A DNA stretch of 64,000 nt from positions 35,686,068 to 35,750,067 of the forward strand of contig CM059566.1 in the NCBI GenBank assembly GCA_030386875.1. The letters run 5' to 3'. The translations under genes and the position numbers were made by a program. The DNA comes from Morinoia aosen. Its lineage: Eukaryota > Arthropoda > Malacostraca > Amphipoda > Talitridae. Below are positions 1 through 64,000 of the stretch, one piece after another; positions within the stretch are counted from its first letter, which is position 1, and every line of letters starts with the position of its first letter. The notes beneath the pieces were generated by a model. It searched no databases. It was not told the origin of the DNA and was given only the letters and a program-made list of their open reading frames with translations.

Positions 1-361
1 TGAAAAGTATGAATAAATCGCAATTCTGGAAATATTCACAGAAAAAACAATTGACGGAAGCTACGTTTCATCACGAGATATATTTACGATTTCATTGGTC
101 ATGTCATGTCGGATAGTAGCGTCAATATAGCAGTAAAGTTTCTAATATTAATATTATTGCAATCGCCAATAATTCTAATAATTAGAACAATATTACTTAT
201 ATTAATACTAATACTACAAATGTTACTAATATTACTATTACTACGACTCCTATAAATGACCCTACTATTAAAAAAAATTAATGTGAAAAACACTCCAAAC
301 ATGGGACCTCACTTTGAATAATGGCCAGGTTTTAAGCTATAACGTTAAAATGAGGGTATTG

Positions 362-602
362 GTGCATGAAAATTGTCGTTTCTTTCGTTCATGTGCGTGA
401 ATTGGTGACTGTAGGCGGGCTGCTTTCGTGCATGTGCGTGGAAATTGAAGACTGTTGGCGTGTTTCTTTCGTGGGTGTACGTGAAAATTTGTGACTGTAG
501 GCGTGTTGCATGTGCGTGAAAATTTGTGACTGTAGGCGTGTTGCTTTCGTGCATGTGCGTGAAAATTGGTGACTGTAGGCGTGTTACTTTCGTGCTTGAG
601 CG
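362..602. repeat. Minisatellite, about 45-55 bp unit
   Basis: Five imperfect units built around TGACTGTAGGCGTGTTGC and TTTCGTGCATGTGCGTGAAA. The overlapping minus-strand ORFs are products of the repeat. Confidence 0.8.
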
Positions 603-924
603 ATATTTTTGTGTGACGCCACAAGACGTGGATGCAAAATAATGATGGGCTAAGTGGCTGGTTTCTGCTATATGATATTCCATTCTGTTCCCTTTTATTG
701 GGACCTGGAACTGGCCCGTATTGAATGTACAACCACGTAATGCTATGGAAGTACGTACAGTTGACAGTCATAGGTACAGTCACTGTAAAGAAGTTGTAAC
801 AAATCACACAAGTATGAGCTCAATTTCAGTCATTGTTACAGTTGCACAACCTCGCCCAATGTAACAATTTGTCTTTTCAAATGATTCAAATACAGTCAGA
901 TTGGTGAAGTCGAAGAGACCAACT

Positions 925-1505
925 CATGTAAGTTGCGGGGACTTACAGTAGATGAGCGTCTGACCTTCAAAGAGCACATCGCGCTCATATTAGTACTAAG
1001 TTATCAAAATCTGTTGGAATCTTCCATAAAACGAAAAATCTATTTCGTGTAGAAGCTTCGCAAGTACTTAATCGAACGCTCATTTTACCATTCTTAGAGT
1101 ACGGAATAAAAGCATGACACGGGATTGATAGAAATAATATTAATGTACTTTTTACTCTGCAAAAAAGAGCCATCAGAGCGGTGAAGAAACTAGAATATAT
1201 TGCTCACGCTGATGATTCAGCCCAAAGTTTGAAAATGCTTTAACTTCCGGGTCTCTACAAACTTTCCACGTGTAATTTGATGCAGAAAACATTGACCGAT
1301 GATGGCGACAAAGACTTCAAACAACTTCCAACTGCTCAAACTGGTCATCACAACTATTTAACCCGAATTAGAAGTAACTTCATGCTTCCTTCTTTTTCAA
1401 AAGCTCGGTCACTACATAGTATCCTTTTTATTGGAACAATTGCTTGCGGATATGCGTGAAATAAATTCTTACAGAGCTTTCAAAATAAATCTTGAAACCC
1501 TTATC
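925..1505 (+). pseudogene. Decayed non-LTR retrotransposon (LINE) fragment, 3' part of the reverse-transcriptase ORF
   Basis: Translated with frameshifts, the + strand shows the run of motifs at the end of Jockey/CR1-type polymerases. These are LTVDERLTFKEHI, then KLSKSVGIFHKTKNLF, LILPFLEYGIKA, LFTLQKRAIRAVKKLEYIAH, LKML and LPGLYKLSTCNL, and finally HHNYLTRIRSNFMLPSF. At least one frameshift (near 1005) and in-frame stops (near 1115, 1242 and 1459) break it, so it is dead. The catalytic part lies upstream of the preserved segment and is missing. Confidence 0.75.
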
Positions 1506-2201
1506 CTATAGGAATGTTAATCATGTAAGATGACCAAGTGAACTCATTTCTCCTAAACGACTCTTCTTGATTGGGTAATTTGCCATGGTTAATGTCATTG
1601 ATCTTCAGTGTGTTCGCAAGTCGTTTCTAGAATACGTTAACATCTAGCTCATATAAACTACTTTGGAAAATTAGGTATTGAATCTCGAGTGAACTAATTC
1701 CTTGGCCAGTCTACTGCGAAACTAGCTTAAGTGAATTAGGTTAAACATAATTGTACACCTTAGAATAGCGTTGGTGGTAGGATGCCCTAGAAGTCACTGA
1801 ACTTATTCGGGCCCCACAAGTAGCTATACTCTAATTTGACCATTGTACTAGACTTAAGAAACAATCTACTTCTGTATCGCTTGTAGTAAATGAATTTTTT
1901 AAATTGTTTAAATATTTGAGTAATGTGGCTCAAGTAGGGATGAAATGCAAGTACATCCTCTGGCTATGACCGTGTACCAGTAGTGTTGATTATTTCTTTT
2001 AGCCAAGCCCCTCATCTATTATTATAACTATGTCCACAAGACAAGACCCGCAGTTAATATATTGAAACCATTTTCAATAGATTGCCGAAACACTTCCCAA
2101 AGTTAATATTTAAACCAATTGTGTAAGCCAGAGCCAACTGTGAGTATTTAATCCAAAATTGCAATGATTTTCCTCAGTGAGTATTTAGATAACGCTTACA
2201 A
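1506..2201. other. AT-rich DNA, nothing recognised
   Basis: No ORF, splice pattern or repeat that I can support. The same holds for 1-361 (apart from degenerate AT runs), 603-924 and 2432-3509. Confidence 0.4.
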
Positions 2202-2431
2202 GTTAACCCTTTAACGTCCGAATTTTTGTACTCATGTTACCGTTAACACAACCACCGTCACTAAACTGGCGCTGGCATCAGGCAGTCACCAATATCAGGT
2301 TGGGATAGGAACTGCCACCCGGCAGAGAACTTCAAAGAACACATTAGGGAATTAATTGAATACAAAATAATATATATTGAGGGTATTTTTGAAAGAGGAC
2401 ACTTGTGTCCTCTGGGGCGTTAAAGGGTTAA
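2202..2431. mobile_element. TTAA-flanked MITE, copy 1 (piggyBac-like non-autonomous element)
   Basis: The ends are perfect inverted repeats (CCCTTTAACG and CGTTAAAGGG), flanked on both sides by TTAA, the target site used by piggyBac-type transposases. Near the right end is a hairpin (AGGACACTTGTGTCCT). No coding capacity. Copies are at 7984 and 21434. Confidence 0.8.
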
Positions 2432-3509
2432 GGCCTATCTGGAGCAAGTAAACAAGTCATGACCCGTTAGGATTATCCAAATAAAGTCTATATTTCAGAG
2501 TACAGAGAGTATTTAAATAATTAAAGTATCTGCCAATAACATTTTAGTAGTCAGTAGCGCAGTTCAGACCTCACAGCCTTCATTTCTGCCGTCAATGTTC
2601 GCTTCTTGGTCAGACGAACGCGTCTCCAAATTGCTTCTTTACGACCCGTAATTTCCTGAACCTCCCTGTTCCTTCCTGCCTAATTTCTTCCTTCTTAATA
2701 TCCCCGGTCTTCTGCGTCTTCTCCTCACCGCACTGCTTTTTAATTTTTTGCCAAACATTTTTTCCATCGTCGTAGCAGTATGTGTACTAAGAAATTCGAG
2801 CGAAGTCTGGTACTTGTGTGAGTGTCTAAAAACGCAGATTAGAGGGAAGCTAAATTTTTAAATAGAAACTTGTAATGAAAAAGGTTATCTGCTTCGGGTT
2901 TAAAGCTTTGAATTGTTCTTTTCGACTTCAATAGTGGCTTCAGTAATTTTCATTTCATTCCGACTCGAAAAAAAGAATTTGAATGTTCAATTGCGAATCG
3001 ATTTAGATAAGCGTGAATATATTTTCCAAGTGCAAATGTTTTCGTTTGCACCGAGGAATGTGGATCAAATTTACTTGTCTTAACTAATGTTACAACTGGG
3101 TTAGACACATACACTCTAACATAGCTCTACACGTCGATTATTTATTAACCACTGCACGACGGCAGAAAGGTTCGAAGGCAAGCTTGGTCTAGTCAAAGTT
3201 TGAAGTCAAAGTGTTGAAGTTTATTTTCAAATCGGGCTAATTCTGACCTCATCTATCTTGCACACTCCTGCTTCAGCGTCGTGCATACATATTTAGGTTT
3301 ACAAATACCTGCATGTACTCGCGACAATTATTCCGCCTCGAGTACCACTCGTGCAAATCCTTAGCTGACATTCCTAATCCTTGTGTTCTGACGAATTTTA
3401 GAAGAACATGACTTCCATCCTAGTTTGGAGAGCTATGAAAACTGATTAACCGACTATTGAACAATTGAAGAAACCCTACGTTACTCTTTAACGAACAAAA
3501 ATTTTCTTG

Positions 3510-3965
3510 TTAGCTTTCATCTTTGGCTTTTCTTGGCCATCATCTTTGGCTTTTCTTGGCCATCATCTTTGGCTTTTCTTGGCCATCATCTTTGGCTTTT
3601 CTTAGCCATCATCTTTGGCTTTTCTTAGCCATCATCTTTGGCTTTTCTTAGCCATCATCTTTGGCTTTTCTTAGCCATCATCTTTGGCTTTTCTTAGCCA
3701 TCATCTTTGGCTTTTCTTAGCCATCATCTTTGGCTTTTCTTAACCACCATCTTTGGCTTTTTTTAACCCCCATCTTTGGCTTCTCTTAACCATCACCTTT
3801 GGCTTCTCTTAACCATCACCTTTGGCTTTTCTTAACCACCATCTTTGGATTTTTTTTAACCCCCATCTTGGGCTTTTTTTAACCTCCATCTTTGGCTTCT
3901 CTTAACCATCATCTTTGGCTTTTCTTAACCACCATCTTAGGCTTTTCTGAGCCACCATCTTAGAT
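3510..3965. repeat. Minisatellite, 23-bp unit
   Basis: About 19 units of a CATCTTTGGCTTTTCTTG-type motif. The first are nearly identical, then GGCC changes to AGCC, to AACC and to longer T runs, which shows stepwise spread of variants along the array. Confidence 0.85.
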
Positions 3966-4062
3966 CAAAAGAACGCATCAAACTAACCAACGGAAAACAA
4001 AAACAATATTTCCACAGAGCGTCACAGCTGTCGGTCTATATCTGAGAAGGGGGCAAATTTTT

Positions 4063-4230
4063 CATGCACCCGAGCCTTGCGAGGGGACGCAGCGTCGCCT
4101 GTCCAGGGCGCCTTTTGGACTGGAAGGTCCTCTGGCGGCCCGGCGGCGCCGTCTTCTAATTACACAGCGGCTTAGGCTTCTGCAGGCCGGCGTGTGCTGT
4201 CTGCGCCACTTGCATTTCTCCCTCCAGATG
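4063..4230. other. GC-rich island of unknown role
   Basis: Markedly GC-rich for this region (GGCGGCCCGGCGGCGCCGTC), with several CpGs. A minus-strand 94-codon ORF and a short plus-strand ORF (MHPSLARG ... WRPGGAVF) cross it. Neither is recognised. It could be an unmethylated promoter-like patch or a decayed exon. A similar but smaller GC-rich patch lies at 6865-6970. Confidence 0.3.
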
Positions 4231-4234
4231 TAGG

Positions 4235-4600
4235 AATGGAGACGTGGAAGTACAGTCTGCGTGGGAGTGGCTCGTGGTGATGAATGGTAGTATCTTATGG
4301 TGAAAAATGGAAGTACAGTCTTCATGTGAGGAGCTAATGGTGACAAGTGTTAGTACAGTCTACATGGTAGTAGCTCATGATGATGAATGGTAATAGTCTA
4401 CATGGGAGTAGCTTATAGTGATAAATAGTAGGGCAGTCAACGTGGGAGTTACCTTATGGTGATAAATACATCCAGTAAACATGGAAGTAGCTAATGATGA
4501 AAAATGGAAGTACAGTTTACATGGCAGCGGCACATCGTGATAAATGGAAGTCCAGTCTACATAGAAATAGCTTTTGGTGAAAGCTGTGCACTCTGTGTGA
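4235..4600. repeat. Minisatellite, about 50-58 bp unit
   Basis: About seven imperfect units containing GTACAGTCTACATGGGAGTAG-like and CTCATGGTGATGAATGG motifs, directly beside the GC-rich island. Confidence 0.7.
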
Positions 4601-5539
4601 GAATAGCTTACGGTCTACAACACTACATACAATGTTTAGTTCAAGGCAATACTTCTCCGTAGAAATGCACAATAATTTCAACTTTCAGGACATGTGGTCC
4701 GATATGAGCAGAAGTTTGAACTCGCAATGTCTATTAAGTTTTATTGCTCTTCTTTCGTATTCAAGAACACACTGCGTTCAGTTCAGTTTAAAACTAATTA
4801 TGGCTTAGTGTTACCGTGTCTTTTGTTCTTCCGCTTTTGTGCTGAAGATTAAAGCGTCTTTGTAGAAAATGCCCTAAATTTTATTATGTTCATCACGTAA
4901 ATATCATTTTACAATTGGCCACGAATTCTATTTATATGTTAGCATTATTTCTTTAAATTGTACCCCTGAAATTAATCCAAAGAATCCACTTACTTCTTTA
5001 AATGGGCATCGCTGAAATTAATCGAAAGAATCCACCGTCGAACAGACACATTCTTGTTTCCTGGTTGCCTCATCTTACAAACATTTGAATGCCTGATACT
5101 TTGAATATTTGACCGAATGTCTTAGTGTCTAATGTCTGTCTTCGTATTCTCTAATAGCTGTAGATTTTCGTCATATTTACTAGTATTGTGATGCATGCTC
5201 GTGGCATAAAATTGTAAAATTTGAAGAAGAAAGACGCATTAAACGTCTGTCGCTCAACTTGTAAAATTTGTTGCTTTGAACGGGAATATTTGAACGGCAA
5301 CGACTGTAATTCAACGCGAATATTTATTACAGTCGTTATCCTAATAGTACAGTAGAAAGATGATTCATTCAAAGCAAAACCACAATTTTTCTAATAAATT
5401 TTTCTATCATCTGGCCACTGAAAGTTTGTGTGTTCTATGCTTCACCTTGCCATGGAAATTGTTTGTATAATTCTCTGCGAAGTTGGCTTAGTGAACCTGT
5501 TGTTCTTATCCACTGCTTCAAATAACTAGGCAATTCAAA
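4601..5539. other. AT-rich DNA, nothing recognised
   Basis: Only a 73-codon minus ORF without support (5151-5372). Likewise nothing is recognised in 7682-7982, 8951-9527, 9881-10229 and 11216-11757 beyond the acceptor at 11757. Confidence 0.4.
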
Positions 5540-5920
5540 TCCCTCAGGGAGATGCAACAATTTTATCTATGAGAACTAGCCCTCCTTGAGGTTGAAAGTA
5601 AGGCCCTGAGCTGGAGATAAGGAAGTCTTCTTTTTTTTTGGAGAAAAATAGGTATTTTCTTTCGTTGCAAACCATATTCTTGATTCGCTACTGTCCTGTA
5701 TCTCAACACCTACCACTTTTTTCTATAATTATTAAATTTTTTCATAAAATTACTTACTAACCTGCTGTTTCTATGAACAAGGGAATCTTGTGTGGGAACA
5801 CACATTGTACAAAGATGTCACGCTTCTTTAACTTTGTACTAAATGGTATCTTTATCTTTCCTTTCTTTGGAATATCTCCGTAATGGTCAGGAAGGCTTAA
5901 ACTAACCTGTAATGTGGGTA
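5540..5920 (+). repeat. Dispersed family A repeat (diverged copy)
   Basis: Family A is an about 340-bp dispersed repeat. Its order is a TATCTATGGGAACTAGCGCTCCC-like head, a GGTTAGGTAGGCCTTC motif, ACCATCTTTTTTCGGTTCAC (written in parts), a TTTCAGCACCTAC motif, and CATACTAAATGGTGCCTTC ... GGGAGGCTTAAACTA. This copy is old: the head (TCTATGAGAACTAGCCCTCC), middle (TCTCAACACCTACCAC) and tail (GTACTAAATGGTATC ... GGAAGGCTTAAACTAA) can be recognised. Confidence 0.55.
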
Positions 5921-6124
5921 CTTTAAATTAATTTAAAAACAAACTATTTACTACCAATGCGATCCGTTCATCTTTCATTTCAAATGCAAGTTTTTGAAAT
6001 AAAGTATCTAATTTTCCTAATCATTTGCATTATTCAAATTTTGTTCATCTCTGTTGGTTCCGAGGTAGCTCAATTTTTTTAACTTTCTTCCTATATTTCA
6101 TTAATTTCATAATTCCTCCTGCAG

Positions 6125-6387
6125 GTGATAGTCTCAAAATACCTTGGGAATTCAATTGTTATTGTTCTTATGTAAAGTATATGCATGTTTGCACTCCAAA
6201 CGCAAAGTTCATGCTACTATTAGCACGTAAAGTGAAAAGGGTATTTCGCAGTGAAAAATTTTGTAAATTCTCTAGTGCTGATCATAAAAGGCAAAAGGCA
6301 GATATTACCGAGTTCTGTGTCCTCAAGCCTGATCTGCAAAAGCCATTACCAGTGCATGGAGAGCAAAACGATGTTACAAAAGTAACA
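6125..6387 (+). CDS. Unassigned exon-like ORF with good splice borders
   Basis: A strong acceptor (ATAATTCCTCCTGCAG) ends at 6124 and a consensus donor (ACA/GTAAGT) begins at 6388. In between, 87 codons stay open when entered in phase 1: GDSLKIPWEFNCYCSYVKYM, then VCTPNAKFMLLLARKVKR, ending HGEQNDVTKVT. I do not recognise the peptide. Codon use is AT-rich, unlike the GC-rich Mp exons. It leaves in phase 0, and joining to the acceptor at 11757 would meet TAG at once, so within Mp it could only be 5' UTR. Otherwise it may belong to another gene or a decayed mobile element. Confidence 0.3.
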
Positions 6388-6529
6388 GTAAGTCTTCCAA
6401 GTCTTCCGTAATTTCTATGAAATCTCCATTCACGTCTTTTATTTTCCATTCAATACGTTAGGTCAAGCCTTCTCATTCACATCATTTTTTTCAAAACAGT
6501 CCTCATTTTCGATCGCATCTTTCGTCTCT

Positions 6530-6845
6530 AGCAAAAAATCTTTCCTACCTAACAACGTTTTTCACAACTTTCTTCGCACATTTTGTCTTTTATGACGAAC
6601 AAACCTTGGTGTTTCCATTACAAATTTTTTCACACGTTAAACGGTACATTTTGTCCCTTCTGACAATCAAACCTTGGTGTTTGCATTACAAGTTTCATCA
6701 CACACTTTCGCCGCACATTTGTCTCCTTACAAACAAACCATAGCGCTTTTACTAGAAATTTCATTGTAACTTTACACCGCACATTTTGTTTCTTCTGACC
6801 GACAAACCTTTGTGTTTCTAAAACAAATTTCATCGTACGTTAAAT
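6530..6845. repeat. Minisatellite, about 60-65 bp unit
   Basis: Units with TTTCATCACACACTTTCGCC, GCACATTTTGTCTTTTATGA and CAAACCTTGGTGTTTCCAT. The minus ORF at 6630-6833 arises from it. Confidence 0.65.
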
Positions 6846-7330
6846 CTGCCGGAAGAGGCATTTTACATGACGTCTGACGGGAGCGTCTTCGACATGCAGT
6901 TGCCCTCGGCAGCGAGACGCCTCCGTAGAGGTCAGCCAAGGCGCCGGCCTCCCCAAGATGAGGGGAAGACGCCTAGGGAGGGAGCTGGTGAGGGGAAATA
7001 GGAGTTACTGGGAGGGGAAGTTGTTGGGAGGAGAGTTGAAATGTAAATGCAGAAGAATGAGGGGAAATAGAACGAGGTTAAATGAAAGTATGGAACGGAT
7101 TTCTGCTAGAAGCCATCAAAATATTCATCTCGTATCCGAGGTTGTTAACGGTTGGTTTGGTTAGGTTGTAATTAGCAGAACAAGGAAATCGACTTTTATG
7201 ATCGAATGAATTTTTATTCTTCTTATAAGTATAAAAAATGCAATTTTGCGGCACATTACATCTCGTGTGATAAGTTATTTTTTGAAGAGGTCGCGAGCCA
7301 AGATATGTCATTCATTCATTCATACTGGTA

Positions 7331-7681
7331 CGTCCCCTCAGGGGGGATACAACTATCGTATCTATGGGAATTAGCACTCCCAGGGGGACAATGTGAGGGC
7401 CCAAGCTAAAGGTTAGGTAGGCTTTCTTTTTGTTAAAATAACATAGGTTTTTGTTTTGTTACGGACCATCTTTTTTCGGTTCACTGCTGTCCTGTTTTTC
7501 AGCACCTACTACTTCTTCAACTTTGGTCTTGTTTCATGATCTTCTTTCTCATCTTACTGTTTCTGTGCCCTTTTTGCATAGATTCCACGTTCCCTTAACT
7601 CCATACTAAATGGTGCCTTCTTCCTTCCTCTTTTGGAAACCATTTGTTGAGGATAGGGAGGCTTAAACTAATAATCTAATC
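7331..7681 (+). repeat. Family A repeat, well-preserved copy
   Basis: Head TATCTATGGGAATTAGCACT, then AGGTTAGGTAGGCTTTC, CATCTTTTTTCGGTTCACTG, TTTTTCAGCACCTACTAC and CATACTAAATGGTGCCTTC, ending GGGAGGCTTAAACTAATAAT. No long ORF. Confidence 0.75.
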
Positions 7682-7982
7682 ATACTGGTACGTAAATAAA
7701 CAATTTATCGACTGGTATACATATGACCCAATATGCAGGGAAAGTGTTAAATGAAAGAATGGAGCAGATTTCTGCTCGAAGCCCTACAGTAAAAATAATT
7801 TTTATCCAATCACGGATGCTATGATAAACATCTACGGAAACTAACCGAAGTTCATCCAAATAGTTTGAAGCGACAAGCGAATGATGCTTCATTTGGCTTT
7901 GTTATGCTTCCCATAAAGCATCAGCGATGTCAACGCTGATTCTATCACGTATGTAATGATGAAAAACTCCCGAGACGACTAA

Positions 7983-8212
7983 TTAACCCTTTAACGTCCG
8001 AATTTTTGTACTCATATTACCGTTAACACAACCACCGTCACTGAACTGGCGCCGGCATCACGCAGTCACCGATATCAGGATGAGAAAGGAACTGCCACTC
8101 GGCAGAGAACTTCAAAGAACACATTAGGGAACTAATTGAACAAGAAATACAATATATTGAGGGTATTTTTGAAAGAGGACACTGGTGTCCTCTGGGGCGT
8201 TAAAGGGTTAAG
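7983..8212. mobile_element. TTAA-flanked MITE, copy 2
   Basis: Same element as at 2202 and in the same orientation, nearly identical over its full length, with intact TTAACCCTTTAACG and CGTTAAAGGGTTAA ends and the subterminal hairpin (AGGACACTGGTGTCCT). Confidence 0.8.
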
Positions 8213-8439
8213 ATTCATGGAAATAGTTAAAAGCCACAAGCTAGTGATGCTTCATTTTGATTCCCATTACGCATGAGCGATGTTAACACTGATGCTAAGA
8301 ACGATCTCGCTGTAGGCTTGCGACCCTCGGGCTTGCCAGTGTCGGATGAGAGGCAAAAAGTTGAGGTCGAGGCCTCGCTGCCTAGGACTGGCATACAGTG
8401 TTCGCTCTCCGTGGGTGGCGGATGTGGCAGCTCCTGAGA

Positions 8440-8950
8440 TGCGCAGTGTCCCTTTTGTAGAACTCACGTTGAGTAGCGAAGACTTGGAAACAAAATATCA
8501 GCTATTTAAATGAAAACGGTACAACAGATTCGCGACATGGTTATGTTTTACGTGTCACTTGGGAAGAACTGACGTTGAGTTGCAAAGACTTGGAAACAAA
8601 GTGTCAGGCACTGAAATGAAAACGCTACGACAGATTCGCGACATGGCCATGTTTTACGTGTTTCTTGGGAAGAACTGACGTTGAATTTTAAAGACTCGGA
8701 AACAAAATATCAGGCAATAAAATGAAAACAGCTCGATAGGTTCGCGACATGGCCATGTTTTGCGTGACGCTGTTGAAAAACTCACGTTGAGTTTCAAAGA
8801 CTCGGAAACAAAATGCCAATCATTGCAATGAAAGCATCAAACATCACTGAAAGCACGGCAGGTTCGCGTACCGGTCATGTTTGACGTGGGTTTTGCGTGT
8901 CCCTTTTGAAGAACCGACGTTGAGTTTCAAAGACTCCGAAATCGGTGACG
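8440..8950. repeat. Tandem repeat, about 107-bp unit
   Basis: About 4.5 units. Landmark motifs GAACTGACGTTGAGTTGCAA and ATTCGCGACATGGCCATGTT recur at about 107-bp spacing (for example 8565 and 8672). Confidence 0.75.
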
Positions 8951-9527
8951 AACTTTCTCGGTGTCCTGCTGGTGTTTGCACTTCGCCATAGATCATAAGA
9001 ATGATGAATGTCGGGTTCTTTCTGTTTTCATACAGGCGTTACAGAGATCTTTGAAGTGGATGTTTGTTCGTAAACAAAATCAATTCTAAAGTAGTCAATT
9101 TCTTGTCCTGATATTCAAGCTTTGGTTTTTCTTGAATCTGATTATACTCCATTCTCATAAATTACATTCTGTGCAGATGGTGGGATTTTTATTTTAAATT
9201 TTGGATGACCCAAATTTAGCGGCCCATGCATATTTTCTACAGATTTTTTTTGTGTGTAACATGGATTGTCAAATAATGATAGGGAGAATAGCAGAGACTC
9301 GTAGGGCGATTTTTTTAGGAACCAAGTGTAATACTGGAGAGATTGGTACACAGAACAACTTCATTGAAAAATGTCAAGAATTTTGAAAAGCTTTAATGAA
9401 TTAGCAGTCTTCAATAAAAATTTACTGTAATCTTATTTTGCGTTGTAGGGTACTCACTTTGCAACACGATCCTTTCAGGAATATTATATGAACGTTCGAG
9501 TATATGTCTTTTCGAAATGTTAATGTT

Positions 9528-9880
9528 ACTTGGCGCTCCCAGGGGGACTACGTGAGGGCCTGAGCTAAAGGTTAGGTAGGCTTCCTTTTTGTTGTAATAA
9601 AATAGGTTTTTGTTTTGTTACGGACCATCTTTTTTCGGTTCACTGCTGTTCTGTTTTTCAGCACCTACTACTTTCTTCTTCAACTATTTTCTTGTTTCAT
9701 GAACTTCTTTCCTAGCTTACTGTTTCTGTGCACCTTGTGCATAGATTCCGCGTTCCCTCAACTCCATACTAAATGGTGCCTTCCTCTTTCCTCTCTTGGA
9801 ACATCTTTGTCGTGGTTAAGGGAGGCTAAAACTTTCTTATATAATAATAATTATATATAATAATGTTAATGTTACTAATG
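9528..9880 (+). repeat. Family A repeat, well-preserved copy
   Basis: Starts GCGCTCCCAGGGGGACTACG and ends near the GGGAGGCTAAAACTTTC motif. The 81-codon ORF inside (9615-9860) shares its HTKWCLP segment with ORFs in other copies. That reflects repeat ancestry, not a gene. Confidence 0.75.
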
Positions 9881-10229
9881 TTAAAAACTAATACTAATGA
9901 AGATTTTATAATGTTTATCAGAACTTTGTTGACCGTCGGTGAGCAAACTTCTAAACCTGTTTTGAAATACAAGAGCTAACGTTTTCCATTTTAAATTCTT
10001 GATTTGAATGGATTTTTGGCAAACTCGGAGGAATCAGTCACAGAATCGATGGGCTAGTTAGTACATATGTTTGAGATCAGTGGGCATAAGTTGTGAAGAT
10101 TTCGATAGTATCCTTTATTTTTGAGATGCCCTTGTGCAGTAAGTAGCTGTACAACTTCTATATTCTGAAAGAAGCGTACATGAATCTGAGTGCTTAAAAG
10201 TGGAAATTTGGCTTAGAAATAATGGCTTA

Positions 10230-11215
10230 TGACAATTTGATGATAGACTTCAGCTTTGAAATACTGACTTCTGCCTTAAATTATATGCTTCAAACTTGAA
10301 CGATGGGCTTTTGCACAAACTCAGGATTTGTTTATGGGCTTAAAGGCTGTGATTTTAGGCTTGAGATTTTAGTTAGAGGCTTCAAATGGGAATTACATAT
10401 TTAAAGTTGAATTACAAACTTGAGGTTAAAATCGTAACCATTGAGCTTAAATTATAAGTTTCGATCGTAAATTATTCATAGGATGTATGAATATTATTGG
10501 GATGGAATTATAATTCTATCCTGGAGTTATAAATTTGAATTATAGACTAAATATTTTAAGCAAAAATTGTGTTCAAAAAATTTTGAACGATTGTTTCGAG
10601 GCTTTGATTCAGTTTCAAACTTGAGTTATAGGAATAATTTTTGAATATGGGACGTGATGCTTCAGCCATGCATTGCGAGCCTGAAATATGCGTTAAATTT
10701 TTTAGTTATGGACTTAGGCATTTCTCCAACACACCCTGCGAAAGCTGTCGAATTAACTCTGTAATATAATTCGATCATTTGTAATCGAATTCGAATATTT
10801 GTAATAAAATTCAAATATTTTCAATAGAATTCGATTATTTGTAATTTGATACAGACTATTTTGCTTTTGTGTAACACATTTAAAAGAAATGTACAGCATC
10901 AACTCTCATCGTATAACGTATAAAAATAATTTTAATAAGCATCTTACTATTTCAATTCTATTAGAGATGAGACACAATAGATAATGGATTCTCAAATGCT
11001 CCAAAATATTTTCCAACGTTTAATTGCGGTTTGATGAGCCATAATACGGTCTCAAATGCTGCATAATACTATCAAAGGCCTCATAATACTAAAGCCTTGA
11101 ATGGCTTGCAAGGCTCTCAAATGCTTAAAAATGCTCTCAAATGTCGTACAATATTTTCAGATGACTCACATTAATTTCGAATGGCTAACAATACTTTTAC
11201 ATGCGCAACAATTAT
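10230..11215. repeat. Degenerate short tandem repeats
   Basis: Three old arrays lie in succession: TGACTTCAGCTTTGAAATAC-like 25-mers (10230-10700), GAATTCGAATATTTGTAAT-like 20-mers (10760-10860) and TCTCAAATGCTCCAAAATAT-like units (10990-11210). No gene. Confidence 0.5.
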
Positions 11216-11757
11216 TTCACAGGAAAAAAATTAGAAACCAGATATCAGTGTGAAGATTTAGGTCGTCCTCACAGCTTACCTGAGAATTTTGGATAGTAGC
11301 TTGCATGGGCGTTGGAACAAAAATTTACGGTCGACCTCGTCGAGGTACACAAGTACTCGAAACGATCGACCTGACAGAGAAATGTGTGTGCATGCTTCTT
11401 TTTTTTACAGGTCCGTAATTTTTTGCAAATTCCTGATAATTTTGTGAATGTCCGTTATATTATGGGTATGTCCGTTATTTTTTTTTTTTTCTGTTTTTGT
11501 ATACCGCCACTAATTTTTTAACTTAGAAAAACACTGATATTTTGAAACGTTCTAAGGTTATTGAGAGAACCTTCAATCAAACATGCTTACTGAACTCCTA
11601 ACTACCTAAATGTTATTCCACTATTTTTTTAAACAATTATCTAGTATCGACAATATTAACAAAACTTCCGTTTTTTTCGTTCTTACATTTACCTTGAAAG
11701 AGGAAAAAGAGAGTTTAGAAACCAACGATGCACCTTAATCCTGATTTTCCTTTGCAG

Positions 11758-11942
11758 TAGTTTTAGTGTTTCCCGAATGACTAGTTTAAATGGCTAGTGG
11801 ACTGTCCCGGACATCAGGGCTAGTGATAGCACTAGTCCTGCTGCTAGTGCTGGCAGTGGTAGCAGTGCTGTCGGCTGGAGCAGCGTTTGGATGGTATGAA
11901 GACGAGCCAGAAGTTGTGGAGGCGCTGGAGCGCAATGGACGG
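11758..11942 (+). CDS. Mp: Mp exon 1: end of 5' UTR, start codon and hydrophobic leader (residues 1-51)
   Basis: A strong acceptor (TTTTCCTTTGCAG) ends at 11757, so this is probably the second exon of the transcript, with 32 nt of 5' UTR. In-frame TGA and TAA codons just upstream make the ATG at 11790 the only possible start in this exon. Residues 11-31 are almost all Leu, Val, Ala and Ile, followed by [16 protein letters not shown]. This suits a secretory signal peptide cleaved near AGA, or a signal anchor. The donor GTGAGT is at 11943, phase 0. Family members are secreted, so I favour a cleaved signal. No TSPN domain exon was seen, so this would be a short-type isoform. Confidence 0.75.
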
Positions 11943-14900
11943 GTGAGTGAAGTGATAATACAAGTTACTTATTAGATTAATTTTTTCATCCATGAACAGA
12001 AACTGTTTTTTCTAAATATCGAAAACTCAATACCTCAATAGTAAATGACATTTGGTTATGGAGCAGTGGTGAAAATTCCCGTCAAGATTGTGGCAAGTTA
12101 CTTATCCGATGCCTTTTTTGAATGAGTTTTTGTCTATGAGCAGACTGTTTTTTTCTTATAAATATCGAACTGTCAATAGAGAGTGCCGTTTGGCTCTGGA
12201 GCAGTGGTGAAAAGCCCCGCAAAGATTGTGACAAGTGTTCATCTAAGTTATGAAATGGCTAGTTACTTCTTTGATTTATATTTTTATCTATGTACAGAAT
12301 CTGTTGCTCTTGAAGAATTGTGCTCCCAATAGCAAGTACCATTTGGTCCTGAGCAGTAGTGAAAAGCCCCGTAAAGATTGTGGCTAGGTACTTTTTTATT
12401 CATTTTAGGAAGGGGTTTTTTTCGTTGATCAGAATCTGTTTTATTTCAAGTATCGAACTCTCGATGCTTCAATAGTAAGTGCCATTTGCTTCTGGAACAG
12501 TAGTGAAAAGTCCTGTAAGGAGTGTGGCAAGTTACTTTCATAATTCATTTTGGTGAGGATTTTTGTAGGATTTTTGATTTCATAAAAATTTAACTCTATT
12601 TTATATATAATATCTTTCTTTTGACCAAATAAATGATATTAAAAGATTTCACAGGGTCTTTATCAATAACAATTTAAAAGCATTCGTAATGTCGGTTTTA
12701 TTCAGTTAAGAAACTTCAACCCCATCCAGCTACAAAGATCTCTAAAAAGTATAAAAAATACAAGAGAGCTTTGAATGTCAGTTCCATGACGTGCTTTATT
12801 GGACAAAGTAAACCTGTAATCTGCATTCATGGAAGAATCCAACTGCCATCTCTTCCGGCGGCAATCGTTTGGAAGATGAAGCAAAACTGCTCGTTGTTCT
12901 GTCATGGTACCGCCATGAGAAGACGTAAATGTTCATACGACAGTTGGTAAAAACCATACTCTGGATGCTAGATCATTTACATCTAGATCAGGATCATTTG
13001 TGGAAGGAGATTTCAGTCTGCGGCGGAGTTCTTTTCTACGTCAAATACACGACCAAAATTACCTCACGTAGACCAAAATTATTTGAGTATTGACTGCATT
13101 GATTGTTTGCGTATTGATTTGAATTATAAATCCGTTAACGAGATCTCATGTTCGATATCGGTGATGTATTTGTTGAGGCAATGAAGTAAGGAAGTGCTGA
13201 AGAAAGTGTTCTGTGTAGTGTTTTTTGCGTTCTTCAAAGTAGCTGCTATATTTGATTATACACGTGAAGACAAATGTCTTAGTATACTAGAAGGCTACGG
13301 AACTCAGTGTTGTATTCAATCATATACTTATCACACCAAAAAACTTCATAACTTTCAAGCATTTGGAGATAGTTGAAGTCCTCTGTGAGTTACCGTAGAT
13401 TAATTACACCGAAACGTTTCGCCTGCATTGAATGAAGTTTGCGTTTTAGTCTCCGTAGAGTTTTTTTTCGTTTTGTTGTGTCTTGAATGACGGCGTTCAA
13501 AAATCTCTCTAGCGCAGCTTTTGAGGACAATGAAAAACTGCAATTAGCAGCAAGCAATCTGCGCCTCTCGTCTCCGCTGGTGCAGCAAAAACGCCCGAAA
13601 GTGGCGGAATATTTCGAGGATGGAAGACTGGAAGTCTTGGTCGGCAACAGTTTCGTAGAATGCCTTCATTATTAAGCGTTCAATTTGGGTGTGAACTCTT
13701 GGGTGTGAACTCTTGGGTGTTTGAATTAAGGTTTTTTATCCAAGTGATAATCGATTATTAAAATGGAATTTTTGTTTTAAACTTCATAGGATATTGATAT
13801 TTGTGAATTCTTGGGTGTTTTTGGAATTGGGATATTTTAGCCAAGCAATAATCGATTATTACAATGGAATTTTTCTTGTAGCTTTAAAGTATAATAGCCT
13901 TTCGGACAGACTTCTACCAGAGCTGTACCTTTTTTATTCTAATTTTTGTAGGCGAAATTACTCAATTTTTAATAATTCCAGATATAAATTTTAAATATGA
14001 ACATGAAACTGAAAATTGTTTCTCTTTGCACATGGGGCTGTCGATTTTATTTAAATCGTACCTCTGGTGAATTAAGAACATAATTTACTTAAATTCAAGC
14101 TATAATGGTTAAGTTGTGAGTTCCTAAGGGAAAGGATAGGTAGTTTTTAGTTCTATTTTTAGAAATGAAAAGTTTTTTTTTCTGGACAACCTTTTTTCGG
14201 TTCAATTACGTCGTTTTTTCGCAACCTCTGATCTCCCTCTTCAACTTTCATCTTGTTTCATAAACTTCTTTCCTATCTTACTGTGGGGAAATGATTTGTG
14301 ATTCCATGCTGAAAGTTAGGTTGGCCTTCTTTCTGTTGAAAAAGAATAGGTTTTATTTTATAACGAACCATGTTATTTTCGGTTCAGTGTCGTTCTATTT
14401 TTAGGACCTCTGACTTTTTTCTTCAAACTTCACCTAGTTCAATTACCTCCCTTCTCAACTTACAGTTTGTATGCGTAGACCTCATGTGGCAACATAACTC
14501 GTGCATAGATCCCCGCCATACTAAATGGTGCCTTCTTCCTTCCTATCTTAGGACACCTACTTAATGTTCGTTCGTTTAAAACTAGTGAGAACAATACAAT
14601 ATTTAGTACGCTGTTATCAGTCTATTGAGCTTCCGTCTCAGGACGTGATGGATTTAAACCTCTACCAAGCTGAAAAAAAATAATGAAATGTAAACTGTAA
14701 CTTGCAGAAAGCATTCGTGGTGTTTCCATATGAAGTTTCAAAAATACATTTTTACGACGAGAAATCGTTTGGTTGACGTCAACGAAAATTGTAATATTCG
14801 CAGGAACGCGCCCCAAGTGACAATTAAAATTTAACGCCTATTTCTCGCAAAATGTTATCAATTTTCGCTGCCAGTAGAGCGCGAGACTTTCCAAGTAATT

Positions 14901-17900
14901 TAGTCGACACCTCGGACGCCAGAATGCATCTTAACTGCCGCTTAATGAACAGCTGCTCTTTATTTGCGTTTCATGCAGCTGCAGTCACTTCAGCTGCAGC
15001 TGCAGTCACTTCAGCTGCAGTCCTTCAGCTGCAGCTGCAGTGACTTCAGCTGCAGTCCTTCAGCTGCAGTTACTTCAGCTGCAGTCACTTCAGCTGAAGT
15101 AACTGCAGCTGCAGTCACTTCAGCTGCAGTCCTTCAGCTGCAGTCCTTCAGCTGCAGTTACTTCAGCTGCAGTTACTTCAGCTGAAGTCACTTCAGATGA
15201 AGTAACTGCAGCTGCAGTCACTTCAGCTGCAGTCACTTCAGCTGCAGTCACTTCAGCTGCAGTTACCACAGCTGCAGTTACCACAGCTGCAGTTACCACA
15301 GCTGCAGTTACCACAGCTGCAGTTACCACAGCTGCAGTTACCACAGCTGCAGTTACCACAGCTGCAGTTACCACAGCTGCAGTTACCACAGCTGCAGTTA
15401 CCACAGCTGCAGTTACCACAGCTGCAGTTACCACAGCTGCAGTTACCACAGCTGCAGTTACCACAGCTGCAGTTACCACAGCTGCAGTTACCACAGCTGC
15501 AGTTACCACAGCTGCAGTTACCACAGCTGCAGTTACCACAGCTGCAGTTACCACAGCTGCAGTTACCACAGCTGCAGTTACCACAGCTGCAGTTACCACA
15601 GCTGCAGTTACCACAGCTGCAGTTACCACAGCTGCAGTTACCACAGCTGCAGTTACCACAGCTGCAGTTACCACAGCTGCAGTAACCACAGCTGCAGTTA
15701 CCACAGCTGCAGTTACCACAGCTGCAGTTACCACAGCTGCAGTTACCACAGCTGCAGTTACCACAGCTGCAGTTACCACAGCTGCAGTTACCACAGCTGC
15801 AGTCATCACAGCTGCAGTCATCACAGCTGCAGTTACCACAGCTGCAGTCATCACAGCTGCAGTTATCACAGCTGCAGTTATCACAGCTGCAGTTATCACA
15901 GCTGCAGTTACCGCAGCTGCAGTTACCGCAGCTGCAGTTACTACAGCTGCAGTCACTTCAGTTGCAGTTACAACAGCTGCAGCATCTAAATAATCGGTGC
16001 TTCAGCTGCTACAGTTTCAGCTGTTGCCCGGTCTCAACGTCATCAAAGTTCTGCAGATTTCAGTCAGGAGACACGCTGTATATTCAAATGTATGAGGTTT
16101 TCTCTCATGAAATGTAAGAGTGTTTTTTTCCATAGTTTTCTCAATTTCTCTTGTGTGGCACACTGCTCCTCAGTGTGCCCCACACTGTGCCTCAGTGTGC
16201 CCCACACTGTGCCTCAGTGTGCCCCACACTGTGCCTCAGTGTGCCCCACACTGTGCCTCAGTGTGCCCCACACTGTGCCTCAGTGTGCCCCACACTGTGC
16301 CTCAGTGTGCCCCACACTGCGCCTCAGTGTGCCCCACACTGTGCCTCAGTGTGCCCCACACTGCGCCTCAGTGTGCCCCACAAAAGCACCCACGCGTAAC
16401 AGACAAACGAGGCACAGGCGCTACAGCGAGGAACAATGCGCAGGTCGCTGGTGGTGCTTCAGCGGCCATTTGAGAAAAGGAATATCTTGGAATATCAATA
16501 TATCAGTTGTGCGTGACTTATTAGTGGCCATTTGAGAAAAGGAATATCTTGGAATATCAATATATCTATTGTGCGTGACTTATAAGTGGCCATTTGAGAA
16601 AAGGAATATCTTGGAATATCAAAATATCAGTTGTGCGTGACTTATAAGTGGCCATTTGAGAAAAGGAATATCTTGGAATATCAATATATCCATTGTGCGT
16701 GACTTATAAGTGGCCATTTGAGAAAAGGAATATCTTGGAATATCAATATATCCATTGTGCGTGACTTATAAGTGGCCATTTGAGAAAAGGAATATCTTGG
16801 AATATCAATATATCCATTGTGCGTGACTTATAAGTGGCCATTTGAGAAAAGGAATATCTTGGAATATCAATATATCCATTGTGCGTGACTTATAAGTGGC
16901 CATTTGAGAAAAGGAATATCTTGGAATATCAATATATCTATTGTGCGTGACTTATAAGTGGCCATTTGAGAAAAGGAATATCTTGGAATATCAATATATC
17001 AGTTGTGCGTGACTTATAAGTGGCCAATTGAGAAAAGGAATATCTTGGAATATCAATATATCCATTGTGCGTGACTTATAAGTGGCCATTTGAGAAAAGG
17101 AATATCTTGGAATATCAATATATCTATTGTGCGTGACTTATAAGTGGCCATTTGAGAAAAGGAATATCTTGGAATATCAATATATCTATTGTGCGTGACT
17201 TATAAGTGGCCATTTGAGAAAAGGAATGTCTTGGAATATCAATATATCTATTGTGCGTGACTTATAAGTGGCCATTCCAGAAAAAGAGTTTCTTGGAATT
17301 TCAATATATCTTTCATGCCCCCTCAGGGGGATACAACTATCGTATCTATGGGAACTAGCGCTCCCATGGAGACTTTTAGAGGGCCCGAGCTGAGAGTTAG
17401 GTAGGCCTTCTTTTTGTTGATATAAAAGTTTCTTGTTATGTTAAGGACCACCTTTTTTCGGTTCACTGCTGTCCTGTTTTTCAGCACCTCTCACTTTCTT
17501 CTTCGACGATTATCTTATTTCATGAACTTCTTTCTCATCTTACTGTTTCTATGCCCTTTCAGCATAGATTCCTCATTTTCTTATCTCCATACTAAATGGT
17601 GTCTTCCTCCTTCCTCTCTTCGATACGCTCTATTTTTGTTGCGGTTAGGGAGGTTTAAACTAACTTATAATCTAATTTAATCTTTCATGCGTGACCTAGT
17701 TTGATGACTGGTCAGAGATTGTGTCTCTCGATGTTTGAACTCTCATTTTGGAATAAAGCGTAGAACATCTTTATAGTTTTTCGAGCGTGATTTTTTTTAC
17801 GATTGGTCATAGATTGTACGTCGCTCGAGTTCGGGCTCTTATTTCGGAATGAAATACAGAAATCTTTATTGTTGGTTTCGACTACGCAACTTATTTTGGT

Positions 17901-20900
17901 GATTATTCATTGGAAGAAACAAAGTAAGTTGAATTATCGTAGTTGATCAATGCAAACTTTAGTTATTACTGAAAATTAAGTTAAGTGAATTGTTTTAATT
18001 AATCAATTGAAATTAGTTTTTACTGGAACTATGTGAACAGAATGGTGCGAGTTTCATTCGAATGTTTGAGAATGCAGTATTAATCTAGCAATTAACAAAA
18101 TATTTTCCTCACAGCTTATCGTACAACGTATAGTGACCTTTATGTCTAGAAAATATCATTGAACGCGCACAGCGAGCTCAAGTTTTACTAGGATGACTAC
18201 AAGAATTTGCATCTGTATAATTGACTTAAACAAATCATTTTTGGGAATTATTATCTCATTCTGAAGCTGAACGCTCGATAATTATCTCTCCATAAGATTA
18301 TACACTCAATGTTCCACCATTTGTTTCATTGCTTAATTTTAAGTTAATGCCCGCTTAAAATTATTTAATGCAAGTGAAGGTTCTTATCAAAACCTAAAAT
18401 GTATCCAGAGTGCCGCTCTGAGAAGCTGGCTACATGCCAGCACGGTTACGACGTCTTGCGTTCCTTGTAGGAATTCGCGAGAAGGGAAATTGCGTAGTGG
18501 CAGGAGCTTGTATTTATTCGATGGGGTAATGTGTGGTGTGATGGGGTAATGTGTGGTGTGATGGGGTAATGTGTGGTGTGATGGGGTAATGTGTGGTGTG
18601 ATGGGGTAATGTGTGGTGTGATGGGGTAATGTGTTGTGTGATGGGGTAATGTGTTGTGTGATGGGGTAATGTGTTGTGTGATGGGGTAATGTGTTGTGTG
18701 ATGGGGTAATGTGTTGTGTGATGGGGTAATGTGTGGTGTGATGGGGTAATGTGTTGTGTGATGGGGTAATGTGTTGTGTGGTGGGGTAATGTGTTGTGTG
18801 GTGGGGTAATGTGTTGTGTGGTGGGGTAATGTGTTGTGTGATGGGGTAATGTGTTGTGTGGTGGGGTAATGTGTGGTGTGATGGGGTAATGTGTTGTGTG
18901 GTGGGGTAATGTGTTGTGTGGTGGGGTAATGTGTTGTGTGGTGGGGTAATGTGTTGTGTGGTGGGGTAATGTGTTGTGTGATGGGGTAATGTGTGGTGTG
19001 ATGGGGTAATGTGTTGTGTGGTGGGGTAATGTGTTGTGTGGTGGGGTAATGTGTTGTGTGGTGGGGTAATGTGTTGTGTGGTGGGGTAATGTGTTGTGTG
19101 ATGGGGTAATGTGTTGTGTGATGGGGTAATGTGTTGTGTGGTGGGGTAATGTGTTGTGTGATGGGGTAATGTGTTGTGTGATGGGGTAATGTGTTGTGTG
19201 GTGGGGTAATGTGTTGTGTGGTGGGGTAATGTGTTGTGTGGTGGGGTAATGTGTTGTGTGATGGGGTAATGTGTGGTGTGATGGGGTAATGTGTTGTGTG
19301 ATGGGGTAATGTGTTGTGTGATGGGGTAATGTGTTGTGTGATGGGGTAATGTGTTGTGTGATGGGGTAATGTGTTGTGTGATGGGGTAATGTGTTGTGTG
19401 GTGGGGTAATGTGTTGTGTGGTGGGGTAATGTGTTGTGTGATGGGGTAATGTGTTGTGTGGTGGGGTAATGTGTTGTGTGGTGGGGTAATGTGCTGTGTG
19501 GTGGGGTAATGTGCTGTGTGGTGGGGTAATGTGTTGTGTGGTGGGGTAATGTGTTGTGTGATGGGGTAATGTGTTGTGTGATGGGGTAATGTGTTGTGTG
19601 ATGGGGTAATGTGTTGTGTGATGGGATAATGTGTTGTGTGATGGGGTAATGTGTTGTGTGATGGGGTAATGTGTTGTGTGATGGGGTAATGTGTTGTGTG
19701 ATGGGGTAATGTGTTGTGTGGTGGGGTAATGTGTTGTGTGATGGGGTAATGTGTGGTGTGATGGGGTAATGTGTTGTGTGATGGGGTAATGTGTTGTGTG
19801 GTGGGGTAATGTGTTGTGTGATGGGGCAATGTGTTGTGTGATGGAGTAATGTGTTGTGTGATGGGGTAATGTGTTGTGTGATGGGGTAATGTGTTGTGTG
19901 ATGGGGTAATGTGTTGTGTGATGGGGTAATGTGTTGTGTGATGGGGTAATGTGTTGTGTGATGGGGTAATGTGTTGTGTGATGGGGTAATGTGTTGTGTG
20001 ATGGGGTAATGTGTTGTGTGATGGGGTAATGTGTTGTGTGATGGGGTAATGTGTTGTATGGTGGGGTAATGTGTTGTGTGGTGGGGTAATGTGTTGTGTG
20101 ATGGGGTAATGTGTTGTGTGGTGGGGTAATGTGTTGTGTGGTGGGGTAATGTGTTGTGTGATGGGGTAATGTGTTGTGTGATGGGGTAATGTGCTGTGTG
20201 ATGGGGTAATGTGTTGTGTGATGGGGTAATGTGTTGTGTGATGGGGTAATGTGTTGTGTGATGGGGTAATGTGTTGTGTGGTGGGCTAATGTGTTGTGTG
20301 GTGGGGTAATGTGTTGTGTGGTGGGGTAATGTGTCGTACGATGAGGGTAATTTTCAAGACATGTACTTCCAGAAAGAAAATTTTCGAGCAGAAAAATAAT
20401 TATTTATGGTACGAGCATAATTTTTTGCAATTTTAGATGACATATTGTTGGATTGTAATTTTTTCATACGTAGGGGGAATTTTCCAAAATTTCCTTTTTA
20501 GGTCATTCTGCTTATTTAGGGTAAAATTACAGGGTAACCCGAATTATGCTTGACATATTTATCCCTAACGTGGGGTAAAATGACGGTAAGCTGAGTGAAA
20601 TTTTTGTAGCTGAAAGTTCCCTTATGCACGGAACAATATACCTGTAAACTGGCTGTGGTGTTTGCAGCACTAGCGTAAAGATGTTCCTTCTTGCTCCCCC
20701 AGTACAACGGGGGCCGGCAGAACAGATTTGAGCCTCTACACGGCAGAGTGTCTAACGGTATCGGTGAGAGAGGCAGAGGTATTGTATCCTGCAAGTTCAA
20801 TTCTTATAATAAGCTCAATTTTTAATGAACTTAATAATCAAATGTTGTTTATTATAATTGTCCATTAATTAACAAATGGGCATTCAAATTTTATTTCAGG

Positions 20901-23900
20901 AGCATTTAATATAACGTGCAGTTTTTGATGCCTATAGTCTTAATCTTAGCTAATTTTATTTTCTGCATGGAAAGCGTTTAAATGTTTTGTTAATGTTCCT
21001 CATGCTATTTTTGTTGTTGTAGGCTGTGTGATGTTTACTTGCAGCGCAAAGTAATACATAGCTCCTGAGTTTTATTCATTCTTTCGTTACCAGCAACTCC
21101 ACGTTGTTGTGTACGTTATTTACATGTCTCATTGAGTTACATCCAGCTCTTCAATTCCCAGTCTAACTCTTTCGCCACCTGCATGCATGTTTTTCGCCGC
21201 CCTAGTAATTAAATCGCTTAGGCGGCGAAAAACATGCATGCTCCGTAGAAAAAGTTAGACTGTTTTTTTCAAAGCATTTCACTTCGATTCTCTGATATTT
21301 CAAATCTTGAGCGTATTAAGGTGCAAGGCACGGGAAATCCTTTTGTGCATAGGTTCCTCGGTTCCTTAATTTTATGCTGAATGGTACCTTCTTTCTTACC
21401 CTCTAGGGAACTCGTTTGTTGTGATTAGGGAGGCTTAACTCTTTAACGCCCACATTTTATACTCATATTACCGTTATCACAACCACTTTCACTAAACCGA
21501 CACTGGCATTAGGTAGCCACTGTTATCAAGATGTGGAAGGAACTGCCACGCGGCAGTGAAGTTCAAAGGACACATTAGTGAACAAATTGAATAAGAAAAA
21601 CAATATATTAATGTTATTTTTTTAAGAGGACAGTACAGTCCACTTGGGCGTTAAAGGGTTAAACTGGCTTACTCTTCAGGGAAATATAACTAGTGTGCGT
21701 ATTGGAATTATCCAATCCAGGAGTAAGGTGTGAAGTCCCGACTGAATATTAGGTAGGCCTCTTTGTTGAGATAGAATAGGAATTTGTTTTGTTACGAACC
21801 GTCCTTTTTCGGTTTACTGCTGTCCTATCTTCAGCACTTACAACTTGTGCCATCTTTTATTTTGTGTCATAACCACTTTCAACCTCACTGCCTCTCCGTG
21901 CAGTGTGTGGGACACCAGTATTGCAGATATTCCTCCTGCATTCAATTCTACACTAAATGGTGCTTTCTTCCTTCCGCTTTTGGGAACGCCTTTATTGTGG
22001 TTGAGAATTGCTTAAGCCAAATTTTAATCTAACCTTATCGTAACTATCTCATTAGACGTATTGAAGAATCTAATCCAAAATATTATAGTCAATACTTGTT
22101 TACTAACAGCGTATAAATTCATAAAATAACATTGATTGCGTTTAAATTGTCGCGCATCTTTCTTGCATTTTTTATACACATGGTTCTAAAACATTAGTTC
22201 ACATGTTTCCACGAGTGTGCTGTTCAAATTTCGTCAGTACAATCTCATGCAATTTCACTCTAATATTTCTTTTTGCTCCCGGTTCTACCGAAATTTTCCA
22301 TTGCTAACTCTCTTTTCTCACGTTTCTATGGGAATAGTTATTCGCACATTTCTGCAAAATAATTCCACACATTTCCCTACTAATACCTAACATGGCTGCA
22401 ACATTCACGCTGCCAGGAGATGACTTCAGCTACTACGACGACCGGGTACGTGCTTTGCTTTCTTTATTGCTATGTTGTTATCTCTATGCGTTTTAGGGTT
22501 GACAAGATCACAGCACGGCCAGTATAGCGTCAGATTTGCTAACTTTCAGAACAATCTATATTGTATATTTATTGTATTTTTATAGATTGTAATATATTCT
22601 ATACTATAATAAGAGCCCCGTCTGTCTGTCTGTCTGTCTGTCCGAAGCCAGCCTGCAGTGTGTGATGAGCATATCTGTGATACAAGCTCCAGTCCTATAT
22701 ATTTTGACGGGCCGTGTTCACGCGGCCTCATCAATTCTCGAGAGATTGTATTTTTTAATTTCTTACGGCCTTTTTCTCATTTCGCCCTCTTTTTTTTCAA
22801 ATGAAGGGGGTGGAATAGTTTGAATACTTGATGTATGCTTGCAGTTAAACATGAACAGGCGTCTATGTTTCGAAATTTCAGACAAACACCAAAAATAATT
22901 AAGCAATGCATTTCTTTTTCTGGTGTCTAAGTGAAATACTCGAAACCAGCTAATTAAAGTGAGCTCATCTAGCTTATTTTTTCGATAGTATTCTCATTTT
23001 GGCTTCCTTGATAGTGCGTGGTGTTATATTATTTTGTGAATATAGAAGTGTGCAAACTGTCTTGTTCGTGTTCATTTGTACATTGAAAATTCAGAAGCCT
23101 CTCATTTTTTATAACGTGACCAAAAGTGCGTCAAAATGTGATACCGTGTGGTTATTAACTCAGTACTTCTCACATATTAATATTTTATTCCTATTTTCAG
23201 TAGTTGAAGTGCATTTTCGTGCTTGATACTGCCTCTGTTTCAAAATCTTTTCTGTTTACCTTCCGAATCTTTTTCTTTGTTGGAAGCGAAGGAATCAATG
23301 AGAACGAAAATTTTCATACTTACGAACGCATGCTGAAGGTGATGTTTGTACATCGGAGCGTTACTTTTCATAGACTACAGAGATATAACTTTTGTAATAA
23401 TAGACAGTGCTCTAACATAAAAAAGTTCAGTGAATTCCTTCATATCTCATAAATTAACGCGTGAGTTTCCCACTGGACTCGCGCGTATAATTTCATTTCA
23501 CTAAACTCACCGCAACGCTTCTAGTATAAAAAAGAAAGACCTGATTTATGTTTGAATTTTAACCGAAGTTATGGGTTCTGTCGATCATTCCATAGTCGCT
23601 CTCGCCGCCTCATCGGTATTTATTGATACTCCGTAACGATTATTTGTCATCGACGCTTCCGTGTTTAGTGAAGTTGGGGCGGGGAAAACACAACCGTCAC
23701 GGGCTTCACATTATCTGCATTCGATGGACGTAGATATCTACCATGGTATCATATCTACCATGGTGTCATGATATCTACCATGGTATCATATCTACCATGG
23801 TATCATATCTACCATGGTATCATGATATCTACCATGCCATGGTATCTATATATCTACTATGGTATCATATCTACCATGGTGTCATGATATCTACCATGAC

Positions 23901-26900
23901 ATGGCCTAATGATATCTACCATGCCATGGCCTAATGATATCTACCATGCCATGGCCTAATGATATCTACCATGCCATGGTATCAATATATCTACTATGGT
24001 ATCATATCTACCATGGTATCATATCTACCATGGTATCATGATATCTACTTATGGTATCATTATATCTACTATGGTATCATGATATCTACTATGGTATCAT
24101 GATATCTACTATGGTATAATGATACCTACTATGGTATCATGATACCTACCATGGAATCATGATATCTACCATGGTACCATGACATCTACGTCATACAGGG
24201 ATGTTTCATTGCAGACTGAACTAGGCATGAAGGGGGAATGGGTTGATGTTAGGACGAGAAGTACAGAATTTCATTGCTGTTCAAGAGAATTTTAACGCGT
24301 TCACCGCGGTTTGGTTAATTTGTATCGGATGTAAATAGCAGAATTGGGAAATCGACTTTACTGCTCGAACACATTTTTATCCTTCCTTAGAAATCTGAAA
24401 ATGCAATTGCACGATGATATTTCACCTCATGCGATAACAGTTTTTTTAAAGATCGCGAAGCAGATGAAATGTCATTCATTCATTCATACCGGTACGTGAA
24501 AGAGGATTTTACCTAGCGCTACACATATGGCCCAATACGCGAGGTACGTGTTAAGGTTAGTTTTTAGCACAATTAATGAGTTGCGAGTGTTAAGATCTTC
24601 TGCGTAAATTTCGTGCTGGCTTGTAGCAGAATAAATGCGCTGGAAGCTCTAGGATCTACAGCAGAATTTCAAAACTAAATTATTTCAGCAGAATAGAAAA
24701 CTTTTTGGGAAGCTTCAGTCAACTTTAAAAATGAGAGTTCAGCTTCATGAAATTGCTCCGAAATTGCGCGTTAAGAAATAACTGAAATTTGAAATTTTCA
24801 ATATTTTCTGTAGGGGAAAAGCTGGTAACTGGAGGCTGAAAATTTTTGAATTATAACTTCTAAATAAACACTCAAAGAAAATGTTCTAAATAGATGTGAC
24901 ACATACAAGTGGATATGAATATTTTGTTACATGTCAGATGAAGCTTACTGGGTGCTTTAATAATTGCTACCCAGTGGTTGATTTTAATCATTTCTCAACT
25001 GCAACAATACTCTGCAGCTGTTGACTCAGATTTTTTGTGAAATTTAGATGGTGTTCCTGGAGACTTGATTTTCTTTCATAAGCACGAAATCGGCTCGTAA
25101 AATTTTCGATTGATCGATTCTCATTATAGGTTTCTCGATTTCAAATATTTTGAAGTTCTGGGTCTTGAAACGAGTGTTTATCAATTTACGAACCATGATA
25201 CAGCAGTTTCTAAAGAGCTAACGTGACGTTATTATTCAAACACATTAATCTCAATTCTAGCATATAATTTTTTACCGAAACTGTATTTGCGCTACATCAT
25301 CACACTCACCAATGTTACGCCCTTCATTCAGTAAACTCAGTCTGTTCAACATCACTTCAAGTTTTTATGGGTTGTTAAAGCGCTAAACAGCCATGTTTTG
25401 CCATTAAAATTCGTAAATCGCAATTTTCACTTTTCACGAAATTTTATGCCACATCTTCACACCCACCAATGTTACCCCCTTTTATTTTGTGTCTACGATC
25501 TTTTCCATACAAGGCCATGTGCAGTTCAAAATTCGGAATTACGACGGAGATTCAAGCTCTCGAGTTCCCGACTCCGGAAAGTGTTCTTCTGTCGTCGCCG
25601 GCGGAAGCCCTGCGATAATCTCCGCAGAATGAGGAAGACGGGAAAACGATTTAAAGAATTGGGTCTTTTTTTTATTGTAGTCTGGGATTGTTTGTGAACT
25701 CCAGTCAAATTTGCGTTGAAATTTATAGGCGGAATGAAAAGCCCGAATTGTAATGACGCCATTATCTAATTTGCGGGGAATTTGTTGTCTTCGGAGAAGA
25801 CATTCAAGGCATTGCGAGGCTTGAAAGGAATTGAACGTGAGATTTAAAGTGAGCATGATTGTGAATGAGCAATCGTTTTTCCATGAGAGGTTGAAAATGT
25901 TTGCAGGAAAATTCAACAAGTTTATTATTGTACGCTTTTTATGTAACTTTCCATAGTCATTTTTTTGCAATATGTTTGGGAAAATGGTTTCAAATGTATT
26001 TGACATACAGGTACGATAGTTTGGTCGGAGCGTAACTTGGCCACGTCCTTCTAGTTTTGCATCAGCTTTTTCTTAGTTCTCACAGTATTTACCAGTCTAG
26101 CTTTTTCGCCGCCTGCATGCGTGTTTTTTGCCGCCTAAGCGATTTAAACGCTTAAATCACTTAGGTAGCGAAAAACATGCATGCAGGCGGCGAAAAATTT
26201 AGACTGGGTTGGCATGGTTCTATCATCGGCTTCTCGCAGTTGTTCTCTTACAGTTCCTTTTAGTTGTTCCCTTGTTTTCATCCCCTTTAGTTTTCCCCCT
26301 CATTCCTTAGCTTGTTCCCCTTAGTTTGCTCCTAGTGTTCGAACTAATTTTCCTCGATTTTTCCAGGTTTTCCTCAACTTTCCTATAATGTTCATTGTTT
26401 TCTCCTAGTATTTTCCCAAATACTTCCCCAGTTCATTCTGTAGTTTTATGTGGTTTTCCCGTCCGTAATTTACCTTGTAAATTTGCGTTTTTCTCTTATA
26501 TGTTGATGACAATCTCCAATGTGGTGCTTAAAATTTTATTATAACTGCTAAATGTACAGAATCACTTTGAATTCATACAAAATAAATATAGTTTTCATTT
26601 TTAACCCATAAGTCCAGACTCGTTTGTACTAGATTAAGCAACGTTGTTTATTAAGTTAGGTTCATTGACTGAAAACGCTAACAAATTTCTTTCTCATTCA
26701 ATTATGCAGTCGTCCGGACTATTCGTTCCTTTGGTATGTAAATGCACCCTTGAAATCTACATTCAAATAGAGTAGTTTAATGCGTCTGATTTAATTTTTC
26801 ATTTTCACAAGTGAAAATTAGAGTTCCAGCTTTAATAAAACATTGCGTTGGCTCTGCTAAGTAGGCTGCTTGTTTGTTATTTCAAGTACTCCATTCAGTT

Positions 26901-29900
26901 ATTTAATTTTTATAATTTTTCTTGACTTGTAGAGTATTAGTACACAGGACATATGTTGAAATCAATCAGGTAGTGACCTGGTGTTCGATTTGTTGTGTAC
27001 TTTCTAATATTTGTATTTTGTTAAATCAATGTTAGAATTTCTCATGAAACGTTTGCATGGATAGCTTGAAGAAATGTTAATCCTCATTTGATCCCACTAG
27101 TTATAAGTATTACACCCGTAATAAGAAATATACCTATTCGACTGATTAGTAACCAATTAAATTCACAGTCCGTACTATGTAGATGGTCCCTCTCCTTCGC
27201 TCTCTTAAGATAGTCTTTGTTTGAACTAGAGAGCCTTAAACTAATTACTATAAAACATAATTAAAATTATGAAGATGTAACCTATTAAAAAGAATATTGT
27301 AATCACATTTAGGCACGACTATTCGTATTAAAAAATTCTTATTTATTGAATAATTTTACGAATCTAAGCTATATTTACCAAGCCAAGTTGTTTGCTAAAT
27401 GTACTCTAAATTCGGTGCAACAAAATTGCAACTAAATAAGTTAGTTCGGCCTAAACAAAATCCTTCTGATATGAATAATCACAAAAGGATGAGCACCAAA
27501 AAAAAAACGATCGTTTTTTTCAGTCTTTCAGGAGCTATAAATCGTTCTTTAACTTTTATCTTGTTTCATGACCTTCCTTCTTGACTCGCTGTTTCTATTC
27601 GCGGGGGATTTTGTGAGGAAACATACCTTGTGCATAGATTCCGGGTTTCCATAGCTCCGTCCTTTTTAGAATAGCCTGTTTTTACAGTTTAGGATGCTCA
27701 AAATAATGTATGAAACTTTCAGGTTCAATCCTGAATCACTCTAATATAATAAAATTCCCTCTACACACTAATAGTAACTCTTTTTTAATCCTACTTCACT
27801 CTAATTTCATAACATACTCTGTTATACAAACTCTAATAAAAACTCTTACTTAACCTTAATTCACGCTTATTTAATCCTAATGCACTCGAATTTAAAACTA
27901 CACCCAAACATATACACTTCTAAAATACATCTTATCCTAAACTAATACTTTCCACCGCCAAAGTTACGCGTCTGATTCCTGGAATGTTGCGCCGTGTCGC
28001 ACAGGACGAATGGTCAGGCGGTGGCCCGATGACCGGCGGACCGATGACGGGCGGACCCCTGCACGACTCCGCCATGGGACAGTGCCGCTGCAACACGAGC
28101 CAGCTCATGAACCTCGTCACCGCCCACATCCCGCGGGGCCCGCCCGGTATCCGCGGACGCGATGGAAAACCCGGAGCACCCGGCCTCTCTGTGCGTATGA
28201 AGTGCTGCTAATGTGACATTTTTATTTTTATTCGAAGAGAGGATCTTCGAGTGTGAGAGTGACTGGCCGGGAGCAATGAGCGTTTGAAGAGCTGTTAATG
28301 TGACAGTTTTATTTTCATTCAGAGTGCATCTCTCGACGTAATGTTTTTTTTTGTGAAATGTCCTTTTTTCATGGAAAATATGTCTATTTTTCTTAAGATG
28401 TTTTTATCGAACAAATGCTTCAATCGAAAATTTGCATTTCTCTTTGAGAATATTTTTCACTGAATTGCACTTTTCCCGTCAAAACTGTTCCTTTTTTGAA
28501 AAATATTTTCGGTGAAATGTGTGTTTTGTTCACGAAAATGGGGTAATTTCATTCAGATCATTAGTTTCTTTCACCCAAAACCTTTGGTTCATTTTGACTA
28601 AAATGTCGTTTTCATTTGTCTGTAGTTTTCTTTGCCTAAAGTTTTTTCTTGCGGCTCAAATGTAGGGCAACGAAATGAGCAAAATTTTGGGATGTTATTG
28701 ATTCCTTTCATCAATAAACGACCGAACGTGTATTTTGTTTGATAAATAAATTTCCATCTACCAAATATTCATTTCTTGTAGCATTCTGATAGACTCGCTC
28801 ATGACTAAATAACGAGCATGTATACAAGAATTTTTTTTAAAATTTAGTTGTAACAAGTTCTATATCTTTAAGTTCGCATTCTTAGTAGACTAAAAGCCTA
28901 ATATCGTTCGTGCGTTATTCTAATTTACCTCCCCTCATTGTGACAGTAACTGTATTTTTGAAATTAGTACTCCAGATGGAATCATTTGAGTATTTGAGGT
29001 CCTGCGTACAAGGATGAGTAGGCCTTTCATTGTAAATATTGTAAAGGTTTTTTGGCTTGTTACAGATCTTTTTGCGGTTCATTGCAGTAATGTTTTTCAT
29101 CTCCTGTTACTATCTTATTCAACTTTTATCTTGTTACACAAAATTTCTCTTAACTTGCTATCTATTATATGCGCAGGGGGATCTAGTGTGGGAAGGCACC
29201 TTGTGAGCAGGCAATCCTGTTCCCATAATTTCACTCTAGAATCCAATTTAAACCACGGTAGAGGAAATCTTTCTGTCTATGGAACACTTCTGCTGTGGTT
29301 GTGGTGGTTCAAGATAGCTTATAATTAACTTATAGTCAGAAATTATTTGGCTGCTAGACGTACAACTACCCTTTAGGATCTCAGCATCCAAGTAAATATT
29401 GGCGAATTTTTCATTTCCTAAACGAGACCAAAATCCACCGCTGGCTTTGGTTTGACGACCCAATTACTGCCAAAAAGTCTTAGTATGTTTAAGGTGTTTT
29501 AAGTATTCATCTGATATAGTTCATTTAACTAATAACTGTGTCAAATTTTACGCACTGTTTTGACGCATGTATTTATTTTTGCAGGGAAACCCAGGTCCCC
29601 AAGGAGAACGCGGTATGCCTGGAAGACGTGGGGACAAGGGGGAGCGTGGGGAAGTTGGACCCCAGGGGAAGGAGGGGCTGCAGGGACCTAAAGGGGAATC
29701 TGGATTGGACGGCCAAATTGGACCCGTGGGGCCCCCTGGGCCTCCGGGACCCCCAGGCAACCCAGGCTTTGCCCTCAACCGTGGGGACCATGCCGGGGTC
29801 AACAGGAAGGTGGGTCAAGCCCACGGTAGAAGAAACAAGGTAGGGTCAAACCAGTCTTGTTTCATCGACTGTATCGCAATGGTGACGTCATGGCAACGAA

Positions 29901-32900
29901 CCAATAGCAGCTCTCATATTGTCTCTGACAACACTACTAGCCACAAATCTACCACTACTTATGGTCTAACAATACGTTGCAATTGTGACGTCATGGCAAC
30001 GAACCAACAGCAGTGCTCATATTGCAGCTGGCAACACTGCTGATCCCAAATCTGGCCCCGCTATTGGCCTAACGACATGTTTAAATGGTGACGTCATTTA
30101 GTGTGTTTGAAATGAAGCCTTTCTATTGGCCAGCAGAACAAGATGCGTATTTTGTCCTTATAGAAGTATTGAAGTATTGCATGCGTCAGTAGCGGAAGCA
30201 CTGGAGAGGTCCTATTTTTTATAAGTTGGGTTCTGTTTTATAAAGCGGGTAATTATATCACAAATTGTATGATTAATTTTTATGTATTTAACCTGTTTGA
30301 TTAATTACTCGTAGAATGTTTTTATAACTTGTATGATTGGTTTTATGTCTCGTAAAAGCGTTTTATTACGTTTGTCATAAATTCCTAATTTGTGCAATTA
30401 ATTTATTATTCACATTAAGTCACGTGTAGGCGTAAAAAACCAAAGGCCTTCCTTTCGTAACTAGTTTTCTCGTTAGTGACGCGTGTGGTAACGGATCGTG
30501 GGTATAACAAGGAAATTTTATGTTTAGTACCTTTACAGTAACTAACGCCATTAAATAAATAATAAACTTATAAATACTCAGTTTTTATACTTAACGCATG
30601 TTGCGGAACAATTTAATATAGTTAATATTAAATTTAATATCAACAATTAATATAATATTTATATAAATAACAATTTAATTTATTTATTTTAATTTAATTC
30701 GGAACAATTTAATATAATATTTATTTATTTTTTTAATATCATGACATATACGCTATTTACTAATGAAATGTTTTTGTTTCATTCCGAATTACTTGAGTGT
30801 TTTGTGCTGCTCCACATGCAATGCAACTCATGATTATGATTATTTATGAAGCCCTCATAAAGTTTAGTCATATTTATGATTATACGCGTAATTATTATGA
30901 AGTTATGAAACATATTCATGAAAATATTATGAAGTTACCTCATATGGTTATTTATAAAGTTATCACGTTTACTCATAGTTATGGATATTTAAGAAGTTAT
31001 CATGAAGTTTACTCATCTTTATGATCAAATTATTTATGAATTTGTCATGAAGTTTACTCATATTCGTGCCTTTTCAGCCAAGCTGGGGAAACGGCATGGG
31101 GATCGGATATCAGGTAACTATTTCTCCTTAACCATTTTAGATAAATTTTGCTCATTTTTTGATCGAAATGTATGAAACACTATCAGCATGTTCAATGGCC
31201 TAAAATGAATGTAGGCAAACGTCTTCTATAAGGAAATCAGGGCAGTTTTACCGGTAGCCTGATTTGCAATTTGTAGAACAAATATCACTGATAATTTACC
31301 TCAATTTTATATCAAGTTTCTTTTTTTGGCTCCAAGAAACGTTAAATATCATTCCCATTCTTAGATGCAGCTAGGCTTCGTTCCTATTCGCAGAGGTGCT
31401 TAAAATTATTCCAATTCGAAGATTTATGGAACAAAATTCTCTGTCTTTGCCCACCTTCTCGTGAAACTAACATTATTCCCGTTCCCAGAAGTGACCAACA
31501 TCATTCTATGTCCAGATGCATCTAACATCATTCCCATTCTAGGATACCTCTACCATTCCCACTTTCAGATGCAGTTATAACATCTGTAGCATTCCTAAAA
31601 GTAGGTAGCTAACGGTATTTCCATTCCCGATACACCTAACACCATTCCAACTCTTGAATGGAACAAACATCATTCCCATTTTCAGGCACAACAAACATCA
31701 TTCCCATTCTGAGGAGTAACACTATTTTCAGTCCCGGCCTCGCTTCAAATCATTCCCATTCCCAGATTGCCTCAGCATCATTCCCACCCGCAGATTGCTG
31801 ACAGTCACCCCTAACATTGCCAGCAGATGGGCCAGATGGACGGCATGACCGATGCGGGGGCGGTGGAGACCATTGGACTGCCGGGCCCCATGGGCCCCAC
31901 GGGCGCTCCCGGGTTCCCTGGGCCCCCCGGGCTGCCTGGGCCAAAGGGCGCTGAGGGCCCCAAGGGCGAGCGGGGCTACGAGGGCATGAAGGGCGACAAG
32001 GGAAGCGAGGTGAGGCCCTAAAGATGTCGGGTTTTTGACGTCACTACAGGTTTTTTTTAATTCTCTGACATAGTTTGAGTATAATTTTTAGAATCTGTGT
32101 CGCAAGTTTCTTAATTCACAAAAATAATTTGAATATAATTTCTAAAGATACGTTTTTAATTCACTAAAATGAGTTGAATATAATTTTTAAAGATATGTTT
32201 TTAATTTGCCAAAATAATTCGAATAAAATTTTTAAGGAATTGGCAAAAGTTTCGAAAACAATCGCTTTATTTTTCAGAAGCAGTGCTTGCACGAGAATAT
32301 TTAAAGTGATATTCCGTTGCAGAAAATGCAGAAGCGGGATATGGTTTTGGAAGTACCCACACACTTGAGCATTCTTCGGCTAGGCTGTTCTGTGTAGTTT
32401 CTTTTTCTGACACCCAGTGATCAGTACTTGACTCAACCGAAACTCTTCGCTACAGTAACATTTGTGGCCTTCAAAACATCCTTTAGAAGGAACATTGCAC
32501 ATTTATTGTTGGCGTGTCAGGTTATCTGTGTGTTTAATGATTTACCCTAACACGTCACACAAAATGCAGGATGGTTGAACACGGTGATCAAGTTCTTTGA
32601 AAAGTTCCCTCAATATTATACTAATCTGACGTATCAGTATGTGTTTTGGGTCGTGCATGAAAAATCTTTCTACGTGGTGTGAGGGGAAAAAATGACGCAA
32701 CTTTACGCAATGAGCGTTTTTTTAAAGTGCATGTAATTTTTTAAAACGGAGCACGCTATCACACGTAAAAAAAACCTCCTCGATGTGATTTAAGCCTTCA
32801 GTTGCAGTACAGGATCTCCAATTTCTCGCTCATAATTATTTACATTATTGAACACAAGAAACTGTTAACGTTATTCGGTATAGAGTAACAAACAAAAAAT

Positions 32901-35900
32901 TTCCTCATCAGTTGTAAAGTCAGTAAACACAGGGAAATATCTTCCCTCTTCCAGCTTTTGGGATACATTAAACATGATAAATACTCGTTCTCCACTGGCC
33001 ATTGTTATATATTTAGGAACGAGAAAATATCCACAAAGCAGTTGTATTTTAATCAAGTGCTAGAAACTCTTCTCACCGCCAGTTTAATTTAGTGTATGAA
33101 AATATCCTCCCCGCCAGTAGTTTACTATTCAACGCTAAAATTTCCCGCCCTGAAATTTAGGACATTATTCAATGACATAACATCCCGCTAGTGGTGATGA
33201 TCTTAAAAACATAAAAACAACCCCGCTACCGGTGCCGGTCTTCAAAGAACACAACACCATCCCCGCTAGTGGTGACGGTCTTCAAAAACAAACCATCACC
33301 CCCAGGGCATCCAAGGACCGGCCGGGCGAGTGGGCGACAAAGGCACTCGGGGACCCCCTGGGATAGACGGCATCCCGGGCAGGCCGGGTCTGGACGGCAT
33401 GATGGGCCTCAAGGGACAGAAGGGTGATCCCGGACCCACTGGGGTGGGACGGGCGGGCCCACGGGGCCCCAAGGGTCTGAAAGGGGCCCAGTTCTACAGC
33501 CCCGAGGAGGTGAACGCTATGGTCATGTCCACCATCCAGCGCTTCACGGACACGGCACCTGACGGCATCGAGCAGCTCCGGGATAGTGGGTGTTGTGTTG
33601 TGTTCTGTATGTCGTGTTGTGTTGTGGTGTGTGTTGTTGTGGTTTTGTTGTGTTGTTGTGGTGCGTTGTATTGCTTGTGTTGTTCCGTGTGTTGTGCTGT
33701 TTTCATCAAAAACATGAATCAAATTTTGCTGACATATTTTCAAAATGTTTTGTTGTACTGTGTTTTGTTGGTTGTGTGTTTGATGTGATGTGTGTGTTTG
33801 TGTTGGTTGTGAGTTTGTGTTGTGCTGTGTGTTTATTGTTTAATAGTAGATGGAAAAGCTTTTAGTCAAAACTGAAACAGCTGAAAAAACAGGCCAATGT
33901 CCCTCATTCATCGACTGATACAAAATGCAATTAAAAAGAAGGCAATATGTCAGAATAGAGTTAATACCATACCATGTTCCTGCTAAATACCATTCAAAGT
34001 TACCTAAAAATACAACATGAATATTAAAAAATGTTCAAGTAATGAGAAGAACGTCTTAATAAAATCCAATATTTTTAATTTTTCAACTTTCGAAAATCTA
34101 TATTTCAGGTTTCAATAAAATGTAATTTTTCACACTTTATTCCCGCAGTGTCGAAGAGAATCGAGGTGTCGTTCCCCAAGGGAGAGCCTGGGGAGCCTGG
34201 CATGCCGGGACTCATGGGCCTCAAAGGGGAAGAAGGCCCCATTGGGCCAATCGGACCCCAAGGCCCCACCGGCAATATGGGCCCCAGGGTGAGTGTCCAT
34301 TTTCTAATTCTCAATAAAATTGTGGTTTTTTCCAATCAAGCGTGATCATATCGCCTGGTACATTGGTTTTACAAATACCTTATAACTAACACCAGGACGC
34401 AATGACGGTTACCCCCGGTCAAGCCGGTACCCTTTTCCGACACCTGGGTAGAGTGGGGAATTGTGGTTGAGTTCTCCTTTTTCCTAACCGGGAGGAACCA
34501 CCGGGTGGCACTGTCGGGATTCGAACTGCCGGCACCTTCTAAAATAGTTCCTGCAACTTCACTGTAAGGTTGTTGAAGTAAAGTTATTATTTTATGTAAT
34601 TATATAAAATGATAACTTTACCTACTAAATATATATTTTTTTGTTAAAGTAAAGTTAAAATTTTCTATAATTTGCCATACCCGCTCGGCAACCTACTTAT
34701 TTTTCATACTAAACACATTTTGTAAACCTATTATTCATAATTTCAGAGAAATACTTTGTCAGTAGAATACTTACAGATCGCACTTAATATAAATCATTTA
34801 TTTAAAATCCTAACAATACTCGCGAAGTAAAATAGGTATCTTCAATTTTAACCAGCATTTCAAAGTAAATTATCTTCAATTCACATACAATCACCAAATG
34901 AGCTTCGCTCAATATTCTCAACCATGAACTGAAAATTTTGTTTTGCACGGCTCCTGATTCATTTTCAAGTCAGCATTTATCGAATTATTAACTTGCGCGA
35001 GACCAAAAAAGGCAATGAAATGGCTGCGTACCGTCAGGGAGACCGTGGCTGCGGTCTATTTTTGTTTATTCGAGGGGGAATTCATCGGAATTCTTTGAGC
35101 TCAGTAATTCAGTTGATTCATACTTAAAAAAATCGTTTTAATGGATGAATGAAATTTATTTTTACTGAAATTTATTTTATCGAGTGAATCAAATTCACTT
35201 TATTTAATTTGTTTTAGTGAATTTTTTTTCATAACTAATGAATTAAATTCATTTTAACGAATGATTCAAATTTACATCATCAAAATTCATTTTTATCGTG
35301 TAAGTCAAATTGACATCATCAAGATTCATTTTTGGCGAGTGTATCAAATCGATTCCATCAAATTCATTAAAATCCGCATTCATCTTCAGGGAGAGCCCGG
35401 CTCGAGCGGCGAGGCAGGGGAGGCCGGCGACAAGGGCGCGAAGGGAGAACCCGGCCCGCCTGGTCCCGTGTCCTTCTCTAACGGCACCGTACTGGTCATC
35501 AAGGTGAACACTTAATACTTGATGTTCTGCTGTGTACACCTCGTGTTCAGCTGTGAACACCTCGTGTTGTGCTGTGAACACCTCGTGTTGTGCTGTGAAC
35601 ACCTCGTGTTGTGCTGTGAACACCTCGTGTTGTGCTGTGAACACCTCGTGTTGTGCTGTGAACACCTCGTGTTGTGCTGTGAACACCTCGTGTTGTGCTG
35701 TGAACACCTCGTGTTGTGCTGTGAACACCTCGTGTTGTGCTGTGAACACCTCGTGTTGTGCTGTGAACACCTCGTGTTGTGCTGTGAACACCTCGTGTTG
35801 TGCTGTGAACACCTCGTGTTGTGCTGTGAACACCTCGTGTTGTGCTGTGAACACCTCGTGTTGTGCTGTGAACACCTCGTGTTGTGCTGTGAACACCTCG

Positions 35901-38900
35901 TGTTGTGCTGCGACCACCTCGTGTTGTGCTGTGAACACCTCGTGTTGTGCTGTGAACACCTCGTGTTGTGCTGTGAACACCTCGTGTTGTGCTGTGAACA
36001 CCTCGTGTTGTGCTGTGAACACCTCGTGTTGTGCTGTGAACACCTCGTGTTGTGCTGTGAACACCTCGTGTTGTGCTGTGAACACCTCGTGTTGTGCTGT
36101 GAACACCTCGTGTTGTGCTGTGAACACCTCGTGTTGTGCTGTGAACACCTCGTGTTGTGCTGTGAACACCTCGTGTTGTGCTGTGAACACCTCGTGTTGT
36201 GCTGCGAACACCTCGTGTTGTGCTGTGAACACCTCGTGTTGTGCTGTGAACACCTCGTGTTGTGCTGTGAACACCTCGTGTTGTGCTGTGAACACCTCGT
36301 GTTGTGCTGTGAACACCTCGTGTTGTGCTGTGAACACCTCGTGTTGTGCTGTGAACACCTCGTGTTGTGCTGTGAACACCTCGTGTTGTGCTGTGAACAC
36401 CTCGTGTTGTGCTGTGAACACCTCGTGTTGTGCTGTGAACACCTCGTGTTGTGCCGTGAACACCTCGTGTTGTGCTGTGAACACCTCGTGTTGTGCTGTG
36501 AACACCTCGTGTTGTGCTGTGAACACCTCGTGTTGTGCTGTGAACACCTCGTGTTGTGCTGTGAACACCTCGTGTTGTGCTGTGAACACCTCGTGTTGTG
36601 CTGTGAACACCTCGTGTTGTGCTGTGAACACCTCGTGTTGTGCTGTGAACACCTCGTGTTGTGCTGTGAACACCTCGTGTTGTGCTATGAACACCTCGTG
36701 TTGTGCTGTGAACACCTCGTGTTGTGCTGTGAACACCTCGTGTTGTGCTGTGAACACCTCGTGTTGTGCTGTGAACACCTCGTGTTCAGCTGTGAACACC
36801 TCGTGTTGTGCCGTGAACACCTCGTGTTCAGCCGTGAACACCTCGTGTTCAGCCGTGAACACCTCGTGTTCAGCCGTGAACACCTCGTGTTCAGCCGTGA
36901 ACACCTCGTGTTCAGCCGTGAACACCTCGTGTTCAGCCGTGAACACCTCGTGTTCAGCCGTGAACACCTCGTGTTCAGCCGTGAACACCTCGTGTTCAGC
37001 CGTGAACACCTCGTGTTCAGCCGTGAACACCTCGTGTTCAGCCGTGAACACCTCGTGTTCAGCCGTGAACACCTCGTGTTCAGCCGTGAACACCTCGTGT
37101 TCAGCCGTGAACACCTCGTGTTCAGCCGTGAACACCTCGTGTTCAGCCGTGAACACCTCGTGTTCAGCCGTGAACACCTCGTGTTCAGCCGTGAACACCT
37201 CGTGTTCAGCCGTGAACACCTCGTGTTCAGCCGTGAACACCTCGTGTTCAGCCGTGAACACCTCGTGTTCAGCCGTGAACACCTCGTGTTCAGCCGTGAA
37301 CACCTCGTGTTCAGCCGTGAACACCTCGTGTTCAGCCGTGAACACCTCGTGTTCAGCCGTGAACACCTCGTGTTCAGCCGTGAACACCTCGTGTTCAGCC
37401 GTGAACACCTCGTGTTCAGCCGTGAACACCTCGTGTTCAGCCGTGAACACCTCGTGTTCAGCCGTGAACACCTCGTGTTCAGCCGTGAACACCTCGTGTT
37501 CAGCTGTGAACACCTCGTGTTCAGCTGTGAAAACCTCGAGTTCAGCTGTGAACACCTCGTGTTCAGCTGTGAACACCTCGTGTTCAGCTGTGAACACCTC
37601 GTGTTCAGCTGTGAACACCTCGTGTTCAGCTGTGAACACCTCGTGTTCAGCTGTGAACACCTCGTGTTCAGCTGTGAACACCTCGTGTTCAGCTGTGAAC
37701 ACCTCGTGTTCAGCTGTGAACACCTCGTGTTCAGCTGTGAACACCTCGTGTTCGGCTGTGAACACCTCGTGTTCGGCTGTGAACACCTCGTGTTCGGCTG
37801 TGAACACCTCGTGTTCGGCTGTGAACACCTCGTGTTCGGCTGTGAACACCTCGTGTTCGGCTGTGAACACCTCGTGTTCGGCTGTGAACACCTCGTGTTC
37901 GGCTGTGAACACCTCGTGTTCGGCTGTGAACACCTCGTGTTCGGCTGTGAACACCTCGTGTTCGGCTGTGAACACCTCGTGTTCGGCTGTGAACACCTCG
38001 TGTTCGGCTGTGAACACCTCGTGTTCGGCTGTGAACACCTCGTGTTCGGCTGTGAACACCTCGTGTTCGGCTGTGAACACCTCGTGTTCGGCTGTGAACA
38101 CCTCGTGTTCGGCTGTGAACACCTCGTGTTCGGCTGTGAACACCTCGTGTTCGGCTGTGAACACCTCGTGTTCGGCTGTGAACACCTCGTGTTCGGCTGT
38201 GAACACCTCGTGTTCGGCTGTGAACACCTCGTGTTCGGCTGTGAACACCTCGTGTTCGGCTGTGAACACCTCGTGTTCGGCTGTGAACACCTCGTGTTCG
38301 GCTGTGAACACCTCGTGTTCGGCTGTGAACACCTCGTGTTCGGCTGTGAACACCTCGTGTTCGGCTGTGAACACCTCGTGTTCGGCTGTGAACACCTCGT
38401 GTTCGGCTGTGAACACCTCGTGTTCGGCTGTGAACACCTCGTGTTCGGCTGTGAACACCTCGTGTTCGGCTGTGAACACCTCGTGTTCGGCTGTGAACAC
38501 CTCGTGTTCGGCTGTGAACACCTCGTGTTCGGCTGTGAACACCTCGTGTTCGGCTGTGAACACCTCGTGTTCGGCTGTGAACACCTCGTGTTCGGCTGTG
38601 AACACCTCGTGTTCGGCTGTGAACACCTCGTGTTCGGCTGTGAACACCTCGTGTTCAGCTGTGAACTCCTCGTGTTCTGCAGTGAACACCTCGTTTTCAT
38701 TTGAAAGAGACGTTAATGGTTCGCAAATATGGTCTTTCATTTTTGTATAAATGAGATAATTAATTGCATATTTTTTAACTGAATTCTTTCCTCAGAAGTT
38801 GTTTTTCTGCTCCTCAATTTTCTCACTCAAATGGTTCCCGTTGTAAACTTCGTAGGTAACGTTACTAATGTAACTACTGATACGAAAGGCAAGTTCATTA

Positions 38901-41900
38901 TTCATATAAATTGATCCTACATTTTTTTTCGGTACATTTTTGTAATTAATTGTGGATTGATGGGTTGGAGCTTAATTCTCCTGTACTTGGTGCATGCTAA
39001 CATTTATGGTGCATTGCTAAATTCGTGGTGGTTTGCGGTGTCTACTATCATTTTTTTGATTAAGGCATATTTTTGTACTTTCGATGTAGATTCAATTTTA
39101 AACATCGCTTAAGAAAATTATCCTCATATATGATGTTTATATCCCATCATCAAAGCGAAACACATTTTCAAATTTGTGACGCATTTTTAAATTTCTGATA
39201 CATTTGTACATAATTATCAATGAATTAAAAGCTTGAACTATAATTAGAACTTTTAATATAGAGAGTCAGTTCAACTTCGCAAATCATTTCTATTTTAATA
39301 TATTTTTCGACATTCACAACCCATTTATGAATTTAGTGCCCATTTTTCATGGCCAATTTATAAATATACTGCCCACATCTTCTTACGAACGACCTATTAC
39401 ATTTATTTTATTTATTTATATTGCATTTATATTTAAGTTCATATAGTGCATATTACGTGTGATCTATTTACTAATAACCTATTTACTTACAATTTACTAT
39501 CATATGACTTGTTCACACGACCTACCCTCACACGACCTACCCTCACACGACCTACCCTCACACACGACCTACCCTCACACACGACCTACCCTCACACACG
39601 ACCTACCCTCGCACACGACCTACCCTCACACACGACCTACCCTCACACACGACCTACCCTCACACACGACCTACCCTCACACACGACCTACCCTCACACA
39701 CGACCTACCCTCACACACGACCTACCCTCACACACGACCTACCCTCACACACGACCTACCCTCACACACGACCTACCCTCACAAACGACCTACCCTCACA
39801 CACACGACCTACCCTCACACACACGACATACCCTCACACACACGACCTACCCTCACACACACGACCTACCCTCACACACACGACCTACCCTCACACACAC
39901 GACCTACCCTCACACACACGACCTACCCTCACACACGACCTACCCTCACACACGACCTACCCTCACACACACGACCTACCCTCACACACACGACCTACCC
40001 TCACACACACGACCTACCCTCACACACACGACCTACCCTCACACACACGACCTACCCTCACACACACGACCTACCCTCACACACACGACCTACCCTCACA
40101 CACACGACCTACCCTCACACACACGACCTACCCTCACACACACGACCTACCCTCACACACACGACCTACCCTCACACACACGACCTACCCTCACACACAC
40201 GACCTACCCTCACACACACGATCTACCCTCACACACACGATCTACCCTCACACACGATCTACCCTCACACACGACCTACCCTCACAAACGACCTACCCTC
40301 ACAAACGACCTACCCTCACACACACGACCTACCCTCACACACACGACCTACCCTCACACACACGACCTACCCTCACACACACGACCTACCCTCACACACA
40401 CGACCTACCCTCACACACACGACCTACCCTCACACACATACGACCTACCCTCACACACATACGACCTACCCTCACACACACGACCTACCCTCACACACAC
40501 GACCTACCCTCACACACACGACCTACCCTCACACACATGACCTACCCTCACACACACGACCTACCCTCACACACACGACCTACCCTCACACACGACCTAC
40601 CCTCACACACGACCTACCCTCACACACGACCTACCATCACACACACGACCTACCCTCACACACACGACCTACCCTCACACACACGACCTACCCTCACACA
40701 CGACCTACCCTCACACACGACCTACCCTCACACACACGACCTACCCTCACACACATGACCTACCCTCACACACACGACCTACCCTCACACACACGACCTA
40801 CCCTCACACACACGACCTACCCTCACACACGACCTACCCTCACACACGACCTACCCTCACACACGACCTACCCTCACACACACAACCTACCCTCACACAC
40901 ACGACCTACCCTCACACACATACGACCTACCCTCACACACATACGACCTACCCTCACACACACGACCTACCCTCACACACACGACCTACCCTCACACACA
41001 CGACCTACCCTCACACACATGACCTACCCTCACACACACGACCTACCCTCACACACACGACCTACCCTCACACACGACCTACCCTCACACACGACCTACC
41101 CTCACACACGACCTACCCTCACACACGACCTACCCTCACACACACGACCTACCCTCACACACACGACCTACCCTCACACACATACGACCTACCCTCACAC
41201 ACATACGACCTACCCTCACACACACGACCTACCCTCACACACACGACCTACCCTCACACACACGACCTACCCTCACACACATGACCTACCCTCACACACA
41301 CGACCTACCCTCACACACACGACCTACCCTCACACACACGACCTACCCTCACACACATACGACCTACCCTCACACACACGACCTACCCTCACACACACGA
41401 CCTACCCTCACACACACGACCTACCCTCACACACACGACCTACCCTCACACACACGACCTACCCTCACACACGACCTACCCTCACACACACGACCTACCC
41501 TCACACACACGACCTACCCTCACACACACGACCTACCCTCACACACACGACCTACCCTCACACACATACGACCTACCCTCACACACATACGACCTACCCT
41601 CACACACATACGACCTACCCTCACACACATACGACCTACCCTCACACACACGACCTACCCTCACACACACGACCTACCCTCACACACACGACCTACCCTC
41701 ACACACACGACCTACCCTCACACACACGACCTACCCTCACACACACGACCTACCCTCACACACACGACCTACCCTCACACACACACGACCTACCCTCACA
41801 CACATACGACCTACCCTCACACACACGACCTACCCTCACACACACGACCTACCCTCACACACACGACCTACCCTCACACACATGACCTACCCTCACACAC

Positions 41901-44900
41901 ATACGACCTACCCTCACACACACGACCTACCCTCACACACGACCTACCCTCACACACACGACCTACCCTCACACACATGACCTACCCTCACACACACGAC
42001 CTACCCTCACACACACGACCTACCCTCACACACGACCTACCCTCACACACGACCTACCCTCACACACGACCTACCCTCACACACGACCTACCCTCACACA
42101 CACGACCTACCCTCACACACACGACCTACCCTCACACACACGACCTACCCTCACACACACGACCTACCCTCACACGAGCCACTCCACAGGGCCAGAAGGG
42201 AGACTCAGGCGGCGACGGGCAGCCCGGCCGGCGCGGTCTGCGGGGCCTCATGGGACAGCCTGGCCCGCGGGGACCCCCTGGGCCTCCTGGAAGTAAGCTG
42301 GGCCCAGACGCGCCTTGGCCTCGTAGGCACAGGATCTAGCTTGTCTTATCTCGGGACTAGAATCTAGGGACTAGACTATCGGTTCTTAACCTGTAGAGAA
42401 TGTGCATTTGTTTCCACCTACAAAAAAATCGATAGTATTTCAAAATCTAATACATTACATACAAATGTTGGCTTGCGTTACAAATCACAACCATTTACAG
42501 ACTGTTCTACGGCGTCTGGTTCGTCTTTTTTAGAGCCAGTGTCTAGTTTTGTGCCTGTGTGAGACAGCATCTAGTTTCCATGCTTTTATAACTACGTCCA
42601 AATCATCTTTTATCGCAATCATCTGTTACGTCATTTTTTTCACAGTTCGTTCCTTATTAGGCTTTTTGTATTATGGCATCTAGTTTGTCCTATCATTTTG
42701 GCAAAATATGGTAAGTCCATTTTGAAACTGCATGTTTTATGATTTTTTTTAGAACAGCGGATACATCGTTTGCTACGTGCTAATGTAGATCAATTACGCA
42801 GCATTTTCAAGTTCTTAGCAAGTTACATTTGTGTAACATATACCAAACTTAAATACTCATGATCTCATACATCGTGAAAAATAAGTGTGTGCTAAAATTT
42901 TACTGCCAACAGCACACATTATTAAGCACATATGACTATTGTTATGTATACATTGTTATAGAACCAACAGTGTACATTATTAAACAAATATGACTATTGT
43001 CATCCATTGTTACTGTGCCAACAGCGTACATTATTAAACAAATATGATTATTGCCATTCAATTGAAAAGAGTAATTGAGGAAATTTTGCAATTTGCAGGC
43101 ATCGAAGGTTTCGACGGGGACGTGGGGGGCATCAAGGGCCAGAAGGGGGACCAGGGCCCACCTGGCCCACCTGGGCCCGGCGCCGTGGGGGGCATGGGCC
43201 GTGGGGCCACCTATGTGGACGGGGGCCTCTTTGGCATCGTGGTGAGCGCCCTGTGCTGATGTGTGTGCGCTGTGGTGTGCGATCAGCGTAAAATTTAATT
43301 TTAACGTGAGCTGTGTTGTGATAACTCATGTGCGCTGTGATGTGCTAATGAATGTGATATGTGCAGTGTGCTAAGCGTAAAATTGAATTTTGAGGTTAGA
43401 TGTGCGCTCTGATGTGCCAGCTCTTGTGAGATGTGACGTGCTCATTGATGTGAGATGTGAGTTGTGATGTGTGAGAATAAAATTGTAATGTAAGATGTGC
43501 GCTGTGATAAGTACTAAATTACTAATCAATGCTGGAAATACTTTGTGATGAGCATTAACTTGCTTTTATTATCGTCAAAAAGTAGCATTGAGAAATAGTC
43601 AATACGTTAATTTGATTTATGCGTTGCCGCTTGGAGTAAGTGAATTAGTATTAGATTTGAGTTGTGATCGCTTGATAATTAATAATTAATAATAAAACTA
43701 CCTCACAGAGGCCATGAATATTTTCATGATATGGTGTCCACTTTAGGAAAAGCAGTCACCGCGTCATTTTAATTATGGAACTTGATTGACTCTGCCGAAT
43801 CTAATTCAAAAGAGAAATAAAAGGCGTGTTTCTACGGGTGTTACATCTTTTTAAATGTTACTAAGGCAGCATAACAATTTTGCGGCGTTTTCTGTACAGC
43901 GATAAGATATTCTTTTAAAAAAATTTAAACAATTTTTTTGACCAAAAATGAGCAAGGTATAAAGTTCAAACGGTAATGATATTGCTGCAAATTGGAATGT
44001 AAGTGGTTTTAAAGTTTTTTAGATGATGTATCAAGGCCACCAGCAAGCTTTACTTGCTGAAACGAGAGGATTTTCCCAATAGAAAACTGAAGCTCAAAAT
44101 ATTTTATATATAAAAATATATTATATATAAAAATATAATATATATAGAAATATTTTAAAAAGGCGGGACCGCAAAAAAAGCCAGGCTTAAACAGCGTCTT
44201 TTCATCAGAATTTTTCAAAATAAAACTTGCGCAAACATCAGCCACCATTTCCCGGTGTAAGAACAACAAATTGCCCAAATAAAATTAAAGATCCAAATAA
44301 TTTAAATCTGACGCAGGCGCGTCCGCGTAAGAAGCCAGGCTTCAACGGCGGCTTCGGCGGGGACGAGAACGGAGACGCTGGGGCCGACGGTGGGGTCGCT
44401 GTGATGGGCCCGCCTGGCCCACCTGGTCCCATGGGGCCTCGGGGACCCCCTGGGCCCCCCGGTCCCCCTGGCGGCGGGTCGTCCTACTCTGAGCCCAACA
44501 TGATGCCTGTCCCTGGGCCCCCTGGGCCACCTGGCGAGCGGGTACGGGACTTGGGACAGCCCCACGTTCATACATGGGACAGCTGGGCCCACGTACATAC
44601 ATGGGACAGCTGGTTCCACGTACATACATAGGACAGCTGGTTCCACGTATATACATGGGACAGCTGGTCCCACATGCGTACATGGGACAGCTGGACCCAT
44701 GTACAATTGTTGAACATGGGACAGCTGGGTTATACACGAAATCGTGCAAGGGAAGAAATGATCAGGGTTAAGTAATTATAGCATTTCATCATCCTATAAA
44801 TAAGAAGTTTGGTTATGCACAAGATTGGAGTCATTGAGCAATGATAGCGTTGACTAAGCACAATATTGCATCGCATCGAAAACCTAGGGTTCTATGGTGC

Positions 44901-47900
44901 AAAATATGGCAGCAATTTCAGAATGACTAGGTTGATTGTTCATAATCTCTGTCAGTCATTAAAAAATCTGTGATAGGCCTAGTATCAAATGAAGCTAATG
45001 AATAAAAAGTAATTGTTAACTATTGCAGCAGGTAATGAAATACATTGAATATGCACAGTATTGTATCAGATGACAAATAATATCGATGATTATATACAAT
45101 ATTCAACAAGTTCATAATATAAATAACACAGATGATTCTCTGGAATAGTGGGCTAGTTTCTTAACAATGTTGAATATGTGAAAGATTTTATACCTTAACA
45201 AAAACGATGATCACTTACGTACAACCTAGTACAAGTTGAATGAACTTGATGATTATGTTTAATATTGCCTCACTAAAGTAAAGGGGCAATCGGTCGAACA
45301 TTGTCAATATACGCAAATTTGGATAATCTCATAAAACTTTTTATCCGTATAGACTACGCGCTTCAGCCCCTCAATCAACACTTGCAGCTCCTCAATTAAC
45401 CAATTTTTCCTTCTTTTCCAGGGCGCACCCGGCATCCCAGGTACGTTGGGTCTAGCCGCTCTCCCTCACTGCTGTACTTCTCTGTAGGACTGTGAATGAA
45501 CCGAAGTGGAGCATGGTGGTAGTGAACCATGCATACTGAACTATACTAAACCAGACAATGAACCATATTTATAGTGTACCATCCTGAACTGAAGCTATAA
45601 TGAAGCCTTTGAGCCGTATTGAGCTATAATGAACCATCGTAAACCATGATGAACCAAGATAAACTAAAGTGAACCATCCTGAACCACAATAAAATAAAAT
45701 GAACTATGGTGAACCATCGAATATGTGTTGTTTTCGTGCTGCGAAGAAATAGCTTGTGAATTTTTTTACCTTTTGTTATTAATATTATTATTTAATTGAG
45801 TTATTAGAATTTAACTGAATTTTATTTTAAAATAAAAATAAATTCATGCATTTAAAAAAACGACATCGTGTTGTAAGCAAAAATCTCTGGTATGTTTCAA
45901 ATTCTTCATTTTTACAGGTGGAAGCGGCAACGATGGAAGCTTCGGCCTCCCCCTGACCACCTCTTCCACCATCACCTTCACTTCCCGCACTTCCATGATC
46001 CAGGTACCGCTTCCACTACCAATTTCAGTAGGATGGTTATTCGTTAAGCATCACTTTTACCTCAAAAACTTCCATGATTCAGTTACCGCTTCCATTTTTT
46101 AATTTGAGGAGGATAACTCTTATTTACGCATCACTTTTACCTCAGGCACCCCCATGAGTCATGAGCACTTATTCATCTTCTAATCAACAGGAGATTGGCC
46201 CTTCTCTATGAATGAGTTATGTCTCAATGCACTCATCAGATGAAATTCTCATTTATTTTAAGATGAAATTCTCATTTATTTTAATTGCCATCATGAGGAT
46301 AACAATATTTTATGCACGAGTTCAATCTCAATGTAAATTTCTACTGAGAACCGCTATGACTTCTACTATTTATTATTGATATAATTCTTTTCTTATCGAA
46401 TCCCGTAACCTTAGGCTATTCTACATAGCCACCTACTTAAACGTTAATTTTATTTTATATTTTGATTTTCTTTCTTTTTTCTACGTGAATTGCATGAAAG
46501 AGATCAGTTTAAACAGATTCTTTTAAGCTTGGAGTTTGACAATATACATGTAGTTATGTCTTTAATTTGATTTTTTGTTTATTAATTCGCAGCTCCATAC
46601 GTGATGAAGGGCCTAGACTTAAAACGCACGCGTTTAATATTTTTTAATATTCGTTAATATTTGTGAATATTTTTTACTATTTGTTAATATTTTTTTATGT
46701 AACTCGTAGCGCAGAAAATACGTCCCCAAATTTTATTCGCTTCATATACTCAACAACTCGTGCATGAATCTCATCACAAAAATAGTTTATCACTTTTTTT
46801 ATTGATTTCTATAATTTGACTTGAGTGCTGCAAAAATATAGTAATTCAATTAATTAATACAGTATTTCACTGTCAAAAGCCAGGTCATGTTTTCAGGACA
46901 CGTGGCGCTTGTTATAGCATGTTTTGTTTTCTTTCAGTTAATTTAAGTTTTGCAAGAATATCTGTAATTTATTCAGTATATCAACATGTGACGTAAGATC
47001 TCGTTAACACACGTATAACAGCGATGGCTCAAATGCAACTCATATCAACATGTGACGTAAGATTTTGTAAACCCATTAAAAACAGAAAGCTCAAATATAA
47101 CTCATACATCATAACAACACGTGACGTCAGATTTTGTTAACACGCGTTAAACAGCGAAAGCTCAAATGCAACACATATGAAGATGTGACGTAAGACTCCG
47201 TTAATCCACGGCACCTTACGCCCGCCAGGACTGGTCGTCGTACTCGGTGGGGGCGCTGGCGTACGTTGTGGCGGACGACTCCATGTTCGTGAGGACGTCA
47301 CGTGGCTGGCGGGAGGTTATGGTGAGGTGCCTTGTGTTGGTGTTCTGTGCTGCATTCTCTGGTGATCCTGTGCTTCATTATCTGGGGATCCTGTGCTTCA
47401 TTCTCTTGTGATCTTGTGCTGCATTCTCTGGTGATCCTGTGCTTGTGCTTCATTTCCTGGGAATTCTGTGCTTCATTTTCAAAGGGCATTAGGATGAAAG
47501 ATTACCACGTTTCTTGCAGTGTGTTAAACTGAAGTTCAATATTTAATTCAAAGTTATAGTCAATTGGCGTCAGCAATTTTCAAATAGCAAATATTTACTG
47601 GAGTGTGCCTTTAGTATTTATAAAAATTAAGTTATTGACCGGAAGTCAGCCGGCAGTCATTATGACAATCTCCTCAGTGACCACCGGTGGGTCCCTTAGC
47701 ATGAAACGTGTTGACTGAAGTAAAAAAAATCAAAGGCATCCCGCACAACACAAATCAACTCCTGAAACTTATTGGGAGAAATTCCATGACATCCCTCACA
47801 GCAGTTCGAAAAACTGAATTTCTGAATAAATAATGTAGGATTAAATCCAAGGCATGCCACTCAACACTCGGCAACGATTAACTCCGCGAATTTTAAAGCT

Positions 47901-50900
47901 GTGAAAATCCAAAGATGTACCGCGGAACTCTGTATAAGAATAATATCTTGGAAACCTACGTACGTAGCAACTCCAAGTAACACCACGCAACGTTCGAAGT
48001 AACTCCTAGAAAAGTAACGTGTAAAGGTAGAAATATTAAATTACATATTAGTGTAATTATATAATATTACCAAGTAATGTAATTCTATAATATTACAAAG
48101 GAATTTAATGTTTCGCCCTTTTTCCCTTTCCTATTTCAAGATTAAAAATTTCATCAAAGTCATATAACATTCCCTCCTTTTCTCCTTCCCCATTTCAAGC
48201 TTAAAGATTACTTCATTTGTCACAGCTCGGCACGGTACTCACCCACTCCTCAGAAGACCAGGGCCCCATCAGGCCGCTGTCGCCTCCGGTGGAGACGATC
48301 CCTGAGGTGCTGCACGGCACCAGGAGGAACCGACCTTCTTGGGTGAGGCGGCGTCTGTTCTAGGCTAGGGAATTTGTGCTTTTGGGTTCGAGTGTACAAT
48401 ATTTGATGTTAAGTGTAGGCTGTCGTTTTGCGCCGTTAGACTTTTGGGTTCGGGTGTACAATTATTGCTGTTAAGTGAAGGCTGTCATTTTGCGGCGCCT
48501 AGGCTTTTGAGTTTGGGTGAACAATATTTGATGTTAAGTGAAGTCTATCATTTTGGGCGTTTAGATTTTTGTGTTCGGGCTTACAATAATTGCTGTTGAG
48601 TGAAGGCTGTCTAGGGTTCTTGAAACCGTTGTCGAATCATGTGGAGACGATACCTGAGGTGCTACGTGGCATACGGAGGAACTGACCTTCTTGGGTGAGT
48701 CAGAAGGTTTGTCTAGTTTATGCCCTGGGGATTGGCGCCTCCAAGGGGAAAGTTCGGTTATCTCAACTATAGAAAGTCCTCCGGGACTTGCATCTGTCGA
48801 GCCCTCTTTGCTTCTCTTCGTTTTGACCCTTAACAGCCCCACGTGCCAAATATGGCACACTCTCTAAGAATGATAAAAAAAAATTCTCTTCGAATTCGTG
48901 CTCTAATGTAATTTTCAGAGCTTTCCGCTGGATGTCAGTTCCGTCCCCATTGTAATGTTGGTGATAACCTGATGCCAGCTTCAGTCTAATGACAGTGGTT
49001 GTGATATTGGGATATGAGTAAAAAAATTGTACTGAAATGGGTTGAAGCCTTCTTCGCTATCTCTTCTTCGTCGTTTCTCCCTCTGGTTTCATCACTCGCT
49101 TTTTCTATGCCCAGGGTATCGTGTGCATAGGCTAGTGAACTTAGGCTTTTGAATTCGGGTTTTCAAATACTGCTGTTAACACGTTAACTACCATGTGAGC
49201 CATCGGTGGTACAGAGTGGAAATTATTATTCTAGAAATTAGACTAGTGCTTTCCATGAGTGATTCGAATGTATTCTAATTTTACACACGTAGGTTTCCTT
49301 GAATAGTCACATTTATCTCATAAAAAACGGTATTTCTCTCTTTTGTTACTAATATTACACAATTATTTTACAAGGCATCAAATAACTTTCTATAACAAAA
49401 ACGAAAATACAATTACTCGATTATTCTCAACCGTTCATAAATGTTTAAAATATGTTTCTAATCGTCTACTATGACAGAAACGATTGCTTTTGTTACGTTG
49501 CTCGTGAAACTAAGATAGAGCTTCCACATTGGCTTCAATCTGAGTACAACTTGGCAATCGTCTGGCTCATTCGCAAAATTACTGAAAATATTTTCCAATT
49601 ATTCATTATTTCTTATCCACATGCTGGTGTGTGACTGCGTTTACTATCTAAATGATTGATAATTATCAATGATTGAAAACTATCAATCATGCTGACCTCA
49701 ATTATTATAATTATTGAAATCTCTCTAATACTATCAGTCATTGATAAATAATATCAAATTTCGCTTTTCCAGCAATCCAACCAGTGGGGAGACCCGATGG
49801 TGCGAGCAAACGACGTGAGTTTGAGATGTGAAACTGAGCAGATGTTCAATGGTTATTTGCATTATTCTCAATGTATAAATACTGCACAGAATGGGTAATA
49901 GGTTTAGGTTAGTTAGTGTCTGTCCTTTGCTATAAGGACTGGTGCTCCCCGGGGGATACTGTTAGGCTACTGTGGCAATAGATAGGCTTTCGGGACGTCT
50001 AGTTTTCGTGCCCACTTTGCTTCTTATAATGTTCATGCCTTTTTTGCTATTTCTTCTTTGTCATTTACTCCTCTTTCTTCCTAACTTGCTGTTCCTATAT
50101 GCATTGGGCATATTTTGCGCAAGGACACATGCATTACGCATTGGTCCCCCGTTTTCAATAGTTTATACTAAATGGTCCTTATTCCCCGTTCTCGTGCAAT
50201 CACTTTTGTTGTCGCTAGGTTCCTGCGGTAATTTTACAGTACTGTGTAATTACTGTATAATTTAGGTTGAATCTGAGATTGTAATTTGCAGAATTCACTA
50301 TTGGTTTTAATTACAGGCTCCATAATGCATAAATACATGAATAAATTTGAATTTAGGATTAGATTCTACTACATTAACGTCTGCATACAGAATTTAACCT
50401 GATTGCCTCTTCGCAGGGCTAGTTTACGTTTATATTCCCGATAGAATGTATTTTCTTACACTTAAAGCCCTTTCTTCACCATACGCAAGCCAAACCTTCA
50501 TTCATACTGCACGCATCACATTTTTGTTGAAATTATGACCTGTGAGTACTTTACTGTGATCTAGCGGATTCATGAGGCATTCATCGTAGGTTTATATTTC
50601 GCGGATGCCAGTACATTTTTCGCAATCATCCTTGTGCTGTGACGAGAGAGGCAAACTCGATTATTTTTCCACGTTTTCTTTATTATTTCCTCAGAGGAGA
50701 CCAAATCAGTGGAGCCAACCCAACGCGCACGAGCAGCAGGTAATACCACATCAGTAGCTTGCCCGGAAGATAGGTAGCCAGTTGTCTGAGTGTCGCGTGC
50801 TCTTCATTAATACAATTATTGAATTTTCGGGACCAGGGCAAATAGCGAAAGCGACAGGGCAAATAGGCAGCACATGTTCAGACTCTCTTTTTACATCTCA

Positions 50901-53900
50901 AGGTAGTGTATTGGCTAAATAATGACTGCACTCGCTGAAAATAATTGATTGGGGGATCAACTAAGACAACCCCATGTCAAAATACTCAATAAGTTAATTG
51001 TATTTAACTCTTATCTCTCCCGTTCGACCAGCCTCCTTCTCAACACGACCGCAACGCTTACGGTAACAACTACGGCGGCTCTCAAGGCCGGGATTCCCAC
51101 GGTCGGGACTCTCACGGTAACGGCCACAGTTCTCACGGCAACGGTTACGGTTCCCACGACCAGAACTCGCACGGCAACGGTCACGACACGCAGGACAGCG
51201 AGACAACACGGCACTCCCACCACGGCCAGGACTACTTCTACGATACGGACAGCAAGGACCGTACTGACTACGCTCACCACGGCTACGACCACGACCACAC
51301 TTACCACGCTCATCCCGGGGTGAGCATAAGTAACGCTCATCTCGCTTTGTGGCATGTGCGGTAATTTAGGGAAGTGGTTTATAGGTAACAATTTGTGAGA
51401 AACAGTTTGTGGGTACTAGTTTGTGGGTACTAGTTTATGGGTAGCAGTTTATGGGTAACAGTTTTTGGGTAACAATTTTTGGGTAACAGTGTTTGAGTAA
51501 AAGTTTTTGAGTAAAAGTTTTTGGGTAGCAGTTTTTGGGTAGCAGTTTTTGGGTAGCAGTTTTTGGGTAGCAGTTTTTGGGTAGCAGTTTTTGGGTAGCA
51601 GTTTTTGGGTAGCAGTTTTTGGGTAGCAGTTTTTGGGTAGCAGTTTTTGGGTAGCAGTTTTTGGGTAGCAGTTTTTGGGTAGCAGTTTTTGGGTAGCAGT
51701 TTTTGGGAAGCAGTTTTTGGGAAGCAGTTTTTGGGTAGCAGTTTTTGGATAAGTTTTTGGGTAACAGTTTTTGGGTAACAGTTTTTGGGTAACAGTTTTT
51801 GGGTAACAGTTTTTGGGTAACAGTTTTTGGGTAACAGTTTTTGGGTAACAGTTTTTGGGTAACAGTTTTTGGGTAACAGTTTTTGGGTAACAGTTTTTGG
51901 GTAACAGTTTTTGGGTAACAGTTTTTGGGTAACAGTTTTTGGGTAACAGTTTTTGGGTAAGAGTTTTTGGGTAAGAGTTTTTGGGTAAGAGTTTTTGGGT
52001 AAGAGTTTTTGGGTAAGAGTTTTTGGGTAAGAGTTTTTGGGTAAGAGTTTTTGGGTAAGAGTTTTTGGGTAAGAGTTTTTGGGTAAGAGTTTTTGGGTAA
52101 GAGTTTTTGGGTAAGAGTTTTTGGGTAAGAGTTTTTGGGTAAGAGTTTTTGGGTAAGAGTTTTTGGGTAAGAGTTTTTGGGTAAGAGTTTATGGACAACA
52201 GTTAGTAAGAGTAATGAATAATTAATTAGTGAACATTAGTTATTGAACGATCAATTAGGACAAAGAAATGATTGATAGTTAATCTCAGTCAGTGCTTTTT
52301 CCTTTGAAATTACCAGTTAATTTGGTACTCTTTACCTCGAGCTCTTTTTCAAAATTACTGCAGCTGTCAATCTCGTGAGTTTTAAATTTTTCCTTACTTT
52401 TATTCTTCATTTTCGCTTATTGTATTCGCCTCTCCATTCTTTCTTTCATTGCAGTCTCTTTTCTCTGTCGTGCACTGGTCTCTTGTATTCATCATGATTT
52501 GAAAATAATTGATATTGCAGCCATTCTGAAAGAAATTTTATTCTGAATCCCAATCCCGATTGCAAAATGGCGTGATCAATGAAGACGTTCAAAGAATAGA
52601 ATAAGCAATGAAAAACTGCGATAATGATTTATGGCAACATAATTCTTTGAGAATGAAATACCACAAAACAGTAAGAATTCCAAATTAGGAAACATATACC
52701 AATGAAATAAATGTTTCAATAATGAGATATTTGTCCCACCAGCCCGAGCCAAGCCCTGACTACGACGACTCCGACGACGGCTGGGGCAAGGTTAAGGTGA
52801 GGGGTTCTGCGGGGCTCATTGTGAGGGGTTCATTTTAAGGGGTTCGCTGCGGGGGCTCATTTCGCTTGATTCATAGCGTTGGGTTCATAGCGTGGGGTTT
52901 ATTGAATGGGATTCATTGCATGGGGCTCACTGGATGGAGTTCATTGCATGGGGCTCGCTGGATGGGGTTGTGTGAGGTTCTTTGAGTGATCTTATTCGAT
53001 TGGGGCTAATTGGAAGGGGTTCATTGCGTTTGATTCATCTTATGTAATTCATTGCATGGGGCTTATTGCGTTTGGTTCAGTACGTGAGGTTCATCACTGG
53101 TAGTAAAGTATGCAGTGTACGCCGAATCAAACAAAAAATGAGCACCATCGCTTTTGAAATTTGGGTTTGGATTTAAAAACAAAATCCATGAAACTTAAAT
53201 TCAAAATAAAATTGATACCGCAGTACAGAGACAATATATATATATATGGTGAATTTATGATTGTTTGAATTGTGAAATTGCCGTGCGGCCGGGACCCGGG
53301 TTCGAAACTCGGCGCTGGCGGTGGCGATTTACTCTGTTGGGTATAGGAGAAAAATTCCAAGCACAATACCCCACTCTACCCAGGTGTCTGAAATGGGTAC
53401 CGGTCTTGACCGGAGGAAAGCGTCCTGGCGTTAGTTCTAAGGCATTTGAAAATCCAATGTACAAGGTGATATGTATCAGGCTTGATTGGAAATAAAGCAT
53501 CCGTAGATGCCTTCATTATTATTTAAAAAAAATTTTTAATCGAGCAAGAAATGCTAACTCCGTCAATGAAATATAAATCAGGCGAAAATACCAATAGAGC
53601 TCCCGTTAAAATCAACATTTTTACCTGTTCTCTGATGCCAGCGCTGAGCTAAAATGTAAATCAGATATAAATTTTCTGTTCAGTTGGAAATAGGGTTCGA
53701 TGGTGATAATATTCTTTTTAAAATCCTCTTCTTTACTGTATGTATTAGAGTTGCAGTTAAATACATGGAAACGCAATAAGATGTGATCACTTTTTGAGTC
53801 CACAGTTGGAACATTTAGTTTTAATGGAAGGGCTTACTGACTTAGATGCAAGTTTAATGAGTTAAGACAAAGGCAAGCAGATTAAGTTCCATAAAATCAA

Positions 53901-56900
53901 ATATGCTAAAATGTAATTTAGTTGCACCTAATAAAAATTCAAATAATGAATAAATAATCACCAGTCAAAAATGAAGTGATTTTTGGGACACCTCGTACAC
54001 TACTCCACTTCATTCACATAGAATCCGTATAGGTAAGGTACCAGAAGGTTACTTATGAGGTGAATGTATTCCTCAAAATACTGTAGTTACAACATTCCTA
54101 AAAGCTTAAATTCCATCGTTTAGATATGTTTCTTCGATCGAAAGCATTTTACGACCCAAATCATGACTCGCACAACACTAATATTTTGCTCCAATTTCAG
54201 CCTCCTGTGTTGAACGGCGGCGACTGGATAAGCAGCAGCGGTGAGGTGAGGACAGAGTGATCTCAGTACTGACAGAACTCTGGTAGTCTGAAGTACTTAT
54301 CTTATAGAAGTACTTATAGAACTCTGAAAATCTTTATTGCTTCTTTGGTCAGCTGGTAGGTTGGTTGCAATAGTTCACGCTCTGCTTTCTCTAACAACAC
54401 ACTGTAAAATTCAACACAGTGTTCTTAGTCACATTGCACGGTGTAATGTTGCATGTTGTGTTGTATGTATGGTTTGATGCAAATGCTAATCTTGCGCAGA
54501 ACCTTCAGTGACTATGTTGTGTATATAGTTTGGTGCAAATGTTGGGGAATCTTTGCCTGGGGTCGGTAATGTGAGCAATGTGCCATAACGGGACACCAGT
54601 GGTCGGTATAGATTTATTTGAATACCGTGAGTGTAGGTGTTACAAACCTCAGCTTTGAGGCACTTTGATACCTCCCTAACCAGACGCAGAATTTAAATGA
54701 AAACATCAGGACTGATTGATTTTATTGCAACTGAGATGTGAAACAATCATGTTTGGTTTACTTTCAACTGTAGTATAGAGCCATCAAGATTAATTTAATT
54801 CAAATTAATATGAAGCAATCATGACTGACTTCATTTTAACTGGAGAGTAATGCAATCATGTATTACTTACTGCTACAGTAATACTGAGCAATCATGATGG
54901 ATTTAAAGCTACTGATCCTTTGATCAATTCGTTACAGATAGTTAATCGTAGGTATGAAACAATTGTAAATAATCCGTTTTTAATGATAGTCCCATTGAAA
55001 GTATGACCCTATAACCCCACTAAAGCTATGACCCTAGAATCTTAAAGGAGTAATAAACCTGTAACCCCACTGAACCAATGACCATATAACCCCACTGAAG
55101 TAATCACCTCACAACCCCACTGAAGCAATGATAACCCCAGTGAAGTAATGGCCAAATAAGTGAAGCAATGATCCTATAACCCCAATGACACCACAAGTGA
55201 ACCAACAACCCCAATGACACCACAAGTGAACCAACAATCCCACGACCCCACAACCCAATGACCCTTTAAGTGAATTAACAACCCCGCCACGCAGCACCTG
55301 CGGCTGGCGGCACTCAACGAGCCCGTGTCGGGAGACCTGCGGGGCCAGAAGGCGGCCGACTTCTCCTGCTATCGCCAGGCCCGCTCTGCCGGCCTCACTG
55401 GCTCTTTCAGGTGGGGTGTGCCCTTTGTTGCTGGGGTTGTGTCCTTGTGGGTAGGGCTACCTCCTGTATGGGTGGGGTTAAACCCTTTACCGGTGGGATT
55501 TAATCCTGTGTTAGTGAGCTTAATATTTTCTTGGTGGGGTTTAATCCTCAGTCCTGTATGCATGGGCTTCTGTCCTGTACGGGATGGGTTTATTTTTTAA
55601 TGGGTTTCGTTCCTGTATAGGTTGAGTTCAATCCTTCGTCAAAGAGGTTCAATCCTTCACAGACGGGATTCACTCTCATGTTCCTGATCTCAAGCACGTC
55701 ACATTTCCCATCAAATATCCACACGACTGCTAATCAATCGATCTCATTCGTGCACTCGGCCTTTAGTTACCTGAAAAATCACTTCAAATTTCTTACAAGC
55801 AAGCACAAGCCTTGGCCCGATTTCCATTTCGTAACTATTAACTAATCTCTTTGAGTTATTTTCCTCTTATTTAATTCAAATTTAGGTCATAATTTCCTAA
55901 AATTTTTGCACTCGAACATTTAAAGTATCACTTGTAATTCAACCGTGAAAATTTAAAAAGATTTCAAGGGTCTTCCGCTCAAAACATCATTAATCACTCA
56001 TTTACCTTATGATCTGAAATCAAGCAAACAATTCTTAGTATATTTTTCCATAAACAGTTTGAACAATTCAAGATGACTGTTACGTTAAAAAAATTATTAA
56101 CTGCTTTAAAAATTATTACTGAAAAATTTGTCACTGTTCCAGAGCGTTCTTGGCAGACTCGTCTGGCATCACTTCTCTGGTCCGCTCCACGCTACAGAAC
56201 CTGCCTGTTGTCAACCTCATGGTGGGTGGTGTGTGGTGATTGTGGTGTGTGGTGATTGTGTTGTGTGGTGATTGTGTTGTGTGGTGATTGTGTTGTGTGG
56301 TGATTGTGTTGTGTGGTGACTGTGTTGTGTGGTGACTGTGTTGTGTGGGGATTGTGGTGTGTGGGGATTGTGGTGTGTGGTGTGTGGTGTGTGGTGATTG
56401 TGTTGTGTGGGGATTGTGTTGTGTGGTGATTGTGTTGTGTGGTGATTGTGTTGTGTGGTGACTGTGTTGTGTGGGGATTGTGGTGTGTGGTGTGTGGTGA
56501 TTGTGTTGTGTGGGGATTGTGGTGTGTGGGGATTGTGGTGTGTGGGGATTGTGGTGTGTGGTGTGTGGTGTGTGGTGATTGTGTTGTGTGGGGATTGTGT
56601 TGTGTGGTGACTGTGTTGTGTGGGGATTGTGGTGTGTGGGGATTGTGGTGTGTGGGGATTGTGGTGTGTGGTGATTGTGTTGTGTGGGGATTGTGTTGTG
56701 TGGTGATTGTGTTGTGTGGTGACTGTGTTGTGTGGGGATTGTGGTGTGTGGTGTGTGGTGATTGTGTTTTGTGGTGATTGTGTTGTGTGGTGATTGTGTT
56801 GTGTGGGGATTGTGGTGTGTGGGGATTGTGGTGTGTGGGGATTGTGGTGTGTGGGGATTGTGGTGTGTGGTGATTGTGGTGTGTGGCGATTGTGGTGTGT

Positions 56901-59900
56901 GGTGTGTGGTGATTGTGTTGTGTGGTGTTATGTTGTGTGGTGTAGTGTTGTGTGGTGAGTGTAGTGTGTGGTGAGTGTGGTGTGAGGTGAGTGTGGTGTG
57001 AGGTGATTGTGGTGTGAGGTGATTGTGGTGTGAGGTGATTGTGGTGTGAGGTGATTGTGTTGTGTGGTGATTGTGGTGTGTGGTGTTTGTGGTGTGTGGT
57101 GTTTGTGGTGTGTGGTGACTGTGGTGTGTGGTGACTGTGTTGTGTGGTGACTGTGTTGTGTGGTGACTGTGTTGTGTGGTGACTGTGTTGTGTGGTGACT
57201 GTGTTGTGTGGTGACTGTGTTGTGTGGTGACTGTGTTGTGTGGTGACTGTGTTGTGTGGTGACTGTGTTGTGTGGTGACTGTGTTGTGTGGTGACTGTGT
57301 TGTGTGGTGACTGTGTTGTGTGGTGACTGTGTTGTGTGGTGACTGTGTTGTGTGGTGACTGTGTTGTGTGGTGACTGTGTTGTGTGGTGACTGTGTTGTG
57401 TGGTGACTGTGTTGTGTGGTGACTGTGTTGTGTGGTGACTGTGTTGTGTGGTGACTGTGTTGTGTGGTGACTGTGTTGTGTGGTGACTGTGTTGTGTGGT
57501 GACTGTGTTGTGTGGTGACTGTGTTGTGTGGTGACTATGTTGTGTGGGGATTGTGGAGTCGGCGATTGTGTTGTGTGTGTGGTATGCATGCCTTTATGTA
57601 TGATCATGTTTATGTGTGGCATTCAAGTTTATGTGTGTGATCATGTTTTGTGTGTGGCATTCATGTTGACATGTGTGGTGATCATGTTTTGTATGTGCGT
57701 AGAGCATTCATGTCTATATGTGTGGTGATGTCGATACAAGATGATCCAAACTTGCACACTTCATCGAAAATGTCCCCCAAAAATTGCCGAACTGCGAAAG
57801 TTTGCTCAATGTGCCCTGTAGACTGTCGGAGAATACGAAATTTGTGCGAATGACTAGTACATCAGGGCATGTTCTAAGAAGAATAGCGCGAATGAGATAT
57901 TTCTTGTCCCCTTAGAAGTATGCAACTGTTGCATCTATGGGAACCATTCCCAAACGATGGTCCACTTTTTTTCTATCGGACGTACGTCTATGAAAGTTTG
58001 CAGACTACTAGATCTCCACATAAATAACAACTTTTGTTTAAGAAAAATTTTTCATAAGGCCATAGGAAATTAATTATTTGAAAAAAAAAATTATATATAT
58101 ACATATATTATTCATTTTAAATTCGAAATTTACAAAGCTAGAGCAATGCGGTTTGTTGCATTTGAAAGTCAAACGTTGGCTCTATCTAAAATACGGGTGA
58201 ATTTTTTTAATCATTTCAATGAGAATTTTTATGAATTTTTCATTGTAAGGGTCAGAGCAAAAGTTATAATTTTAGGGTAAAAAAGTCTACGGAAATCTTT
58301 ACAGAAAATTTTTTGGAAATTCACCCGTAATGTAGATAGAGCACATATGTCACTTTCAAATGCAACAAACCGCATTGCTCTAGCTTTGTAAACTTCGGAG
58401 TTATAACGACAAACGTCTTGATAAGTTACTTTTTTTATAAAACCTATTTTTAAGAAAAAAAATGGTTCTTCTCCTACATTTTTTGAGCTACAGTGATGAT
58501 TTTGGTATCATTGGATGCAGAAAAACAAGGGCTTTACAATGTATTGAGAAGTTTTTCAAAATTCATTCTTGTTTCAAAGTTATGACGTCATAAATTTGAA
58601 TTTTCTTGAGAATATTTTGATTTTTTTCCTTTTTAATTTTTTAAATTTTTATATTGGCAATTTGAGGAAAAGCATTCAAGTTTTTGGAATGTCCACGTTA
58701 TTCTGCATCCAATGATACCAAAATCATTACTGTAGCTCAAAAACTATCAGAGAAAAAGCATTTAGAAACCCCCCCCCCCCCCCCCCCCAAATGTCGTTTT
58801 CTATGATTTCCCATTTTCTTTTCAAGAAAATCGCATTTTGTCATAAATGATAAATGATTCTAAATTGTATTTCCTATCAGTATACCAAATTTCATTGCTC
58901 TAAATTCAATAATAAAAAAAATATTCGGATGGGGATGAGGAATATGAATGATGAAATATATAAAAAAATAAAATGAAAAAAATTGAAAATTTGAGTTTTT
59001 TTTGTCCACGTTATTCTGCATTCAATGATACCAAAATCATTACTGTAGCTCAAAAACTGTAGGAGGAGAATCATTTAGAAAACCCCCCCAAAAATGTCGT
59101 TTTCTATGATTTCCCATTTTCTTTTCAAGAATATCGCATTTTGTCATTAATGATAAATGATTCAAAATTGCATTTCCTATCAGTATACCAAATTTAATTG
59201 CTCTAGGTTCAAAAATGAAAAAAAAAGGTCCGTAAGAGGGATGCCCTCCAACCCCCCCCCCCCCCCCCCCCCGGGGGGGACATTAGCTCTGGGATACGTT
59301 CCTGATATTTTTACAGACATTCGGGGACATATCTCAAACTCATTTAAAGCAGTAAAAAAAAAATCGGGAGAATCGACTTTTGGACTGCAGATGCCCCAAT
59401 TGCCATGTAAATGCTTCCCTTATGGGAATTATCAATCCCAAAGGAAAATGTGAGGTCCCAAGCTGAAGGTTTGGTTGGTCTTCCTGTTTCAACAGAGAAC
59501 GCTTTTTTTGTTTTGTAATAGACCAACTTTTTTCAATTACCTGCTTTGCTGTTTATCAGCACCTACTAATCTCTTCTTCTATTTTTATACGGTTTCATAA
59601 TTTCAATTTTATACATGTTGTTTACATGTTCAGGAGATCTTTTATGGGGGATTCCCTACATGTTGAAGAGAGAATGCTTGGATGTCTTTTGGATGTGTTC
59701 GGTTGATAAATGCGGTGTACGCATAGGTCCAATATTTTCGAAGTTAGGTAAATAGCACTGATTTTTGAAGAACAGTACGATTCGTTACCAAGTTAATATT
59801 TATAGTATTGGCGGCATTATGAGTTATAGTTGACACATAAGTTGGCTTACTTTCATCATCCTAAACGCACAGCTTAAACAATATTTTCCCGTATTTTAGA

Positions 59901-61511: not shown

Positions 61512-63395
61512 CGAGTGTTACAAATGACATTCGTAGTATGAAGTGCAAATACTCAGTTCGAACTTTTCATGCACGAGTTTTGAGCTATTTAGTCTAACCT
61601 TGACTAAGTGTAACTATGCATGGTGTTTTTAGAATTAACCAATACATGGATTCGGGCTGTTGACTTGATCAATGACGCATCATTCGAATAAACCAACCTT
61701 GGCATATGCGACTACAAGTCTCGCGCTACACTATTGTGCAAAGTTATATTTCTGTGTTCAAGCTTCCACATTTATCAGTGGCACGACTTAAAAATGTTCA
61801 ACAATTCTTTTTTAAAAACTAGTCCTTTTCAGTTTTTGTGCATTTCGACGTGTATGACGAAAACATAAAAAACATTCTCGAAAATGAATCCAGTGAAAGC
61901 GAGGTCGTGCATCATTAAAGCTTTTATAATTGTAGTCGCCGCCTAGGAGGTTCACTCGTACAATGTTTATCAAGTCAAAATGGTACTTAGCATCTCATCT
62001 GGTGACCCTGGTGGAAACTCAACCCTAAATTTATTATTATTATTAGCATCTCATGAAATACTGATAACATTTAAGTACCCACCCACTGAATGCCTTCAAT
62101 TTTCGATAAGAAATGATATTGTGCTTCCAGACTCACCCATGTCTTCCATATCTGCGTGCCTAATGCTAGAGTATGTTTCTGTGTATCTGCATTTCTTAAG
62201 ATGAACGCCTTGCGTATTTCCCTGTCTTGACTGTGAAGTCATTGGCCAGCAATTTTTAATCCGGCTTGTTGTTTGTTCATTGCCTGAATATGCCGTGTCT
62301 AGTCAAATTTATTTGTGTAGGTGTTGGTTTTAAAGCTTATCAGGAATAGGGGAGTTAGAGTAGCAAATGACCTAATTTCTTTTTAAATTATGGCAAATCG
62401 TACACAAGTAGTTCCGAGAAGAAATTTCTGGAATTTTTTCAATACCCATCAAGATCAATTGAGAAACTTTGTGCTGGTGTGAATCGACGCGTAAAAATTC
62501 GAGTGTAGAATTACTTTTTGTGTTTAATGGAGCTCAATCAAATCTTTAATTATCCAGTTTATTTTTTGGTAGAAATAAACCGTTTGAGCAGCATGCTAAA
62601 GGAAAAACGAAACGAAATTAGTGTATAGTGGAACAGCCCGTGAAGCAGTCATAGATCCTATAAACATAGTGCGGATGCGATTAGATTGCCTTAAGATGTA
62701 TTAATTTCAGTATTCTATAAATGAATATACTCTCCAAATCGGCATCTCCTTTCTTTTCCCTCCTGAGATCCCTCGTAAAGGACGAGTTTATGGAAATGTT
62801 TTTAAATGGAAATGTATGAAAACTAACATACAACGACAAACAACTTGACGTCAATGAAGTATGAAGGATTGAAAAGAATCTTGGCATCTAGTAGCACACG
62901 TTTTAATGAAAATGTTGGTGAGGTATCGAATTAAAATTTTGAACATAATGAAGAGATTTGTAGTAAATATCGTTTATTAATTTGACTTTACAATTTATAA
63001 GTAAGTGGCATGTTCAATTCTGAAACTACTGTATATTTTTGGCAGGAAGTTGTGGAGTAACATGGAATAGGATATTAACAGGGAATAGTTAACAGTATCA
63101 TTACAGAATGCATTTAAGTGAACACTGAATTGTTGATACTGAGAGGTTGGAAAAAATTTCTGTTTCTTTTCCAGTCAATAAATCTGAAATGAATAAATCG
63201 TAGGCCAGAATTTCATTGAAAACATTTCAGGCAACACACCACGCTTCTGAGTCGCGCTAAGATACGACAATCACTATCATAAATGCGAATTTATTGAAAA
63301 TTTCACCTAACCTTGCCTGTTCTAACTTTTTAATTAATGTTAAGCAGAGGAATTCGGTAGCTATGATACTGCAAACTCTAATTACTGTAAGGACG
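61512..63395 (+). other. Mp 3' UTR and downstream AT-rich DNA
   Basis: No gene is recognised. Candidate polyadenylation signals AATAAA lie at 61687, 62574, 63177 and 63192. The first, 176 nt after the stop, is the simplest end of the transcript, but a longer 3' UTR is possible. The 74-codon ORF at 61980-62204 has no splice or family support and is taken as chance. Confidence 0.5.
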
Positions 63396-63722
63396 GACTA
63401 ACTTAGTAACTAACTTAGTAACTAACTGAGGAACTAACTGAGGGACTAACTGAGGAACTAACTGAGGAACTAACTGAGGAACTAACTGAGGAACTAACTG
63501 AGGAGCTAACTGAGGAACTAACTGAGGAACTAACTGAGGGACTAACTGAGGAACTAACTGAGGAACTGACTGAGGAACTGAATGAGGAACTAACTGAGGA
63601 ACTGACTGAGGAACTGAATGAGGAACTAACTGAGGAACTAACTGAGGAACTAACTGAGGAACTAACTGAGGAACTAACTGAGGAACTAACTGAGGAACTA
63701 ACTGAGGAACTAACTGAGGAAA
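63396..63722. repeat. Minisatellite, 12-bp unit ACTGAGGAACTA
   Basis: About 27 units. On the + strand it reads TEEL repeats, open but without a start codon or splice support. Confidence 0.93.
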
Positions 63723-64000
63723 GAACGAATAGAATTATTATATGACGGGAACAGCTTGCCAGAGCATCAGGGTTTGATTTGACCCCGACTCAGCACCCTG
63801 ACCTGACCCTAGTCACTCGGGGTCATGACCTGACCCCCGGTCTCCGTGCGTGACCGCCAGTCGATGGACAATCGCCGGGGCTGCGTAGGACTAAAGCGCG
63901 ACGGTCGACTTGCGCAACAGGTCACGTGACTACGCGTTGTGAGTGGGGAGAGGGGGGAGGAGGTCCAGAAAAGGGGAGGGACCCCAGAAAACGAGGGAAG
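63723..64000. other. GC-rich end of window with short imperfect repeats
   Basis: CCTGACCTGACCC and GGGGTCATGACCTGACCCCC motifs form local inverted repeats at 63775-63845. The rest is G/C-rich (GGGGAGAGGGGGGAGG). No ORF of note. Confidence 0.4.

Follow-up and report, generated by a model that had tools for sequence, protein, structure and literature searches.

Tandem arrays lie close to many splice sites of a single gene in the talitrid amphipod Morinoia aosen, and the question raised by this locus is whether DNA is duplicated preferentially at exon-intron borders and, if so, what kind of process is responsible. The window analysed here is a stretch of 64,000 nucleotides without any N (GenBank assembly GCA_030386875.1, contig CM059566.1, positions 35,686,068 to 35,750,067 of the forward strand), and all coordinates given below are positions in this window. 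An earlier note on this DNA had proposed such a preference and knew of no described system that behaves in this way; border-spanning tandem repeats have, however, been published as the "mirages" of amphioxus (lancelets). According to the available text of these reports, mirages are tandem repeats that lie at, or extend across, the 5' or 3' border between exon and intron, as in the globin genes BflGb6 and BflGb9, where their mechanism is called unclear (PMC3087553); mirages also occur in PGBD5, with troponin C cited as a further case (PMC3902484).

The gene is located on the + strand (11790..61511) and was modelled with 20 exons and 19 introns, not the 24 introns counted previously. The exons, placed by reading frame and GT/AG borders, are 11790-11942, 28005-28190, 29585-29809, 31827-32009, and 33306-33585 (exons 1-5); 34149-34288, 35390-35503, 42190-42292, 43099-43241, and 44317-44541 (exons 6-10); 45422-45440, 45918-46003, 47229-47321, 48226-48342, and 51032-51319 (exons 11-15); and 52743-52796, 55295-55410, 56143-56221, 60051-60163, and 60830-61511 (exons 16-20). 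The model was made by eye near the coordinates of the earlier note and from collagen and endostatin frames; while all 14 donors named in that note coincide with modelled donors, this agreement is therefore not blind. Support for the model comes from the fact that the 20 exons can be read as a single open frame with a length of 1132 codons; that exon 1 is spliced to exon 2, 16 kb away, is probable from frame and splice consensus. Since the predicted product contains triple-helix collagen repeats, a trimerisation domain, and a C-terminal endostatin domain (Pfam: Collagen, 4e-43; Collagen_trimer, 7.7e-9; Endostatin, 1.3e-43; PDB: endostatin, 2.5e-35), the gene is of the collagen XV/XVIII (multiplexin) type. 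The trimerisation segment, searched alone against PDB, did not match any collagen chain, and a scan of the endostatin end against prokaryote genome contigs found no relative. The protein runs approximately 165 residues past the endostatin match (window 61020-61511), beginning with a run of basic residues. Fifteen open frames outside the model, picked by hand and located in 12 cases in the 5' region or in intron 1, showed no Pfam family; further exons, e.g., those of a longer isoform, may lie beyond these 15 frames. Searches of the window with Rfam (at gathering thresholds) and with a tRNA scan were both empty. In the model, the reading frame is intact when exon-proximal splice sites are used, and splicing would probably be undisturbed by the arrays.

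Application of TRF to the whole window yielded 76 rows, which merged into 50 arrays, 39 of them intronic; the permissive set, defined by a score of >=90, comprised 50 arrays, 38 of them intronic. Strict arrays were nearly absent from dinucleotide shuffles of array-free sequence (none in nine of 10 shuffles, one in the remaining shuffle). Permissive counts were restricted to scores of >=90 because permissive TRF at score 50 yields 7 to 18 chance arrays in shuffled array-free sequence. This cut-off and three additions from self-BLAST were chosen after a first look at the data, which is partly answered by a scan of 15 threshold settings and by counts made without the self-BLAST additions. A total of 41 arrays were classed as donor-side (15), acceptor-side (10), or intron-interior (16, starting >100 bp past the donor and ending >60 bp before the acceptor); arrays are thus not exclusive to borders. 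In the permissive TRF plus self-BLAST set, an array edge lies <=60 bp from 12/19 donors and 10/19 acceptors. Most units are minisatellite-sized (14-125 bp, plus one 5-bp unit), and copy number reaches 151.

With regard to donors, TRF identified arrays in intron 3 (103-bp unit x2.2, 29876..30097, donor +66), intron 7 (21-bp unit x151, 35523..38698, donor +19, with block structure), intron 10 (27-bp unit, 44549..44736, donor +7), intron 13 (23-bp unit, 47338..47480, donor +16), intron 14 (62/125-bp units, 48378..48611, donor +35), intron 15 (14-bp unit x59, 51377..52203, donor +57), and intron 18 (16-bp unit x87 with a 32/85-bp continuation, 56226..57731, donor +4). TRF and alignment placed an 80-bp unit (x2.4, 45970..46161) that begins 34 bp within exon 12 and spans the donor of intron 12 at 46004. 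Permissive TRF added a degenerate GTGTT-type array in intron 5 (33585..33839, donor offset -1), a G/T-rich 14-bp unit (x20) in intron 16 (52811..53094, donor +14), and G/T-rich units of approximately 20 bp at the donor of intron 17 (55410..55548, i.e., 55410-55479 with score 76 and 55422-55548 with score 114). Self-BLAST contributed a degenerate tandem repeat of approximately 150 bp in intron 1 (11963..12564, donor +20) and an approximately 89-bp duplication in intron 9 (43252..43508, donor +10). The earlier description of arrays at 14 donors thus holds for 12, where arrays of the permissive TRF set or the three self-BLAST additions start at -34 to +66 bp. It fails at 28191, where the nearest array is at +157, and at 60164, where only TRF rows scoring 57 and 59 are found, although exon and donor sequence is duplicated there at +135.

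Acceptor-side arrays were identified by TRF in intron 7 (C/A-rich 19-bp unit x143, 39514..42175, ending 14 bp short of the exon), intron 8 (54-bp unit, 42904..43064, 34 bp short), and intron 12 (64-bp unit, 46978..47210, 18 bp short), and by permissive TRF in intron 1 (27730..27946, 58 bp short), intron 3 (28/55-bp units, 31462..31798, 28 bp short), intron 4 (40-bp unit, 33179..33303, 2 bp short), intron 6 (39-bp unit, 35129..35368, 21 bp short), intron 13 (26/59-bp units, 48033..48215, 10 bp short), and intron 16 (C/A-rich 25/29/44-bp units, 54986..55296, reaching the exon). Each of the five acceptor coordinates named previously has an array end no more than 17 bp away; the distance to a modelled acceptor is 5-11 bp for four of them, while the fifth, 47205, is 23 bp from the acceptor at 47228.

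The distances from arrays to splice sites were compared, within this one gene, with random placement by permutation, with each intron's arrays placed at random within their own intron and introns with an array edge <=60 bp from the splice site counted. Edges cluster at both intron ends: in the permissive set, arrays start near the donor in 10/19 introns and end near the acceptor in 9/19, versus 2.20 at random for each (P at the floor of 5e-5 in both cases). The corresponding strict TRF counts were 7/19 donors (2.22 random, P 0.0023) and 6/19 acceptors (2.21 random, P 0.014), and P was <0.05 in 15/15 threshold settings for donors and 14/15 for acceptors. Circular shifts gave a similar picture, with 10 donors and 9 acceptors versus means of 1.75 and 1.76 in the permissive set (maximum 6 in 1295 shifts) and 7 and 7 versus 1.88 and 1.87 in the strict set (maximum 7, P 0.0015). 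Controls in which the arrays were read the wrong way, i.e., array ends at donors and array starts at acceptors, were not enriched (in the permissive set 1 and 1, in the strict set 0 and 2). Strict clustering was weak at <=10 bp (2 donors, P 0.063; 0 acceptors), and strict acceptors gave P 0.11 at <=100 bp. A score of local self-similarity that does not depend on array calls, compared with one random interior position per intron, gave 12/15 for donors and 10/15 for acceptors versus 3.3 (P at the floor of 5e-5); when this score was contrasted with a pool of 659 interior positions, donors gave P 0.026 and acceptors P 0.28, a weaker result because a few giant interior arrays fill the pool.

Each array has its own unit, as had been proposed. 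Among 22 border units (the three self-BLAST duplications being left out), only one of 231 pairs was alike over >=70% of the shorter unit, and this pair, the intron 5 pentamer and a G/T-rich unit of intron 18, was no better than shuffles (z 1.2). A single mobile element of an introner-like kind was rejected on the basis of this comparison between introns. When the donor and acceptor units of the same intron were compared in six introns, a partial match was found in intron 16 (52811-53094 versus 54986-55296), covering 0.43 of the shorter unit with z 4.1 in the better of the two orientations, while the pairs of the other five resembled each other no more than shuffles did; the flanks of intron 16 themselves were unremarkable in the inverted-copy comparison.

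Some of the duplications include exon sequence. For every border, a segment of 40 exon and 20 intron bases was compared with <=1 kb of the own intron and of the 18 other introns, and the own intron was the best match at 11/38 borders versus 2 expected (P 2.7e-6), in four of the 11 by only 1-2 points. At 5/38 splice sites the intron holds a clear duplicate of exon sequence, so that the earlier statement that several first units contain the splice site was fair. These borders are the donor of intron 12 (described above); the displaced copy at the donor of intron 14, where the end of exon 14 with the donor (48303-48347) recurs 352 bp away at 48655..48699 (alignment score 55 versus a maximum of 22 in the 18 other introns); the donor of intron 19, where the end of exon 19 with the donor (60144-60183) recurs at 60279..60318 (score 35 versus 19); the acceptor of intron 19, where self-BLAST identified an approximately 160-bp duplication over the acceptor and the start of exon 20 (60576..60885, with 60812-60869 matching 60654-60711; score 91 versus 27); and the acceptor of intron 9, where the last 2 intron bases and the start of exon 10 (44315-44354) recur at 44161..44200 (score 40 versus 18). 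The intron 18 border also scores high, yet its match is intronic except for two bases. The remaining border arrays are intronic or lack a clear exon copy, and the majority begin just inside the intron. Permutation, circular shift, and self-similarity support statistically, in one gene, the preference of duplication for exon-intron borders that had been proposed, and the five exon-including duplications support it as well.

Unit maps of nine arrays provide some indication of array history. In some of these arrays the unit walk fell out of phase (e.g., the acceptor array of intron 7 and a 15-bp array of intron 1), and we thus used the maps but not the identity figures. The donor array of intron 7 shows long blocks of identical units, with changes from block to block along its length; in introns 15 and 18, donor-proximal units are more varied than the long distal run. 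Some of the mapped arrays, in one haplotype, thus contain runs of identical units as well as varied units by one edge; local duplication followed by homogenisation would leave such a pattern.

The two sides of the exons differ in strand composition. The mean excess of G+T over A+C is +0.227 in donor flanks (+7 to +200) and -0.151 in acceptor flanks (-200 to -21), and in 18/19 introns G+T is in greater excess on the donor side than on the acceptor side (paired Wilcoxon P 1.9e-5). By array class, the G+T excess is +0.24 for donor (n=15), -0.22 for acceptor (n=10), and +0.09 for interior arrays (n=16). Donor flanks with arrays show +0.25 (15 introns) versus +0.14 without (4 introns), and acceptor flanks with arrays -0.22 (10 introns) versus -0.07 without (9 introns). 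On the acceptor side, A and C are in excess instead of C and T, so that the skew there does not simply represent the polypyrimidine tract. Intron skews coupled to splicing were reportedly treated by Touchon in 2004, and part of the background skew may thus be ordinary. The mirror around exons is one of composition only, since neither flank of an exon is an inverted copy of the other: when flanks were compared in inverted orientation, the partner from the same exon ranked first in 1/18 exons (0.95 expected), and the partner end from the same intron in 0/19 introns. Such a mirrored composition would result from an exon-centred cause, and we consider it a tentative and rather doubtful idea that exons are centres of symmetric duplication, with the outward strand G+T-rich on both sides and amplified into private arrays. 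If true, this would point to an event at the exon, e.g., a break with synthesis outward on both sides, and not to the direction of transcription.

We consider it probable that the arrays are a gene-wide set of mirage-type minisatellites that arose by recurrent local duplication at borders and were later homogenised. Short tandem duplications would have occurred repeatedly and independently in intronic sequence directly next to an exon, in some cases extending over the splice site and into the exon; the exon-adjoining copy would be preserved by selection on the protein, while surplus copies would be harmless within the intron. Slippage, unequal exchange, or conversion could then multiply and homogenise the inner units, and each intron end would therefore come to carry a private unit that inherits the local strand composition. 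The preference for borders would, in our interpretation, stem from mutation rather than selection, through a break, nick, or stalled fork linked to the border. Points against this mirage-type reading are that clear exon copies are found at only 5/38 borders, that 16/41 arrays are interior, and that several tests with the strict set are weak.

Random seeding could also have produced arrays near both intron ends, if it took place in ancestral introns of 100-200 bp whose ends were later pushed apart by insertions (transposons). Several introns do hold interspersed repeats, and array coverage peaks 50-300 bp from intron ends and drops at 300-500 bp. First-array offsets within 150 bp are, however, skewed toward the border and not uniform (KS P 0.001 for donors and 1e-4 for acceptors in the permissive set; 0.026 and 0.046 in the strict set), and donor and acceptor units are unlike in five of the six introns compared, intron 16 with its partial match being the exception. 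In addition, permissive clustering holds in short introns (<=1500 bp) and in long introns taken apart, while the strict set at 60 bp is borderline in introns <=1500 bp (P 0.057 for donors, 0.054 for acceptors) and strict acceptors of long introns give P 0.30 at 30 bp and 0.12 at 60 bp. We thus regard a short-intron ancestry as possible but unlikely.

Recurrent border duplication also has to be weighed against selection, under which splice-site repeats would be retained as splicing aids (e.g., as G/T-rich enhancers after donors) or be tolerated only there. The G+T richness of donor arrays would suit this view, as would the enrichment of G-quadruplex motifs and short tandem repeats at human exon-intron junctions in the available text of PMC9065059; but 4/15 donor arrays are not G+T-rich, acceptor arrays show an excess of A and C rather than C and T, and border units are not significantly poorer in the decoy acceptor AG than their composition would predict (P 0.12, 22 arrays), which leaves selection, in our judgement, quite improbable. 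The earlier note had named R-loops among possible causes, and instability linked to R-loops or transcription on a G-rich coding strand would be consistent with the positive GC skew of donor-side arrays on that strand (mean +0.24, n=15). As acceptor-side arrays, which are also enriched at borders, have the opposite skew (mean -0.38, n=10), such a mechanism would not start both kinds of array; R-loops could serve donors but hardly acceptors, and an origin by R-loops only fits poorly and is very unlikely. That the pattern reflects an assembly artefact or chance is scarcely credible: while the arrays are known from a single assembled sequence of one haplotype, ordered variant blocks inside arrays and an intact frame in all modelled exons are not expected from mis-assembly, and chance is disfavoured by permutation, threshold scan, self-similarity score, and circular shift.

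As border tandem repeats with units of about 10 to 160 bp, the arrays resemble the lancelet mirages in the available text of the mirage reports, where units measure 10-72 bp in the Adh3 mirage (Canestro et al. 2002, via citing papers) and 150-160 bp in BflGb6 (PMC3087553), and the border arrays probably work in the same way. Lancelet mirages are, however, repeats that span the exon-intron border, which is clearly the case here at 5/38 borders; most border arrays in this gene abut the exon without clear exon sequence. Conversely, the extent within one gene (12/19 donors and 10/19 acceptors), the copy number of 151, and the measured mirrored strand composition go beyond the mirages as published in the text available; gene-wide extent at both intron ends and mirror composition were not seen in these mirage reports and appear new relative to the literature surveyed. 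The portion of the report on lancelet huntingtin scaffolds that was available mentions tandem repeats, with no border association seen there (PMC2206037). Human splice sites are likewise enriched for non-B motifs and short tandem repeats at exon-intron junctions, but the short tandem repeats there are partly polypyrimidine tract, according to the available part of that report, whereas those described here are mostly minisatellite-sized (PMC9065059). Tandem genomic duplication has also been linked to intron gain in the accessible text of PMC4974935; such duplications are likewise tandem within a gene, but the extra copies described here sit in existing introns. While mirages have so far been reported gene by gene, to judge from the available text of these reports, 25 border arrays in one gene make the mechanism testable through border distances, both intron ends, and the strand signature. 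If the mirror symmetry around exons were to hold across the genome, models of exon-centred repair could thereby be told apart from transcription-linked models, and the symmetry would bear on intron lengthening and on the origin of new splice sites.

Other repeats are also present in the window. An element of approximately 230 bp, bounded by TTAA and carrying CCCTTTAACG-type inverted termini, resembling a piggyBac-type MITE, occurs three times (2203-2432, 7983-8212, and 21435-21662), and a second interspersed family of approximately 330-370 bp, with copies about 70-87% identical, is found at 7334-7690, 9520-9850, 17319-17690, and 21684-22020; two interspersed-repeat patterns were absent from the viral contigs searched. 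Upstream of the gene, arrays at 3510-3961, 6562-6834, and 8459-8833 adjoin GC-rich islands at about 3990-4290, 6840-7050, and 8280-8490, in which no coding content was recognised; these pairs could represent unrecognised exons, or GC steps rather than splicing could attract arrays. The interior of intron 1 contains a 20-bp array of 92 units with a GC skew of 0.98 (18520-20351), remote from modelled exons, and intron 18 contains a duplication of approximately 230 bp with 87.5% identity between its copies (58690-58921 and 59003-59224).
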